Origin: Methylobacter marinus A45
Lineage (GTDB): Bacteria; Pseudomonadota; Gammaproteobacteria; Methylococcales; Methylomonadaceae
Length of the DNA stretch: 64,000 bases
Reading direction: 5' to 3'
NCBI RefSeq assembly: GCF_000383855.1
Contig: NZ_KB912877.1
Span: 2,871,579 to 2,935,578 of the forward strand
This document shows positions 1 through 64,000 of this stretch, in pieces. The translations under genes and the position numbers were made by a program. The notes under the pieces are model-generated. The model was not told where the DNA came from. It made no database searches and saw only the letters and a program-made list of their open reading frames with translations. Within the stretch, counting starts at the first letter, position 1. Each line of letters starts with the position of its first letter.

Positions 1-744
1 CAGTAACTGGAAGCTGGTCAGCACCATTTCAATGGCGGGCGAATCGAAAAAACCGATACTGGCATCGTGCGTTGAAAATCCACCCAAACTCATAGCGGAA
101 AACGCATGGCAGACAGAATCAAACCAGGTCATGCCGGCCAATTTCAAGGCGATGATGCAGGTTAATGTGAAGCCTGCGTATACCAGCCACAGCGCTTTAG
201 CCGTCTGCGCGATGCGTGGCGGCAGCTCGGACTCCTTGACCGCGCCGGGCGCTTCGGCCTTGTATAGCTGCATGCCGCCGATACCGAGGATCGGTAATAT
301 GGCTACCGCCAGAATGATGATGCCCATGCCGCCGACCCAATTCAATTCGTGGCGCCAGAGATTAATCGACATCGGTAAATCATCCAGTCCGGTCAATGTG
401 GTCGCTCCGGTCGTGGTCAGGCCTGAGACAGCCTCGAAATACGCATCGATATAGCTGATTTCCGGCATATAGATTATCAGCGGCAACGTGCAAAATACCG
501 GAATCAACGACCACGTCATGGACACCAGCAGAAAACTCGTTTGCCGCGATACTTTTTTAGGTGTTCGCAATGTTGGAAAAAACATTAAAGCGCCCAGCAG
601 TAAAGTAATTCCTGTACCTTCAAAGAAAGCGATAATGGCGCCGTCATGGCTGATAAAAGATGTCATCAGGCAGGTAGCCATCAAGGCGCTGAAGCCAATC
701 GTGATCAGGCCAAAAATATGGATGGTAGTGAAAATGACATTCAT
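1..744 (-). CDS. trkH: Trk potassium uptake protein TrkH, C-terminus cut by window edge
   Basis: Membrane subunit of the Trk potassium uptake system, which works with the cytoplasmic NAD-binding subunit encoded just upstream (trkA). The first 248 codons are present and the frame is still open at base 1. The translation is strongly hydrophobic and contains two potassium selectivity-filter loops: GLTTTGATT near residue 110 and SAMSLGGFSTHD near residue 220. TrkH proteins are usually about 480 residues, so about half is missing. The start chosen is the ATG at 744; no strong ribosome site is visible. Family assignment rests on the filter motifs and the trkA neighbour. Confidence 0.93.
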   Translation of the reverse strand, partial: MNVIFTTIHIFGLITIGFSALMATCLMTSFISHDGAIIAFFEGTGITLLLGALMFFPTLRTPKKVSRQTSFLLVSMTWSLIPVFCTLPLIIYMPEISYIDAYFEAVSGLTTTGATTLTGLDDLPMSINLWRHELNWVGGMGIIILAVAILPILGIGGMQLYKAEAPGAVKESELPPRIAQTAKALWLVYAGFTLTCIIALKLAGMTWFDSVCHAFSAMSLGGFSTHDASIGFFDSPAIEMVLTSFQLL

Positions 745-879
745 GGAAACGCTTAAATTGTGTATATGTTTAAAGTAGCGGCCGCGATGAATGCCATGGC
801 ACTCGAAATATAACAAGTTGTATAGCGGCGGTGAAACAAGAATCCTGCACAATGATGAGAGAGGGCATTGTTGGGAAAA

Positions 880-2247
880 CTACTTGTTGAGCGGTTGGAA
901 TTTCTGCTCGATATAGGTGACCAGTTTTTTATCCAGTGCAAACATGACGACATGATCGCCTTCCTCGAAGATCGTATCGTGGTGTATTGAAATAACCTGG
1001 CGGTTGCGAATCAAAGCCCCTAGCACGATGCCTTCCGGCCATTGAATCGCGTCCACTTGCAGTCCTACCACCGAATTCTGGCCATTACCCATGTGGGCAA
1101 TGGCCTCGATCGCTTCGGCCGTGCCTCCGCATAAGGAACTGACGCGCGCCACGTCGCCGCGCCTGACGTATTTTAAAATGCTGCCCAGCGTTTCAAAGTT
1201 GGGCAGGACAGACACATCAATGCCCGTGCCGGGCAATAACTTTGTGTAAGACCGATTGTTAAGCAGGCATATTGCTTTGCGTACGCCTAATTGCTTGGCC
1301 AGGGAAGCCGAGATGATGTTTTCGCCGTCATGATCGGTCACCGCGCAGAATAGATCGGTTTTATCGACGGACTCATCAAGCAGCAAGGATTCATCGGTGC
1401 AATCGCCCTGCAGCACCACGGTATGATCAAGATCATTGGCGATTTTCTGGGCACGATCCGGATTCCGCTCGATTATTTTGACTTGATGGTCTTTTTCCAG
1501 CGCTAGCGCCAAGCGCTTGCCGATATGGCCGCCGCCGGCGATGATAATGCGCTTTAATGGCGCTTCCAGTTTACGAAGCTCTTTCAATACCTGCTGCACT
1601 TCCTTGCGCGGAGCCACGATAAACACCTCATCGCCTGTGGCGATAAAGGCTTCGCCGTTGGCAACCAAAGGCCGCCCTTGCCGGAAAATGGCCGCTATAC
1701 GAATTTTGCCGCCGGACAGGCGTTTTTTTAATTCCTTGATTTTTTTACCGGTTAAAAAGCCGTCCGCGCCCACTTTCACTGAAAACAGCCGCACCAAGCC
1801 ATCGGCGAAATCGGTAATTTGTAGAACACCCGGCAGTTCAATCAGGTTGCGTATCGATTCCATGACGATTTGTTCGGGGCTGATCACGATATCGACAGGA
1901 ATGCCGCCGGGAGCGAACAGTTTGGGATTTTGCAGATAATCGATGGCGCGGATGCGGGCGATCGTTTTCGGGCGGCTATAGAGCTTGTTGATGATCGTAC
2001 AAGCCAGCATATTGGTCTCATCGCGATCGGTTACGGCAATAACCATGTCGGTATTGTGTACCCCGGCCTGCTCCAGAACGCTGGGATGCGCGGCATTGCC
2101 GACAACCGTGGCAATATCGAAGCGTTCTTTCAAAGCATCCAGCAGATGCGCTTTATAATCAATGACAACAATATCGTTTTCTTCACTCGCCAATGCCTCG
2201 GCGACTGAGGCGCCGGTCATGCCGGCGCCAAGAATCAGTATTCGCAT
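880..2247 (-). CDS. trkA: Trk system potassium transporter, NAD-binding subunit TrkA
   Basis: Peripheral regulatory subunit of the Trk potassium channel complex. The 455 residues match the usual TrkA length and show two tandem RCK units. Each begins with a Rossmann nucleotide-binding loop: GAGMTG near residue 7, with an acidic VIDY at the end of the second strand, and GGGHIG near residue 238 followed by IIERN. C-terminal RCK_C domains follow each. It lies 135 bases upstream of trkH on the same strand, so the two are probably co-transcribed. Confidence 0.96.
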   Translation of the reverse strand: MRILILGAGMTGASVAEALASEENDIVVIDYKAHLLDALKERFDIATVVGNAAHPSVLEQAGVHNTDMVIAVTDRDETNMLACTIINKLYSRPKTIARIRAIDYLQNPKLFAPGGIPVDIVISPEQIVMESIRNLIELPGVLQITDFADGLVRLFSVKVGADGFLTGKKIKELKKRLSGGKIRIAAIFRQGRPLVANGEAFIATGDEVFIVAPRKEVQQVLKELRKLEAPLKRIIIAGGGHIGKRLALALEKDHQVKIIERNPDRAQKIANDLDHTVVLQGDCTDESLLLDESVDKTDLFCAVTDHDGENIISASLAKQLGVRKAICLLNNRSYTKLLPGTGIDVSVLPNFETLGSILKYVRRGDVARVSSLCGGTAEAIEAIAHMGNGQNSVVGLQVDAIQWPEGIVLGALIRNRQVISIHHDTIFEEGDHVVMFALDKKLVTYIEQKFQPLNK

Positions 2248-2393
2248 AATAGTATCAACAACCCAATTCAGGTTATGTGTCTTGTGTGACCCGACACGCG
2301 ATAAAATCGCGCAACTTTATAGTTGTTTTGGGTTTATCGCAACAAAAATAAAATGATTCGCATCAGGTATAGTCAGGATATTTCCACTCCATT

Positions 2394-3746
2394 CTATTCA
2401 ATGGTCTTGATTTGGCTCGTGATTTGGCCTTGCGCAAGGCGGGTCTGAACGATATCGCCGGCTTTCAGTTGCTCGGTGGATGTGATGATTTTTCCGGACG
2501 GCAAATGACTGGTTATTGAATAACCGCGGTTCAGTGTTGCCAGTGGACTGACGGCATTGAGCGTCTGGCCGGCGTTTAACAGGCGCTGGTTCAGTTGCTC
2601 CAGGCGGTGGCGGATGGCACTGTTCAGGCGTTCGCTCAGGTAACGTTGGCGCTGCTTATGGCTGTTGATCGCAACGCTGGGGATGTGTTGCCATAGTTTG
2701 GCCGTTTTGGCTTCCAGCAGCTGGGCATGCTGGCGCAGTCTGACGTGCATGGCTTGATGAAGCCGCGATTCGAGTTCATCCATGCGCTGCATGTTTCTTG
2801 TCAGTTTCTGCCCCGGGTGTTGTTGTTGCAGCCGCTTGAGCAGCCAATCCAGTGACTGTCGGGACTGGTTTAGTTTGCGTTGCAGCAGCTGGTGCAGCCG
2901 GGATTCCAAATAAACGAATTGCGTCAGCCAGGTTTGTTGATCGGGAACGGCGTGCTCGGCGGCGGCCGATGGCGTTGGCGCGCGCAGGTCGGCGACGAAA
3001 TCGGCAATGGTAAAATCGGTTTCATGGCCTATGCCCGTGATGATCGGGATGTCGCTGGCAAAAATGGCGCGCGCCACGATTTCCTCGTTGAAAGCCCACA
3101 AGTCTTCCAGCGATCCGCCGCCCCGGCTAAGAATAAGCACATCGCACAGGGCTTGTTTGTTGGCGGTGTCTATGGCTCTGGCAATTTCATGTCTGGCATT
3201 GTCTCCCTGCACGGCCACCGGATAAACGATGACCGGTACTGCCGCGAAACGCCTGCGCAGGACAGTCAGTATGTCCCGGATGGCGGCTCCTGTCGGGGAG
3301 GTGATTACGCCGATGGTATTCGGCAGGGTCGGCAGGCTCAGCTTATTGGCGGCATCGAACAGGCCTTCCATCGACAACTTGAGCTTCAAGGCATCAAAAG
3401 CTCTGCGCAAGGCACCGTCGCCGGCTTCCTCGATCTGTTCGACGATCAGTTGATAATCGCCTCTGGGCTCATAAAGGCTGACTTGCGCCTTGACGATGAC
3501 TTGCTTGCCGTTTTCTGGTCTGAACCCGAATCTGCGCCGCATGTTCTTAAACATGGCGCAACGGATCTGGGCATTGGCATCTTTCAAGGAAAAATAAATA
3601 TGTCCGGAAGCCGGTGTGCTTAAGTTGGATATTTCACCTTCGACCAGGATAGCCAGGAAATGCTCGCCGAGCAGCAGGCTGGTTTCACGGTTGAGTTGAG
3701 TAACCGTGTATATTTTGCGTTGTGCGGAGGGAAGGATAATCGTCAT
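2394..3746 (-). CDS. xseA: Exodeoxyribonuclease VII large subunit
   Basis: Large subunit of exonuclease VII, which degrades single-stranded DNA in both directions together with XseB (not in this window). The 450 residues match the family length. An N-terminal OB-fold (about residues 10-105, with VEGEISNL and GHIYFSLKD) is followed by the catalytic core, which carries GGGSLEDL and GIGHETDFTIADF. A long coiled-coil region and a C-terminal segment with NRGYSI follow. It is the only gene on its strand here and is divergent from the small secreted protein at 3836. Confidence 0.97.
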   Translation of the reverse strand: MTIILPSAQRKIYTVTQLNRETSLLLGEHFLAILVEGEISNLSTPASGHIYFSLKDANAQIRCAMFKNMRRRFGFRPENGKQVIVKAQVSLYEPRGDYQLIVEQIEEAGDGALRRAFDALKLKLSMEGLFDAANKLSLPTLPNTIGVITSPTGAAIRDILTVLRRRFAAVPVIVYPVAVQGDNARHEIARAIDTANKQALCDVLILSRGGGSLEDLWAFNEEIVARAIFASDIPIITGIGHETDFTIADFVADLRAPTPSAAAEHAVPDQQTWLTQFVYLESRLHQLLQRKLNQSRQSLDWLLKRLQQQHPGQKLTRNMQRMDELESRLHQAMHVRLRQHAQLLEAKTAKLWQHIPSVAINSHKQRQRYLSERLNSAIRHRLEQLNQRLLNAGQTLNAVSPLATLNRGYSITSHLPSGKIITSTEQLKAGDIVQTRLAQGQITSQIKTIE

Positions 3747-3835
3747 GCAATAATTTTATCACTTCCTGTACTGTTCAGTTTGCATTCATGCCTTGCCTTT
3801 TAATCTGCAGTCAACCCTAATGATGGAGGTTTGCC

Positions 3836-4210
3836 ATGAAAAGTTTAAGAGTTATCGGTTTATTTGCGGGTTTATTGTTTGCATCATTTGCACAGGCCGA
3901 TTTCAGGGGGCATTACGCTTCTGATTATCGCCATTACGGCAGGCATGGTGATTGGATTGATGGGCATCAGCAGCAGCATCAGCGGCAGATCGAGAAAGGC
4001 ATTCGTCGCGGACAGCTTTCCCCGAGAGAAGTAAAAAACCTCAGGAAACAGCAGCAGAAAATCGCCAGACTTGAGAGCCGGTTTAAACGCGACGGCGTGT
4101 TGACCCGCCCCGAACGCACTATTTTAAAGAGGAAACTGAATCAGGTTTCCGGCCGGATCTCGGCTCTGAGTCGGAATGATCAATACGACAGATATGGACG
4201 GCGCTATTAA
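3836..4210 (+). CDS. Small secreted basic protein of unknown function
   Basis: 124 residues with a clear signal peptide (basic MKSLR, hydrophobic core, cleavage probably after AQA near residue 21). The mature part is rich in His, Gln, Arg and Tyr. It contains two helix-like segments with the related pattern G-x-L-(S/T)-x-x-E (QLSPREVKNL and VLTRPERTIL), so it may be a helical hairpin as in small periplasmic stress proteins. I do not recognise a named family. GGAGG stands at ribosome-site distance before the ATG, and a strong terminator follows at 4243. Confidence 0.75.
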   Translation: MKSLRVIGLFAGLLFASFAQADFRGHYASDYRHYGRHGDWIDGHQQQHQRQIEKGIRRGQLSPREVKNLRKQQQKIARLESRFKRDGVLTRPERTILKRKLNQVSGRISALSRNDQYDRYGRRY

Positions 4211-4580
4211 ACCAGGGCAGGGTGTTTGTCTTTTTCGTTCAAATAACGCCGGTTCAAAAATCGGCGTTATCTTTTCAGTCTTGTAATTCAACAGGATCAC
4301 TTGATTTTCTCAGTATTTGGCTGAAAATGCCTTTCTGAAATTAACACCTTGCATGGGATGTGCCGACCAAAAGCAGGCGCTCAAGGTCGTGCAGTAAATC
4401 GCATCGCTCGCGAATGATACCCTAAAGGGCACAAGTGCGCCTCCTGCCGTCGGCACATCCTATATTAAACAGGGAATTATTGACGGCCCAATCCTCAGTG
4501 GGCATTAAAATTTCGCATGCTATTGACTTGCCTGTTGTAAAATAGGCGATATTTTTTTATGTATGAAGTAGAGGTGTGCG
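4211..4580. other. 370-base gene-free stretch with a long imperfect palindrome
   Basis: No credible reading frame. It contains the terminator at 4243-4274 and then an inverted repeat of about 105 bases whose outer arms, GGATGTGCCGAC (4356-4367) and GTCGGCACATCC (4449-4460), are perfect 12-mers. Inside them a second complementary block (GCAGGCGC against GCGCCTCCTGC) continues the pairing with interruptions. This looks like a REP-like or MITE-like element rather than regulatory DNA. No guanidine riboswitch was recognised ahead of the SMR gene. Confidence 0.55.
4243..4274 (+). terminator. Rho-independent terminator after the small secreted protein gene
   Basis: A 9-bp perfect stem (ATAACGCCG at 4243-4251 and CGGCGTTAT at 4262-4270) with a 10-base loop and a CTTTT tail, 32 bases after the stop codon of the gene ending at 4210. 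Confidence 0.8.
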
Positions 4581-4901
4581 TTGGCGTGGTTGCTGTTGTT
4601 TTCTGCAGGTTTGGCGGAAATAGTGTTTGCCTTAAGTCTTAAATTTAATGAGGGTTTTACCCGGTTGTGGCCCAGTATTCTGACCATGATTTCAGGCGGC
4701 AGCAGTTTTTATCTGCTGATGCTGGCAATCAAATCCTTGCCGCTCGGTACCGCTTATGCGGTCTGGACAGGCATGGGAGCGGTAGGCGTGGCCATAGTGG
4801 GCATCTTTCTGTTCAAGGAATCGGCGGATCTGTACCGGTTGCTGTCGATTACGCTGGTCATTTCCGGCATTGTAGGGCTTAAATTAACGGATAGCGCCTG
4901 A
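4581..4901 (+). CDS. SMR-family small multidrug/guanidinium exporter
   Basis: Four-helix inner-membrane antiporter of the small multidrug resistance family. The 106 residues fit the family, with the membrane-embedded acidic residue in AEIVFALSLK (Glu13) and the signature GTAYAVWTGMGAVG near residue 55. The segment EGFTRLWPS after helix 1 resembles SugE/Gdx guanidinium exporters more than EmrE. The start is a TTG preceded by GAGG. Its stop is two bases before the next ATG, so it forms an operon with the tusB-dsrC pair, although the functional link is unclear. Confidence 0.85.
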   Translation: MAWLLLFSAGLAEIVFALSLKFNEGFTRLWPSILTMISGGSSFYLLMLAIKSLPLGTAYAVWTGMGAVGVAIVGIFLFKESADLYRLLSITLVISGIVGLKLTDSA

Positions 4902-4903
4902 CA

Positions 4904-5194
4904 ATGCTGCATCTTGTTTTTCAGTCACCGATAGAGGCGGCCGTTCTGGAGCGCATTGAGACCGGCGATGTGGCCGTGTTTCTTGAAAACGCCGTGCTAA
5001 GGCTGCTGAAAAATGGTCTGCTGAGCGCGTCATTGACGCAGCTGCTCAGCACGAACCGCCTGTGCGTCTTGTCGGAAGATATGGCTGTGCGCGGCATCGC
5101 CGTGGATGAACTGGTCGAAGGCATCGATATCATCGGTTATGACGAGCTGGTCGCGTTGACCGTCAACAATCACGTGATTCAAACATGGTCTTGA
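4904..5194 (+). CDS. tusB: TusB/DsrH family sulfur-relay protein
   Basis: Small subunit of the DsrE-F-H/TusBCD fold that passes persulfide sulfur for tRNA 2-thiouridine synthesis or sulfur oxidation. The 96 residues begin MLHLVFQSP and contain the family's CVLSEDMAVRGI segment. The neighbouring gene downstream encodes a TusE/DsrC protein and overlaps this one by 10 bases. The usual partners TusC and TusD are absent here; an SMR transporter occupies that position. Confidence 0.82.
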   Translation: MLHLVFQSPIEAAVLERIETGDVAVFLENAVLRLLKNGLLSASLTQLLSTNRLCVLSEDMAVRGIAVDELVEGIDIIGYDELVALTVNNHVIQTWS

Positions 5195-5517
5195 GTGTTC
5201 ATGGTCGGGAGCTGGACTTAACCGATCAGGGTTTTCTGGTCAATGCCGGTGATTGGGATGAAGAGGTCGCAAGGCGGTTGGCCGAATTGGACGATATCGA
5301 GCTGGATGAGCGGCATTGGGAAATCATCGGGTTTATCCGCGATTACTATCAGCAGTTCAAGCACTTGCCGAATGCGCGGGTGTTTACCAAGGCCGTTGCC
5401 AAGGCATTGGGCGAGGAAAAAGGCAACAGCCGGTATTTGCATAAACTGTTTCCCGAGGGCCCTTTAAAATATGCCTGCAAACTGGCCGGGCTGCCCAAAC
5501 CGCCAACCTGTCTATAA
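5185..5517 (+). CDS. TusE/DsrC family sulfurtransferase with two C-terminal cysteines
   Basis: Sulfur carrier that receives persulfide on its C-terminal arm. The 110 residues contain the family core (HWEIIGFIRDYYQQF, GEEKGNSRYLHKLFP). The C-terminal arm KYACKLAGLPKPPTC ends with Cys109 and also has Cys98 eleven residues earlier. Two cysteines at this spacing are known for DsrC; Escherichia coli TusE keeps only the last one and has Thr at the other place. It is either a true DsrC-like carrier or a TusE with an extra cysteine. It is the last gene of the SMR-tusB operon and is convergent with hslR. Confidence 0.88.
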   Translation: MVLSVHGRELDLTDQGFLVNAGDWDEEVARRLAELDDIELDERHWEIIGFIRDYYQQFKHLPNARVFTKAVAKALGEEKGNSRYLHKLFPEGPLKYACKLAGLPKPPTCL

Positions 5518-5910
5518 TCACCCTTGTTTGAAGCGGTGAATCAGGCGTCTCTCTTTCTTGTTCGGTTTGTGTTCCCTGTAGCTCAGGCCGAATAATTCCC
5601 GCTGTTCACGTTGCTGAATAATTTGCTGCTGGCGTTTCGCCTGGCTTTCGGCGGATTCTTCATAGAGCAGGACCGCCTCTTTGGCCGGGCGGCGTTGCTC
5701 ACTGACCGCGATAACGGTGATGTCCCAGGTATAGTGATCTTTACTGATCGAGAGTGTGGCGCCGGGTTTGACTTCCTTGCTAGGTTTCGTGCGTTGGCCG
5801 TTAAGATGAACCTTGCCGCCGGAAACGGCGTCAGCGGCCAGCTTGCGCGTTTTAAAAAAACGCGCAGCCCATAGCCACTTATCCAAACGTACGGATTCGA
5901 GTTCTGTCAC
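5518..5910 (-). CDS. hslR: Heat shock protein 15 (ribosome-associated S4 protein)
   Basis: Binds free 50S subunits carrying nascent chains and helps recycle them. The 130 residues begin with an S4 RNA-binding domain (RLDKWLWAARFFKTR ... GGKVHLNGQR, residues 8-55) and end with a basic, glutamine-rich tail, as in E. coli HslR (133 residues). It overlaps the upstream rhodanese gene by 4 bases, so the two are translationally coupled. Confidence 0.93.
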   Translation of the reverse strand: MTELESVRLDKWLWAARFFKTRKLAADAVSGGKVHLNGQRTKPSKEVKPGATLSISKDHYTWDITVIAVSEQRRPAKEAVLLYEESAESQAKRQQQIIQQREQRELFGLSYREHKPNKKERRLIHRFKQG

Positions 5911-6269
5911 GCGCTTACTTTATTACCGCTGTCCGTCCAGGCTTTGAAACCGCCCGCCATACTGACGGCATTGCCGTATCCGATTTTGTTCAATGCTTCG
6001 GCAGCCAAGGCGGAACGGCCGCCGGTCTGGCAATAAACAATGATTTTTTCGCCCTGTTTATCCTGAAAATCGGGGTGCGCGCCTATTTTGAATTCCAATA
6101 CCCCGCGCGGGATATTGACGGCGCCGGGCAAATGGCCCGCCGCGTATTCAGCCGGTTCCCTGACGTCCAGGATCAGGCTCGTTCCGAGTTCGTTTTTGGC
6201 TTCATCAATATTTATTTCAGTAATCTGTTGTTTGGCCTGGGCAACAAGATCCATTGGGGTTAAGGTCAT
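5907..6269 (-). CDS. Single-domain rhodanese-like sulfurtransferase
   Basis: Cytoplasmic rhodanese domain of 120 residues. The active-site loop CQTGGRS, near residue 87, carries the catalytic Cys. The typical LILDVREPAEYAAGHLPGA and MAGGFKAW segments are present. No signal peptide is visible. A strong ribosome site, CAGGAG, precedes the ATG. First gene of a two-gene operon with hslR; substrate unknown. Confidence 0.9.
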   Translation of the reverse strand: MTLTPMDLVAQAKQQITEINIDEAKNELGTSLILDVREPAEYAAGHLPGAVNIPRGVLEFKIGAHPDFQDKQGEKIIVYCQTGGRSALAAEALNKIGYGNAVSMAGGFKAWTDSGNKVSA

Positions 6270-6433
6270 GGTCGTCTCCTGAAAAAAATAAGAAACATAT
6301 TAGCAATAAATAATATTGTGCGGCCAGTCTTTTTTGCGGGTTGATTATTGCTCTTATGAAAACAATGACTTGAAGCAATTGGCGGCGAAAAGTCCGGATT
6401 GGATGACTGCCGTGGCAGTCATCCGGCGCACCG

Positions 6434-7381
6434 TCAGTTCATGTGCTTTTTCAATTCCTTGGGTAAGGAGAACACGACTTTTTCTTCTATGCCCTGAATC
6501 TCGGTAGTCGATGTGCCGCCCCATTGCTTGAGCTGATTGATGACCTCCTGAACCAGGACCTCCGGCGCCGAGGCGCCGGCCGTCACGCCGACTACATTAA
6601 TTCCGTCAAACCATTCCTGGCGCATGTCTTGCGCCGTATCGATCAGGTAAGCAGGTTTGCCGAGCTGTTCGGCGATCTCGCGCAGGCGGTTGGAATTGGA
6701 GCTGTTGGGCGAGCCGACGACGAGGATGATATCGGAGGTCTTGGCCAGTTCATGGACCGCATCCTGACGATTCTGGGTCGCGTAACAGATATCGTCTTTT
6801 TTCTGTTCCTGAATGCCGCTGAACCGTGTTCTTAAGGCGTCGACCATGATTTTGGTGTCAGTCATGGATAATGTCGTTTGCGTGACGTAGGCCAGGTTGT
6901 CGGGATTGTTGACTTCCAGGTTTTCAACGTCTTCCGGCGTTTCCACCAGGTAGATGCCGCCGTTTTCGGTACATTTTTCGTATTGCCCCATCGTACCTTC
7001 GACTTCCGGGTGGCCGGCATGACCTATCAGAATCACTTCCCGGTCGGATTTGGCGTGCTTGGCGACTTGCAGATGCACTTTCGTAACCAGCGGGCAGGTA
7101 GCGTCGAAAACGGTCAAATTGCGTTCTTCGGCTTCTTGTTGTACTTGTTTGGATACGCCGTGCGCGCTGAAGATCAGATACGAGCCGACCGGTACATCGG
7201 TTAAATCCTCGATAAAAATAGCGCCTTTTTCTTTCAGCCCTTCAACCACCGTTCGGTTGTGGACCACCTCATGGCGGACATAAATCGGCGCCCCGAAAGT
7301 TTCCAGGGCCTGATCCACAATTTCGATAGCCCGGTCGACACCGGCACAGAATCCGCGAGGGTTAGCGAGTACAATTTGCAT
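6434..7381 (-). CDS. ispH: 4-hydroxy-3-methylbut-2-enyl diphosphate reductase
   Basis: Last enzyme of the MEP isoprenoid pathway, an iron-sulfur reductase making IPP and DMAPP. The 315 residues match IspH/LytB. Three conserved cluster cysteines are visible: GFCAGV near residue 12, ATCPLV near residue 96 and [10 protein letters not shown] near residue 200. The substrate-binding blocks HGVS and GHxxHPEVEG are also present. Monocistronic by spacing. Confidence 0.97.
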
Positions 7382-7417
7382 ATCTTGACTTCTTTACTTG
7401 GTTAATTTGGGATTATT

Positions 7418-7903
7418 CTAACTCAACATCGTATCCGATACGATAATTCCATCGGTATCGGCATACAGAAAATGATCTTTTTTGAAAGTGACGCCGGCGA
7501 AAAAGACTGGCTGGTCGCGTTCGCCATGGCCTCGCTTGTGGCTTTTCAACGGATGCGTATGCAATGCGCGTATGCCGATAGGCAGTTGGTCAATTATTGC
7601 GGAATCGCGCACGCAGCCATAGATAATAATGCCTTGCCAGCCGTTGTCAACGGCAAGCCTGGCCAGATTGCTGCCCAGCAAGGCGCAGCGATGCGAGCCG
7701 CCGCCGTCGACGACCAATACCCGGTTGTCCACTTTTTCTTCCAGCGTTTGCCGGACCAATACATTATCTTCGAACACTTTCAGCGTGGTTATTTGGCCGC
7801 AAAAGGCAGGATTCGCCCCATAGGATCTGAACAGGGGTTCGGCAATCTGGAAGTGTTCTTCCTCGGAATGTGCATCGCAAAGGTCGGCTGTCGTGAAATT
7901 CAT
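7418..7903 (-). CDS. rraA: Regulator of RNase E activity A
   Basis: RraA binds RNase E and lowers its activity; related proteins are aldolases. The 161 residues equal the E. coli length, beginning TTADLCDAH with the core RVLVVDGGGSHRCALLGSNLA and YGCVRDSA. It lies 36 bases upstream of ispH and 53 bases downstream of trhP on the same strand. Confidence 0.95.
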   Translation of the reverse strand: MNFTTADLCDAHSEEEHFQIAEPLFRSYGANPAFCGQITTLKVFEDNVLVRQTLEEKVDNRVLVVDGGGSHRCALLGSNLARLAVDNGWQGIIIYGCVRDSAIIDQLPIGIRALHTHPLKSHKRGHGERDQPVFFAGVTFKKDHFLYADTDGIIVSDTMLS

Positions 7904-7956
7904 AGTCTAAATCCAGGCTGTGGGGCTGCCGGTCCGGCGGCCCATTGGTTAACGAA

Positions 7957-9330
7957 TCAAGCGAAGTAACGCGCGATCAGGCCGTGGTTATTGGCGGTTT
8001 CAGGCATCGGTATTTTGACTTCATAACCGCCGCCCGGAGCTTCCTGCATATCGCGGCCGTACATGTCCAGCATGCGTTCCACGGTAATGTCCCGGTTACC
8101 TTCCGGCAGAATCAGCTCGATTCTGTCACCGACCGCAAACTTGTTTTTAACATCGATCACGGCCAGGCCGCTGTCCTTGTCATAACTTCTGATTTCGCCG
8201 CAAAACTGTTGCTGATGGCTTTTCGAATAACCAGTGATATAGTTCTGGTATTCGTGCGTATGATGGCGCTGATAAAAGCCGTCGGTATAGCCGCGATTGG
8301 CCAGGTTTTCCAGCACGCCGAGCAGTTCGGGCCGGAAGGGGCGTCCTGCCTGCGCATCGTCAATAGCCTGGCGGTAGGTCTGCGCCGTGCGCGCGACGTA
8401 ATAATGCGACTTGGTGCGGCCTTCGATTTTAAGGCTGTCCACGCCGATCTCCACCAGCCGCTGCACGTGCTCGATGGCGCGCAGGTCTTTCGAATTCATG
8501 ATGTAGGTGCCGTTCTCATCCTCCATGACCGGCAACAGTTCGCCCTTGCGGCCTTCCTCTTCGAGGAAATAGACTTTGTCCGCCAGGGGGTGCCGGTCCG
8601 CGCCGCCGCAGCTGGCCGTGCTGATATCAGCCATGGACAGGGCACCGCCATCGAGCACGTAATCGCCTTCGGCGTTTTCATGCGCGGGCAGCGTGTCGTA
8701 TTTCCAGCGGCAGGAATTCGTGCAGGTGCCCTGGTTCGGATCGCGGTGATTGAAATAGCCCGACAGCAGGCAGCGGCCGGAATAGGCGATGCACAGCGCG
8801 CCGTGCACGAACACTTCCAGTTCCATGTCGGGGCAGCGCTGGCGGATCTCCTCGATTTCATCCAGCGACAGTTCACGCGACAGGATCACGCGCTCGACGC
8901 CCATGCTTTGCCAGAATTTTACCGTGGCATAATTGACCGTATTGGCCTGCACGGACAGATGGACAGGCATGTCCGGCCAGGTTTCGCGCACCATCATGAT
9001 CAGCCCCGGATCGGCCATGATCAGAGCGTCCGGTTTCATGGCGATAATCGGTTCGATATCGGCCAGAAAGGTTTTGATTTTGGCATTATGGGGAATCACA
9101 TTAGTGGCCAGGAAAAATTTTTTACCCAGCGCATGCGCCTCACTAATACCCTTGGCCAGATTGTCTTCAAGAAAATCATTGTTGCGCACTCTGAGACTGT
9201 AACGCGGCTGTCCGGCATAGACAGCATCGGCGCCGAATGCGAAGGCATAGCGCATGTTTTTCAGGGTGCCGGCGGGGGAAAGCAGTTCAACTTGTTTCAT
9301 GGTATGTGTGTCAATGGAATCGATTGCCAT
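7957..9330 (-). CDS. trhP: U32-family tRNA hydroxylation protein P (YegQ type)
   Basis: Peptidase-U32-like protein needed for prephenate-dependent hydroxylation of uridine 34 in tRNAs. The sequence ELLSPAGTLKNMRYAFAFGA, then GQPRYSLRVRN and a cysteine cluster (CIAYSGRCLLSGY, GTCTNSCRWKY) near residues 175-205 are the U32 signature. Length is about 447-457 residues. The annotated start at 9330 gives a 10-residue extension relative to E. coli YegQ; an internal ATG at 9300 (MKQVELL) fits homologues better. Neither has a strong ribosome site. Confidence 0.92.
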   Translation of the reverse strand: MAIDSIDTHTMKQVELLSPAGTLKNMRYAFAFGADAVYAGQPRYSLRVRNNDFLEDNLAKGISEAHALGKKFFLATNVIPHNAKIKTFLADIEPIIAMKPDALIMADPGLIMMVRETWPDMPVHLSVQANTVNYATVKFWQSMGVERVILSRELSLDEIEEIRQRCPDMELEVFVHGALCIAYSGRCLLSGYFNHRDPNQGTCTNSCRWKYDTLPAHENAEGDYVLDGGALSMADISTASCGGADRHPLADKVYFLEEEGRKGELLPVMEDENGTYIMNSKDLRAIEHVQRLVEIGVDSLKIEGRTKSHYYVARTAQTYRQAIDDAQAGRPFRPELLGVLENLANRGYTDGFYQRHHTHEYQNYITGYSKSHQQQFCGEIRSYDKDSGLAVIDVKNKFAVGDRIELILPEGNRDITVERMLDMYGRDMQEAPGGGYEVKIPMPETANNHGLIARYFA

Positions 9331-9459
9331 ATATTCTATCGTAATTTGCGACGATTAAGTGAGATAGCTTAGCGGCCGGCCGGTCAAGACTGTCGCTCAG
9401 GTAGAGGGTCCGGGCCGCCGGGCAATCGAATATAGAGCCTGTCAATTCAGGAGTATTGT

Positions 9460-9600
9460 ATGTGGATAATATTATTGATCATCGTCCTGCTTTTTGTTTT
9501 AGGCAGTGCCTTGATTTTACTCAGAACGGCGAACATGCCGAAGATTCCAAAAAATGTTAAATCCCAACCATATGATGAGGACAGTTCCGATGATTGGTAA
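9460..9600 (+). CDS. DUF2897 small membrane protein
   Basis: A 46-residue protein starting MWIILLIIVLLFVLG, with one hydrophobic helix followed by a polar tail MPKIPKNVKSQPYDEDSSDDW. The helix plus the PKIPKNVK motif and acidic end fit the DUF2897 family of gammaproteobacterial mini-membrane proteins, whose role is unknown. A clear ribosome site (CAGGAG) lies 8 bases before the ATG. It is convergent with the M48 peptidase gene. Confidence 0.8.
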   Translation: MWIILLIIVLLFVLGSALILLRTANMPKIPKNVKSQPYDEDSSDDW

Positions 9601-9606
9601 CAGAAG

Positions 9607-10656
9607 CTAAGGCACTGAGTGAGCAGGGGAAGGGGCTGGCAGGCAATCGAGTTTTGCCTCGAGAAAAGGCTGTACTCGCGCTTGATTGTCAGGATGAGAA
9701 GACACGATCTCGGGAATTAAGGCGCCCGCTTCCTGTTCCAGTCGGCTTAACAGATCGGCGAACAGGTGCGGCGGCACACAGGCGCGCTGCAGCGATGCCA
9801 GGGCATAGCTATCGGCTTCCGTTTCCATCTGGCGCGAGTAACGAAGTTGCAGCAGCACGGCCGGAAGGCCGGAGGCGAGGGAGTCGACATCGCCGGTCAC
9901 CGCCGCCAGCAACAGACCGGACAAGGCGCCTTGCAGCGTTTGCCGCAGTGCATGGCGCAGTTTTACATGGCCCAGTTCATGCGTCAGTATCGCGATGACT
10001 TCCTGATCGGTTGTTGCCAGGGCGACCAGTTCATCCGTGACGACCACGTAGCCGCCAGGCAAAGCCAGGGCATTGGCGCCGATATGGCCGCCGCCCCGGA
10101 ATTCCAGGTTGTACGCGGGGCAATCAAGTTGTTGCTCGCACAAAGTCTTGAGCCTTGCGCTCAAAGCGGTTTGACGCGCCGGTTCCAGAAGGCTGGGCTT
10201 AAAGTACCCCAACTGTTCGTGGTCCATTATGGCTAATACCTGCTCGCCAAGCTGGCGTTCCATGGCGGGCGGCATGGCGTGCGCGACCTGTTCGGCCAGT
10301 GCCGGAATACCGAAGCGCACGCTGGCCCAGCCTGTCAGGATGGTCAGTATTAAAGCGAGCAGCGCCCAGCCCAGATGATTTTCAAGCCGGTGCAGCCAAT
10401 GCCAGAAGAACGCCTTTTTATCAGGTTTCAGCGCCTCCAGCAGGGCGATATCCTCAGCTTCCAGCCGACCGCCGTCCGGCAGTTCGATCACGCGCCGCGC
10501 GCGGCCAAGTTTCGGTTGTACCTGTATATCCACCAACTGAAAGAGGTGCCGGACACCTTGCGCGATAAAGGCAAGCCCGTCGCTGTCCGCTTCGATGTCT
10601 ACCTTGACGGCACGCGCGCTGATACCGTCGAAGTAATCCGCTTGAAAATTAATCAT
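9607..10656 (-). CDS. M48-family zinc metallopeptidase with one membrane segment
   Basis: The 349-residue protein has a cytoplasmic N-terminal segment, a transmembrane helix near residues 93-113 and a peptidase domain with the zinc motif HELGH near residue 227. A further METEADSYA motif (third zinc ligand Glu) lies downstream. It overlaps the upstream YjgN-family gene by 4 bases. This pairing of a DUF898 membrane protein with an M48 peptidase recurs in proteobacteria, which suggests joint action at the inner membrane. Substrate unknown. Confidence 0.9.
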   Translation of the reverse strand: MINFQADYFDGISARAVKVDIEADSDGLAFIAQGVRHLFQLVDIQVQPKLGRARRVIELPDGGRLEAEDIALLEALKPDKKAFFWHWLHRLENHLGWALLALILTILTGWASVRFGIPALAEQVAHAMPPAMERQLGEQVLAIMDHEQLGYFKPSLLEPARQTALSARLKTLCEQQLDCPAYNLEFRGGGHIGANALALPGGYVVVTDELVALATTDQEVIAILTHELGHVKLRHALRQTLQGALSGLLLAAVTGDVDSLASGLPAVLLQLRYSRQMETEADSYALASLQRACVPPHLFADLLSRLEQEAGALIPEIVSSHPDNQARVQPFLEAKLDCLPAPSPAHSVP

Positions 10657-11717
10657 CCAAATGAAATATCAAGGTCGAACATTTCCGCCATTTCCGCCCC
10701 CGTGGCTTTAACATCGGCTTTCTTGTCGCCAATGAAACGCTCAAAATCGGTTTCGCCTGTCAGGTTAAGGCGCGATGCCCGGTAGCGCATCATGCGAATA
10801 TGTGCCAATGGCGTCAGCAGGCCGAACGAGCAGATGATGATCAGCAGATTGCTCAGATACAGCCAGAGCATATCGCGGGCGCGCAAGTGGCTGTGGAAAG
10901 ACAGATTGCCGAGCGTGGTGGAATTCCAGACCAGGTTTGAGATTCTTGATTGTATATAAGCGCCTATTCCTAGTATGACCAAGAAGTAAAACAGGAAGAA
11001 CACCGCGATGATGATTCCGAAGTTGGCGAACGTCTCTACCGTCCGCATGTCATTGACAGCGTTCAATAAAAAATTCTGGTCGACCGTCAATGTCACTGCA
11101 ACCGAGAGGGCTGCACCTATGCCCAACAAGAGCAACAGGGCTTTTCCGTAGATCTGGTAAAAATCTTTTGCCTGCGCATCCATGCTGAAGGCGGTGAGGC
11201 CAAACTTGTGATTCTGGATCAGATAGCGGGATTGGCGCATGACCATGTAAGGGACAATCAAGCCCAGGGTAAAAATGATCAGTATCGGCAAGCCGATAAA
11301 GACGATCGCCGCTTCGCGCATATCGCCGTTAAAATCAAAGCGCAATCCGCGATAGCTGGAGTTGCGCGCGTTGAAAGTCATCGTCCGTATGACCAGCCAG
11401 GGCATTAAAAATAGAATGATGAAGGCAAACACCGTAGGCAGGAAAGGCGAAATGTGCTGGCTGAAGATATAAGCCATGAAGAAAACGAAGGCAATGATGC
11501 GGCCTTTGAGTATGGCGATAGGCGAGGCATGATAATCAAAGCCGACGCCATCGATTAATGTATTCTGGTAAAAATACTTTTTGCGCCGCACCTTGGCCCA
11601 GGCGGAATAAATGCCCAGCGTGATAATGCTCAGCAATAGATTGACGATCCAGATGCCAAAATATTCGCCTGCCTTGCCGGTAAATTCGACCGGTGTTTCT
11701 TTAGTTCCCTTAAGCAT
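10653..11717 (-). CDS. YjgN/DUF898 family multi-pass membrane protein
   Basis: 354 residues with several strongly hydrophobic segments and the family's N-terminal signature: FTGKAGEYFGIWIVN, then LGIYSAWAKVRRKKYFYQNT. Function unknown. Its stop overlaps the start of the M48 peptidase gene, so the two form an operon. Confidence 0.9.
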   Translation of the reverse strand: MLKGTKETPVEFTGKAGEYFGIWIVNLLLSIITLGIYSAWAKVRRKKYFYQNTLIDGVGFDYHASPIAILKGRIIAFVFFMAYIFSQHISPFLPTVFAFIILFLMPWLVIRTMTFNARNSSYRGLRFDFNGDMREAAIVFIGLPILIIFTLGLIVPYMVMRQSRYLIQNHKFGLTAFSMDAQAKDFYQIYGKALLLLLGIGAALSVAVTLTVDQNFLLNAVNDMRTVETFANFGIIIAVFFLFYFLVILGIGAYIQSRISNLVWNSTTLGNLSFHSHLRARDMLWLYLSNLLIIICSFGLLTPLAHIRMMRYRASRLNLTGETDFERFIGDKKADVKATGAEMAEMFDLDISFG

Positions 11718-11790
11718 GATGACCTCATTTAATTTTTTTTATTAAAAAAGTCATTTTAGTCGAATTTTTTTATCTTGCTAGTGCCCAGAC

Positions 11791-12246
11791 TCAGTTATTT
11801 CGGTTGGTTGTCGTCCTTAACGTAAAAGTAACCGGTCCATCATTGACCAGTGCAACCTGCATGTCGGCACCGAATTGGCCGAATTCGACGTGCGGATAAG
11901 TGGCGCTTGCCAGCTGCTGCAGATAGCCGAACAACTGTTGCCCTTTTTCCGGCGACGCGGCCGGGGTAAAGCTCGGGCGATTGCCACTGTTGGTGTCGGC
12001 GGCCAGGGTAAATTGCGGGACCAGCAACAGGCCGCCGCCGATATCACGCAAGCTCAAATTCATGCGATCATTGTCGTCGGCAAAAATGCGATAGTTGAGC
12101 ATGCGCTCAAGCAGGCGCTGAGCGTCTTTTTCGCTGTCTTCTCTTTCAACGGCGACCAGCGCCATAATGCCTTTGCCGATCTGGCCTATGACTTCATTAT
12201 TGACGGTGACGTTAGCGGTGGTGACGCGTTGAATGATCGTGAGCAT
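11791..12246 (-). CDS. dtd: D-aminoacyl-tRNA deacylase
   Basis: Homodimeric proofreading enzyme that removes D-amino acids (and glycine from tRNA-Ala). The start is set at the ATG at 12246 (MLTIIQRVT), which matches homologues; an ATG at 12258 would add four residues. The 151 residues carry the active-site signature PQFTLAAD (usually SQFTLAAD) near residue 76 and the Gly-cisPro motif NDGPVTF near residue 133. Divergent from the secreted nuclease gene. Confidence 0.95.
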   Translation of the reverse strand: MLTIIQRVTTANVTVNNEVIGQIGKGIMALVAVEREDSEKDAQRLLERMLNYRIFADDNDRMNLSLRDIGGGLLLVPQFTLAADTNSGNRPSFTPAASPEKGQQLFGYLQQLASATYPHVEFGQFGADMQVALVNDGPVTFTLRTTTNRNN

Positions 12247-12313
12247 GAGTATTGGCACAGGTTGTCAGGTTGGCATGGATAAAAATTTTAATCATTATAA
12301 TACAGGCAGGTGC

Positions 12314-13123
12314 ATGAGGTTTTTACTGATTTTATTATTGGCGTGGTCATCCTGGACTGGCGCCGAAATTTACCAATGGCGGGATGACGGCGGCAACCGG
12401 CATTTCTCCGATCGGCCATCGCCCGGTGCGAAAATCGTCGATATCCAGCCAGGTTATTCATTCTACCGGGTAAAAAAAGTTTTTGACGGCGATACGGTGC
12501 TGCTGGAGGATGGTCGCCGGGTTCGACTGTTGGGCATCAATACGCCGGAAGTCCAGCATAAAAACGAGGACACCCAGGCCGGCGGCGATGAGGCGAAGCG
12601 CTGGCTGACCGATAAGCTGCGGAACAGCAAGGTCCGTCTGGAAACCGATACCGAGAAAACCGATAAATACAAAAGAACGCTGGCGCATCTGTTTACCGAG
12701 GACAATGAACATATCAATCTGCAACTGGTCGCGGCAGGGTTGGCAACCGTCAATATTTATCCGCCCAATCTGCAATATGTCGAGGAACTGGTGAACGCCC
12801 AGGATCAGGTCGAGCAGGCCGGGCTGGGCATTTGGCGGCGCGCCGAATATGCCGTAATGCCGGTCAGCCGTCTTGCCGGCCAGGGGCATGCGGGCTGGAC
12901 TCGGTTGGTGGGCAGGGTGATGAAGATCCGCAACAGCCGCAAATACAGCTATCTGGAATTTTCCAGTCAGTTCGAAGCACGCATTGAGCGCAAATGGCTG
13001 TCCTTGTTTCCGGACATGAACAGCTATCTGGGGCGGAGTATCGAAGTTCGCGGCTGGCTCAATAAAAACAGGAACGGCTTTTCGATGCTGATCCGCCATC
13101 CCAGTGCGATCAAGCCGAGGTAA
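12314..13123 (+). CDS. Secreted staphylococcal-nuclease-like protein with DUF4124
   Basis: 269 residues from the ATG at 12314, with a signal peptide (MRFLLILLLAWSSWTGA). A short DUF4124 unit (EIYQWRDDGGNRHFSDRP) comes next, followed by a thermonuclease fold: VKKVFDGDTVLLEDGRRVRLLGINTPE, then DKYKRTLAHLF, which supply the Asp, Arg and Glu residues expected of SNase. A C-terminal OB-like domain of about 80 residues follows. Probably a periplasmic or secreted nuclease. It is convergent with ubiC, leaving 2 bases. Confidence 0.88.
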   Translation: MRFLLILLLAWSSWTGAEIYQWRDDGGNRHFSDRPSPGAKIVDIQPGYSFYRVKKVFDGDTVLLEDGRRVRLLGINTPEVQHKNEDTQAGGDEAKRWLTDKLRNSKVRLETDTEKTDKYKRTLAHLFTEDNEHINLQLVAAGLATVNIYPPNLQYVEELVNAQDQVEQAGLGIWRRAEYAVMPVSRLAGQGHAGWTRLVGRVMKIRNSRKYSYLEFSSQFEARIERKWLSLFPDMNSYLGRSIEVRGWLNKNRNGFSMLIRHPSAIKPR

Positions 13124-13125
13124 GT

Positions 13126-13689
13126 TTATGAAATTTCCAATGCTCCCGGCAGAAAAAACTCACTGACCAGCATCTGCCGGCGCCGAATGACATAGACGGT
13201 TCTTCTGCCCCATAGCGGCCCATTTATGCCGGCTTCTGCAATCGCTGCCGGCGTCCATATAACTGGATTGATCATAGCGACATCCATTTCCTTGCGTTCG
13301 AGCCGGGGGTAGGAAAAAATCACTTCGCCCAGCGGGCGGTTGCCCAGGTGCGACAGGCTGCGCTTGGCGGCGTTGAGGGTGCGGACCGGTATGATGGTGC
13401 GGGCCAGGATCAGCGGCTTGCCGTCCGCATGCATGAGCACTTCACGAATCAGACTGTAACGGTTTTCGCGTAACTTGAGCAGCCGGCGCTCACTCAGAAA
13501 CGGCGTGTGCCATTGCTGCCGCAGTACTTTAACGGTAACGGCATCGCCGTAATAATTGCGCAGGCGCTGCGTCAAGGAGCCGGCTTCATAGGTCCAGGAC
13601 TGAACGGCCTCCGGTAGACAATGACGGGTGCCCTGGCGGTTCTCGAACCAGTCAGGTTCCTGCGTGAATAAAAAGCTTTTAGTGGTCAA
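13126..13689 (-). CDS. ubiC: Chorismate-pyruvate lyase
   Basis: Converts chorismate to 4-hydroxybenzoate and pyruvate, the first committed step of ubiquinone synthesis. The 187 residues show the UbiC pattern: RQGTRHCLPEAVQSW, SLTQRLR, then a central REVLMHADGKPLILARTIIP and C-terminal LWGRRTVYVI. It follows recG by 5 bases on the same strand. ubiB, ubiJ and ubiE of the same pathway are 8-10 kb away in this window. Confidence 0.93.
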   Translation of the reverse strand: MTTKSFLFTQEPDWFENRQGTRHCLPEAVQSWTYEAGSLTQRLRNYYGDAVTVKVLRQQWHTPFLSERRLLKLRENRYSLIREVLMHADGKPLILARTIIPVRTLNAAKRSLSHLGNRPLGEVIFSYPRLERKEMDVAMINPVIWTPAAIAEAGINGPLWGRRTVYVIRRRQMLVSEFFLPGALEIS

Positions 13690-13694
13690 CGAGT

Positions 13695-15800
13695 CTAAAC
13701 CTCTGCATAGTCTGTCGCATCGCCCAGCCAGCGATCGATCAACGGCTGTACGGCTTCGGGCGATTCGTTAAAAAAAGTGTCGGCTATCTGCTGGATATTA
13801 TCCAGTAAATCCGAATCGCGGGACAAATCGGCAATTTTAAAATGCATGGCGCCGGTTTGCCGTGTGCCCATGACCTCGCCCGGGCCGCGCAATTGCAGGT
13901 CCTTCTCGGCGATCACGAAGCCGTCGTTGCTGTCCCTTAAAATACCCAGGCGCTGGCGGGCCGTATCGGTCAGCGGCGGCTGGTACATCAGCAGACAGTA
14001 ACTGTCGCCTTCGCCGCGGCCGACCCGGCCTCGCAGCTGGTGCAGCTGGGACAGGCCCAGCCGTTCCGGATTTTCGATAATCATCAGTCCGGCATTGGGC
14101 ACATCGACGCCGACCTCGATGACGGTCGTGGCGACCAGCAGATCGAGATGATGCTGCTTGAAGTCCTGCATGACGGCCTCTTTCTCGGCCGCTTTCATGC
14201 GTCCGTGGACCAGGCCGATGCGCACATTCGGCAAGGCCTGGTTCAGACGTTCGGCGGTTTTCTCGGCGGCTTCGCACTGCAACACTTCCGACTCCTCGAT
14301 CAACGTGCACACCCAGTAGGCCTGCCTTTTTCGGGCGACCCACGTGTCGATGCGTGCGATAACATCGTCGCGGCGCTCGGCGGGAATGACGCTGGTGACC
14401 ACCGGTTGTCTGCCCGGCGGCAGCTCGTCGATAATCGAGATATCGAGATCGGAATATTGCAGCATGGCCAGCGTGCGTGGAATCGGGGTCGCTGTCATCA
14501 CCAGCTGATGCGGACGCAGCCCGGTCTGCTGGCCTTTCTCCCTGAGCGCCAGCCGCTGGTGCACGCCGAAGCGGTGCTGTTCGTCGATAATCACCAGGCC
14601 CAGCTTGTGAAAGTTGACGCTGTCCTGAAACAAAGCATGCGTGCCGATGATGATGCCGGCGCTGCCGTCGGCTAGCGCTTGCAGGGCATCTTTTCTCGGG
14701 TTGCCTTTCAGTTGTCCGGTCAGAAACACCACCTGCGTCTGGAAATGCTCGAACCAGCTGCTGAAGTTGCGGAAGTGCTGCTCGGCCAGCAATTCGGTCG
14801 GCGCCATGATCGCAACCTGAAAGCCTGCCGATAAGGCCAGCAAGGCCGCGTAGGCGGCCACGACGGTTTTGCCGGAGCCGACATCGCCCTGAACCAGACG
14901 CATCATTGGATGGTTGCGGCTGCAATCCGCCTCGATTTCGGCGATGACGCGCTGTTGCGCGCGGGTCAGGCCGAAGGGCAGGGCACGGATAAAGTGCTCG
15001 CTGATGACCCGGTTGATGGGAAAACACGGAGCATGCCAGGTCTTGATCTTGTTTCTCGATTTCCTGAGACTCAGGTGATGAGCCAGCAATTCCTCAAACG
15101 CCAGCCGTTTCAGCGCCGGCACATTGCCGTCTTGCAACGCCGCCGTCGAGATCGATTCGTCCGGCGCATGCAGGGTCTGTATGGCCTCCAGCAAGGAAGG
15201 GTAACGGTAGCGCTTTAAGACCGTCTCGGGAATCCAGTCCGGCAACAGCTGGCTTTCATGGAGGCAGATGGCCAGGGCCTGTTTTATGGCTTTTCTTAAC
15301 GTCGCCTGCCTGAGGCCTTCGGTCAGTGGATAAACGGGCGTCAGGCAGGTTTCCGTCACGCAGCTGTCCGGCCCTGATATGATTTTGTATTCAGGATGAA
15401 CCATTTCCAGGCCGGCAAAGCCATTGCGCACTTCGGCAAAACAGCTGAGCAGAGTGCCCGGCTGCAGCGCATTATGCTGGCTGGCGCTGAAATGAAAGAA
15501 TTTCAGGCTGATAAAACCGGTTCCGTCACTGATGCGGCAGACCAGGCTTTTCCGGCCTCGGGGCAGAATATCGGTGAATTCGACTTTACCGCAGACCAAT
15601 ACGGTCATGCCCGGCGTCAAGGAACCGATAGGGTAGACGCGCGTGCGGTCTTCATAGCGGTGCGGCAGGTGAAAAATCAGATCCTGGACCGTGCGGATAC
15701 CGAGTTTTTCCAGGCGCTGTGCGGTTTGGCCGCCTATGCCCGCCAAGGATGCGACCGACTGATTAAGCGTATTCGGATGCAGCATCGACGGGCTGGTCAA
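13695..15800 (-). CDS. recG: ATP-dependent DNA helicase RecG
   Basis: Branch-migration helicase acting on stalled forks and Holliday junctions. The 701 residues contain an N-terminal wedge domain (OB-fold, residues about 60-150), Walker A GDVGSGKT near residue 303, the DEQH box near residue 408, and helicase motifs TATPIPRTLAM and QLRGRVGRGE. Length and gene order with ridA, spoT and rpoZ are typical for gammaproteobacteria. Confidence 0.97.
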   Translation of the reverse strand: MTSPSMLHPNTLNQSVASLAGIGGQTAQRLEKLGIRTVQDLIFHLPHRYEDRTRVYPIGSLTPGMTVLVCGKVEFTDILPRGRKSLVCRISDGTGFISLKFFHFSASQHNALQPGTLLSCFAEVRNGFAGLEMVHPEYKIISGPDSCVTETCLTPVYPLTEGLRQATLRKAIKQALAICLHESQLLPDWIPETVLKRYRYPSLLEAIQTLHAPDESISTAALQDGNVPALKRLAFEELLAHHLSLRKSRNKIKTWHAPCFPINRVISEHFIRALPFGLTRAQQRVIAEIEADCSRNHPMMRLVQGDVGSGKTVVAAYAALLALSAGFQVAIMAPTELLAEQHFRNFSSWFEHFQTQVVFLTGQLKGNPRKDALQALADGSAGIIIGTHALFQDSVNFHKLGLVIIDEQHRFGVHQRLALREKGQQTGLRPHQLVMTATPIPRTLAMLQYSDLDISIIDELPPGRQPVVTSVIPAERRDDVIARIDTWVARKRQAYWVCTLIEESEVLQCEAAEKTAERLNQALPNVRIGLVHGRMKAAEKEAVMQDFKQHHLDLLVATTVIEVGVDVPNAGLMIIENPERLGLSQLHQLRGRVGRGEGDSYCLLMYQPPLTDTARQRLGILRDSNDGFVIAEKDLQLRGPGEVMGTRQTGAMHFKIADLSRDSDLLDNIQQIADTFFNESPEAVQPLIDRWLGDATDYAEV

Positions 15801-15808
15801 GCTTGAGT

Positions 15809-16210
15809 TTAGATAGGATAGGTTTGTGCATTCAGTTGCATGATCGCATCCATTTCCACGCCGGCGTCCTTAGGCAGCGCGGCTACGCCAATCGCGGCAC
15901 GCGCCGGGTAAGGCGCCTGAAAATAATGGCCCATGATTTCGTTGACGATGGGAAAGTGCGACAGATCGGTCAGAAACACGTTCAGTTTGACGATATCGGA
16001 AAGATCGCCGCCGGCCGCTTCGGCTACCGCTTTCAGGTTTTCGAACACCTGCGTGATCTGGGCCGAGATATCGCCCTCGATCAGGGTCATGGTGGCCGGA
16101 ACCAGGGGAATCTGCCCCGAGAGATAAACGGTATTGTCGACCTTAACTGCTTGCGAATAGGTTCCGATGGCCTGGGGTGCTTTATCGGTCTGGATAATTT
16201 CTTTTGTCAT
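15809..16210 (-). CDS. ridA: RidA family enamine/imine deaminase
   Basis: Hydrolyses reactive 2-aminoacrylate and related imines. The 133 residues include the signature [19 protein letters not shown] and the catalytic-Arg segment [23 protein letters not shown]. It sits between spoT and recG; a ccdAB module has been inserted between it and spoT. Confidence 0.95.
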
Positions 16211-16686
16211 TGTTATTCCTGTGTATCAGTTGGCAAAGTAGTTAAATCACTGGACGAGAATTAATTCACCCTCGCATTATAAGGAATCCGGCGGAAATTT
16301 TCTTGTGTCCTTTGTTGTCAAGGGTTCAGGTCATTCCGAATGTGGTCTATTCAAAAAACATAGCGAATATGCTTGGAAGCGCCTGAGCTTTCAAATTTAA
16401 TCACTGATGTTACGCAGTAAGTTTAAATTGGGCGCCAGTTTTAATACGGGAGCCGATCAGAATACCGTCAAGATTAACGACACAGTGGCTCTGAAGTCTT
16501 ATCAGCCACGGCCAACAAGCTCATGGTGGCCATTTCTGCCGATTGCCGGCGGCATGGAAGGTGATGGGGCGGTTTGTCAGTTGTTAATGCAGGTTAGCCA
16601 AGTCCTTAGCTTAAAAATACGCGTGTTAAATACTAAACATGTTGTTATATTATGCGCATCAACTCTCTACAGAAGGAGTGCATATC
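16211..16686. other. 476-base gene-free stretch before ccdAB
   Basis: Separates ridA (minus) from ccdA (plus). I see no convincing gene: an open frame at 16407-16724 has no ribosome site and no recognisable protein. The AT-rich end (TTGTTATATTATGC near 16640-16655) could hold the ccdAB promoter and operator. The rest is probably DNA that came in with the toxin-antitoxin module. Confidence 0.4.
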
Positions 16687-16926
16687 ATGCAGAAAATACT
16701 CAAATCATCCAAGAAGCCTACTAATATTACGCTTTCATTGGATGTTCTAACCGAGGCGAAGGCTTTAAATATTAATATTTCTCAAGTTTGTGACCAATTT
16801 TTGCGTGAACTGGTTGCCAAGGAGCGCGAACGACGTTGGCTGCAAGATAACAGCGATTTTATTGAGGCTTATAATCAGACCATAAACAGTGAGGGTTTGC
16901 CTCTGGATCAGTGGCGCTCATTTTAA
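16687..16926 (+). CDS. ccdA: CcdA-like antitoxin
   Basis: 79-residue type II antitoxin. The N-terminal part (KPTNITLSLDVLTEAKALNINISQVCDQFL) fits a ribbon-helix-helix DNA-binding dimer, and the C-terminal tail (RWLQDNSDFIEAYNQTINSEGLPLDQWRSF) is the CcdB-binding peptide typical of CcdA. GGAG precedes the ATG. It ends one base before the toxin start, so the two are coupled. Confidence 0.92.
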   Translation: MQKILKSSKKPTNITLSLDVLTEAKALNINISQVCDQFLRELVAKERERRWLQDNSDFIEAYNQTINSEGLPLDQWRSF

Positions 16927-16927
16927 A

Positions 16928-17245
16928 ATGGCGCGTTTTGATGTTTATCGCAACGCGGGTAAGCAATCTGCTGAGACTCCGTATCTGGTGGATGTGCAAA
17001 GTGATCTGTTACACGGTCTGGACACGCGTATCGTAGTGCCTCTACGAAGGCGTGACCGTTTCTCTTCAGTCGCAATTCCCGGTAATCTTATTCCAATTAT
17101 TGAGGTGGAAGGGATTGAGTGTTTATTAGAAATTCCAAAGCTGGCGGCGGTGCCACGTCAATTATTGAAATCACCGGTTGTATCGCTTGCTGACAAGCAG
17201 TTTGAAATTACCGCGGCACTGGATTTTTTGTTTCATGGATTCTGA
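16928..17245 (+). CDS. ccdB: CcdB-like gyrase-poisoning toxin
   Basis: 105-residue partner of the antitoxin upstream. The family's pattern is visible: FDVYRN, PYLVDVQSDLL, RIVVPL, then VSLADKQFEITAALDFLFHGF at the end. CcdB of plasmid F ends in Trp-Gly-Ile and needs this end to poison gyrase; here the last residues are His-Gly-Phe. The position of the Gly is kept, so activity may be retained or altered. The longer open frame starting at 16889 overlaps ccdA and is not the likely start. Confidence 0.9.
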   Translation: MARFDVYRNAGKQSAETPYLVDVQSDLLHGLDTRIVVPLRRRDRFSSVAIPGNLIPIIEVEGIECLLEIPKLAAVPRQLLKSPVVSLADKQFEITAALDFLFHGF

Positions 17246-17271
17246 TAGTACTTAACTCAACAGTATTGGCC

Positions 17272-19446
17272 CTAAGCTTTGACCCGCGTGATTTTCAGTA
17301 CGATCGATAATTCCTTCAGCCTGCGCATGATCCGGGCCAGATGCACACGGTCCTTGACCGTCAAGGTGATCAAGTCGACGGAAACGCGGTCATCCTGGTC
17401 GACCACGGTGACATTTTCGATGTTTGAATTCAATTCGGAGATCGTCGATGCGATTGTCGCCAGGGAGCCGCGCTGATTCAGTATTTCTATGCGAATTTCG
17501 GCCGGGAAGTCGCCGATGGCATCCGGACTCCATTCCACATCCAGCCAGCTGGTCTGTTTTTTTCTGGCATCAATGCGGTTGCGACATTCATGGTGATGCA
17601 CAACAATGCCGCGGCCGGGATTGAAAAAGCCGATGATCGAATCGCCCGGAATCGGCCGGCAGCATTTTGCCAGCGTGATGACCATGCCTTCGGTGCCCTT
17701 GATGATCAGCGGGTTTCTTACGCCGCTATCGCTGTTATCGAGTTTGACTGCCGCGTGCACGTCGTCCTGCGTGAGGCGCTTGGCAATCAGGAACGGCATT
17801 TTGTTGCCCAGCCCGATGTCTTCGAGCAGTTCATCCAGGCTCTGAATGGACATCGCATCGAGCAGCCCCAGTATCCGGTCCTGCTCGATGTTTTCAAGAT
17901 GCAAATGCATGGCTTGCAGCTCTTTTTCCAGCAAACGGCGGCCGAGATTGATGGCTTCCTGTTGCTTGAAATGCTTTAGATAGGTACGTATGCTGGAACG
18001 GGCCTTGGCGGTAATGACATAGTTGAGCCACAGCGGGTTGGGCCGGGCCCAGGAGGCGGTAATGACCTCCACCGTGACGCCGTTTTCCAGCGTCGATTGC
18101 AGCGGCACCAGCTGCTTGTCGATGCGGGCGGAAACGCAGGCATTGCCGATATCGGTATGGACGGCATAGGCGAAATCAATAATGGTCGCGCCGCGCGGCA
18201 ATTTGATAATGCCGCCCTGCGGTGTAAACACGAACACTTCCTGCGGGAAAAGATCGACTTTCAGGTTATCGATGAACTCCAGCGAATCGCCGGCCGATTT
18301 CTGAATTTCCAGCAACTCCCTGAGCCATTCGTTGGCGCCAGCCTGAAATTTTTCGGATTTGTCGTCATCGGATTTGTACAGCCAGTGCGCGGCAATGCCC
18401 GATTCCGACATGCGGTGCATTTCGTGCGTTCTGATCTGGATTTCAATGGGCACGCCGTAAGGACCGATCAGGATGGTGTGTAGGGATTGATAACCATTGG
18501 CCTTGGGCAGGGCGATGTAATCCTTGAACCGGCCCGGAATCGGTTTGTACAGGTTGTGTGCGATGCCTAATACACGATAACAATTGTCGACATTGTCGCA
18601 ATAAATCCTGAAGGCATAGACATCGAAAACATCGGAAAAAGAAATTTTTTTGTTCAGCATTTTCTGGTAAATGCTGTAAAGATTTTTTTCCCGTCCAGCC
18701 ACTTCACAGTGCAGTCCGGCCTGTTCCAGGCGGTTTTTTATCGCGCTTTCAATAGTGTCGACAATCTTGCGGCGATTGCCGCGGGCTTTTCTGACCGCGT
18801 TCTTTAAAATGGCATGGCGCAAGGGATACAGCGCCTCAAAGCCCAGCGACTCAAGCTTGTGCCGGATATTGTTCATGCCCAGGCGATTGGCGATGGGGGC
18901 ATAAATATCCAGCGTTTCGCGGGCGATGCGGCGCTTTTTTTCCACCTTCATGGCACCGAGAGTCTGCATGTTGTGCAGCCGGTCCGCCAGTTTAACCATG
19001 ATGACGCGCAAATCCTTGGCCATGGCCATAAACATTTTGCGGACATTCTCGGCCTGCGCTTCGGCGTGCGATTTGCTATCGATTTTGGTGAGCTTGGTGA
19101 CGCCGTCGACCAGTTCCGCCACTTCCGGGCCGAACTGGTTGGCTAATTCTTTTTTGCTGATCGGGGTGTCTTCAATGACATCGTGCAGAATCGCCGCCAT
19201 GATGCCATGCGCATCCATGCGCATTTCAGCCAGGCTGATGGCAACGGAAATAGGGTGGCAGATATAGGCTTCGCCACTTTTGCGAAATTGGCCGGCATGA
19301 GCGGAGGCGCTGAATTCATAGGCACGGACAATTTCATCGATCTGGGACTGATCCAGATAGCCGCTCAAAGTTTCGCACAAACGCCGGATCAGTTTGTCCT
19401 GAGGGCGTTCAAGCTCAATTGTGTCGGCTATATTCAACATGGTCAA
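17272..19446 (-). CDS. spoT: Bifunctional (p)ppGpp synthetase/hydrolase
   Basis: Controls the alarmone level of the stringent response. The 724 residues contain in order: an HD hydrolase domain (HPISVAISLAEM ... ILHDVIEDT, residues 40-200), a synthetase domain (RFKDYIALPKANGYQSLHT, IEIQIRT, about 240-360), TGS (VFVFTPQGGIIKLPRGATIIDFAY, about 405-465), a zinc-finger/CC motif (LAKCCRPIPGD) and a C-terminal ACT domain. The intact HD motif supports SpoT rather than a synthetase-only RelA. It lies 17 bases after rpoZ. Confidence 0.97.
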   Translation of the reverse strand: MTMLNIADTIELERPQDKLIRRLCETLSGYLDQSQIDEIVRAYEFSASAHAGQFRKSGEAYICHPISVAISLAEMRMDAHGIMAAILHDVIEDTPISKKELANQFGPEVAELVDGVTKLTKIDSKSHAEAQAENVRKMFMAMAKDLRVIMVKLADRLHNMQTLGAMKVEKKRRIARETLDIYAPIANRLGMNNIRHKLESLGFEALYPLRHAILKNAVRKARGNRRKIVDTIESAIKNRLEQAGLHCEVAGREKNLYSIYQKMLNKKISFSDVFDVYAFRIYCDNVDNCYRVLGIAHNLYKPIPGRFKDYIALPKANGYQSLHTILIGPYGVPIEIQIRTHEMHRMSESGIAAHWLYKSDDDKSEKFQAGANEWLRELLEIQKSAGDSLEFIDNLKVDLFPQEVFVFTPQGGIIKLPRGATIIDFAYAVHTDIGNACVSARIDKQLVPLQSTLENGVTVEVITASWARPNPLWLNYVITAKARSSIRTYLKHFKQQEAINLGRRLLEKELQAMHLHLENIEQDRILGLLDAMSIQSLDELLEDIGLGNKMPFLIAKRLTQDDVHAAVKLDNSDSGVRNPLIIKGTEGMVITLAKCCRPIPGDSIIGFFNPGRGIVVHHHECRNRIDARKKQTSWLDVEWSPDAIGDFPAEIRIEILNQRGSLATIASTISELNSNIENVTVVDQDDRVSVDLITLTVKDRVHLARIMRRLKELSIVLKITRVKA

Positions 19447-19463
19447 TTCAATACGGTCAGGGC

Positions 19464-19703
19464 TTAAAACATGGTGCCGGTATCGTGATTCTCGCCAGCG
19501 CGATGCAGCAGGTTGACATTTTCAGGGGTGACATGGCCCGCCGCGATTTCACGTAATGCGACAACCGTATCTTTGTCTTTGTTGCGCGTAACGAATTCAT
19601 CCGCGCCTTTGCTGAGCTGACGCGCCCGGGTGCTGGCTAATAAAACCAGCTTAAAGCGGTTTTCTACGTTTTCTAAACAATCTTCGATCGTGACTCTGGC
19701 CAT
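19464..19703 (-). CDS. rpoZ: RNA polymerase omega subunit
   Basis: 79-residue omega subunit, with the conserved start [20 protein letters not shown] and the [11 protein letters not shown] block that contacts beta prime. It heads the rpoZ-spoT transcription unit. gmk, its usual upstream neighbour, is not here; pgk lies upstream instead. Confidence 0.96.
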
Positions 19704-19838
19704 TTTTTAAACCTAATAAATTAAGAAAATCAATCCATTTGACCGGACTGATGGAGAACCGTTTCATTTCTGCCATCTTAAGCTGACTGAAAGGGAGGAG
19801 CGGTGCATTATATAAAAAACACCGCCGGACTTAAACCT

Positions 19839-21011
19839 CTATGCTCGTGATTTTAAAATAGAAACGGCCGGAAGTTCCTTGCCTTCAAGAAATTCAAGGA
19901 AGGCGCCGCCGCCCGTGGAAGTATAAGAGATATCATCATTAATGCCGTATTTGTCGATGGCCGCGAGCGTATCGCCGCCGCCGGCGATCGAGAAGGCGCT
20001 GCTTTCGGCAATAGCCTTGGCCAGCGACTTTGTACCGTTGCCGAACTGGTCGAACTCGAACACGCCGACCGGGCCGTTCCAGACGATAGTGCCGGCCGAT
20101 TTCAGCAATTGCGCATAGTGTTTTGCCGTTTCGGGGCCGATGTCCATAATCAAGTCATCGGCTTCAACGTCCTCGACTTTCTTAACTGAAGCGATGGCGG
20201 TTTCCGAGAATTCCTTCGCGCAAACGACATCGACCGGTATGGGAATGTCCGAGCTGTTGCGCCTGGCCTGTTCAATCAGCTGTTTGGCCTCTTCAACCAG
20301 GTCTTCTTCGTACAGCGATTTGCCGACCGGAAAACCCGCGGCTGCAATAAAGGTATTGGCAATACCGCCGCCGACGATCAGTTGATCGACTTTTTCAGAC
20401 AACGATTTCAGGACCGTCAGTTTAGTCGATACTTTGGAGCCGCCGACAATGGCGACCAACGGTTTGACCGGCGTTTCCAGCGCCTTGCCCAGCGCGTCCA
20501 GTTCGCTGGCCAATAAAGGGCCGGCACAAGCGACAGGCGCGTACTTGGCGACGCTGTGCGTCGAGGCCTGCGCCCGGTGCGCGGTGCCGAAGGCATCCAT
20601 GACAAAAACATCGCAGAGCGCGGCCATTTTGCGGCCCAATTCATCGCTGTTTTTACCTTCGCCGGCGTTAAAGCGCACGTTTTCGCACAGTACGACTTCG
20701 CCGGGCTTGATGTCAATGCCGTCCAGCCAGTCTTTTTCCAGTCTGACAGGCTGGCCGAGCAATTCCGACAAACGCTCGGCCACCGGTTTCAATGACGCGT
20801 CTTCCGAATACTGGCCTTCAACGGGCCGGCCCAGATGTGACAGCAACATGACGGCGGCGCCTGCCTCCAGGGCTTGTTTAATTGTTGGCACGCTGGCCTG
20901 AATGCGGATGTCGCTGGTGACCTTGCCGTTTTTCACGGGCACATTCAAATCCTGGCGAATCAGTACGCGTTTGCCTGATAAACCCAGATCGACCATTCTC
21001 TTAATCGACAT
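19839..21011 (-). CDS. pgk: Phosphoglycerate kinase
   Basis: Transfers phosphate from 1,3-bisphosphoglycerate to ADP in glycolysis, or the reverse in carbon fixation. The 390 residues match bacterial Pgk: [11 protein letters not shown] near residue 20, LLSHLGRP near 58, the hinge region and the nucleotide-binding GGGDTLAAI near residue 350. CAGGAG precedes the ATG. Monocistronic by spacing. Confidence 0.97.
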
Positions 21012-21271
21012 AGTAGACTCTCCTGTTTGTGTTATTTATTGGTATTTTTTTACAACTGATTTATGCATTAAACCTGCGCATTCGACCGGGGACATCTGCT
21101 GTCTTTAATGCCGTGCCGCTCGTTTAGCGCGAATATTGCCTGAGGCACAAGTGAATTCGTACAAATATGGGTCCTATATTAGCAGTGCCTCAAAGAAAAG
21201 CCGACCGCTTCTTGCTCTTCTCGCGGGTACTTGACCGGCGACCGGATAAAACTATCCGTACGCCGAATCAG

Positions 21272-22822
21272 TTACCGAAACAAAACCGCCATGCTGATCA
21301 TAACCGCGCTGACCAGAATAGCCCATACCGTCCGGCGATGATTATGTTCCATCTGTTGACGCAGCAGTACCAGTTCGCGGTTGTGCGCTTCGGCATTGGG
21401 CCTGGCGTGAGCGGCATTGTCCAGCGCTTTATAGATCAGTGATGGAATTTCCGGAAATTGCTCGGCCAGTTCCGGAAACTGTTTGACGATTCTGTCGATT
21501 TTGGCTTTAGGCCCCAGGCGCTCATGAAACCATCTTTCCAGGAAAGGCTTGGCGGTTTGCCACAAGTCGAGATCGGGATAGAGCTCGCGCCCCAGTCCTT
21601 CGATGTTGAGCAGGGTTTTCTGCAACAAGACCAGTTGCGGCTGCACGTGCATGTCGAAACGCCGCGCGGTCTGGAACAGGCGCAGCAGCAACTGTCCGAA
21701 AGAAATATCTTTGAGCGGCTTTTCGAAGATCGGCTCGCACACGCTGCGTATGGCCGATTCGAACTCTTCTATGCGGGTTGTGCCGGGGACCCAGCCGGAC
21801 TCGACGTGCATTTGCGCGACCCGGCGGTAATCGCGATTGAAAAAAGCCAGGAAATTCTCGGCCAGGTAGCGCTGATCGGACAGGGACAGGGAGCCGACGA
21901 TGCCGAAATCGACGGCGATGTATTTGGCCGGCAGATCGACGAAAATATTGCCGGGATGCATGTCGGCGTGAAAAAAGTTGTCGCGGAAGACCTGCGTGAA
22001 AAAGATTTCCACGCCGCGTTCGGCCAGCAGCTTGAAATCGGCGCCGCCTTCCCGCAGCGCGGCGATTTCGCCAACCGGAATGCCTTGAATGCGTTCCATG
22101 ACCATGACTTTCTCGCGCGTCAGCGGCCAGTGGATTTCCGGGATGTAAATAATATCCGAGCCCTCGAAGTTGCGGCGCAGTTTGGTCGCATTGGCCGCCT
22201 CCCTGACCAGGTTAAGTTCATCCAGTGTGGTTTTTTCAAACTCGGCAACAACTTCCAGCGCCCGCAGTCGTCTCGCTTCAGGCCAGAATTTTTCGGCGAA
22301 GCGGGCCAGTTCATAAAGCAGGCCTACGTCGGAGTGAATGCGTTCTTCAATATCGGGACGCAAGACCTTGACGACGACCCGCTCACCGCTGTGCAACACG
22401 GCCGTATGCACCTGCGCGACCGAGGCCGAGGCCAAGGGTTCGGGACTGAATTCGGCGAAAGCCTCCGAGATGGGCATGCCGAGTTCCTGTTCAATGATGC
22501 CGCGCGCGGTTTCATTGGGAAACGGCGGAACCCTGTCCTGCAGCTTGACCAGTTCATCGGCAATGTCGTCAGGCAAAAGGTCTTTCCGGGTCGACAGCGC
22601 CTGGCCGAATTTGACATAAATAGGACCCAGGTCTTCCAATGCGCGCCGTATGCGCACGCCACGCGGGGCGGTTTGATGTTTGAGCCAGTAGTTGGGCGAG
22701 AAAACGGCCAGAAAACGAATGGGGCGGAATAAATGGGTTTTTAAAACAATTTCGTCCAGGCCGTGAAAGACCAGGACCCAGTTAATATGGATCAGGCGCA
22801 ATAATAATTTAGGGCGGATCAC
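21272..22822 (-). CDS. ubiB: Ubiquinone biosynthesis ADCK/ABC1 kinase-like protein
   Basis: Membrane-anchored atypical kinase/ATPase of the UbiB family, needed for ubiquinone synthesis. The KxGQ signature ([16 protein letters not shown]) is present, as are [13 protein letters not shown], the catalytic-loop [10 protein letters not shown] and VDFG metal site, and a hydrophobic C-terminal segment. The start is placed at the GTG at 22822, which has AAAGG 8 bases upstream; a TTG at 22882 would add 20 residues with poor family match. It follows ubiJ and belongs to the ubiE-ubiJ-ubiB cluster. Confidence 0.94.
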
Positions 22823-22897
22823 GTATTTACCTTTGGTTTGTAGGCGGGCACGGCTTCTCGCGCTCGCCAAAGAGGGTGTCAATAAGGCAAGGCTGGA

Positions 22898-23524
22898 TTA
22901 TTTCTGCTTTAAATTGGCTAACGCATGGTCCAGACGTTCAACTCTACTTAACAGGCGGTCAAAATCAGTGCGCAATTCATCGACCTGGTGATAAAAAATT
23001 TCCATTTCCGGTCCGGCCGGCAAATCGCGGGTTTCTTCCTGCAGGAATTCCGCGGTATTCAGCCTGAAAGATTCGATGGAATCCTTCCCCCAGCGCTGTC
23101 CGGCGCGGAAAAAGCGGCTGACCTGATGTGCGATAATATCGCCGGTGAAGTGCGACAGTTTTTCTTCCAGATCGATGTCCAGTTTGTCGAACAGTTCTTG
23201 AAATTTACGGCCGGTATGGACATCACCCTCAATTTTCACCTCGCCGGAAAACACTGAGCGCATCGGTTTGGCACTGAGCCCCATCAGGCCCAATGCCCAG
23301 ACCGAACCGGTCAGGCGGGTGTCGGGCTGGCCGGGAAAATGATCCAGGCACTGAATGGATTCTGTCGTCGGACACAGGTAAATGGTTTCATTGAACGGCA
23401 GGATCGTGACGGCAATGACCTTGCCGGCCAACGGTTCCAGAAAATAGCGGCTGTCCTGATCCAGTGCCAGGTACTGGTTAAGCGCGGTTTCCAGCACGCC
23501 GGCCAGTAACGGTTTGATGGCCAT
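22898..23524 (-). CDS. ubiJ: Ubiquinone biosynthesis accessory factor (SCP2 domain)
   Basis: Lipid-binding accessory factor of the aerobic ubiquinone complex. The 208 residues show an N-terminal SCP2-like fold and a C-terminal coiled coil. Its 1-base spacing from ubiE and position directly before ubiB support the assignment, which rests more on context than on motifs. Confidence 0.9.
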   Translation of the reverse strand: MAIKPLLAGVLETALNQYLALDQDSRYFLEPLAGKVIAVTILPFNETIYLCPTTESIQCLDHFPGQPDTRLTGSVWALGLMGLSAKPMRSVFSGEVKIEGDVHTGRKFQELFDKLDIDLEEKLSHFTGDIIAHQVSRFFRAGQRWGKDSIESFRLNTAEFLQEETRDLPAGPEMEIFYHQVDELRTDFDRLLSRVERLDHALANLKQK

Positions 23525-23525
23525 G

Positions 23526-24281
23526 CTAGATTTTATAACCTCTGTGCACGGCCACGATGCCCTGCGTCAAGTTGAAATATTCGCAACGCTCGAAACCGGC
23601 GTTTTCCATCATTTTTTTCAGTTCATCCTGTTTCGGATGCATGCGTATGGATTCGGCCAGGTAGCGGTAGCTGTCTTCATCCTTGGCCACGATCTTGCCG
23701 ATTTTGGGCAGCAGATTAAACGAATAAAAATCGTAGACTTTCTCCGTGACCTTGTCGGTCGGGTGTGAGAATTCCAGCACGATGACGCGGCCGCCGGGTT
23801 TCAATACCCTGTACATGGAACGCAAAGCGGCGTCCTTGTCGGTTACGTTGCGCAGGCCAAAGCCGATGCAGACGCAATCAAAGGTATTGTCCTCAAAGGG
23901 CAGGCATTCGGCATTGACTTGCGCATAGCGGATGTTGCCGATCAGTCCTTTGTCAATCAGGCGATCGCGGCCTGTGCGCAGCATTTCTGAGTTGATATCG
24001 GCCAAAACCACCTGGCCGTCCTTGCCGACGCGTTTTTCGAACAGCATGGTCAGGTCGCCGGTGCCGCCGGCCAGATCGAGCACCCGTTCGTCCTTGCGCA
24101 CATTGCTCAGTTGGACGGCAATGCGCTTCCAGATGCGATGGATGCCCATCGACATCAAATCGTTCATGATGTCGTACTGTCCTGCCACGGAATCAAACAC
24201 GCCGCGCACCAGGTTGACTTTTTCTTCCTTGGCTACCTGTCTGAAACCGAAATGGGTGGTGTTGTCATTTGTCATTGTCAT
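23526..24281 (-). CDS. ubiE: Ubiquinone/menaquinone C-methyltransferase
   Basis: SAM-dependent C-methyltransferase of ubiquinone synthesis. With the ATG at 24281 the product is 251 residues, the E. coli length; the open frame upstream overlaps DUF971 and is spurious. Motifs: [18 protein letters not shown] near residue 30, SAM loop [12 protein letters not shown] near 65, and the family signatures [25 protein letters not shown] and [11 protein letters not shown]. Confidence 0.97.
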
Positions 24282-24291
24282 GCTTGGTATG

Positions 24292-24690
24292 TTATTGCTC
24301 TGTAGATGGTGTCGATGCGTTGCGTTGATGGCCGGCTGCCTCCAGGCGCTGCAGGTAGACGGCCCATAAAGCGGGGTATTCCGCGCCCAGTTTGTACAAC
24401 AGATCCCAGGTATAAATGCCGCTGCCATGGCCGTCGCTGAACGCAGGCGCGATGCCATAGTTGCCCATCGGCTTGATTTCCACGATCGTGACGTCTTCCT
24501 TGCCGACCTGCAGCACTTCCTGGCCCGGTGCGTGGCCGACCGCTTCGGCCGAAGGGGTATAGACGCGCAGATATTCATAGGGCAGCGTGAAAACGCTGCC
24601 ATCGTCAAAACTGATTTCAAGCAGGCGGGAAACCTGATGCAGCTTTATTTCAGTAGGTATGGTATTGCAGGGTTGTACAGTCAGGCGCAT
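24292..24690 (-). CDS. DUF971 family protein
   Basis: 132-residue protein of the DUF971 family, related to the N-terminal domain of gamma-butyrobetaine hydroxylases. It shows the pattern [35 protein letters not shown] and [24 protein letters not shown]. Function unknown, perhaps linked to iron-sulfur metabolism in some bacteria. Placed between hslU and ubiE, a frequent arrangement in proteobacteria. Confidence 0.9.
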
Positions 24691-24694
24691 AAAA

Positions 24695-26020
24695 TTACAG
24701 AATATAACGGCTCAGATCTTCATCCTGAACAAACTCGGCGAGTTGTCCGTCGACATAAGCGGCATCGATAACGATGGATTTTTCAGTGAGGTCGGGCGCG
24801 TCATAGGAAATGTCTTCCAACAGCCGTTCCAGTATCGTATGCAGTCGCCTGGCACCGATGTTTTCCGTTTTTTCATTAACCTGGAAACCCAGTTCGGCAA
24901 TGCGTTGAATGCCGTCGGGAGCAAACGTCACCGAAACGCCTTCCGTCGCCAGCAAAGCTTGATACTGTTCGGTCAATGAAGCATTCGGTTCGGTCAGGAT
25001 GCGCACGAAATCCTCGGCGGTCAGCGCATCGAGTTCGACACGGATGGGAAACCGGCCTTGCAGTTCGGGAATCAGGTCCGAGGGTTTGGTCAAATGGAAG
25101 GCACCGGATGCGATAAACAGGATGTGATCGGTTTTGATGGTGCCGTATTTGGTGCTGACGGTGCTGCCTTCAACCAGCGGCAACAGGTCACGCTGCACGC
25201 CTTCGCGGGAAACTTCGCCGCCGCTGCCGCCCATTTCGGAGCGTTTGCAGATCTTGTCGATTTCATCGAGGAAGACAATGCCGTTCTGTTCGACGGCTTC
25301 CACGGCGCGCAGTTTGATGTCATCTTCATTAACCAGCTTGGCGGCTTCTTCTTCCTGAAGCACCTTTAATGCGTTGCTGACTTTCATCTTGCGGGATTTT
25401 CTTTTGCCCGTGCTCAGGTTTTGGAACATGCCTTGCAACTGGCTAGTCATTTCCTCCATGCCGGGCGGCGCCATGATTTCGACGCCTACCGGGGCTACAT
25501 GCACGTCGACTTCTATTTCCTTGTCATCCAGGTCGCCCTCGCGCAATTTTTTGCGCATTTTCTGACGGGTCGCTTCCTCGGTATCGGACAGCATGCCGCT
25601 GCCGGCTCTTGGTAGCAGAATATCCAGCACCTTTTCCTCGGCCGCATCGTAAGCGCGATTCTGAACTTTTTCCATTTCCGCCATGCGCGTCATTTTAACG
25701 GCGGTGTCGACCAGGTCGCGGATAATCGATTCAACATCGCGGCCGACATAACCAACTTCGGTAAATTTGGTGGCTTCAATTTTAATGAAAGGGGCGTTGG
25801 CCAGACGCGCCAGACGACGAGCGATCTCGGTTTTACCGACGCCGGTAGGTCCGATCATTAAAATATTCTTCGGAGTGATTTCCTCGCGTAAAACGGCATC
25901 AATCTGTTGGCGGCGCCAGCGATTGCGCAACGCGATAGCGACAGAGCGCTTGGCGCTGGCCTGGCCGATAATATGTTTATCCAGCTCGCTTACAATTTCT
26001 TTAGGTGTCATCTGAGTCAT
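24695..26020 (-). CDS. hslU: HslUV protease ATPase subunit
   Basis: AAA+ unfoldase of the HslUV (ClpYQ) protease. 441 residues, with [17 protein letters not shown] at the start, Walker [10 protein letters not shown] near residue 56, an inserted I domain (about 110-240) and Walker B VFLDEID near residue 250. The C-terminal end LSRYIL docks into HslV. Four bases downstream of hslV. Confidence 0.98.
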
Positions 26021-26024
26021 TCGT

Positions 26025-26573
26025 TTACTCGTTAGGTTCTGCGTCCAATTCTTCGATGGTCAAGTTGTGGTTGGTATAAATACAGATGTCGCCAGCTATT
26101 CTTAACGATCTTTCGACAATTTCGCGGGCGCTCAAATCGGTATTTTCCAGTAAAGCGCGCGCGGCTGCCTGCGCGAAAGCGCCGCCGGAACCGATAGCCA
26201 TCAAGTCATGCTCAGGTTCAATGACATCTCCGGTACCGGAAAGAATCAATGACGTTTTTGCATCGGCAATGGTCAGCAGGGCTTCCAGTTTGCGCAATGC
26301 GCGATCGGTCCTCCAGTCTTTAGCCATTTCGACCGCAGCGCGAGTCAGGTTGCCTCGGTGCTTTTCCAGCTTGCCTTCAAAATGCTCGAACAAGGTGAAC
26401 GCATCCGCCGTAGCGCCGGCAAAACCGGCAATAACCTTGTCGTGGTATAGGCGGCGTACTTTGCGGGCGTTGCCCTTCATGACCGTATTGCCTAAAGTGA
26501 CCTGGCCATCACCGCCAATCACCACTTTGTCGCCGCGGCGAACAGAAAGTATGGTTGTACCTCTAAAACTCAC
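26025..26573 (-). CDS. hslV: HslUV protease peptidase subunit
   Basis: Threonine peptidase of HslUV. The 182-residue product begins at a GTG; after a five-residue propeptide (MSFRG) the catalytic Thr starts [32 protein letters not shown] is the family signature. Operon hslV-hslU-DUF971-ubiE-ubiJ-ubiB on the minus strand. Confidence 0.98.
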
Positions 26574-26750
26574 TTTAAAATCCCAAAGTTACGAAAATGA
26601 TGGTGCCAATTCTACATGGTCTGGGTTCAAATGTGGTAAAAAATAAAGTGCTCCGTTTACTTGGTGTAACGGAGATTAAGATTTTTGTGTTTATTGGAAG
26701 TTCAGCAAAATAGGCTATGCTGAGACAAATTTCAAATAAAGGACTCTTTA

Positions 26751-27389
26751 ATGGAAGCGCTGGATCAAATATCAACTACGCTGGCATTGACAATGGGACT
26801 GGCTTGGGCCAGCGGTATCAATCTTTATGCAACCTTGTTTATGCTGGGCTATCTTGCCAATACCGGCAATTTGAATTTGCCGCCGGATTTGCAGATAGTC
26901 GCTAACCCGGTGGTCATGGGGGCGGCCGGGGTTATGTATTTTATTGAGTTTTTCGCTGATAAGGTGCCCGGCGTCGATACCGGTTGGGACACGATACATA
27001 CGTTTATCCGCATCCCTGCCGGCGCGATGCTGGCTGCCGGCGCCGTTGGCGATTTAAATCCGGCGGTTGAGTTGGCGGCGGCAATATTGGGAGGCGGTCT
27101 GGCGGCAGGCACGCATGCAACCAAAGCCGGCACGCGCGTGCTGATCAATACTTCGCCGGAGCCCTTCAGCAACTGGGTTGCATCCGTAGGCGAGGATATT
27201 GCCGTTATTGGCGGGGTTTGGGCTTGTATCAATCATCCACTGCTGTTCTTAGCGGTCCTGGTATTGTTTGTCCTGTTGATGATCTGGTTATTGCCGCGGA
27301 TATGGGCGGGTGTAAAAAAGGTATTCCGCTTTATTATCAATCTGTTTCGAAGGGACGAACGACCGCTGAACGCGGAGTCCCAGGAATAA
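26751..27389 (+). CDS. DUF4126 family membrane protein
   Basis: 212 residues with several hydrophobic, glycine/alanine-rich segments and the DUF4126 pattern: GLAWASGINLYATLFMLG near residue 16, EFFADKVPGVDTGWDTIHTFIRIPAGA near 63 and GTHATKAGTRVLINTSPEPFSNW near 118. Probably an inner-membrane protein of unknown role. It precedes the tRNA-Phe genes. Confidence 0.88.
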   Translation: MEALDQISTTLALTMGLAWASGINLYATLFMLGYLANTGNLNLPPDLQIVANPVVMGAAGVMYFIEFFADKVPGVDTGWDTIHTFIRIPAGAMLAAGAVGDLNPAVELAAAILGGGLAAGTHATKAGTRVLINTSPEPFSNWVASVGEDIAVIGGVWACINHPLLFLAVLVLFVLLMIWLLPRIWAGVKKVFRFIINLFRRDERPLNAESQE

Positions 27390-27451
27390 AATCATATTTT
27401 TTATTGACGGGAATCAGAGAATCGGGTTTAATGGCGCTCTTTTGTAGTACT

Positions 27452-27527
<76 letters not shown>

Positions 27528-27569
27528 TTACAAAAAAATCAACAAGAATAACGGTAACACCTCAAGAAT

Positions 27570-27645
<76 letters not shown>

Positions 27646-27653
27646 TGAATTCC

Positions 27654-27683
27654 AAAGGCTCCGATTTTTTCGGGGCCTTTTTT
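27654..27683 (+). terminator. Terminator of the tRNA-Phe pair
   Basis: Stem AAAGGCTCCGA/TCGGGGCCTTT with a T-rich loop, followed by a run of six T, nine bases after the second tRNA. Confidence 0.85.
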
Positions 27684-27899
27684 GTTTCAGCCGGGAGCAG
27701 GATATATGCCGGCTGGAGCATTCGCCTCAGCTAAAAACCTCAGTAAAGATCGGTATTCTCAAAAATATATTTATAACAGGAATCCTGTTCAGTTAGCGTT
27801 AAGAAATCTGGCATAAAATCTCGCCAAAATAATTAAAACCGAAACTTAACGGTATCGTCCGGTTAGGTTTAACTTGAGTCATTAATGGCGAGGGATAAA

Positions 27900-28274
27900 A
27901 TGAAAAAAATATTCATCTTAACGCAACTGACCCTGGCAATAGCTGGATATTCATCTTACGCGTCTGCTGGAGGTCATCACCATCACCATCACCACCGCGG
28001 TCATCATCACCATCATCATGACAGAGGTTATTATCCGCGCGCAGAGGTTCATCATTATTACGCGCCGCCTGTGGTGCATCATTATCACCCGCAGCCCCAG
28101 GTTAACTATTATCCGGCGCCCTATCCGGGCAGAGGCTACTATGATCAGCGCACGGGGGCAGGGCTTGTCGGCGGTGTCGTAGGCAGTGCCCTGGGGTATG
28201 AAATGGGGCATGGCGATCCAATAGCAGCCGGCCTCGGGGCGGCGGCCGGATCTTATCTCGGTAATCGCTATTAA
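27900..28274 (+). CDS. Secreted His-rich glycine-zipper protein
   Basis: 124 residues with a signal peptide (MKKIFILTQLTLAIAGYSSYASA). A natural polyhistidine region, two runs of seven and six His, lies just after the cleavage site, followed by more His/Tyr/Pro-rich sequence. The C-terminus (AGLVGGVVGSALGYEMG ... AAGLGAAAGSYLGNRY) is a glycine-zipper 2TM domain as in 17-kDa surface antigens. It probably sits in the outer membrane with the His region binding metal. GAGGGATAAA precedes the ATG. The multicopper oxidase 0.6 kb downstream suggests copper, which is inference. Confidence 0.85.
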   Translation: MKKIFILTQLTLAIAGYSSYASAGGHHHHHHHRGHHHHHHDRGYYPRAEVHHYYAPPVVHHYHPQPQVNYYPAPYPGRGYYDQRTGAGLVGGVVGSALGYEMGHGDPIAAGLGAAAGSYLGNRY

Positions 28275-28292
28275 TTCTTCAGGATCATAAAA

Positions 28293-28323
28293 AAACTCCT
28301 GACCCATAGGGTCGGGAGTTTCC
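28293..28323 (+). terminator. Terminator after the His-rich protein gene
   Basis: Stem AAACTCCTGACCC/GGGTCGGGAGTTT with loop ATA, 18 bases after the stop codon. Confidence 0.7.
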
Positions 28324-28402
28324 AAACAGGCTGATAGGATAAACGCATCGGTTTTTCTTTGTTACGCGTTTAAACAAGGTAATTCAGGCGGTAACGCTCG
28401 TC

Positions 28403-28546
28403 TTAATCTTGGTAATGTATCACGTTGCCGGCAATGGCGGCGGATGCAAACAGTATGGTCGAAATAACAAACTCACCTGATATAAAACCAAAAACACCGG
28501 CGATGAAGATCAGGCCGATCAGAATATCTTTTCGAAAGTCATTCAT
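28403..28546 (-). CDS. 47-residue membrane protein
   Basis: Starts MNDFRKDILIGLIFIAGV and has two hydrophobic stretches (residues 8-24 and 27-40) around a short turn, ending VIHYQD. A good ribosome site (AAAGAGGA) precedes the ATG. No family recognised. Codon use and the ribosome site support a real gene; it lies between two probable metal-related genes on the other strand. Confidence 0.6.
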   Translation of the reverse strand: MNDFRKDILIGLIFIAGVFGFISGEFVISTILFASAAIAGNVIHYQD

Positions 28547-28919
28547 GTCAATATCCTCTTTAAAGTTTTAAATTGGTTCTTTGGGTAACTTCGATTGAGA
28601 CTATACGTATATTTCCGGATTAACAATGCGGAAAAAACTAGATAAATTATTTCCTTTTATGAAGCAATCATAAGGTGCTCAGCAGATTGTCAGTCAAGTT
28701 GCATTATGGTTGTCCGGTAATAAGTGACTGAGATGTCATACGGGAATGGACCTTTTTTAAGCTCGCGATAGCCGGGGTTTCTCAGTTACCAGCCGGGATT
28801 CGCCCGGATTGACCATATCGCGGTAACCGTATCTATTTAAGAATTCAGCTTTACATGTCGGACTTTGTGTATTACAAAATCACTATAAAGTAATTTTGCT
28901 CAATATCCGGAGTACCCAA
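28547..28919. other. 373-base intergenic region with divergent promoters
   Basis: Lies between the 47-residue membrane protein (minus) and the multicopper oxidase (plus). It should hold both promoters. AT-rich blocks occur near 28600-28670 and 28850-28895. No operator or RNA element was recognised. Confidence 0.4.
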
Positions 28920-30569
28920 ATGCCAAACACGATTAACATTCAGCGCCGCAAACTGTTGAAGTATGCTGGTCTCACGGCTGCAATGGCTGCTGCTTACCCA
29001 TTTTTGTCCTATGCCGAAAGCATGGCGATGGGCAATCAGGCATCAAAAGATTTCGATCCGGATGTGGAAATTGAATTAACGCAGGAAGTTGCCCATGTTC
29101 CTATCTTCAAAGGTCCTGAAACGCGAATCTGGAAAGTCTCCGGCAAGGTATTGAAAGGGCCTGAAGCCGCGATAGAAAATCATGCGGCGAGCTATATCGC
29201 GCCCACCATACGCCTGCAAAAAGGGCAGAAGGTCAGGATCATTCTGAAAAACAATTTGCCGGCCCAATCCATTTTGCATTGGCACGGTTTGCATGTTCCT
29301 TCCAAAATGGACGGCAATCCCATGTATGCCGTTGATCAGGGGCAGGCATTCGTCTATGAGTTTACCATTCTGAATCGGGCCGGATTCTATTGGTACCATG
29401 CCCATACGCATAGTGTTACCGCCAAACAGGTTTATTCAGGTCTGGCGGGGCTCTTTATCGTCAGTGACGCGGAAGAGCAGGCACTGGATTTGCCCAAGGG
29501 CGAATATGATGTCGCGCTTGCAATTCAGGACCGCAGTTTCGACAATCAGAATCAGCTGCATTACAACAACCATATGATGCAGCGCATGCAGGGGTTTCTG
29601 GGTGATCAGATTATGATCAATGGCCAGCCCGATTATATCTTGCCGGTTGCCACCCGGGCCTATCGATTAAGGTTGCTGAACGGCTCTAATTCGCGCATTT
29701 ATAAATTGGCTTGGGATGATGGTACCCCTATGACGGTCATTGGCGTGGATGGCGGATTGCTGGAACATCCGGAGCAACATGCTTATATGATGCTGGCTCC
29801 GGGAGAACGGCGCGAGATCTGGGTGGATTTCAGCGGTAAACCGGTAGGGACTGAGCTGAACCTGCGCAGTCTTCCGTTTGAATCCTCCATGCATGGAGGC
29901 ATGCATGGCGGTGGCATGATGGGTGGGCGCGGCATGATGGGTAGGCGAGGCATGATGGGTAGGCGAGGCATGATGGGAGGGCGCGGCATGATGTCGGGCG
30001 GCGATTTGCCTTTAGGCGGCGATTATGCTGTGTTGAAGGTCAAGGTTTCCAGGCAGGTGCAGGCGCAGGATAAATTGCCTGAACGCCTGACGACTATCAA
30101 GCCGTTGCGCTTGCAGGATGCCGCCAATGCTGACAATCCCAGAAACATTCTCTTGTCCATGCGTCATATGTCCGCTTTGCTAAACGGACGCTCTTACGCG
30201 ATGGATGATGTTCGGCCCGATGAAATCATTCCGGTCAATACCCTGCAAGTTATAACATTCGATAATGGTTTTAGCGGCGGGATGGGCATGGGCATGGGAG
30301 GCATGATGGCGATGCCGCATCCCATGCATATTCACGGTGAGCAGTTCCAGGTGCTGAGGCGCGAAATTAACCCGGGTTTCAGGTCGGGGCATGAATCGGT
30401 AGCGGCGGGTTTTGTCGACAGCGGCTGGAAAGATACGGTGCTGGTTATGCCGGGAGAGAAGGTCACGATTTTAAAGCCTTTTAACGATTATACCGGGATC
30501 TTTATGTACCACTGTCATAATCTCGAGCATGAAGATATGGGCATGATGCGCGATTTCCTCATTAAATAA
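28920..30569 (+). CDS. Tat-exported multicopper oxidase with Met-rich insert
   Basis: 549-residue three-domain multicopper oxidase of the CueO/CotA type. A twin-arginine signal (QRRKLLKYAG) opens the protein. All four copper-binding blocks are present: HWHGLH near residue 122, WYHAHTHS near 160, HPMHIHGEQF near 472 and YHCHNLEHEDMGMM near the end, giving type 1 (His, Cys, His, Met), type 2 and type 3 copper sites. A Met/Gly/Arg-rich insert at about residues 324-362 is built from 18-base tandem repeats and resembles copper-sensing Met-rich loops of cuprous oxidases. Start chosen at 28920 (CCGGAG upstream). Confidence 0.92.
   Translation: MPNTINIQRRKLLKYAGLTAAMAAAYPFLSYAESMAMGNQASKDFDPDVEIELTQEVAHVPIFKGPETRIWKVSGKVLKGPEAAIENHAASYIAPTIRLQKGQKVRIILKNNLPAQSILHWHGLHVPSKMDGNPMYAVDQGQAFVYEFTILNRAGFYWYHAHTHSVTAKQVYSGLAGLFIVSDAEEQALDLPKGEYDVALAIQDRSFDNQNQLHYNNHMMQRMQGFLGDQIMINGQPDYILPVATRAYRLRLLNGSNSRIYKLAWDDGTPMTVIGVDGGLLEHPEQHAYMMLAPGERREIWVDFSGKPVGTELNLRSLPFESSMHGGMHGGGMMGGRGMMGRRGMMGRRGMMGGRGMMSGGDLPLGGDYAVLKVKVSRQVQAQDKLPERLTTIKPLRLQDAANADNPRNILLSMRHMSALLNGRSYAMDDVRPDEIIPVNTLQVITFDNGFSGGMGMGMGGMMAMPHPMHIHGEQFQVLRREINPGFRSGHESVAAGFVDSGWKDTVLVMPGEKVTILKPFNDYTGIFMYHCHNLEHEDMGMMRDFLIK
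29913..29990 (+). repeat. 18-base tandem repeat encoding GMMGRR units
   Basis: Four near-identical 18-base units (GGCATGATGGGTAGGCGA and variants) at 29913, 29931, 29949 and 29967, followed by a partial fifth. Units two and three are identical. They encode a Gly-Met-Met-Gly-Arg-Arg/Gly repeat inside the oxidase. Confidence 0.9.
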
Positions 30570-30659
30570 GGTTGTTTTGCACATCGCGAAAAAAACTGAT
30601 TAATGATCCTCTGCAAATGGCGGTACACTTAACCGTTTTAAGTTATCAAAAATCAGGTC

Positions 30660-31109
30660 ATGGGTGATTATCAACATATTTTACTGGCTGTGGATTATTC
30701 CGGTCATGATGATACGGTGGTCCGTAAAGCCAGGATGCTGGCGAAACAATACCGGTCCCGACTGAGCATTATCCATGTGCTGGATGACATCCCCATGTCG
30801 GATACGGCTTATGGCACTGTGATTCCGCTGGATCGCGATTCGGGCTATGATCTGTTGGAAGAGAAGAAATCCCGGTTGGTGCAAATAGCGGATAAGTTGG
30901 GCATCGAGTCTGCCGATCGGTGGTTGGTCTGGGGAGTGCCTCATCAGGAGATTGTGTCGATCGCCGAACACGAACAGGTCGATCTGATCGTGCTGGGTTC
31001 GCATGGTCGGCATGGCCTGGCATTATTATTGGGTTCAACGGCGAATAGCGTCCTGCATGATGCTAGCTGCGATGTCATGGCAGTTAGGTTAAGGGATGAT
31101 GAGCCATAA
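30660..31109 (+). CDS. Universal stress protein, UspA family
   Basis: 149-residue single-domain USP, beginning YQHILLAVDYS and ending with the ATP-binding signature GSHGRHGLALLLGSTANSVL (G-2x-G-9x-G-S). Cytoplasmic. It is 90 bases downstream of the multicopper oxidase; co-transcription is possible. Confidence 0.93.
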   Translation: MGDYQHILLAVDYSGHDDTVVRKARMLAKQYRSRLSIIHVLDDIPMSDTAYGTVIPLDRDSGYDLLEEKKSRLVQIADKLGIESADRWLVWGVPHQEIVSIAEHEQVDLIVLGSHGRHGLALLLGSTANSVLHDASCDVMAVRLRDDEP

Positions 31110-31135
31110 GCGTTTATATAAATTAGAGTAAAAAT

Positions 31136-31861
31136 ATGACAAAGCCGAAAGTCAGGCAGGTGGTTTTGGATACCGAAACTACCGGACTTAATCCTCAGGA
31201 AGGGCACAGAATCATTGAAATCGGCTGCGTGGAACTGGTGAACCGCCGTCTGACGCAAAATCGGTTTCATGTTTATATCAATCCTGACCGTGTTATTGAT
31301 CAGGGGGCCATCGAGGTTCATGGCATTACCAATGAATTTTTAGAGGATAAGCCGCGTTTCGAGGCTATTGTCGAAGATTTTATCGCGTTTATCCGCGGCG
31401 CCGAATTGATCATTCACAATGCACCGTTCGATGTCGGGTTTATCAATCATGAATTCGCCTTGCTCAATAACGGAACCGGCAGTGTCGTCGATTACAGCGA
31501 GGTATTCGATACGCTGACGTATGCCCGCCAGAAGCATCCCGGGCAGAGAAACAGTCTGGATGCGCTGTGTAAACGCTATGGTATTGATAACAGCCACCGC
31601 GATTTGCACGGCGCATTGCTGGATGCCGAGATTCTGGCCGATGTGTTCCTGATAATGACTGGCGGGCAGTTCTCCTTGCTTGACGAAGGGTTGTCGGAAC
31701 AGGAGGCGGTCAGCACGAATATGGTGTACAGCGTTTTGCCGGCCGATCGCCCGGCACTGAAAGTCATTCGTTGTAATGAAGAAGAGCTGCGGGCGCATCA
31801 GCAGCGTCTGGAAGCTGTCGAAAAAGCCAGCGGTGCCTGCATCTGGAATCAGTTGGTTTGA
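31136..31861 (+). CDS. dnaQ: DNA polymerase III epsilon subunit
   Basis: 3'-5' proofreading exonuclease of the replicative polymerase. The 241 residues carry ExoI LDTETTGL near residue 12, ExoII HNAPFDVGF near 96 and ExoIII HRDLHGALLDAEILADV near 160. A C-terminal tail that binds the alpha subunit follows. rnhA, its usual neighbour, is absent. Confidence 0.96.
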   Translation: MTKPKVRQVVLDTETTGLNPQEGHRIIEIGCVELVNRRLTQNRFHVYINPDRVIDQGAIEVHGITNEFLEDKPRFEAIVEDFIAFIRGAELIIHNAPFDVGFINHEFALLNNGTGSVVDYSEVFDTLTYARQKHPGQRNSLDALCKRYGIDNSHRDLHGALLDAEILADVFLIMTGGQFSLLDEGLSEQEAVSTNMVYSVLPADRPALKVIRCNEEELRAHQQRLEAVEKASGACIWNQLV

Positions 31862-31867
31862 ATCGTT

Positions 31868-31891
31868 GCGGGCGACCGATTGGCCGCCCGC
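31868..31891. terminator. Hairpin between convergent dnaQ and helicase genes
   Basis: Stem GCGGGCG (31868-31874) and CGCCCGC (31885-31891) in the 39 bases between two convergent genes. No clear T run on either side, so a bidirectional terminator is only probable. Confidence 0.4.
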
Positions 31892-31900
31892 GGAATTTCA

Positions 31901-33661
31901 TCATTCAGCGGATTTTGACTTTGCTCGCTTGGACGTGGAACTCATTCTTTTTTTGCTTTTTGCCGCTTTTTTACTGTCGTCATCCATTTTTCTGGAACCC
32001 GATTCAATTCTTGATATATTGAGCGGTTGGCCGGCGACCCGGACTTTCTTCAACTCCTGAAACAGTGTCTTGGGCATGCCGGCAGGCAGTTCCACCATGC
32101 TGTAATTATCTTCAATTTTAATGCGCGCGATGTGTTCGCCATCAAGTCCTGTCTCATTGGCTATGGCGCCGACAATGTTGCCGGGCTTTACGCCATGGCT
32201 ATGGCCGACTTCGATGCGGAACAGCTCCATTTCGATGCCCGCGCCGCCGCGTCTGGACTTGCGCTCTCTCGGGGCGCTGTCTTCCTTTCGCGACCGGTCC
32301 GGCCTGTCTTCCCGGCTTGCCTTGGTCTTTTTGGGCGGTTGCATCAGCAGCGGTGTATCGCCTTGAACCATCTTAGCCAGGGCGGCGGCTATTTCGAGCG
32401 CCGAAACATTATGTTCCTGCTGGTATTGGTCCAGCAGTTGGCTGAAAAAGCTCAGTTCCTCGGCCGCCAGGGTATCGGTAATGTTCTGTTTGAAGCGGGC
32501 GATACGCTTGTTGTTGATGATTTCGGTCGAAGGCAGGCCCATTTCCTCAACTTTTTGCTTGGTCGCTTTTTCTATATTGGCGAGCAGCTTTTTTTCCCGC
32601 GGCGCGATAAAAAGAATGGCGTCGCCGGTGCGTCCCGCGCGGCCGGTTCTGCCGATGCGATGAACATAGGATTCGGTATCGTAAGGGATGTCATAGTTGA
32701 CGACATGCGTGATACGGTCCACGTCCAGGCCGCGAGCGGCCACGTCGGTCGCGATCAGAATGTCCAGCTTGCCGTTTTTCAGATTGGCAATCGCGCGCTC
32801 GCGCAAGGCCTGTGACATATCGCCGTTGATCGCGGCGGCGGAAAAACCGCGCGCTTCCAGTTTCTCGGCCAGTTCCACGGTGGCGGTCTTGGTTCTGACG
32901 AAGATAATCATGCCGTCGAAGGTTTCGACTTCCAGAATGCGTGTCAACGCGTCCAGCTTGTGCACGCCGCTGACCATCCAATAGCGTTGCCGTATGTTTT
33001 CGGCCGAGGTAGTCGTGACTTTGATCGTGACCTGGACCGGATCAACCAGATATTTCTGCGCGATTTTACGGATGGCCGTTGGCATGGTTGCTGAAAACAA
33101 CGCAATTTGGCGCTGTTCCGGAATCTGCTCAAGTATCCATTCCACATCATCGATAAAGCCCATGCGCAGCATTTCGTCAGCTTCGTCCAGGACCAGATAA
33201 TTCAGGCCGTCCAGCCTCAATGTGCCCTTGCGCATGTGGTCCATGACCCGGCCCGGCGTGCCGACCACGACATGAGCGCCGCGCTTAAGATGGCGTAGTT
33301 GGGAACTGTAATCCTGTCCGCCGTATATGGGCAGAACATGGAAGCCTTTCAAGTGAGCGGCATAGCGCTGAAACGCTTCCGCCACCTGAATGGCCAGTTC
33401 GCGCGTTGGCGCCAGAACCAGAACCTGAGGATCTTTTTGTTTGAGGTCCAGTCGTGAAAGGATGGGCAACGCAAAGGCCGCCGTTTTACCCGTGCCTGTT
33501 TGTGCCTGCCCCAGAACGTCTTTGCCTGCCATCAAGTGCGGGATTGTTTGTGCCTGAATCGGCGAGGGTGTTTCATAACCGACATCATCCAATGCGCGTA
33601 GCACCGGTTCGCTCAGTGCTAAGTCACGGAAAGAGGGTAATGTTGAAACATCGTTGGACAT
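31901..33661 (-). CDS. deaD: DEAD-box RNA helicase of the DeaD/CsdA type
   Basis: 586 residues from the ATG at 33661 (AGGTAA upstream); an open frame to 33724 is not needed. Motifs: Q motif with F upstream (FRDLALSEPVLRAL), Walker A AQTGTGKT near residue 48, DEAD box near 155, SAT near 190 and HRIGRTGRAGRTG near 330. A DbpA-like RNA-binding domain and a Lys/Ser/Arg-rich tail follow. DeaD/CsdA works in ribosome assembly and RNA decay in the cold. Confidence 0.93.
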   Translation of the reverse strand: MSNDVSTLPSFRDLALSEPVLRALDDVGYETPSPIQAQTIPHLMAGKDVLGQAQTGTGKTAAFALPILSRLDLKQKDPQVLVLAPTRELAIQVAEAFQRYAAHLKGFHVLPIYGGQDYSSQLRHLKRGAHVVVGTPGRVMDHMRKGTLRLDGLNYLVLDEADEMLRMGFIDDVEWILEQIPEQRQIALFSATMPTAIRKIAQKYLVDPVQVTIKVTTTSAENIRQRYWMVSGVHKLDALTRILEVETFDGMIIFVRTKTATVELAEKLEARGFSAAAINGDMSQALRERAIANLKNGKLDILIATDVAARGLDVDRITHVVNYDIPYDTESYVHRIGRTGRAGRTGDAILFIAPREKKLLANIEKATKQKVEEMGLPSTEIINNKRIARFKQNITDTLAAEELSFFSQLLDQYQQEHNVSALEIAAALAKMVQGDTPLLMQPPKKTKASREDRPDRSRKEDSAPRERKSRRGGAGIEMELFRIEVGHSHGVKPGNIVGAIANETGLDGEHIARIKIEDNYSMVELPAGMPKTLFQELKKVRVAGQPLNISRIESGSRKMDDDSKKAAKSKKRMSSTSKRAKSKSAE

Positions 33662-33776
33662 GAATTTACCTGTAGAAAGATAGAAGGCGCGTGTGCGCAG
33701 AGGAATGTTTGTATAACCGGGCATTGTACCGCATTATATTGGCATTTGCATAAATTGATCGAGCTTGAGGGAAAAT

Positions 33777-34220
33777 ATGAAAATCTGGGTGGATGCGGAC
33801 GCTTGTCCTAACGTGATCAAGGATATTTTGTATCGCGCGGCCGGGCGCAAGCAGTTGGAACTGATCCTCGTCGCCAACCATTTTCTGGCCGCGCCGCCTT
33901 CGCGGCTGATTCGTGCCGTGCAGGTGTCGGGCGGTTTTGATGTGGCCGATAACTACATCGTCCAGCACCTGCAGGAAAACGATCTGGTGATTACCGCCGA
34001 CATCCCGCTGGCGGCCGAGGTGATTGCGAAAAACGCCCATGCCCTTAATCCGCGGGGCGAGCTTTATACCAAGGACAACATCAAAGACCGGCTGGCCATG
34101 CGCGATCTCATGGACGAATTGCGCAGCGCCGGGCAGCTATCGGGCGGGCCGGCACCGCTCGGTGCGCGCGACAAGCAGGATTTTGCCAATGCTCTGGACA
34201 GGTTGCTGGCTAAATATTGA
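33777..34220 (+). CDS. YaiI/YqxD family (UPF0178) PIN-like protein
   Basis: 147 residues, starting [18 protein letters not shown], the signature of the UPF0178 family. The conserved acidic residues ([24 protein letters not shown]) suggest a PIN-like nuclease fold, but no activity is established. GAGGG precedes the ATG at 33777. Confidence 0.9.
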
Positions 34221-34319
34221 GGTTATAGCGTAATTTGTGCTTACAGGCTGAGTTTTGCTTATTTGCTTGTTATAATGGCGACGGTTTTGTAACTGTATTA
34301 ATTCTGATCGAGAGATTTC

Positions 34320-35195
34320 ATGATTCAAGGTAGTATCGTAGCTTTAGTAACGCCGATGGATGAAAGCGGTGCAGTGGACAGGGACAGTCTGAAAAAATTA
34401 GTGGAATATCATATTGAGCAGGGCACGGACGCGATCGTTGCGGTAGGCACGACAGGCGAGTCAGCGACGCTGGACGAGGACGAACATTGTGCAGTTATAA
34501 AGTGGGTTGTCGATTATGTCGATGGCCGAATCCCTGTCATTGCCGGAACCGGCGCAAACGCGACCACTGAAGCGATCAACCTGACTCGCCGGGCCAAGGA
34601 AGTCGGCGCCGATGCCTGCCTGATCGTGACGCCTTATTACAACAAGCCGACCCAGGAAGGCCTGTATCTGCATCATAAAGCCATCGCCGAGGCCGTCGAT
34701 ATCCCGCAGATTTTATATAACGTGCCCGGCCGTACGGCCTGCGATATGCTGCCGGAAACGGTTGGCCGCCTGTCCCGTGTTAAAAATATCGTCGGTGTTA
34801 AGGAAGCGACCGGCGACCTGTCCCGTGTTAAAAAAATCCGCGAGTTGACGGGCAACGATTTCGCGATCTATACCGGCGACGATGCGACCAGCCGGGAATT
34901 CTGCCTGTTGGGCGGTAACGGCACAATCACTGTGACCGGCAATGTGGCGCCCAAACTGGTCCATGAAATGATTATGGCGGCGATCAACGGCGATAGCGAA
35001 ACGGCTTCGGCGATTGACGCCAAACTGGCTGGCCTGCATAAAAATCTGTTTATTCAGTCCAATCCGATTCCGGTCAAATGGGCTGTTGCCGAAATGGGCC
35101 TGATGGGCAAAGGCATACGCCTGCCGTTAACCTGGCTGACCGAGGAATGTTTCCCCGCCGTGCGCGAGGCGATGCGCCAGGCTGAAGTCATATAG
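34320..35195 (+). CDS. dapA: 4-hydroxy-tetrahydrodipicolinate synthase
   Basis: First dedicated step of lysine and diaminopimelate synthesis: condenses pyruvate with aspartate semialdehyde. The 291-residue TIM barrel contains [15 protein letters not shown] near residue 42, the catalytic Tyr in YNVPGRT near 133 and the Schiff-base Lys in GVKEATGD near 161. It forms the usual pair with bamC, 4 bases downstream. A 17-base direct repeat at 34769 and 34818 encodes LSRVKN/LSRVKK inside the gene. Confidence 0.97.
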
Positions 35196-35199
35196 GCAC

Positions 35200-35856
35200 A
35201 TGATGAAATCCAGATTAGGATCGCTCGTGGTTATTGCCGCCGTGCTGGGTAACGTGACGGCCTGTTCGTATATTAAAAGCTATTTTCCGGACAAGGAAAA
35301 AGATTATCAGTTCACCACTGAAATTCCCCCTCTGAAACTGCCGCCCGATCTGGACAAGAATGCCGAATTAAGCGCTCCCGCTGCCGATTCAACAGAGCCT
35401 GTGCCCGGCCAGCCGGCTGCGGCGCCTGCTGAACCTTCAGCGGAAGAAGAGGCCGAAACGCCGCGTGTCATTCCGGTGGAACTGGTTAAATTCGAAACGG
35501 GTGAAACCCGTCTGCGCATCGGTGCGCCGGTCGCGAGAGCCTGGCGCATGGTCGGCAAGGCGCTAAGCCGGAACTCGCTGGAAGTCACCGAGCGCAATCA
35601 GGAAGACGCGCTGTTTCATGTTCATTACGACCCGGATGAGCAGGCTGTGGAGGACGGTTTCATCTGGGATGAGGTTGTCTTTCTGTTTCGAGGCCTTCAG
35701 AGCGAGGAGAAGGAATATATCCTCAAGCTGGTAGCCAACAACCGGCACTCGGAAGTGGTTGTTCTGGATGCGGATCGGCAACCGTTATCCGAAGGTCCCG
35801 GTTTAAGATTGCTGACCTTGCTGCAGGAAACCATGTCCACTGATCAGCCTGAATAA
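35200..35856 (+). CDS. bamC: Outer membrane assembly lipoprotein BamC
   Basis: 218-residue lipoprotein of the BAM complex. Signal peptide with a lipobox ending NVTAC (Cys22), then an unstructured Pro/Ala/Glu-rich segment (residues 40-90) with PPLKLPPDL, which binds BamD in E. coli. One helix-grip domain follows (residues 95-190). E. coli BamC has two such domains; here the second appears to be missing, as in many shorter homologues. Confidence 0.85.
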   Translation: MMKSRLGSLVVIAAVLGNVTACSYIKSYFPDKEKDYQFTTEIPPLKLPPDLDKNAELSAPAADSTEPVPGQPAAAPAEPSAEEEAETPRVIPVELVKFETGETRLRIGAPVARAWRMVGKALSRNSLEVTERNQEDALFHVHYDPDEQAVEDGFIWDEVVFLFRGLQSEEKEYILKLVANNRHSEVVVLDADRQPLSEGPGLRLLTLLQETMSTDQPE

Positions 35857-36130
35857 GCTTCGTTTAACGTTGTGCAGAGTGCGGCCGCGTAAACAATGTG
35901 TCTACTAAGAAACGTGAGTTTTATAATTCCCGCAGCTGACTGGTCTTTCCGTCCCTCTTCGGCGTTGCGCAACCAGTTACAAAGCTGGTTATACGCCTTG
36001 AACAGGAACAGAAATCCTGCCTCCGCGGTTCTTATTTCATTGCCGTGCCTAAAGTGTTTAGCGCACTTGCAAAGCCGAACGGCCGAACTCGCTTCACAAC
36101 CTATTTTTCTAATTCTTCATTGTTATCTCT
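35857..36130. other. Leader region of purL
   Basis: 274 bases with no credible gene. It contains a hairpin-forming AACCAG...CTGGTT (about 35970-35991) and an AT-rich end before the purL ATG. No known riboswitch was recognised. Confidence 0.35.
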
Positions 36131-40015
<3,885 letters not shown>

Positions 40016-40185
40016 ACACTCTGTCCATCATAGTGCAGAGGTCGCGCAGACTTAAAGATTCCAGCGCCCGTGATGCGGCTTAAAAAATCGCCGAGGACGT
40101 AGGGCAGTTTCGCGCTAGCAAACTGCCATTGCCGAACTGGTGATGGCGGATTGCTGAAGCGAATCCGCCTTACGAGTTGCTTCCG

Positions 40186-40527
40186 TCAGTGAAACGGGCG
40201 CACCTCGACCGGCGCCCGACAGGCGACGGCAGCCTTACGCCCCCATGCCAGCGCCTCGTCCAGGTCAGCGGCTTCCAGCACCCAAAAACCGCCCACGTGC
40301 TCCTTGGTCTCCAGATACGGTCCGTCGGTGATGAGCACCTCACCATCGGGCTGCGCCCTCAGCGACCTCGCGCTGCTTGCCGGGCGCAGGCCGCCAACGA
40401 AAATTCTGACACCAGCAGCCTTCATTTCGTCGTTGAGTGCGTCAATGTCGCGGGACATCGCTTCGTCCTCTGCGACAAACGGGTCGTAGTCGTCGGGGTG
40501 GTGAATAGCAATCAAATACTGCGTCAT
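40186..40527 (-). CDS. YciI (YCII/DGPF) family protein
   Basis: 113 residues beginning MTQYLIAIHHPDDY with the DGPYLETKEHVGGFWVLEAADLDEALAWG signature of YCII-related proteins, small dimeric ferredoxin-like folds that sometimes act with ECF sigma factors. An attC-like site lies just upstream (40564-40686), on the side expected if this is an integron cassette gene. Its own attC on the other side is not recognisable. Confidence 0.88.
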   Translation of the reverse strand: MTQYLIAIHHPDDYDPFVAEDEAMSRDIDALNDEMKAAGVRIFVGGLRPASSARSLRAQPDGEVLITDGPYLETKEHVGGFWVLEAADLDEALAWGRKAAVACRAPVEVRPFH

Positions 40528-40563
40528 GACTTCTCCTGTAACGGTCTTCAGGCGGACCGGTTG

Positions 40564-40686
40564 AGCTAACGTTTACGGTAAGGGCGCCGCCGCTCTGTGA
40601 GCTTAAACGAAGCCGCTGAACCTTGGTAAAAAACAAGCGCCAAAATCATCAATGGGCGGCGCGTCCCTTCTATCGACTTGTTAAAT
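40564..40686 (-). repeat. attC-like site, distal to the main array
   Basis: About 123 bases, left end GCTAAC, right end CTTGTTAAAT, with inner complementary GGCGCCGCC/GGCGGCGCG blocks. It closely resembles the 123-base site at 61620-61742, including the internal AAACGAAG and GGTAAAAAAC segments. Confidence 0.75.
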
Positions 40687-41198
40687 AAAGCAATACACAA
40701 TAAAGCCAAGTCTTCACTGGCCAAAAACAACAATTTTGCGGTTGAATCAACGATACTGACCCCATTGATTTGTCATTGATTAGTCATCGTTTGGCTCTCC
40801 GTTTTACTTCTAAAGTGCGTGGCTTGATGCGGCATGTCTTGCTAGGTTTACCTCGGCGGATTATGTCTCATGGCTGCTCCGGCCGCAATAAATCTTCCCG
40901 CAAGACGGCCAAGATGCCGTTCATTCCCTTCGACAGCGACTTGCTGACATTGGCGTTGATTAATGACTATGCCCTCTCTTTCAGCCCATTGATCCGGGAC
41001 AACCAAAGAGTGATTCCAGTCATGTGAACGGAACAAATGCGGAATAACCGGGTAAAGTCCTGCAATCGCGGATGACGGCGGCCTGAAAAACAAGCTGATG
41101 CAAGACCTGATCTGGTCGAACGGCCTGTCCCCGCCGGTATCGCGAGCGCCGCTCACCGCGCCCCGTTTCACTCCAGCCATCATGGTAGAGGAGGACTT
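40687..41198. other. 512-base stretch with no supportable gene
   Basis: Open frames at 40770-41027 (plus) and 40848-41183 (minus) show no ribosome site, no recognisable motif and unusual composition. This looks like decayed or foreign DNA between the attC-like site and the G+C-rich plus-strand block. Confidence 0.4.
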
Positions 41199-42643
41199 AT
41201 GAGATTACGCCTATTGGGTTCGTATTCGTTGCAATGCTCGCATCCGCGCCCGCGATGAGCGGCTCGAAAAACGGTTCGGGCAACTTCCATCGACTCCCTG
41301 CATCGCTAGAGCAAAAGGTCCGGATTCTTCAGGCCGATCTCGAGGCCAAAGGCTACAAGGTCGCGCGCGGCTTCTGGGACCTGTTCACGATCGAGGATTG
41401 CCAGTTCTCGATCGCCGTGATCGGCAACTGTCTCGGAAACAACCCGGCATCACCGTATGTTTTCCCTTCCGTTCCGCTTTGGCCGGACGAGTTCGTGGAC
41501 GCGCACATGAAAGACCTGCTCGGACCGATGCCGGAGGATACCTGGGTCACGTTCCGTCTCGATGAGCGGGAGGCGCTGGTCGTGCTGGCGCAGCTTCCGC
41601 CGCCCGCGAAGTACTTCACACCCCTACGCCTTTTCGCGCGAAGGACTCATCGATCCCGAGAATCTGGTCTTCCAGTCGGTCACGGACCCTTTCCTGCGGG
41701 AACTGCTGTTCACCGCTTCGCCGAATCCGTCCCGTTCGCTGGTGTTCGCGACCTTCGGCAACAGCATCAACAACGTCGTCATCGAGCGGCAGTCCGGGGC
41801 GGCCTTCGACCAGCAGCGCTTTTTCATCGTCACGCCCGATGCCGTGATGGAGCGGGCAGTGACCGAGGCGCTCCTGCGGGCGGGCGTTCCCGATCGCAAT
41901 CAGGTGTTTACCGCGCCCGTGTCAACGGAGATTTTCCAGGCAGGGCTCGGGCCCGAGGCGGACGACCTGGCGCTCAGCATCCGCTGGCCATACTCCGGGT
42001 GAGGGACATGAACACGGCGCGTCCGACCGAGCCTTATCCCAAGCCCGCTTACGATGAGAGGACCGCCCGCTCCGAGCTTGGGTTGCTGGGTGATTTCGCG
42101 GCGCTGATCGAGTCCGTCAAGCAGCACTGGGAACAGACTTACGCCCCCGCACTGCCGTTCCAGGCTCTGGAACTGGCCGTGGATCTCATCGGGCAGCACT
42201 GCATCGAGCGCCCCATGAACTGCCTCGGCGACAACCAGGACGAAGACTGGCGGCTCAGCCAGCGCGCCAATATCGATTCGGGCCAGGTGCTTGCCGTCGT
42301 GGGTACCGGCAACGCCACGTACTCAAGCATCGCGCTCAATCGCTCGTCGGTTCTCCAGGGCATCGGGAACGTCTTCGACGAAGATCTCGCGGGGACCGCA
42401 TCGGCCTTTTCGGAACCGGTCGACAATGCCGACCGGTTCTACGTCCAGTACTTCGCGCGCGACTGTACGGGACTCGCCTACTGCTTTGAAATCACGGAGG
42501 CGTTGATTCCGAAGGGCGAGACAGTGACATTCATCGAGCGGAACTACGTTGTTCCGGGTACGGCCCGGGGCGCCGATTCCAGGCAGACACTGACCCCGTT
42601 GGTCATTGTCTTCGACGGCAAGGAACGGCCGCAGAGCCCCTGA
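41199..42643 (+). pseudogene. Secreted protein gene broken by several frameshifts
   Basis: A strong ribosome site (AGAGGAGG) precedes the ATG at 41199, which starts MRLRLL. After one frame change near 41218 the signal peptide continues as FVFVAMLASAPA. The frame then runs through GYKVARGFWDLFTIEDCQFSI to about 41620. It moves to another frame (REGLIDPENLVFQSVTDPFL ... LSIRWPYSG, stop at 42003). The first frame resumes from 42008 (MNTARPTEPYPKPAYDERT) and ends at 42643. Either one gene with three indels, or two genes with the first damaged. The product is unrecognised. Higher G+C than its surroundings. Confidence 0.6.
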
Positions 42644-42684
42644 CAAGTGTGCGGCCGCAAAATGCCTATATGTGGAGGTATACC

Positions 42685-43695
42685 ATGCGTAACGATCGTA
42701 AATACCGAGGGCGCTTCGCCGCTGCGCTCGCCGTCTTGCTGTTCGTGTTCTCGCCCGGCGTACGGGCGCTCACGATTGCCCTCAGTGACGCTGACGGCTG
42801 GGACGCCATCGGCATCCAGGCCGCCAAGCGGGCGCTGGCCGCCGGCCATACCGTGATCCTCGCCGGTCCGCTCAATGAGCAAAGCGGCAGCAGTGCGGCG
42901 ATCAACATGACAGACCTCCTGATTACCAAGCGGCGCGATGAAGAGGGAGTGCTCGAGTATTCCGTTGCCATTGGTGACGGGACAGAAAGCGCCGAGCCGG
43001 CGACCAGCGCGCTCGTGGCTATCGATATCGCGCGGCAGCGCGCCGGCCGGCTGCCCAACCTGCTGGTATCCGGCATCAACATTGGCGCCAACATCGGCGC
43101 CGCTACCCAGTTCTCGGGCACAGTCGGTGCCGCCATTGCCGCGCTGTCCCCCATGCTCAATGGCGCAGTCCCCGCCATCGCGATCAGCACCGATCCGGTG
43201 TGCGGCGAGTCCACGCCTGATTGCAGAGCCTCGAACGATGCCCATTTTGCACGGGTGGCGGACTTTCTCGTTGCTTTCATTGCCCGTCTCGAACGCAAGG
43301 CCGGCTCCCTGACGGGCGAAAAGCGCCTGCTGCCGCGCGGCGTAGGTCTCAACATCAACTTCCCGCCGCTGCCCGAGCCCGCCGGCGTCCTCGTCACGCG
43401 GCAGGGCCGCACGGTCACTTTTGAGGATGATCTGGTCGTGAGCTTCGGCGCCGATACGGTCGCTATCAACATCGGCTGTCATGAGCCCTGCGTCGACGTA
43501 CCGGTGGGAACCACGCTCAAGGGCGGAATAACGGAGATTATCCCGGACGAGACGCCCGAGATCCCGGGCGCCGACACCACGTGGTATTCGAAAGGGTACA
43601 TCACCATCGTTCCGATCACGCCCGACTATACGGCCGATACGCCGGGTCTTGTCCCTCTGAAGATGGATATTAAAAGCGGCGCCGGGAGGCGATAG
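42685..43695 (+). CDS. Secreted SurE-like 5'/3'-nucleotidase
   Basis: 336 residues with a signal peptide (MRNDRKYRGRFAAALAVLLF). A SurE-type domain follows: LSDADGWDAIGI near residue 35, QSGSSAA near 70 and SGINIGANIGAATQFSGTVGAA near 130. SurE enzymes use a DD pair in NDDG to bind metal; here the motif reads DADG, so the first Asp is Ala. The Ser and the Asn-rich block are kept. TGGAGG stands before the ATG at 42685. Plus-strand, G+C-rich, probably acquired together with the broken gene upstream. Confidence 0.78.
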   Translation: MRNDRKYRGRFAAALAVLLFVFSPGVRALTIALSDADGWDAIGIQAAKRALAAGHTVILAGPLNEQSGSSAAINMTDLLITKRRDEEGVLEYSVAIGDGTESAEPATSALVAIDIARQRAGRLPNLLVSGINIGANIGAATQFSGTVGAAIAALSPMLNGAVPAIAISTDPVCGESTPDCRASNDAHFARVADFLVAFIARLERKAGSLTGEKRLLPRGVGLNINFPPLPEPAGVLVTRQGRTVTFEDDLVVSFGADTVAINIGCHEPCVDVPVGTTLKGGITEIIPDETPEIPGADTTWYSKGYITIVPITPDYTADTPGLVPLKMDIKSGAGRR

Positions 43696-43846
43696 GCGAC
43701 GATGTCTGTTGCTTTGGGAAACGGGGGAGAACGCAGAAAAAGAAAAATTGCACGCAAGCGTCTATTCTGGGGCGCATCGCCATGTATTCCAGTCAATGCA
43801 ATTGCCGGGAATGACTTGACAGCGGATTCCGGCGATTAGTGGCTTG

Positions 43847-43878
43847 AGGCCGATAGGCCGGGAACAATCGGCCTTTTC
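43847..43878 (+). terminator. Terminator-like hairpin after the SurE-like gene
   Basis: AGGCCGAT (43847-43854) and ATCGGCCT (43867-43874) followed by TTTT, about 150 bases after the stop codon. Confidence 0.55.
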
Positions 43879-43935
43879 CGGTCGTTTGGATGTCCAATTG
43901 ATGGGCGATAGCGTTTAGTCAACCGTACAGGGCGG

Positions 43936-44088
43936 TTATTCGTTTTCTTCGCCTTGAAAAAGGCGAATCCAGAATGCCATCTCAGCAAACAGTCCCGCTA
44001 TGAAGAACACGGTGGCGCCCGGGACGCTTCCGACGATATACAGTGCAATCGCGGCTATTAAACATGAAAAAGTAATGATGTGCTTCAC
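43936..44088 (-). CDS. 50-residue membrane protein
   Basis: GTG start preceded by GAGGAGAA at six bases. The product (VKHIITFSCLIAAIALYIVG ... FWIRLFQGEENE) has two hydrophobic segments with a Gly-Pro-Gly turn and an acidic tail. No family recognised. Support: strong ribosome site and clean hydrophobic pattern. Confidence 0.6.
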   Translation of the reverse strand: MKHIITFSCLIAAIALYIVGSVPGATVFFIAGLFAEMAFWIRLFQGEENE

Positions 44089-44416
44089 TGTGTTCTCCTC
44101 AGAGCAGTTTAATGTTTACCAGAAATAGGATTTTACCTCTCTGGCTTAGTGAAGTGTTAGGCGTTTTTGCGGCTCTGGCTGTGACGGCGAGGTCTTCCGC
44201 ATTGGAAATACTTTCGTAAAGGGCCGATGCCGAATCCGGCAGGGCCAAAGAGCGGCTGCAGTCATGGATAACAGTGCCTGTCGTCAGGTATCCGGCGCGT
44301 CCTGTGGCTTTAGCCTTTATGCTCGGAGGGGAAAGTTATCGGCTGAAAGCGAAGCTAAACAACTCATATTAACCGGAAAAAATGGCTCAATTTTAATGGC
44401 CGAAACTGGCTCAAAA
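44089..44416. other. 328-base stretch; possible insertion-sequence end near 44370-44435
   Basis: No supportable gene. Near 44380-44430 repeated TGGCTCAATTTTAATGGCC / TGGCTCAAAATTATTGGCC units followed by ATTGACAGGCGGCTGG resemble the multiple terminal repeats of IS21-family elements as I remember them, but no transposase is present. Confidence 0.35.
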
Positions 44417-45049
44417 TTATTGGCCATTGACAGGCGGCTGGTCGGAACCGCCGGTTGGATCGGGAAGACAGTTGCCAAGGCCGCTATGTCTTCGATTTAA
44501 TTCATAAACCCCGTATTCCCAAAATACTTTGCCTGGCTTTGATGGGCCAAGCCAGCCGCTTTTCTTAAGCTCCTTGGCGATGAAGTGGTTGATGAACCCG
44601 TGGCCAACAAGCAGAATGTTCTGATGTTCCTCTGCCAGTTCAACCAGTCTTTCCGCCGCTTGCCTTGCGCGCTTCCTGGCGCTTATCAGCGATTCGCCGT
44701 TCTTTGAAAAGCCAAATAGCCACAGAACCCTTAGAACAACAATCCAGACACCGACTGGCAGTGGAACAGAACCGCTACCAAAGTGGGGTATTGCAGTTTC
44801 GCAGAACAGCGGATCCTTCACATGCACTTCGGAAAATCCAAGTGCTTTTGCTGATTCGATTGAGCGCGCAAGGTGGCTGCACACGATCCACTTTTCTCCC
44901 TGGATGGCGGCAGCCGTTTTTCTTGGGGGAGCGCCCGCAATCCCTGATAAGTTGTATGCTTTTGCAATCGCGCCCAAGTCTTTCGTTTGGACTATCCCTT
45001 TCAGCTCAAACGCTGGTTTTCCATGACGTAGCAAGGTAATTCGCATCAT
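44417..45049 (-). CDS. Histidine phosphatase family protein (cassette)
   Basis: 210 residues from the ATG at 45049. RITLLRHGKPAF near the N-terminus is the RHG catalytic motif of the phosphoglycerate-mutase-like superfamily, and the second catalytic His lies in ILLVGHGFINHFIAKEL near residue 150. Function unknown; SixA-like proteins are one option. The last 25 residues (RRHSGLGNCLP...) run into sequence that resembles an insertion-sequence end, so the natural C-terminus may have been replaced. Confidence 0.82.
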   Translation of the reverse strand: MMRITLLRHGKPAFELKGIVQTKDLGAIAKAYNLSGIAGAPPRKTAAAIQGEKWIVCSHLARSIESAKALGFSEVHVKDPLFCETAIPHFGSGSVPLPVGVWIVVLRVLWLFGFSKNGESLISARKRARQAAERLVELAEEHQNILLVGHGFINHFIAKELKKSGWLGPSKPGKVFWEYGVYELNRRHSGLGNCLPDPTGGSDQPPVNGQ

Positions 45050-45059
45050 CTTTTCACTA

Positions 45060-45122
45060 TATACCGCCAAGCTAAAGGGTGCGCAGCGAAGCGGGGCGTC
45101 CCTTTGGGCGACTTGGTATGCG
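45060..45122 (-). repeat. attC site with altered core triplets
   Basis: Typical inner blocks (AAGCTAAAGGGTGCGCAGCGAAGCGGGGCGTCCCTTTGGGCGAC), but both cores are mutated: TACCGCC instead of TAACGCC at the left and GGTATGC instead of GTTATGC at the right. Confidence 0.85.
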
Positions 45123-45125
45123 CGT

Positions 45126-45683
45126 TCATAGGTGGCGCGCCTCTGACCAGATTCGTTCTTTGCCAACGCTGGTATACCAACGCTCAAATTGTGAGCGGTA
45201 TTGCTCAAATGGTTCGGATAGCTTTGATCGCGGGTCTTCACTAAGAGAATATGCCATTCCTTCGAAGAACCACTTGGGCTTGGTCCATGCCGCGAACATC
45301 CCAAGCTGCTCATTTTGAAGATGATGGATCATTTCATGACGCACATAAAATGGTTTCCATCCGCGGGAGTTGATGACGATGCCGAACGTGCCGATCGTCA
45401 TGCCCGCGCGATTTCCCAGATTGAAGGACTCGGAACAGGCATCAGAACTGCAGAAAATGACGCGTGGCTTATTTTCGATGGCGCCAACCGATGCGTCGAC
45501 AAACTGTAGAGCTTCATCGTACAGTTTGGCTGCTTCCCGGGTGCGAGACAGGTCGTCTATGCACAAAGTATCATCAAGACAGGAAAGACCGGCCAGTTCA
45601 GGTGCAACAATTCGAACAGGCTTGAAGAATGCCCAGGCAGCAACCGGGATGCTGAGCATGACTATGAGTATTATACGTTTCAA
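45126..45683 (-). CDS. Secreted gluzincin-like metallopeptidase (cassette)
   Basis: 185 residues with a signal peptide (MKRIILIVMLSIPVAAWA). The zinc motif HEMIHH near residue 119 and a downstream FFEGMAYSLSEDPR, which supplies the third ligand Glu as in gluzincins, suggest an active extracytoplasmic peptidase. Cysteines in the N-terminal half may form disulfides. No precise family recognised. Confidence 0.72.
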   Translation of the reverse strand: MKRIILIVMLSIPVAAWAFFKPVRIVAPELAGLSCLDDTLCIDDLSRTREAAKLYDEALQFVDASVGAIENKPRVIFCSSDACSESFNLGNRAGMTIGTFGIVINSRGWKPFYVRHEMIHHLQNEQLGMFAAWTKPKWFFEGMAYSLSEDPRSKLSEPFEQYRSQFERWYTSVGKERIWSEARHL

Positions 45684-45702
45684 CCTATGAGTTTCCTATG
45701 AC

Positions 45703-45797
45703 GCATAACGCCGCGAATCACCGTCAATCGTGGCACTTCGACGATATCAACCTTCTTGGCCGACGGTTTATACAGGCGCTTGAGCGCATCGTTAGGT
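45703..45797 (-). repeat. attC site (PhzF cassette)
   Basis: Left GCATAAC, right GTTAGGT, 95 bases, with inner blocks that differ from the common type (CACCGTCAATCGTGGCAC...). Confidence 0.8.
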
Positions 45798-46577
45798 TTA
45801 GAAGGCAATTTCGGCCTCCATGAACGTTACGGCACTTCCGGACAGTACCACTCTGTCGGATTTTACCTCGCATGCGAGGTTGCCGCCACGCTTAGAAACC
45901 TGTCTGGCGGACAGAGTATTTTTGCCAAGTTTTCCAGCCCAGTACGGCGCAAGTTTGCAATGGGCGGCACCGGTGACGGGATCTTCAGGAATGCCGATCT
46001 TAGGGGCAAAGAAACGACTGACAAAATCCACATCAGTGCCTGGCGCAGTAACGATAACGCCGCGCAAATCGAGCTGGCTGAGCAGGGCGTGGTTTGGCGT
46101 GATGGCGCGAACGGTTGCTTCGCTATCGAACACGGCCAAGTAGTCGTCGTCAGCTAATACCTCTATAGGGCGCACGCCAAGACCTTGAACCAAGGTTTCG
46201 GAAATCTCGCAGGCGGTTAACTTGTATGCAGGGAAATCCATTTGCAAGAGACTTCCACGCTTTTTCACGAATAGATCACCGCTACGCGTTTCAAATGTAA
46301 TGACTGATTCTGTGAAGCCAAGAGATTCAAAGATTACGTGAGCCGTTGCCAATGTGGCATGGCCACAAAGATCAACCTCCTTGACTGGAGTAAACCATCT
46401 CAGATTAAACCCCTTTGCGCTGGGTACGAAGAATGCGGTCTCTGACAAGTTGTTTTCTTCTGCGATGGCTTGAAGCAAGTCATCATCCAGCCAGTTCTCC
46501 AACGGGCACACTGCCGCCGGATTTCCCTCGAATGCTCGGGTTGCAAAAGCATCTACTTGGTATTGTTTGATTTTCAT
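45798..46577 (-). CDS. PhzF family isomerase (cassette)
   Basis: 259 residues of the PhzF/diaminopimelate-epimerase-like fold. The N-terminal signature QVDAFATRAFEGNPAAVCPL and the EENNLSETAFFVP block with the catalytic Glu are visible, followed by LCGHATLATAHVIF and DPVTGAAHCKLAPYW. Substrate unknown. Confidence 0.92.
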   Translation of the reverse strand: MKIKQYQVDAFATRAFEGNPAAVCPLENWLDDDLLQAIAEENNLSETAFFVPSAKGFNLRWFTPVKEVDLCGHATLATAHVIFESLGFTESVITFETRSGDLFVKKRGSLLQMDFPAYKLTACEISETLVQGLGVRPIEVLADDDYLAVFDSEATVRAITPNHALLSQLDLRGVIVTAPGTDVDFVSRFFAPKIGIPEDPVTGAAHCKLAPYWAGKLGKNTLSARQVSKRGGNLACEVKSDRVVLSGSAVTFMEAEIAF

Positions 46578-46599
46578 GTCTGATAACGTGTGATGAGAA

Positions 46600-46665
46600 A
46601 CCTAACGCCGCAATTCACCGGCGCGCAGCGCAGCGGAGCGTCCGAGTGAAATTGCCTTGTTATGT
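46600..46665 (-). repeat. attC site (ABM-domain cassette)
   Basis: Left ACCTAAC, right GTTATGT; inner arms CAATTCACCGG... and ...GAGTGAAATTG. Confidence 0.9.
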
Positions 46666-46935
46666 GTTGATTTCATATTCGTTTACATCGAAACATACTA
46701 CGAGTGAAAAAATATCACTTTCCGGACCAGAGCCTCGGAATGCATCCAGCGCAGAACGGGATTTCCATTTCTCGTAAATATTTACTCTATTTAGATCAAT
46801 AGGGTCTGGTGATACCGAGAAATCATCGCAAGCTTCATTTTCTCTCGCCTGTAAGGTTGCCTCACAAGACTTTTCTATGAATTCGTCACGCGAACCCGAC
46901 TTTATAGTCAGTTTGCCTGCTACAATTATTGCCAC
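46660..46935 (-). CDS. Antibiotic biosynthesis monooxygenase (ABM) domain protein (cassette)
   Basis: 91 residues of the ferredoxin-like ABM fold: IIVAGKLTIKSGSRDEFIE, ARENEACDDFSVSPDP, NRVNIYEKWKSRSALDAF. Small cofactor-free monooxygenases or scavengers belong here; the substrate is unknown. Confidence 0.85.
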   Translation of the reverse strand: MAIIVAGKLTIKSGSRDEFIEKSCEATLQARENEACDDFSVSPDPIDLNRVNIYEKWKSRSALDAFRGSGPESDIFSLVVCFDVNEYEINT

Positions 46936-46953
46936 GTAACTAATCTCCTGGAC

Positions 46954-47015
46954 ACATAACGCCGAGCTAAGGGGCGGGCGCTATAGCGACCGTCCCTTTG
47001 AGCGCAGTGTTATGA
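46954..47015 (-). repeat. attC site
   Basis: Left ACATAAC, right GTTATGA, inner AGCTAAGGGGCGGGCG/CGTCCCTTTGAGCG. Common 60-base type. Confidence 0.92.
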
Positions 47016-47446
47016 GTGCCACTGCATTTTATAAAATGAGTCATCTTCATCATATTGGCAAAAACCCAATTTTAAATAGAATGGTTTGACCGGATTGGCT
47101 TTGATAACACTAAGCCTCAATGGTAAAGACTTTTGTTTTGCGATGTTCTGTATATATGTCAGAACTCTCCGCCCTATGCCTTTTGTTGGTATTCTGGTTT
47201 GATAATAATCATTTCCAGCCAAAGATGGTCGATGCCTTCCTTTAAAACAAATCCGCCAATTCTTTCAATATCATCGTTAATGATTTTCCAGTCAGTAGGC
47301 TTCAAGTTGCTATTGAAGCCATTGCTTTGAAATTCCTCATTCCAACCCCAAGTGTCTTCAATGCATGGTTTCATCGCGTTTTGGTAGAGGTTGTAAAGCC
47401 ATTCTCTGTCAGACGTTTTACCATCTATTAACCAAAACTCGTTCAT
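47010..47446 (-). pseudogene. GNAT acetyltransferase, frameshifted (cassette)
   Basis: Two open frames join to one GNAT protein. The first (from 47446, MNEFWLIDGKTSDREWLYNL) ends LEMIIIKPEYQQKA; the second continues KGIGRRVLTYIQNIAKQ ... ANPVKPFYLKLGF, the acetyl-CoA-binding half. One extra A in the AAAA run near 47187-47190 would restore PEYQQKGIGRR. So it is a one-base deletion or a sequencing error; about 145 residues when joined. Confidence 0.82.
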
Positions 47447-47458
47447 GTCTTCACCAAC

Positions 47459-47521
47459 TCATAACGTAAAAGTAAGGGGCTGCGCGCTTTTGCGCAGTCC
47501 CGCTTGACTGCAAGGTTATGC
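47459..47521 (-). repeat. attC site
   Basis: Left TCATAAC, right GTTATGC, with GTAAGGGGCTGCGCG/CGCAGTCCCGCTTGAC arms. The stop codon of the next cassette gene lies in the right core. Confidence 0.9.
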
Positions 47522-47857
47522 GACATCATCACCAAAATCCCAGAAAGGCCGAATCTCTATCACTCCACTTGCTCGTGCGCAGGGTGTGTTAGCAACAAGC
47601 TTGACAACCTCGTCCATGCTGTCAGCTTCAATTACGGAGAAACCGGCTAACGGAAGATCGAGGTTGACATATGGTTCTTCCGAGACTTCCAGATTTCCGC
47701 CCCAGTTTTTTACTGAGGTTACTTTGGTTTGAACCGCTGCCATGAGATTACCTCTGTCCCGAATCACAGCATCTTGGGCAAGGACTTCTCGTTTCTCATC
47801 CTCAGTCAAACTGTTCCATCCGTCTTCGCTTCCATAGGCAAGGCACAAGAATTTCAT
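47516..47857 (-). CDS. YciI (YCII/DGPF) family protein (cassette)
   Basis: 113 residues starting MKFLCLAYGSEDGW, with the DGPF-type pattern EEPYVNLDLPLAGFSVIEADSMDEVVKLVANTP and C-terminal VIEIRPFWDF. A second YciI-family gene sits at 40186, also next to an attC-like site; the two are not close in sequence. Confidence 0.87.
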   Translation of the reverse strand: MKFLCLAYGSEDGWNSLTEDEKREVLAQDAVIRDRGNLMAAVQTKVTSVKNWGGNLEVSEEPYVNLDLPLAGFSVIEADSMDEVVKLVANTPCARASGVIEIRPFWDFGDDVA

Positions 47858-47964
47858 TCATAGCTCCTCTAGTGATCGAAGGATCGCGGCCAATGATCCG
47901 CTTTTGTTGCATAACGTAAAGCATAACCGGATACAAAAAGCGAAGCGTCGCGTAGCTTTTTGTG

Positions 47965-50010
47965 GTGTGACTGGCATGGTAGTCAGCTAGCTGGTGAAAG
48001 TCCAGCCTTTGCCCTGTGAGAAGGGAAGAAGTAGGCGAAAGCAAGGGTGTCCAAAGAAATGCCCGGTAGCTACCCAACAGGGAAGCACGGTTATCGGGAG
48101 CCAATGCGGAATCTGAAAGAAGCTCTAGCCGAATCGGTCACCTAAACGAGAGTGAACCTTCGTAAGGCGGCAGCAAGAGGATGAGGTGCCCGCGCCCACC
48201 GAAGTCCGATATTCTCACCGTAACTTGCTGGTGTATTGAAGGTAGGTGGACCGAGATAAAGTTGACTATCTTACCCAGTGAAGGGCCGTCGGCTTCGGGT
48301 CGGTGTAACTGCGACACCTTAAGCCCTAAGCGCAGCAGTAATGTTGACGTGATGAACCGAGGGTCTGCAGATGAAGCCGTAGTAATCGTAAAGTTCGATG
48401 CCGATGAGGTTATGGTGACATAGCTGAGGGAAAAACATCGAACCAGTGACAGGAAGTTGGAGGTGAAGGGTGGAACACGTAAGCGGGCCATGGCCGTTGA
48501 TTATAAACTGAGGGTCTGAGATCAGCCTGGCAGGAGCAATCGACTATTCGCGTCGTAAACAGTGAACGAATCGATTGCGCGAGATTGAAGAAAGGCCATT
48601 GCAAGAGAGAAAAAAAAAGTGAAATGAACGAACATGACCGATTGATTGAGGAACCAAGACTCTTTGACCACCTGTGCTCAACGTTGTATTTGAGTGCGGG
48701 ATTTGAACAGGTGAAGAAGAACAAAGGCAAACCCGGCATTGATGGGGTCACGATAGCCGACTTTGAAGCCCGTTTAGACGAAGAGCTAAGCCGCCTGCAA
48801 CAGGAGTTGCAGGATTGGACTTACCAACCCTCGCCGGTTCGCCGGGTCGAAATTCCCAAGCCGGGCGGCAAGGGAGTTCGGCTGCTCGGCATACCGACGG
48901 TACGGGATCGTGTGGTACAGACGACCTTGAAAATGTTGCTGGAACCGATCTTTGATCCGCATTTTTCGCCGCACAGTTACGGTTTCAGACCGGGCTGTAG
49001 TCAACACCAAGCGGTGCAAGCGGCTCAGGCAATCGTCAACAGTGGCAAGCCCTACGTGGTGGATATCGACTTATCGAAGTTCTTCGATCGAATCCACCAT
49101 GACCGCTTGATTTCCCGGATGGGACTGCGGATCGCTGACAAACGCATCTTGCGCCTGGTGGGCATGATGCTGCGCAGCGGCGTGATGATCAACGGCGTCG
49201 TCAACCCGAACAAGGAAGGCGCGATGCAAGGTGGCCCGTTAAGTCCCTTGCTGAGCAATATCGTTCTGGACGAACTGGACCAGGAATTGGAAAAACGCGG
49301 ACTGGCATTTTGCCGGTTTGCCGATGACTGTAACATCTTCGTTAGCTCGCAGAAAGCGGCCGAACGGGTGATGGACAAAGTCAGCCAATTCATCGAAAAC
49401 AAGCTGAAACTGAAGGTGAATCGGGAGAAAAGCCAAGTGGCTAAATCCGATGCGGTAAAGTTCTTGGGCTTTACCGTGGTCGATGGGACGATAGCGCTTG
49501 CGCATAAAGCCCTGCAAACGGCCATGAGTAAAGTCAAGGAACTCACGCCGCGTGGCACCCATCAGACGCTGAATCATACCCTGGCCGACCTTAATCAGTG
49601 GTACGTGGGCTGGGCCAACTACTACAGTTTGACCCAATACCCGTCTCAACTGAGGAAAATCGAAGCCCATATCCGGCGACGATTACGAGCGAGGCTGGTG
49701 AGTCAGCAGAAGCGGAAACAGCATCTGTATCGAAACCTGGTCAAACGGGGCGTACCGCGAAAGCAAGCCGCCCAGACGGTCTTTTCCAACAAGAAACGGT
49801 GGGCCCTTTCGGCAACCCGAGCGGTGACGAGAGCCTACCCGAACAGTTGGTTTATCAACCTGATGGGACAGGAAATACGATCCGACCGCCAATTAGCGCA
49901 TTGGTTTGAGGTTTCTCAATGGATTCGTCTTACGTGAGGAGCCGTGTACGGACCCGTACGCACGGTTCTGTGGGCAGACGGGAGCTGCGGCTCCCTCTGA
50001 CCCGATCAGC
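47965..50010 (+). mobile_element. Group IIC intron inserted in an attC (attC-type intron)
   Basis: A full-length group II intron. It begins about GTGTGACTGGCATGG (GUGYG-like 5' end), has a roughly 650-base structured 5' part, a maturase gene, then domain V at 49939-49968 (GAGCCGTGTACGG...CACGGTTC) and a domain VI hairpin GGGAGC...GCTCCC. It is oriented against the cassettes, meaning it entered the bottom strand of attC, as known for group IIC-attC introns. The 3' boundary is uncertain by about 15 bases. Confidence 0.88.
48624..49937 (+). CDS. ltrA: Group II intron reverse transcriptase/maturase
   Basis: 437 residues from the ATG at 48624; a TTG at 48585 would add 13 residues. RT domain with KPGIDGVTI, GFRPGCSQHQAV, the GGPLSPLLSNIVLDELD block and the catalytic FADD (usually YADD) near residue 238. 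GII maturase domain X follows (LNQWYVGWANYY, RKIEAHIRRRLRAR). No C-terminal endonuclease domain, as expected for group IIC proteins. It lies inside the intron and ends just before domain V. Confidence 0.94.
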   Translation: MNEHDRLIEEPRLFDHLCSTLYLSAGFEQVKKNKGKPGIDGVTIADFEARLDEELSRLQQELQDWTYQPSPVRRVEIPKPGGKGVRLLGIPTVRDRVVQTTLKMLLEPIFDPHFSPHSYGFRPGCSQHQAVQAAQAIVNSGKPYVVDIDLSKFFDRIHHDRLISRMGLRIADKRILRLVGMMLRSGVMINGVVNPNKEGAMQGGPLSPLLSNIVLDELDQELEKRGLAFCRFADDCNIFVSSQKAAERVMDKVSQFIENKLKLKVNREKSQVAKSDAVKFLGFTVVDGTIALAHKALQTAMSKVKELTPRGTHQTLNHTLADLNQWYVGWANYYSLTQYPSQLRKIEAHIRRRLRARLVSQQKRKQHLYRNLVKRGVPRKQAAQTVFSNKKRWALSATRAVTRAYPNSWFINLMGQEIRSDRQLAHWFEVSQWIRLT

Positions 50011-50036
50011 GGAAATTTTTCCGTAACATGCGCTTG

Positions 50037-50423
50037 TTAGGCTATATATAGCCCTAGCGACCCTACCAAACTAGCAATTAATAGAATGAAAGTTGGGACG
50101 ACTGTTAAAACAAATCCAGGTTGCCTTTTAGCCGGGTCAGTAATATACAAATGTCGATACAAAAAGCGCCCGATTAAATAAACTGCCCCAACGGCAGCGA
50201 CTACCGAATTTGGCCAATAATGGCTAGCGATGAACAGAGCGGGAAGAAAACCCACCAATTGCTCCATCGTGTTCATTTGCACACGAAAAGCGCGTTCAAA
50301 CTGCTCGTTCCCTGATGTTGAAGGGGGCCTAACATCGTGTTTAGCTCGTGCTCGGCCTACGAGGATACCAAATAGAAAAAACTGTAACACCGCCAAAACT
50401 GCTACTACGTGAACAAAATTCAT
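50037..50423 (-). CDS. MAPEG family membrane protein (cassette)
   Basis: 128 residues with four hydrophobic segments. The MAPEG signature is seen as RAKHDVRPPSTSGNEQFERAFRVQMNTMEQLVGFLPAL, followed by VYLIGRFLYRHLYI. Related proteins are membrane glutathione transferases. The stop codon lies in the attC core. Confidence 0.9.
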   Translation of the reverse strand: MNFVHVVAVLAVLQFFLFGILVGRARAKHDVRPPSTSGNEQFERAFRVQMNTMEQLVGFLPALFIASHYWPNSVVAAVGAVYLIGRFLYRHLYITDPAKRQPGFVLTVVPTFILLIASLVGSLGLYIA

Positions 50424-50450
50424 ACGTTAAAATTCCTGTTTATTTGGGTA

Positions 50451-50513
50451 GCCAAACGTGAAGCTAAGGGGCGGGCGCGATAACGACCGTCTCGCTTGAG
50501 CGCAATGTTAGAC
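50451..50513 (-). repeat. attC site
   Basis: Left GCCAAAC (slightly off consensus), right GTTAGAC, inner AGCTAAGGGGCGGGCG/CGTCTCGCTTGAGCG. Confidence 0.88.
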
Positions 50514-50523
50514 TGCCCGCATC

Positions 50524-51009
50524 TCAGCCGCGGCGCGCCGCTTCGATCGCGGCGATGTCAATCTTTCGCATCGTCATCATCGCATCGAACGCACGCTTGG
50601 CGGCAGCGGGATCTGGATCAGTGATCGCTTCCGTCAGGGCCAGAGGTGTTATCTGCCAGGACAATCCCCATTTGTCCTTGCACCAGCCGCACGCACTCTC
50701 TTGGCCGCCGTTGCCGACGATCGCGCTCCAGTAGCGATCCGTTTCGGCCTGGTCAGCGGTTGCGACCTGAAACGAGAACGCTTCGTTGTGCTTAAATGCA
50801 GGTCCACCGTTGAGCCCGAGGCACGGAATGCCCATTATAGTGAACCAGACCGTCAACACATCCCCTGTCTTCCCGGACGGAAAGTCCCCCGGTGCGCGGT
50901 GCACTGCGCCGACAAACGAGTCAGGAAAAGTAGCGGCGTAAAACCGTGCCGCGTCTTCGGCGCTACCATCGTACCAAAGGCAAACCGTGTTCTTTGCTGG
51001 TGTTGTCAT
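50524..51009 (-). CDS. VOC family protein, PhnB-like (cassette)
   Basis: 161 residues of the PhnB/3-demethylubiquinone-methyltransferase-like glyoxalase fold. Pattern: CLWYDGSAEDAARFYAATFPDS, then VWFTIMGIPCLGLNGGP and DRYWSAIVGNGGQESACGWCKDKWGLSWQI. Function unknown; G+C is higher than most cassettes. Confidence 0.88.
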   Translation of the reverse strand: MTTPAKNTVCLWYDGSAEDAARFYAATFPDSFVGAVHRAPGDFPSGKTGDVLTVWFTIMGIPCLGLNGGPAFKHNEAFSFQVATADQAETDRYWSAIVGNGGQESACGWCKDKWGLSWQITPLALTEAITDPDPAAAKRAFDAMMTMRKIDIAAIEAARRG

Positions 51010-51075
51010 GTCACTTCTCCACTAAGATCGAAATTTGTGTCATTCCGGCATGGCTACACTGTGCTTCGCATTGTG

Positions 51076-51137
51076 GTTTAACGCTCAGCTAAGGGGCCGC
51101 GCGGTCAGCGCGGTCCTGCTTGAGCGCAGTGTTAGAT
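51076..51137 (-). repeat. attC site overlapping a gene end
   Basis: Left GTTTAAC, right GTTAGAT, inner CTCAGCTAAGGGGCCGC/GGTCCTGCTTGAGCG. The gene at 51089 reads through most of it. Confidence 0.9.
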
Positions 51138-51532
51138 GATTTTTCCCATAATTCACAGGATCGAAATCCATACAGATACAATCCAATGTAGCCTGGTATA
51201 AACAAAATAACATATGCGAATCCGGCCCAAATAATATTCTCTGTATTCACTTCTATTGGTTCTTCAATATAACCATGAACCGATAAATATATATCCCACA
51301 GAACAATGAATGGCAGCCATAGCTTCCATAGTGCTTTAGTGAATATTTTGTGCCTATAGATAAACCCAAATAAACCAGCAAGAGTTATCGACATAAAGAG
51401 GATATCAAGAACATCACTCGCATTTGGCTCCTCTAGGTCGAAATACGAATAAAATGAGAGCAGCGCAACAAAGCTTAACGCTATGATTACAAAGTACAAC
51501 CTCCAGAGGATCTTGATAATTGCTTCCTTCAT
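51089..51532 (-). CDS. Four-helix membrane protein whose C-terminus is encoded by attC (cassette)
   Basis: 147 residues, starting MKEAIIKILWRLYFVIIALS, with hydrophobic segments near residues 10-28, 45-60, 68-85 and 105-122. The last residues, SSNTALKQDRADRAAP, are translated from the attC. No family recognised. Confidence 0.7.
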   Translation of the reverse strand: MKEAIIKILWRLYFVIIALSFVALLSFYSYFDLEEPNASDVLDILFMSITLAGLFGFIYRHKIFTKALWKLWLPFIVLWDIYLSVHGYIEEPIEVNTENIIWAGFAYVILFIPGYIGLYLYGFRSCELWEKSSNTALKQDRADRAAP

Positions 51533-51602
51533 TTAACGACCGAGCTCATTTGCGCGAATAAAACGCAACGGAATGAGCGTCAAATGAAGCGACTTGTTAT
51601 AC
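51531..51602 (-). repeat. attC site
   Basis: Left ATTTAAC, right GTTATAC, inner CGAGCTCATTTGCGCG... and ...AATGAGCGTCAAATGAAGCGAC. Confidence 0.85.
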
Positions 51603-51995
51603 CCCGCCATCTGTTAACCTGCCCTTACCAGCCTTAATCTCTTTACAGATAACATCGTAAATTTCATCGTAAAACATGATTTGGTAATGCTCACAACCTT
51701 CTAGGTGAGAGGGGTTAAATTGTTTAAACCAAGGTGAGTTTACGACTTTTATTACTGCGGCTTTTGAGTCCCCGGTGGCTAGAATATTCCCATGAACTTC
51801 TTCGCTGGCCATTGAGTACGCTTCAATACCGACTAATTCTAGATGTTTAATGTTTTCTTCATCATAAACATCTTCTGGGTTGTAATATTCGAATCCTTTG
51901 AGAATTACGCCATTACGGAACCATACAGCGCGCTGCAATTCTGGGCCGCGCCCGTCATATTGGAATTCATTTTCTAATAGTGTCTCTGTCTTCAT
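51597..51995 (-). CDS. Hypothetical protein (cassette)
   Basis: 132 residues from the ATG at 51995 (MKTETLLENEFQYDGRG); the ATG at 52007 lies in the attC and is a less likely start. Acidic, soluble, with WFRNGVILKGFEYYNPEDVYDEENIKHLELVG and GCEHYQIMFYDEIYDVICKEI. Not recognised. Confidence 0.65.
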   Translation of the reverse strand: MKTETLLENEFQYDGRGPELQRAVWFRNGVILKGFEYYNPEDVYDEENIKHLELVGIEAYSMASEEVHGNILATGDSKAAVIKVVNSPWFKQFNPSHLEGCEHYQIMFYDEIYDVICKEIKAGKGRLTDGGV

Positions 51996-52003
51996 ATTAA
52001 AGG

Positions 52004-52066
52004 GCATAACGCCAAGCTAAGGAGCGTGTAGCGAAGTGAATCGTTGCCTTGAGCGCTGTGTTATGC
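52004..52066 (-). repeat. attC site
   Basis: Left GCATAAC, right GTTATGC, inner AAGCTAAGGAGCGTG/CGTTGCCTTGAGCGC. Confidence 0.9.
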
Positions 52067-52504
52067 ATATACACTGCCAACTGGTATGCCGCCTTCAATC
52101 GACAATATTTCTATTTTTGAACAGTTAAAACGTAGGTCACATGTCGTATGCGCATCGAAGCTAACCTTGTAGTTAATGTTTTCTAATTGATCACCGCGAA
52201 TATCCGAAATCGTAAGTCCGCTTAACGAGTTCTGTTGTCCAAACCCGTAGCCCAAATAGAACTCGACCACATCGTAGAATGCGAAAGTAACAATATTGTG
52301 CTTTATAGTTTTGTATTGATTACCGACAACCTCGTTGGTAATTTGAAAACAATGAAGCTTTACTGTTACCGTTGGCCCATTTTGCCCTTTGCATGCATTT
52401 CTATCAAGGACAACTGAAATAATTTCTGCATCATGGAACGACGGCCAATCCTCAAAAATGCCCAATATTTCTTCTGAACCAGCAATTTTCAAATACTTAT
52501 TCAT
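52061..52504 (-). CDS. Imm50-like immunity family protein (cassette)
   Basis: 147 residues from MNKYLKIAGSEEI; the ATG at 52525 lies in the attC. The N-terminal motif FEDWPSFHDAEIISVVLDR followed by TVTVKLHCFQ is the pattern I associate with Imm50-type immunity proteins of polymorphic-toxin systems. No toxin gene is adjacent. Annotation is by motif only. Confidence 0.65.
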   Translation of the reverse strand: MNKYLKIAGSEEILGIFEDWPSFHDAEIISVVLDRNACKGQNGPTVTVKLHCFQITNEVVGNQYKTIKHNIVTFAFYDVVEFYLGYGFGQQNSLSGLTISDIRGDQLENINYKVSFDAHTTCDLRFNCSKIEILSIEGGIPVGSVYA

Positions 52505-52521
52505 TCGCGTGGATTCGATAT

Positions 52522-52561
52522 GCATAACGACAAACTGTGGGGCGCGAGCGTATTGTTAAAA
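52522..52561 (-). repeat. Short attC site
   Basis: Left GCATAAC, right GTTAAAA, only 40 bases, with the usual inner stem reduced. Probably a degenerate attC. Confidence 0.65.
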
Positions 52562-52565
52562 CGAT

Positions 52566-53105
52566 CTAAACGATTTTATATGCAACTTCATTAAGGATTC
52601 GACCAGACATACTTGTTACTTCGCCAGTTCTAAATATTCTGCCGTTTAATTTTTCTGCAATTTTCCTGCTGGGTATATTATCTCTGTCGCAAGGATATAC
52701 CATAAAATTGAAAATCAGATTTTTTCTGGCCCAATCAGCCAGAAGCTTTATTGCCTCTTGACCGAAACGATTACCGTGAGCATGTTTTTTTAGCCATATA
52801 CCCAGGATTGGTTCGTCTGGGGAAGGCTTTCCATGAAGCCCACAAACGCCCAAGAATTCATCTGAGTTATTATCAAGAATTGCAAAAGTTAAATCAGTGT
52901 TATCTTCCATATTTTTATTACTTGTTCGAATAAACTCGTAAATCTGATTAATATGTGTGGGTGTCGATGGAACCATAAGCTGCGTTATTTCATCAGTAAA
53001 CTCTTTAAAAATTATGTCCGCATATTGATCAGAGATTGGTATTAGTCGTACCCGTTCACCATTTATCGTAACTGAGCTAAATCGAATGGGAGTACGGGTC
53101 TGCAC
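52566..53105 (-). CDS. GNAT family N-acetyltransferase (cassette)
   Basis: 179 residues of the RimJ-like GNAT type: GERVRLIPISDQYADIIFKEF at the N-terminus, FAILDNNSDEFLGVCGLHG, then the acetyl-CoA loop HAHGNRFGQEAIKLLADWA and DRDNIPSRKIAEKLNG. Substrate unknown. Confidence 0.88.
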   Translation of the reverse strand: MQTRTPIRFSSVTINGERVRLIPISDQYADIIFKEFTDEITQLMVPSTPTHINQIYEFIRTSNKNMEDNTDLTFAILDNNSDEFLGVCGLHGKPSPDEPILGIWLKKHAHGNRFGQEAIKLLADWARKNLIFNFMVYPCDRDNIPSRKIAEKLNGRIFRTGEVTSMSGRILNEVAYKIV

Positions 53106-53121
53106 GATGTTGGTTCCTATT

Positions 53122-53184
53122 TTCTAACGCAGAGCTAAAGGGCGCGCAGCGAAGCGGAGCGTCCCTTTGAGCGGTGTGTTATAA
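53122..53184 (-). repeat. attC site
   Basis: Left TTCTAAC, right GTTATAA, inner AGAGCTAAAGGGCGCGCAGCG/GGAGCGTCCCTTTGAGCG. Confidence 0.9.
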
Positions 53185-53496
53185 GGGAAGTTCTTGAAAT
53201 TCATAACTAGACGCCTCAATACTTAATATATCGCCTGTTTGCATTTCAATTTGAAAACGATTTTCTTCAAACCGAACTGCGTTAATACAGGTTGACTTCC
53301 CCCATGGAGCATAATGAGGAATTTCGATATTTGTAACGCCGTAAAAAACAAGCTCACATGGTTCGGCCTTCAATTTCGGATTTAAGAATACATCTAACGT
53401 TAACGTAACTTGCTTTTGATTCCAACAAACCCGAATCTCTTGCATGATTGCATCATGAAGTGGAAGTGAATGAATATCCCTCACTGCACAGTTCAT
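53179..53496 (-). CDS. Hypothetical small protein, immunity-like motif (cassette)
   Basis: 105 residues. The start MNCAVRDIHSLPLHDAIMQEIRVCWNQKQVTLTLDVF resembles the HDAEI ... TVKLHCF region of the Imm50-like protein at 52061, so the two may be distantly related. Otherwise unrecognised. Confidence 0.6.
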   Translation of the reverse strand: MNCAVRDIHSLPLHDAIMQEIRVCWNQKQVTLTLDVFLNPKLKAEPCELVFYGVTNIEIPHYAPWGKSTCINAVRFEENRFQIEMQTGDILSIEASSYEFQELPL

Positions 53497-53502
53497 TTCG
53501 TC

Positions 53503-53566
53503 TTATAACGTTTGAGCTCAGGCCGCGGCCCTTTAGGGCCGTCGCGCCTGCAGCGTATGGTTAGAG
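53503..53566 (-). repeat. attC site
   Basis: Left TTATAAC, right GTTAGAG, inner GAGCTCAGGCCGCGGCCC/GGGCCGTCGCGCCTGCAGCG. Confidence 0.85.
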
Positions 53567-53575
53567 CGCAGGCTC

Positions 53576-53971
53576 TCACAGGTACTTGCGCCGAGGTAGC
53601 TGCGACATACTGCTCGAGAGGCTTTCAAGCGCTTGAGCAACGGTTACGGCCAACTCAACTGCCTGATTATTGAGGTCGGGGTGTGTTACCCAGAACTCTT
53701 CTGGCAGCCTGGACACAACCTCTAGGAGATCGCCAAGGTAAATATCTCCTGAGACCAACGGATTGGCGCTTAGCCTCTCGAGAGCCAGAGGCACCACAAA
53801 ATCGAGCCCAATCTGCTGTCCAATCAGGAGCCGGAGATCTTCGTTCCCAAGCTGGTCAACTGGGACTTTCCGAAGACGCTGGGACTCCTGAACCACATGA
53901 GAACTGAATGAATCGTGTGGCCAAACAGCATTTTCTAGCTGCTCAATTGTTTTCTTGCGATCGAAATCCAT
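53576..53971 (-). CDS. CdiI-like contact-dependent inhibition immunity protein (cassette)
   Basis: 131 residues with the pattern of a CDI immunity family: SFSSHVVQESQRLRKVPVDQLGNEDLRLLIGQQIGLDFVVPLALE near residues 21-65, then NPLVSGDIYLGDLLEVVSRLPEEFW. No matching cdiA toxin tip is next to it. An orphan immunity gene in a cassette. Confidence 0.78.
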   Translation of the reverse strand: MDFDRKKTIEQLENAVWPHDSFSSHVVQESQRLRKVPVDQLGNEDLRLLIGQQIGLDFVVPLALERLSANPLVSGDIYLGDLLEVVSRLPEEFWVTHPDLNNQAVELAVTVAQALESLSSSMSQLPRRKYL

Positions 53972-53977
53972 TTCGCG

Positions 53978-54040
53978 CTCTAACGCAAAGCTAAGGGGCG
54001 CGTAGCGAAGTGGAGCGCCCCTTTGAGCGATTGGTTAGCT
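53978..54040 (-). repeat. attC site
   Basis: Left CTCTAAC, right GTTAGCT, inner AAAGCTAAGGGGCGCGTAGCG/GGAGCGCCCCTTTGAGCG. Confidence 0.92.
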
Positions 54041-54056
54041 GAAATCATTACACTCA

Positions 54057-54383
54057 TTACCTTTTCTCCCGAGAAACCAACCGTGTTGATTCAATTTCCT
54101 TACCCACAAGATAGAAGGAAACCACAAAACCCGTCATTGGTAAAATCCAACTCCAAAGATCGCCAAGATCAAAATATTTGGCAACAATAACACTAACAGA
54201 GGCGGGTATGGGTGAGCCGTAAGAGCATCCCGTTTTGCGCAATGGAATATGGCATGTTGGACAAACGAGCTGAGATTTTAGCATTAGACTTATAGATGAA
54301 AGCGTTGCCCCAGCATTAACTTCTTCTCCGCATTTGGGACAGGGTAAACGCGTATGGTCTTTAAACCAGAAGCTTTCGGACAT
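54057..54383 (-). CDS. Zinc-ribbon membrane protein (cassette)
   Basis: 108 residues. Two Cys pairs (CPKCGEE near residue 15 and CPTCHIP near 41) form a probable zinc ribbon; a further Cys and two hydrophobic segments (about residues 60-95) suggest membrane anchoring. No family recognised. Confidence 0.68.
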   Translation of the reverse strand: MSESFWFKDHTRLPCPKCGEEVNAGATLSSISLMLKSQLVCPTCHIPLRKTGCSYGSPIPASVSVIVAKYFDLGDLWSWILPMTGFVVSFYLVGKEIESTRLVSREKR

Positions 54384-54391
54384 TTCTCACC

Positions 54392-54463
54392 ATTAAACGC
54401 CTAGCCCACCCGGCCAAAAAACCGCGCAGCGGTTTTTTGGCCGGGTGGAGCGCCGTGTTATAT
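54392..54463 (-). repeat. attC site
   Basis: Left ATTAAAC, right GTTATAT; long perfect inner arms CCACCCGGCCAAAAAACCGC/GCGGTTTTTTGGCCGGGTGG. Confidence 0.88.
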
Positions 54464-54808
54464 TTTGACCGTATAGCTAAGTGCGAGTATCTCAAACTGA
54501 CCAATCCCATTAAAATTGAACTTGTAATGCTTATATTCTTCAGACTCTGCAATCTCACCTTGTTTTACATGTAACTGCAGCCAGTCTGACCCTTTTATTT
54601 CATAAGAAGAATCATCTCGCTCACCGCTCAGGAATGACTCAGCCATTTGCCATTTAAAAGCAACAGCGTCAGCAAAGAAAACCTCAATTTGATTCTCTTG
54701 CCAGTCTTTGAATTTGAGTGTCACATCGCCATCTTCCTGATGAATCTCAGGATACTCAGCATCAGCGGTCGAAAACCCTGGTTGAATGTAAGCATCCAGT
54801 CCCACCAC
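54458..54808 (-). CDS. Hypothetical cassette protein with IS66-derived start
   Basis: Open for 116 residues. The first residues (MVGLDAY) are translated from the IS66 terminal sequence, and only from about IQPGFSTADAEYPEIHQ onward is it cassette sequence. The natural start was lost when IS66 inserted. The rest (LKFKDWQENQIEVFFADAVAFKWQ ... IGQFEILALSYTVKI) is unrecognised; it may be a truncated gene. Confidence 0.55.
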   Translation of the reverse strand: MVGLDAYIQPGFSTADAEYPEIHQEDGDVTLKFKDWQENQIEVFFADAVAFKWQMAESFLSGERDDSSYEIKGSDWLQLHVKQGEIAESEEYKHYKFNFNGIGQFEILALSYTVKI

Positions 54809-55069
54809 CTGGCATTATTGCTGCTTTAGCGTTTCAATGAACTCCGGTGCCAGGGGCAATAATTCGTCAATGCGACTGTTCGGCCAGACCGGCAGCTTTG
54901 CCAGCGTCTCTTTCAGCCAGGCAGCCGGATCGAGGCCATTGAGCCGGGCGGTGCCGAGCAAGGTCTGAATGGCGGCCGCACGGCGGCCGGCACGCTCGGA
55001 GCCAGCGAACAACCAATTCTTCTTACCCAGGGCGATAGGCCGGATGCTGTTCTCCACCGGGTTATGATG
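54788..55069 (-). mobile_element. IS66-family fragment (3' end of tnpC)
   Basis: The terminal GTAAGCATCCAGTCCCACC at 54788 is an IS66-type end. The open frame 54815 to about 55070 encodes NPVENSIRPIALGKKNWLFAGSERAGRRAA and ends QQ, the conserved C-terminus of IS66 TnpC. The rest of the element is missing; the IS3-family copy begins at 55070. Confidence 0.88.
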
Positions 55070-55094
55070 TGTCAACACTTTTCCGGACACACGA

Positions 55095-55930
55095 TTAAAC
55101 CGCTTTATGCCGCAATTCGTAATCCACGGGCGACCTATAGCCATTGGCCGAATGGAGTCGCTCGCGGTTGTAAAAGACTTCAATATACTCAAATATCGCC
55201 TGCCTAGCCTCAGCCCGGGTTTGATAGGTCTGATGGTGCACCAGCTCGGTTTTCAAGGTATGGAAGAAGCTTTCCGAAACCGCATTATCCCAGCAGTTGC
55301 CCTTACGGCTCATGCTTTGCCTTACGCCATGCCGGGCTAATAGCGCCCGATGGCTTTCCGAGGCATATTGACTGCCGCGATCGGTATGCCATAACAAGCC
55401 TTTGTCGGGCTTGCGCTGCCAAATAGCCATCAAGAGCGCATCATTCACCAGCTTGGTCCGCATGTGCTCGGCCATCGACCAACCGACCACTTGTCGGGAA
55501 AACAGATCAATCACCACCGCCAGATACAGCCAGCCTTCCTGAGTATGAACGTAGGTGATGTCGCCGACATAAGCCTGATTAGGTTGATTCACGGTAAATT
55601 GACGGTCCAGATGGTTCGGTGCAATGGGTAGATCATGCCGGGAATCCGTAGTCGCCTTGAATTCGCGTTTGGATTTACAGGCCAGATTGGCTTCCCGCAT
55701 CAAACGGCCTATGCGCCGCCGGCTCATCGTCCGCTGATGGCCGAGCAATATCTACTTGAGTCGCCGGGTACCATAGGTCGCCCGGCTTTTGTCAAACTCG
55801 GTGCGGATGAGGCTCGTCAAAGCGGCATCGTCTTTCTCGGCCTCTGTTTGCCCGCGCTGTAACCAGGCATAATAAGCACTACGGGACACCTTCATGAACC
55901 GGCACATCGCATCCACTGAAAAGTCATTCG
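55095..55930 (-). pseudogene. IS3-family transposase OrfB with internal stop
   Basis: Integrase-core transposase: RATYGTRRLK, then [53 protein letters not shown] (DDE Asp), DRGSQYAS and [15 protein letters not shown]. At 55752-55754 a TAG replaces the expected CAG (LK*ILLGHQ), truncating the protein. The downstream open frame 55095-55748 begins after it. Confidence 0.85.
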
Positions 55931-56307
55931 TATGTTGCTTGATCCAGGCGTACTTCTCGGCAACTGCTCCTGCGTTGCTCTACCTCCTGCATCCATGCAG
56001 TCGACCGTTGTTCCCTGGCAAAGTACGCCGCCGCCTTTTTTAATAAATCACGCTCCTCAGTGAGTCGAGCGACCTCTTTCTTCAGCCGCTTTAATTCATC
56101 GTAAAGGTGCTCGTCAGTGCGTACCGCTTTGTCGCTGGTTTTGGGCCGGCTATATTTGCTGATCCAGGTATGCAACGTATTGACATTGATGCCGAGATCC
56201 TTGGCGGTCTGAGCAATCGACTGGTCCGACTCGTTCGCCAGTTTAACGGTTGACGCTCTGAATTCCGCACTATAGATTTTTTGTTTTTCTTGATTCATTT
56301 GGGGCAC
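55924..56307 (-). CDS. IS3-family OrfA (helix-turn-helix protein)
   Basis: 127 residues with an HTH (YSAEFRASTVKLANESDQSIAQTAKDLGINVNTLHTWIS) and a C-terminal leucine zipper-like helix (LKRLKKEVARLTEERDLLKKAAAYFA). An A6G run at 56035-56041 is a possible slippage site for the OrfAB fusion, though the orfB frame is displaced. Confidence 0.85.
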   Translation of the reverse strand: MPQMNQEKQKIYSAEFRASTVKLANESDQSIAQTAKDLGINVNTLHTWISKYSRPKTSDKAVRTDEHLYDELKRLKKEVARLTEERDLLKKAAAYFAREQRSTAWMQEVEQRRSSCREVRLDQATYE

Positions 56308-56358
56308 ACGTTCTCTGTTCGCTTTATTTTAAATTGTGTGTCCGGTTTAGTGTAGCCA

Positions 56359-56377
56359 TATCACGCCAGGGTTAGAG
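56359..56377 (-). repeat. attC remnant beside the IS3 element
   Basis: TATCACGCCAGGGTTAGAGC retains the right end (GTTAGAG) of an attC; the rest was removed by the IS3/IS66 insertion. Confidence 0.6.
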
Positions 56378-56737
56378 CTTAAAGTAAAGTTCATCATCAT
56401 TTTTTCCTTCTGGACGAAAAATGGCAACATGCCCGGATAGGCCAAGAATTAGCCAACCTCCATACGACGAAGCTTGCTCATAAGCTTCTTTGAGACTATT
56501 AAATGTCATACCAAAGGTTCCATTGCTCGAATAAAGAACCGCTGCGGTACGCCATTCTTTTCCATCGAGAGATTTTGTGGTTTTTGATAAATCAATTTCA
56601 GAACTAAGCTTGTGGTCTAAAGCCTCCAAGAATTTCTTTCTATTCTTGCTGCTTCCAACGAAGCCTGTATAGCGTGCCTGTTTCTCCTTAACAACAACGC
56701 GTTGTATAAATACATTTACGAGTTCTGCGACATCCAT
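56372..56737 (-). CDS. Hypothetical protein (cassette)
   Basis: 121 residues, starting MDVAELVNVFIQRVVVKEKQARYTGFVGSSKNR, ending AIFRPEGKNDDELYFKL. Soluble, mixed alpha/beta by eye. Not recognised. Confidence 0.65.
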   Translation of the reverse strand: MDVAELVNVFIQRVVVKEKQARYTGFVGSSKNRKKFLEALDHKLSSEIDLSKTTKSLDGKEWRTAAVLYSSNGTFGMTFNSLKEAYEQASSYGGWLILGLSGHVAIFRPEGKNDDELYFKL

Positions 56738-56744
56738 TTTTAAG

Positions 56745-56827
56745 CTCTAACGATAAGAGTAACTTGACGGTAAAAGCGTAGCGACGATAGGCGCGAAGCT
56801 TTTGCCGGTCAAGTTGACCCGTTAGTT
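56745..56827 (-). repeat. attC site
   Basis: Left CTCTAAC, right GTTAGTT; inner AACTTGACGGTAAAAGCG/CTTTTGCCGGTCAAGTTGA, a long palindromic type. Confidence 0.88.
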
Positions 56828-57530
56828 ATGTAGATTGGCATAAGTTCCTCACGCTTACTGTTTGTTTTTTGATGTCTGCGACTGGGTCAAAAACATGTGC
56901 TGCTAACTGCTGCTCGATGATGTTACGATTCTGTTGGAATAAGGTACGAGCAAACTCGGGAACAAAAGCATTGTTCATATAGCGTTCAATGTACGTTATT
57001 TTGTCTACATTGCTCTGGGTTGGAATGCTTTGCCCAAAGTCATCGGCAATTTTTTCGACCTTAGACATAAGGTCTACGGAAAACTCTAGGCACAACGTAA
57101 GAACATCTTGTTTAGGAGCGTCAAGACAAGTGCACTTCCCTTTATTGTCAATCCTTTCTATATCATTCGCAATATAATATTTACCATCTGTATAAGCATT
57201 AATGATCTGCATTCCATCATGAGTAATTGCATTTCGACATTCTTTAAAGAACTCTGAATGTCTGACATCTGAAAAGTATGACCATGCAATTTTTTGACTA
57301 GTCGCAGTTTCTAAAGAGTCCTTGAGTGACTGAAATGTGTTGACGAAGGCATTGAAGGTGAAGTTGATATCTTCATCACTTGTGTTCACCGGACTAATTC
57401 CAGCCAAGAAATTTTGATTTACCAGACTGCATATTTTAATAATTTTGAGCAAAAAATATTCATATTCCTGCAATTTGTTTTTTATAAAACTACCCACAAC
57501 CATTTTGTGGTGTATTTGTTGCTCATTCAT
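56826..57530 (-). CDS. HEPN-like helical protein (cassette)
   Basis: 234 residues, almost all helical by pattern. FFKECRNAITHDG near residue 96 contains the Rx4H arrangement (Arg, four residues, His) seen in HEPN domains, some of which are RNases or RNA binders in defence systems. The rest is unrecognised. AT-rich. The assignment to HEPN is by this motif only. Confidence 0.55.
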   Translation of the reverse strand: MNEQQIHHKMVVGSFIKNKLQEYEYFLLKIIKICSLVNQNFLAGISPVNTSDEDINFTFNAFVNTFQSLKDSLETATSQKIAWSYFSDVRHSEFFKECRNAITHDGMQIINAYTDGKYYIANDIERIDNKGKCTCLDAPKQDVLTLCLEFSVDLMSKVEKIADDFGQSIPTQSNVDKITYIERYMNNAFVPEFARTLFQQNRNIIEQQLAAHVFDPVADIKKQTVSVRNLCQST

Positions 57531-57545
57531 CTAGCAGGACTCATT

Positions 57546-57632
57546 ACATAACGCCGCGCGTAACCGGCAGGCGAAAGCGGCAGAGCGAAGCGGCGCCGCT
57601 TTTGTTTGTCCGAGTTAACGCGCTTGTTGGAC
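57546..57632 (-). repeat. attC site
   Basis: Left ACATAAC, right GTTGGAC; inner GCGCGTAACCGGCAGGCGAAAGCGGC... and GCCGCTTTTGTTTGTCCGAGTTAACGCG. Confidence 0.8.
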
Positions 57633-57681
57633 GAAGCCGCTAACGCGGAGAAGAACCTCGTCGTCCGATTGTTTATAAAAT

Positions 57682-57735
57682 GTAACCTCAAGCCCTCACT
57701 GCGAGGGAGCATTCCACGACGAATCATGAGGTTAC
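57682..57735. promoter_or_regulatory. Nested inverted repeat before the tyrosine recombinase
   Basis: Outer arms GTAACCTCA (57682-57690) and TGAGGTTAC (57727-57735) enclose a second hairpin CCCTC...GAGGG. It lies 6 bases before the recombinase start; it may be an element end or an operator. Confidence 0.55.
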
Positions 57736-57741
57736 GCCATA

Positions 57742-58646
57742 ATGACAGCATCATCTGAAGCCAATTTCAAGCACAATTATCAAAGCCATCTTAAACACCT
57801 TAAGCTCAAAGGGCTCCAGCCCAAGACGATCGAGGCCTACGCCCGTGCCATTCGGCGTATCGGCCAGTATTTCGATTATCAAATTACTGAGCTGTCCGAA
57901 CCGCAATTGACCGACTATTTATCCGATTTGCTGGAATCGCATTTCTGGAGTTCCGCCAAGCTGGACCTCTACGGTCTTAAATTCTTCTACGCCCATGTGC
58001 TGCATAAGCCCTGGGTCAATATCGGTCTGATCAAACCGCCACGGGCCCAACGCTTGCCGGATATCGTCACGGTAGAGGAAGCCCAGCGTTTGTTCCTGGC
58101 AACCCAAACCCTCAGTTACCGGTTTTTCTATTTCACCGTCTACAGCCTTGGGCTGCGTCTGGGCGAAGGTTTGCGCTTGGAGGTGGGCGATATCGACGCC
58201 GAACGCCAGCGCGTGCACATCCGCGATGCCAAAGGCAATAAAGACCGGTTGGTGCCGTTGCCGGAGGTAACGTTGTCCCTGTTACGCCGCTTCTGGCAGG
58301 TCCATCGTAACCCGGTGTTGTTGTTTCCTAATCGTCAAGGTGGGCTCAAGGGCGCATGCCGGGCAACGACACCGCTGGATCGCGGCGGCGCGCAAGCAAC
58401 GCTGCGCAAGGTGGCGCAAGACTGTGGTCTAAAAAAAAGATTACGCCACACAGTTTACGTCACAGCTATGCCACGCATCTGATCGAAGCCGGTGTCGATC
58501 TGCTGGAAGTGCAGAAGATCCTCGGTCACCATAGTATCCTGACCACCGCCCGCTATACCCACCTGACCTCCGGTACGAACCAGAACGCCAACCAGGCGAT
58601 CAATGCTCTGATGAATGGTTTTGCCATTGACTGGAGGACGGTCAAA
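57742..58646 (+). pseudogene. Tyrosine recombinase of IS91-associated type, frameshifted
   Basis: Two frames join to about 302 residues. The first (to 58482) has the SAM-like N-terminal domain and the first catalytic Arg (LGLRLGEGLRLEVGD). The second (from about 58430) has [16 protein letters not shown] (His-x-x-Arg), [14 protein letters not shown] (His and nucleophile Tyr). One extra A in the A8 run at 58431-58438 would restore [13 protein letters not shown]. Either a deletion or a site where slippage could produce a full protein. Not the integron integrase: no IntI-specific extra helix is seen. Confidence 0.8.
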
Positions 58647-58693
58647 TGATCCTGCTCTCATCGGTCATCGCAACCTTCGTAGCGAAAGGGTAA
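58646..58693 (+). pseudogene. Start of an IS91-type transposase, truncated
   Basis: ATG overlapping the recombinase stop region begins [15 protein letters not shown] and then stops. It matches the start of IS91-type transposases (LSSVIATF) that follow this recombinase in intact elements, so the transposase body is deleted. Confidence 0.5.
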
Positions 58694-58702
58694 GCCGTCG
58701 GA

Positions 58703-58829
58703 CTCGAAGTGGGTGTTATGCGCTTCTTACTTCCTGATCATTATGGGAAAAGCGCTTTCCGACAAATCAAACCGGTAGCACAACATGTGCCTACCGAAAG
58801 GTCTTAGAGAAAAGTCGGTTTCTTTTCAG
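58703..58829. other. Junction of the IS91-type remnant with array DNA
   Basis: Contains GTTATGC at 58715-58721, like the right end of an attC, and a hairpin CGGTAGCACA...TGTGCCTACCG at about 58771-58795 that could be the element's terminal hairpin. Whether an attC was split here is uncertain. Confidence 0.4.
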
Positions 58830-59612
58830 CTAATACTGTGCCACTACTTGCCATTTGTCCTGCGCCGTTACCGTTAAAACAAATAAGCGCAAGTTAAAAT
58901 AACTGCCACCTTCCACGGTGTCTTTAACGGTCACTAAAATGTCGTCCCATTTATCGCCATTTATATCGCCGCGCCCTAAAACCGCTAAGGTTTGTACTCC
59001 GGCATCTGAATAGTACACGCTTTGATAGGCCGATTTTTGTTGCACTTTTCTTATTGCGTTGACGTTCCCCCAATGAGTAAGGTCGTGATTGCGCTGAATG
59101 CGATACCCCTCACTTTGGGAAGTTATTAAGGCAAGCGACTTAGGTAGCTTTGTTGGCAACTGCGCATCCAGCGGGTTTGTGGGGATGTTTGAATGTCGGG
59201 CAGCTGTGGCTTGGCTTAATAAGCGTGTGGCCTCGCACATTACTTTAAACTCCAACAGGGAATCATTCTCCTGTTCTTGTTGCGCGCGCAGGTCGGGTTC
59301 TTTAATCGCGAAAAAGTCGTTGCAGTTAGTCAGTGTCTTGCTTTCATCTGCCTTATTGGTTTTAACGTCAATACTGGCATACCAGGGTTGTGCCAAGAGT
59401 TCGGATAAATCCTCTTGTGAGTTTACTGTCGGCTCCTCAGCTAGTAGGCTTACTATGCTTAATTCTTGCGTCCACTCTATCGGCATGGTTTTATCTGTCG
59501 ATGCAGAGTGTTGTTGCCAGGGCGTACCAGCGCAGCCGAATAAGCTGGCCGTCAAACTCAGGTAAGCGAGTAGAGCTAAAAGACCGTAATTTATAGTGGT
59601 ATACCTTGCCAT
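58830..59612 (-). CDS. Lipoprotein, probable immunity partner of the lysozyme
   Basis: 260 residues from the ATG at 59612 (GAGGATAAGGG upstream). Signal peptide with lipobox LFGC (Cys near residue 27), so a membrane-anchored periplasmic lipoprotein. The C-terminal half has GRGDINGDKWDDILVTVKD, an Asp-rich FG-GAP-like or metal-binding turn. It begins 22 bases after the stop of a cytoplasmically made lysozyme. In type VI effector systems, peptidoglycan-degrading effectors are paired with such periplasmic lipoproteins; here this role is inference. Not recognised as a named family. Confidence 0.65.
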   Translation of the reverse strand: MARYTTINYGLLALLAYLSLTASLFGCAGTPWQQHSASTDKTMPIEWTQELSIVSLLAEEPTVNSQEDLSELLAQPWYASIDVKTNKADESKTLTNCNDFFAIKEPDLRAQQEQENDSLLEFKVMCEATRLLSQATAARHSNIPTNPLDAQLPTKLPKSLALITSQSEGYRIQRNHDLTHWGNVNAIRKVQQKSAYQSVYYSDAGVQTLAVLGRGDINGDKWDDILVTVKDTVEGGSYFNLRLFVLTVTAQDKWQVVAQY

Positions 59613-59634
59613 TCCCTTATCCTCGCTTAGGACT

Positions 59635-60225
59635 TTAAATTTTTGGGTTCCTGGATTGCGCAGTCTTGGCGGCTTTCTCCAGCAGGTCTTTGACATATTT
59701 GTTGCGCTCGGCGGATATGGGCGCAGTGCGGCTTGAGTTATATGCCGCTTTTTGCCAGTCCTTTGCTTTAATTGCGGCATTAAACATGGGCCATTTGTTT
59801 TTTAAGTTGGGCATACCCAAGTTAAATATCAAATCGAACAAAGCTAATTTCACCTCGGAGGGAAAGGCATCAAAACCGCTGTAAATAAGCCGTAGTTCTT
59901 TTTCAAATGAATCGATGTGTTTATTGGTCAGTTTATCAACTTCGGCATTGGGTAATGTCAATTTAGCGTGCTTTTTATAAAAAGAAGCCAGCCGATTAGC
60001 TGGTTGCTTTTTTACAGTGTCATAATCTGCTTTTATATCTGTCGCACTGGCGGGCAAACTCTTCGGCGTTATAAAAGCCAGCTTTTGCGCATCCGCCACG
60101 CTATTAATTAAATGGCCCACACCTACAGTGACATAGCCTTTAGAATCTAAATACATGTAGTTAACTTTGCCTTCATATTTTTCGAGTTTGGTGCGAAGGA
60201 TTTGTTTTTCTGTGGCTGTAAGCAT
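59635..60225 (-). CDS. GH24 (T4-lysozyme-like) muramidase
   Basis: 196 residues without a signal peptide. The catalytic triad of T4 lysozyme (Glu11, Asp20, Thr26) is matched exactly in spacing by Glu18, Asp27 and Thr33 in YEGKVNYMYLDSKGYVTVGVGHL. Helical C-terminal part with LALFDLIFNLGMPNLKNKWP. It could be a phage endolysin remnant, but no holin or other phage gene is near, and the lipoprotein downstream suggests an antibacterial effector exported by another route. Confidence 0.85.
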   Translation of the reverse strand: MLTATEKQILRTKLEKYEGKVNYMYLDSKGYVTVGVGHLINSVADAQKLAFITPKSLPASATDIKADYDTVKKQPANRLASFYKKHAKLTLPNAEVDKLTNKHIDSFEKELRLIYSGFDAFPSEVKLALFDLIFNLGMPNLKNKWPMFNAAIKAKDWQKAAYNSSRTAPISAERNKYVKDLLEKAAKTAQSRNPKI

Positions 60226-60400
60226 GGTTTAGCTCCTATTTTTAAGTTTCCTAATTAATGTGCTAGTACTTAGTCAGTCTTATTCTGACGAGTAAAATTT
60301 GCAGAGTATTCATAGCGTGCGAATAGTGCGAATGAATTCGCACCTACAATTTACCCGCCATAATTAAATTGACTGACTACTAGAGTTTAGAGCGATTGAA

Positions 60401-60473
60401 GCATAACGCCAAGCATCACGCGACCGAAAACCGCGCTGCGGTTTTTGGGTCGCCGTGGATGCACTTGTTAAGT
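60401..60473 (-). repeat. attC site
   Basis: Left GCATAAC, right GTTAAGT, inner GCGACCGAAAACCGCGC/GCGGTTTTTGGGTCGCCG. Confidence 0.9.
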
Positions 60474-60484
60474 ATTTCTTGTAG

Positions 60485-61174
60485 TTAGGCCGGAAACTCA
60501 CTCTCGTGCCCTGTTTCAAGTACTGCGTGAATATTGTGGCTTCCATTTCGGAGGCAGTGCTTTCCGGTTGAGAGGTAATGATCAAATTCCCCTTCCGTTT
60601 GCTCTCTGAACAGTGCCATTTCGAAATCATCTTCCTGCTCGTTGATGATGATAAAGCGATCCACTAGCGACCGAATATTGTTATGGGAGTGGGAGCAGAC
60701 GAAGTTATAGATGGAGCGATACTCCTCAACCATTCCCGCCTTTTCGAACTTCGAAAAGTGGGACAGCGGTGGGTACCCATCTTGCGAGAGCTGAGCAAGC
60801 CTTTCCTCGTGATGCTGCACTTGCGCCGTCAGTTCGGCATCACCACCAATAGCAGCAAGGTATGGATTGTCTCCACCTTCCGCGTGTTTGAGCACTCGCA
60901 GCCATTCTTTGGAGTAGCTTGCTTCCATATGATTTCCATAACCCCGATCTTCTGCCAAGTTCTTGAAATCCACATAAGCCTCTAAGAGAGAGCGGAAAAT
61001 AACTGGGATCGCTACTGTTTTCTCGTTGGCAGCCAGATGAACCAGTGAATCTGAGTACTCGATAAGCGCGCCATACAGCGCTACCAAGTTTCGATGCCAA
61101 GGGTGGGTTTTATCGAACTTGAGATGTTCTGCGTACTGAAGCGCTTTCGCTATTTCTTGGCGATATTCATCCAT
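60485..61174 (-). CDS. DUF5677-like protein (cassette)
   Basis: 229 residues from the ATG at 61174 (MDEYRQEIAKALQY); an upstream GTG/ATG at 61198 lies in attC sequence. Helical; the segments HPWHRNLVALYGALIEYSDS, FRSLLEAYVDFKNL and YNFVCSHSHNNIRSL suggest the DUF5677 family, whose role is unknown. Confidence 0.68.
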   Translation of the reverse strand: MDEYRQEIAKALQYAEHLKFDKTHPWHRNLVALYGALIEYSDSLVHLAANEKTVAIPVIFRSLLEAYVDFKNLAEDRGYGNHMEASYSKEWLRVLKHAEGGDNPYLAAIGGDAELTAQVQHHEERLAQLSQDGYPPLSHFSKFEKAGMVEEYRSIYNFVCSHSHNNIRSLVDRFIIINEQEDDFEMALFREQTEGEFDHYLSTGKHCLRNGSHNIHAVLETGHESEFPA

Positions 61175-61183
61175 GCTTTTTTC

Positions 61184-61261
61184 ACCTAACGCCCACATAA
61201 ACGGCGCGACGTTAGGAGCGTCCGGCGACCGGAGGGGGCGAATTTGATGTGATTGTTAAGT
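61184..61261 (-). repeat. attC site
   Basis: Left ACCTAAC, right GTTAAGT, inner ACATAAACGGCGCGACGTTAGGAGCG/CCGGCGACCGG. Confidence 0.78.
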
Positions 61262-61262
61262 G

Positions 61263-61610
61263 TCATTTTTTTAGCTTCCTGCGATTTAACATGAAGCCTC
61301 CCACAAAACCAATAAGCATAGCTACGACAGAGCTGTAAGCTGATACAGCATATGGGACGCCTTGTTCTTTCATGATGGCGGGGCCTACATATGGATCAGC
61401 TAACGTTTCATATGTGGCAATACCAAAGAAAGTAATTACTACGATCGCAAATATGCTTAACCAGACCGACCACCTTACCAACGCAAATAAAATAATCGCG
61501 ATTACAATACCTTGCACCCAAAGTTGTGGAATGCTTGCCATTTTATCCGACACTTCAGCGTGCACTGATAGCGGAGTAGCTAATAGTATTAATGGAAGTT
61601 GGTTTCTCAT
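61263..61610 (-). CDS. Small membrane protein with signal peptide (cassette)
   Basis: 115 residues from MRNQLPLILLATPLSVHAEV. A signal peptide is followed by three hydrophobic segments (about residues 32-50, 52-65, 85-105) and a basic end LNRRKLKK. No family recognised. The open frame extends upstream into attC. Confidence 0.65.
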   Translation of the reverse strand: MRNQLPLILLATPLSVHAEVSDKMASIPQLWVQGIVIAIILFALVRWSVWLSIFAIVVITFFGIATYETLADPYVGPAIMKEQGVPYAVSAYSSVVAMLIGFVGGFMLNRRKLKK

Positions 61611-61619
61611 CTTTTTGAC

Positions 61620-61742
61620 ACTTAACGTTACAGTAAGGGGCGCGCCGCTAACGAAAGCCAAACGAAGTCACTAAACTTTGATAAAAAACTGAATTTTAAA
61701 AACGCCAACGGGCGGCGCGTCCCTTTGACTGACTTGTTAGGC
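61620..61742 (-). repeat. Long attC site (123 bases)
   Basis: Left ACTTAAC, right GTTAGGC; inner arms AGTAAGGGGCGCGCC/GGGCGGCGCGTCCCTTTGACTGAC and a long loop with AAACGAAGTCACTAAAC. Closely related to the site at 40564-40686. Confidence 0.9.
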
Positions 61743-61807
61743 TGAGCAGCGACCACCAGAAGATTCAAATTATTACCCTAAGTTTGTGCTCCCAAGGCTC
61801 GATCCCG

Positions 61808-62785
61808 TTAATCAGCTTCCGCCTTCCGCTTGCCGCTCGATAGCCAGAGGGAAAACAGGATCAGCGTCAGTGAACAGATCAAGGCCAAAGTCAGCTTCTC
61901 CCCGCTGAAAGCGATGCCGATGAAGGCGCCGACAAGCGGCACCAAGTAATTGCTCATTGATGCGAAACTCGGCCCAGCCCGGTTGATCAGAACCACGAAA
62001 AGGGTATAGACCAGCCCGCCGCAGAAAATACCGAGCAACCCCAAAGCCATCAACGCATGCAGAGAAGGATGAAAGGCCGTCATCGCCCACGGGTTAGCCA
62101 GCCAGAGCGCCAGTGGCACAGTGGTGATGGCGGCTCCCAAAAGGATTCCCTGGGCGGCGTGGGTCGGCCCCAAGCGAGACAGGCGCATTCGAATCAGCAG
62201 CATGGCGGCCGCAAAAGAAAAGGCAGAGGCCAATACGGCCAAGGCAGGTAGGAGGATGGAGGAACTGTCGGCAACTGCTTCTGCCGATCTGGCAGCAAAA
62301 AGCTCATGACCAACAAGAACAACAATTCCGAAGAAACCAAGGGTCACCCCGACGACTTTTTTCGCCGAGATATCGCTGCCTTTGATAAAGAGTGCCTCCA
62401 GCAAAGTGGCGAATAGGGGGACGGTGCCGATCAAAATGGCGGTAATGCTGCTAGCTAGTCGCTCCTGAGCCCAGGCAACGAGCAGGAAGGGGATGGTCGC
62501 TTCTAACAGGCCGATCAGGATGAAATCGGGAAAGAAGTGCCAGAAAGGGCGTTGTGGCTTGGCTTGCCCTGATTTTTCAAACCCAACGGCGAGAATGATA
62601 GCCAGTGTCGCGGTTCCGATGGTGACACGTCCCGCCGCAATCGAAGAGGCAGAAAACCCTTCCAGTGCGATCTTGTTGAGGAGGAATTGAGAACCCCAGA
62701 TCAGCCCCACGCCGAGAAGGAGAAGATAGTTGACGAGGACAAACGAAGAATCTTTGGAGTGCGCTAGGGAGTTTTTACATGTCAT
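61808..62785 (-). CDS. EamA/DMT family transporter (cassette)
   Basis: 325 residues with about ten hydrophobic segments in two EamA repeats. N-terminal signature GVGLIWGSQFLLNKIAL near residue 26 and a second repeat near residue 180. Drug/metabolite transporter family; substrate unknown. Largest cassette gene in the window, and more G+C-rich than most of them. Confidence 0.92.
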   Translation of the reverse strand: MTCKNSLAHSKDSSFVLVNYLLLLGVGLIWGSQFLLNKIALEGFSASSIAAGRVTIGTATLAIILAVGFEKSGQAKPQRPFWHFFPDFILIGLLEATIPFLLVAWAQERLASSITAILIGTVPLFATLLEALFIKGSDISAKKVVGVTLGFFGIVVLVGHELFAARSAEAVADSSSILLPALAVLASAFSFAAAMLLIRMRLSRLGPTHAAQGILLGAAITTVPLALWLANPWAMTAFHPSLHALMALGLLGIFCGGLVYTLFVVLINRAGPSFASMSNYLVPLVGAFIGIAFSGEKLTLALICSLTLILFSLWLSSGKRKAEAD

Positions 62786-62836
62786 CGTTGGTTTTTCCGA
62801 GAAGTCAAAAAGCGGTCATTGTTCGAATAGGTTTTT

Positions 62837-62923
62837 GCCTAACGCCGAGTATAACTTGCCCCAAAAAGTGGAGCGACGATAGGAGAGTAGCTTTTTGGGG
62901 TCAAGTTGATACGCTCGTTAGGC
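62837..62923 (-). repeat. attC site
   Basis: Left GCCTAAC, right GTTAGGC; long inner palindrome ATAACTTGCCCCAAAAAG/CTTTTTGGGGTCAAGTTGAT. Confidence 0.93.
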
Positions 62924-63214
62924 ATATTCTTTTCGCCAAACCAGGATAAATGCTAGTGCTGTTGTCAGCGTAAGACCAACTGCTACTCCATTGAACACGT
63001 GAACTTGATCCAAAGTTAACATGATTTCAGTATCCGTAATACTGATATAACCGGTTTCAGGAGGAGCGAAATACCCACCGACCCCGCCAAAAAGCCCTCC
63101 GACCGTAACGATAGTTACACGGCACCAAAGTTTCTTAAAAATCCACAGTAGTAGTGCAGCACATATTATGGGGATCAAAAACAAGGCAATTATAAAAATA
63201 ATGAATTCGATCAT
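62918..63214 (-). CDS. Small membrane protein (cassette)
   Basis: 98 residues: a first hydrophobic segment at 4-28, a glycine-rich second (VTVGGLFGGVGGYF) at 36-48, and a third near 75-92, ending WRKEYA. Not recognised. The stop codon lies in the attC core. Confidence 0.65.
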   Translation of the reverse strand: MIEFIIFIIALFLIPIICAALLLWIFKKLWCRVTIVTVGGLFGGVGGYFAPPETGYISITDTEIMLTLDQVHVFNGVAVGLTLTTALAFILVWRKEYA

Positions 63215-63220
63215 TCCTAT

Positions 63221-63310
63221 GCCTAACGCAAAGCTAACCGGGCGCGGAGCACCGAAGTTTGAAGGAAAACCGCATCGCTTTCCGCGCTCCGGTTGAGCGT
63301 TGGGTTAGCA
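63221..63310 (-). repeat. attC site
   Basis: Left GCCTAAC, right GTTAGCA, inner AAGCTAACCGGGCGCGGAGC/TTCCGCGCTCCGGTTGAGCG. Confidence 0.9.
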
Positions 63311-63685
63311 CTTGGCTTCGATAATATACTGAATATCTTTGTCATTTAACTTTAACGGCGCCATGAAAGCATTAATAAATGTACGGCGACTGTTTTCATC
63401 CGCAGAAGACCACCAATTGGATGCTGAAATGCGCTTTAACAGTAGCTTAGATTCCAATCTTTCCATATCTGCGGTACGCCACCGTTCCCACTCCGCAACA
63501 GCTTTTTTGTTACCTGCGGACCTTTCTATTTCAATAAGCGTTTCACATACTCTATCCGCAATGCTCGCTACAAGCGGATTTCCTTGGCACTCGGGAAGGT
63601 TTGGCTCAGGGTGAAACTTTGCTGCCATTAATACTTTATGTAGAGCCAACAACTCGCTCTTATCTTTGATTGGAATTTCAAACAT
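63305..63685 (-). CDS. Hypothetical protein (cassette)
   Basis: 126 residues, starting MFEIPIKDKSELLALHKVLM, soluble and mostly helical (CETLIEIERSAGNKKAVAEWERW). Not recognised. The stop codon lies in the attC. Confidence 0.65.
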   Translation of the reverse strand: MFEIPIKDKSELLALHKVLMAAKFHPEPNLPECQGNPLVASIADRVCETLIEIERSAGNKKAVAEWERWRTADMERLESKLLLKRISASNWWSSADENSRRTFINAFMAPLKLNDKDIQYIIEAKC

Positions 63686-63696
63686 CGCTTATTGAG

Positions 63697-63809
63697 TGCT
63701 AACGCCATGCTCAGCTGCCATTTGACGCGGGATTTTTTTGCGGGATAATAGCGAAGCGACCCGCAAAAAAATACCGCGGCAAATGGTCAGCTGGAGCTAA
63801 TTGTTATGC
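63697..63809 (-). repeat. attC site
   Basis: Left TGCTAAC, right GTTATGC, 113 bases, inner CAGCTGCCATTTGACGCGGGATTTTTTTGCGGG/CCCGCAAAAAAATACCGCGGCAAATGGTCAGCTG. Confidence 0.9.
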
Positions 63810-63813
63810 GCTT

Positions 63814-64000
63814 TTAGCCAAACTTTTGCGTATCTGACATACGCCAATTATTTGGGAAGCGCACCCATGAGTGCTTTGATTCATTCCATGCCGATGCAAC
63901 TGGCTCAGGAAATTTGGGATTTTCAAAGCAACCTACTGCTACACCTACACTACTCGGCATAAACTCCGCGCTCCAATACACTGTTGAACCGCAAGATGGA
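63814..64000 (-). CDS. GFA family protein, start beyond window edge (cassette)
   Basis: The last 61 codons of a minus-strand gene: PSCGSTVYWSAEFMPSSVGV, CFENPKFPEPVASAWNESKH and SWVRFPNNWRM. This is the C-terminal half of the GFA/CENP-V family (zinc-binding, CxxCG type). The N-terminal part lies to the right of 64000. Confidence 0.8.
   Translation of the reverse strand, partial: PSCGSTVYWSAEFMPSSVGVAVGCFENPKFPEPVASAWNESKHSWVRFPNNWRMSDTQKFG

Follow-up and report, generated by a model that had tools for sequence, protein, structure and literature searches.

Several mobile elements have been described at the attC recombination sites of integrons. The majority of group IIC-attC introns insert at the R'' box, in TTGT/T (PMC7923331), and the insertion sequences named IS1111-attC target attC (PMC9229058); IS1111 encodes a DEDD transposase (PMC11187229). 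Among IS91-like elements, ISCR1 is associated with class 1 integrons, and the accessible part of that source does not describe targeting of attC R'' (PMC8876359). ISShvi3, an IS91-like element of Shewanella, has been noted beside an attC (PMC9229058), a single case for which the portion of the paper available to us mentions neither a junction at R'', nor an attC-like right end, nor recurrence, and which is likened to the element below by description only. In the literature accessible to us, which mostly excludes subscription journals, we met no account of IS91-family insertion at attC R'' beyond that one sentence. Cassette arrays have close precedents too: sedentary chromosomal integrons are described, and attC sites of Methylococcales are already in print (PMC8352920, as far as its accessible text goes).

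The right-hand part of the window (the whole stretch of 64,000 nucleotides analyzed here) closely resembles those integrons. A sequence-only reading had proposed a large chromosomal cassette array here, and both the attC sites and an integrase gene, intI, bear this out (Table 1). Because a strict palindromic-core search returned mostly noise, the sites were first picked out by eye and tested afterwards. The window holds 22 of them, from 45059 to 63809, in line with the more than 20 claimed, and two others lie outside it to the right (L011:252-373 and L011:1014-1094), making 24 in total; in addition there are partial sites, one split by a group II intron and two right halves beside mobile elements. 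The genes between sites had been placed on the minus strand, which holds for all 27 scanned open reading frames taken as cassette genes; the plus-strand genes named in the array encode the intron's reverse transcriptase and the recombinase of an IS91-type element. The same reading predicted intI to the right of 64000 and counted its absence from the next tens of kilobases against the array. An intact gene starts about 1.9 kb to the right, divergent from the cassettes, and its match to TIGR02249 (495.9 bits against a cut-off of 265; model positions 1-313 of 315) runs without a stop, with the cut-off passed in 0 of 14 control genomes. Between the first cassette and intI, a GTTAGGC core on the minus strand (L011:1751-1757) is by its position a putative attI. 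The best intI relatives come in part from Methylobacter and Methylomicrobium and otherwise from Nitrosomonas or Thiobacillus MAGs; these relatives, together with AMO/pMMO-family genes (two AMO-family genes were found in the host genome), make the host a probable methanotroph.

Table 1. Coordinates of the cassette array, its attC sites, inserted elements, and integrase gene
Feature	Position	Strand	Basis
Cassette array, to ~L011:1757; cassettes read leftwards	44417..64000	-	attC sites, model
attC, core ACC/GGT, degenerate, distal end	45059..45123	+	by eye; model E 8.6e-8, outside training set
attC, folds poorly	45703..45797	+	by eye; model E 0.11, outside training set
Cassette gene, PhzC-PhzF	45798..46577	-	domain match
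attC	46600..46665	+	by eye + model
attC	46954..47015	+	by eye + model
attC	47459..47521	+	by eye + model
Split attC, left part	47909..47964	+	model E 0.92
Group II intron, 2042 bases, GTGTGAC..CCGAT	47965..50006	+	Rfam RF02001, RF00029
Intron-encoded reverse transcriptase/maturase, 450 aa ORF	48585..49937	+	PF00078, PF08388
Split attC, right part, R'' CTTGTTAGG	50007..50041	+	comparison, fold
Cassette gene, MAPEG	50037..50423	-	domain match
attC	50451..50513	+	by eye + model
Cassette gene, 3-dmu-9_3-mt	50524..51009	-	domain match
attC	51076..51137	+	by eye + model
attC	51531..51602	+	by eye + model
attC	52004..52066	+	by eye + model
Cassette gene, Imm50 immunity protein	52061..52525	-	domain match
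attC candidate, short, 40 bases	52522..52561	+	by eye only; model misses
Cassette gene, GNAT acetyltransferase	52566..53105	-	domain match
attC	53122..53184	+	by eye + model
attC	53503..53566	+	by eye + model
Cassette gene, CdiI_3 immunity protein	53576..53971	-	domain match
attC	53978..54040	+	by eye + model
attC	54392..54464	+	by eye + model
IS66 remnant + IS3-type element, limits approximate	54815..56350	-	PF13817, PF03050, PF00665, PF01527
attC right half, adjoining IS3-type element	~56360..56377	+	by eye
attC	56745..56831	+	by eye + model
attC, R'' box GTTGGAC = IS91-type element's left end	57546..57632	+	by eye + model
Truncated IS91-type element: left end, recombinase gene, transposase's first codons	57627..~58680	+	95% identical transposase-bearing copy at L106
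Tyrosine recombinase, two overlapping frames, frame change at A8 (58431-58438)	57742..58649	+	PF00589, PF13495
attC right half, adjoining truncated IS91-type element	58680..58722	+	by eye; 85% identical stretches at L109, L114
Cassette gene, phage lysozyme / pesticin C-terminal domain	59635..60225	-	domain match
attC	60401..60473	+	by eye + model
Cassette gene, DUF5677	60485..61198	-	domain match
attC	61184..61261	+	by eye; model E 0.15, outside training set
attC, long loop	61620..61742	+	by eye; model E 8.9e-5, outside training set
Cassette gene, EamA transporter	61808..62785	-	domain match
attC	62837..62923	+	by eye + model
attC	63221..63310	+	by eye + model
attC, long loop	63697..63809	+	by eye; model E 0.25, outside training set
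intI (integron integrase)	G000:C1:2937479-2938417, within L011:1874-2845 (right flank)	+	TIGR02249

The attC sites were tested as folded structures. RNAalifold on a MAFFT alignment gave no common structure, and a first model (R1) had no pairs; the covariance model used here has a hand-given structure of 13 pairs and was trained on 17 of the 24 sites. Rejection of most sites by such models had been named as evidence against the array; with this model, however, 20 window sites out of 22 score E<0.2 and another scores 0.25, 16 of these being training sites. Among the seven sites left out of model building, three score E<1e-4, three fall at E 0.11-0.25, and the 40-base site at 52522 is missed. All 25 matches at E<=1 lie inside the array, including one that reads a true site on the opposite strand (E 0.43) and one on the left part of the split attC (E 0.92); there is no match at that threshold in the rest of the window, in the 16.6 kb before it, or in the rest of the right flank (L011). 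Across the 17 sites the pairs covary, with 34 doubly changed cells against 16.1 after shuffling and a covariation score of 0.461 against 0.188 (each reached in 0 of 500 shuffles), and 86.4% of cells are paired against 37-46% for slid structures. Neither the number of pairs changed on both sides (7 vs. 6.3 shuffled; 223/500) nor that of further pair types (20 vs. 17.2; 55/500) stands out. The folds identify the attC bottom strand with the plus strand of the window, and extrahelical bases are present as anticipated, with 39 small bulges on the 3' arm and 6 on the 5' arm over the 24 sites. Sequence blocks had been thought common to many sites; the block AGCTAA(A/G)GG is indeed repeated exactly, at six places in the array, and so marks a subset and not most of them.

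With intI, a putative attI beside it, a one-directional array of more than 20 cassettes, and an attC type common to part of the array, the locus is like the sedentary chromosomal integrons in the accessible text of PMC8352920, with no essential difference; it is a new array with several inserted elements. Integrons occur in 77 of 151 genomes of the host's family and Methylococcales attC sites are published, so the array is a further case of a known type and ordinary in itself. It adds one large integron outside Vibrio. To judge from the sequence, IntI would insert circular cassettes at the putative attI (~L011:1751) and shuffle them via the attC bottom strand. At least three mobile elements interrupt the array and its distal attC is degenerate, as might be expected of a dead relic with an inactive integrase and frozen cassettes; we regard this as improbable, because intI is intact and full length and most attC folds are sound. 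There is good reason to regard this region as belonging to a complete chromosomal integron, whose cassette array it forms, and at the same time as a landing pad for elements that recognize attC.

Of these invaders, the best supported is a group of the IS91 family that carries an additional tyrosine recombinase gene, and it matters more than the array itself. In the window's truncated copy, the left end coincides exactly with an attC R'' box. Its recombinase was tried as a second IntI and rejected (TIGR02249 matched only partially, with 86.1 + 56.8 bits in two pieces against the cut-off of 265); the gene belongs to the IS91-type element, and in most methanotroph copies it is split between two frames. 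Relatives at L159, L161, L106, and L179 carry an HUH (Y2) transposase with a zinc-binding domain (PF04986 + PF14319). The element thus has an IS91-like transposase, as ISCR1 does (PMC8876359, accessible part), and shares with IS1111-attC an association with attC; unlike the DEDD enzyme of the latter, the domains found are Y2_Tnp and Zn_Tnp_IS91, plus the tyrosine recombinase gene.

The association recurs across loci. We collected 41 left ends of this element and its relatives: of 52 sequence matches, 38 extend to the left end and were kept (the remaining 14 were discarded), and to these we added three remnants in the host's own genome (L106 plus strand, L107 twice). Fifteen of the 41 adjoin an attC model match (E<0.2, within 3 bases), all ending at R'' on the element's strand, where a left end of GTTGGAC or GTTGAAC replaces the bottom-strand R'' box. 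Chance would give 0.32 of 41, the loci holding 29 attC matches and 3725 GTT on both strands (P ~1e-21, assuming that all GTT are equally likely); the model's last columns cover the element's own GTTGGAC, which somewhat favors adjoining matches. The remaining 26 left ends lack an adjoining match at E<0.2, although some, uncounted, resemble half an attC by eye, and attC is thus a preference and not a rule. A cruder fold score separated poorly (threshold met by 17 of 41 left ends and 236 of 1000 random GTT) and is not counted as support. A passive link, in which arrays are dispensable DNA where insertions survive, would accommodate the IS3 element and the IS66 remnant also found within the array. 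Survival alone would scatter insertions over cassettes, however, and all 15 model-supported insertions fall at the same base position and on the same strand; a distant relative (transposase 41% identical) behaves alike on plasmid LT985243, starting at R'' of the attC between aadA1 and qacEdelta1 in a class 1 integron. We consider a passive link very unlikely.

Farther afield, a search of the whole class with the transposase gave matches at E<=1e-70 in 9 of 369 genomes. Five foreign loci in this sample retain a left end: one adjoins an attC match (L186, E 0.0089), one a weak match (L187, E 1.2), and three lack an adjoining model match (L188, L189, L190), L189 resembling attC by eye. The methanotroph element was not found in the E. 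coli set, and the plasmids contain only short pieces of it. For the LT985243 element the plasmids gave a single other near match, a partial one in Shewanella ANA-3 with 11% coverage, and the E. coli set gave no match.

The element's limits were set from near-identical copies within one genome, with aligned lengths of 2432, 2473, and 2461 bases. Of 26 loci scanned, 18 gave 19 copies with both ends (none at L117, L166, L169, L170, L171, L174, L175, or L176). These lie at G^TT, with G before TTG(G/A)AC in 19 of 19 (a junction G assignable equally to element or target), and a purine follows the right-side GTT in 18 of 19, the GTT itself being required by the search pattern. The copies close with a covarying attC-like hairpin, in which 96.6% of cells are paired over the 19 sequences against 83.9% shuffled and 32 are doubly changed against 7.7 (both 0/500); further pair types show no excess (12 vs. 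12.0; 328/500). Right ends were also found among the 80 intI loci, five by pattern (L041, L068, L069, L074, L088) and L015 by BLAST.

This end structure raises a second explanation, namely that the right end is an attC, that IntI or the element's own tyrosine recombinase moves the whole as a gene cassette by joining it to GTTRRRY core sites on the bottom strand, and that the HUH transposase is carried along passively or comes in only late. In its favor, TTGGAC at the left end and the R'' box GTCCAAC at the right end are complementary, as they would be in a cassette that circularizes; the junctions fall at G^TT and most targets are GTTRRR; and the model built from array attC sites detects one element's right end, in identical copies at L160 (E 0.0077) and L159 (E 0.018). 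The model nevertheless misses the right ends of all other copies tested, insertion is at R'' and not at the R' crossover, the element is inverted relative to cassettes, and its recombinase gene is frame-split in most methanotroph copies. Further, genome G055 carries a pair of copies with 99.8% identity, each at an attC R'', and yielded no intI match at E<=1e-40 with 63 of 97 candidates scored, so that targeting is probably independent of intI. Movement as a cassette is in our view a doubtful explanation, though a serious one.

We give slightly better than even odds (roughly 0.55) to a widespread "IS91-attC" group that has integrons as its home, found in methanotrophs and a class 1 integron, with relatives in Vibrionaceae whose ends have the same structure. 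Its transposase would read the folded attC bottom strand as its own attC-like origin, insert at R'', and leave a usable R'', the element being carried along with the cassettes. The HUH transposase would act on a single strand, recognizing a hairpin and then GTTR after a few bases, a shape that the element's right end and the folded bottom strand at R'' both appear to fit. Because GTTGGAC also fits GTTRRRY, an invaded attC keeps its R'' box and may stay recombinogenic. Insertion could also be the work of the element's tyrosine recombinase in place of the HUH transposase. If the proposal is true, "IS91-attC" would join IIC-attC introns and IS1111-attC as another class of mobile element that targets attC, and would link single-strand (HUH) transposition to integron recombination sites; it would also explain, in a way that can be tested, why cassette arrays contain IS91-type elements, and would be a natural in vivo probe of attC bottom strands in their folded form.

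The group II intron is a separate case. A 77% identical copy on the Methylomonas sp. AM2-LC plasmid CP157006 fixes both its ends, and its junctions lie inside the attC (TTTTTGTG/GTGTGAC at left, CCGAT/CAGCGG at right). Like the group IIC-attC introns (S.ma.I2 in the accessible text of PMC7923331), it sits within an attC, after a hairpin and opposite to the cassettes, and has a group II ribozyme and a reverse transcriptase; unlike the majority of them as described there, it follows the inner hairpin (TTTTTGTG/) and not TTGT/T at R''. The intron protein found no relative among viral contigs, and PADLOC returned nothing for the 10 cassette proteins submitted.

The sequence-only reading mentioned neither the elements inserted in the array (group II intron, IS66/IS3 remnants, IS91-type element) nor the small attC clusters scattered elsewhere in the host genome. 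Matches number at least 41 genome-wide, array sites included (150 of 1310 candidates scored), a lower bound, since this search missed the array sites at 45059 and 53503 that the array-level search had found.

The window ends about 1.9 kb short of an intact integron integrase, which lies on the right-hand side, where the sequence-only reading had placed it, and scores 495.9 bits in a profile search against a cut-off of 265 that none of the 14 control genomes passed. The window is G000:C1:2871579-2935578, on the main contig of a two-contig, 4.99-Mb genome. Between intI and the first cassette, where attI is expected, there is a GTTAGGC core, and the cassettes read away from intI, which is the normal integron geometry. 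An ORF of 156 aa, with no Pfam match, adjoins the putative attI.

Curation by eye yielded 24 attC sites, 22 of them inside the window, and so bore out the claim of an array with more than twenty. The bottom strand of an attC is recognised by which hairpin arm carries the bulges. Folding the sites for extrahelical bases, a check suggested by the same reading, gave 39 small bulges in the 3' arms of the plus-strand folds and 6 in the 5' arms; the plus strand is therefore the bottom strand. When 17 of the sites were given a structure by hand, none of 500 shuffles and none of the slid structures equalled them in paired cells, doubly changed cells or covariation score; by two cruder measures they did not stand out, the same value being reached by 223 and 55 of the 500 shuffles. 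A 13-pair covariance model built from these sites was run over the window and the loci to its right (L011) and left (L012), and all 25 matches at E <=1 fell inside the array, one of them on the strand opposite to a true site. Two attC sites (122-123 bases each) have a similar long loop in common, and one looks as if it were derived from the other.

A whole-genome search with this model gave at least 41 matches at E <=1 (150 of 1310 candidates scored), including small clusters and singles, without an integrase, away from intI (table). The IS91-type element described below is present, as copies or remnants, in the clusters at ~1847 and ~2747 kb. One small cluster distant from intI holds an ORF with a transpeptidase domain (PF00905) that, by eye and not by a family match, resembles a class D beta-lactamase.

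Twenty-seven ORFs in the array were taken as cassette genes, and Pfam names among them include PhzF, ABM, YCII, MAPEG, 3-dmu-9_3-mt, GNAT, EamA, histidine phosphatase, DUF5677, a phage-lysozyme/pesticin domain and two immunity proteins (Imm50, CdiI_3); many had no Pfam match over the cut-off. Pfam named no toxin partner beside the two immunity-protein cassettes, and PADLOC matched none of 10 cassette proteins. The array is confirmed as first read and is ordinary in kind, since integrons are frequent in the family (of 151 genomes, 77 have an integrase match at E <=1e-60 and 75 exceed the cut-off) and Methylococcales attC sites have already been modelled, according to PMC8352920.

Features of the array, its flanks and related loci (window coordinates unless a locus or contig is named)
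Feature	Location	Strand	Remark
Integron integrase	G000:C1:2937479-2938417	+	intact
GTTAGGC core	L011:1751-1757	-	putative attI
ORF beside putative attI	L011:1258-1728	-	156 aa
attC sites with similar long loop	61620-61742; L011:252-373		
Small attC clusters	G000:C1 875-877, 1846-1848, 2745-2750, 3871-3875, 4327-4330, 4940 kb		distant from intI; whole-genome attC search
Further attC matches	G000:C1 ~1727, ~4813 kb		cluster or single, without integrase; attC search
Transpeptidase-domain ORF	L107:2056-2856	-	PF00905
Immunity-protein cassettes	52061-52525, 53576-53971		Pfam
Lysozyme/pesticin-domain cassette	59635-60225		same array as immunity-protein cassettes
Group II intron	47965-50006	+	orientation opposite to cassettes
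IS91-type element	57627-58680	+	truncated
Run of eight A	58431-58438		recombinase split
Element left ends abutting attC	L106 (minus), L107 (twice), L115 (window), L118, L120, L125, L128, L132, L133, L138, L144, L145, L149, L157		
MITE-like derivative	L142:1501-1927		428 bases
tRNA genes	27452-27524, 27570-27642		

Comparison with a copy of 77% identity, carried by a Methylomonas plasmid, fixed both ends of the group II intron. PMC7923331 places IIC-attC introns within the attC bottom-strand stem-loop or immediately behind it, the majority at TTGT/T in R''; the window intron lies inside an attC, behind an inner hairpin, at a position other than TTGT/T.

The part of the array worth following is an IS91-type element that targets attC. 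The plus-strand recombinase at 57742 is part of a truncated copy; another copy in this genome, 95% identical, runs on into a transposase that is broken into two ORFs and has the IS91 zinc and Y2 domains. Related DNA occurs in 35 of 201 family genomes, and near-identical pairs within genomes G043, G060 and G055 align over 2432, 2473 and 2461 bases. Nineteen copies retain both ends; they come from methanotrophs, Vibrionaceae plasmids and one E. coli plasmid, span 428 to 2586 bases and include two, L142 and L165, with internal deletions. They begin at G|TTG(G/A)ACGAAG and finish with an attC-like hairpin and then G|TT, followed in 18 by a purine. This hairpin covaries across 19 sequences, with further pair types no more numerous than in shuffles, and the left TTGGAC is complementary to GTCCAAC of the right end. 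For one L163 copy the empty core is GGG^TTAGAA, the complement of the R' box of its attC; that of the second L163 copy, TTG^TTTCGT, is outside the core consensus. The L142 derivative has both ends and no room for genes, and is MITE-like.

Among 41 left ends (38 of 52 family matches plus three own-genome remnants), 15 abut an attC, that is, lie within 3 bases of a model match at E <0.2. Every one of the 15 matches ends at R'' on the element's strand; the opposite strand and R' account for none. With 29 such matches and 3725 GTT across the two strands of the loci, 0.32 abutting ends would be expected, versus the 15 observed, if all GTT sites are equally likely and the attC matches are taken as given. 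The other 26 have no abutting match at E <0.2, and most still have GTT at the junction; the L150 end abuts a match, but at E 0.85, and at L146 a match (E 0.28) ends 12 bases short.

The HUH transposase is the favoured candidate for the agent of insertion, because a hairpin, then six bases, then GTTR form the right end of the element, an outline shared by the attC bottom strand at R'', and because G055 carries two near-identical copies, both at R'', with no intI match among the 63 of 97 first-look candidates scored; intI is likely absent from that genome. Were the element instead transferred by a tyrosine recombinase, in the manner of a cassette, this would account for its attC-like right end and for the G^TT junction; it would leave the position at R'' unexplained.

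Beyond methanotrophs, a relative with a 41% identical transposase lies between aadA1 and qacEdelta1 on E. coli plasmid LT985243 (L179); no other record in the plasmid set has most of that element at high identity. Its left end is at an attC R'', where the model match (5e-7) stops at the junction; from its position and sequence, we take this attC to be that of aadA1. The left flank of a Salinivibrio copy is a weak match (E 1.1) that stops at the junction, and the left flanks on three Photobacterium plasmids are unrecognised by the array model.

In the methanotroph copies the recombinase gene breaks into two frames at eight consecutive A, a run found in 21 of 25 aligned stretches (three of these rows being second views of copies under another locus), whose matched bases are 99 down to 70% identical to the window; L117, L121 and L128 have seven, and L165 has lost the region. 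In L159, L161 and L106 the HxxR segment is encoded in the other frame, and distant relatives encode all 296 aa in a single frame. The run is a likely candidate for programmed frameshifting. Elsewhere in the window, two tRNA genes lie near each other with identical model scores.
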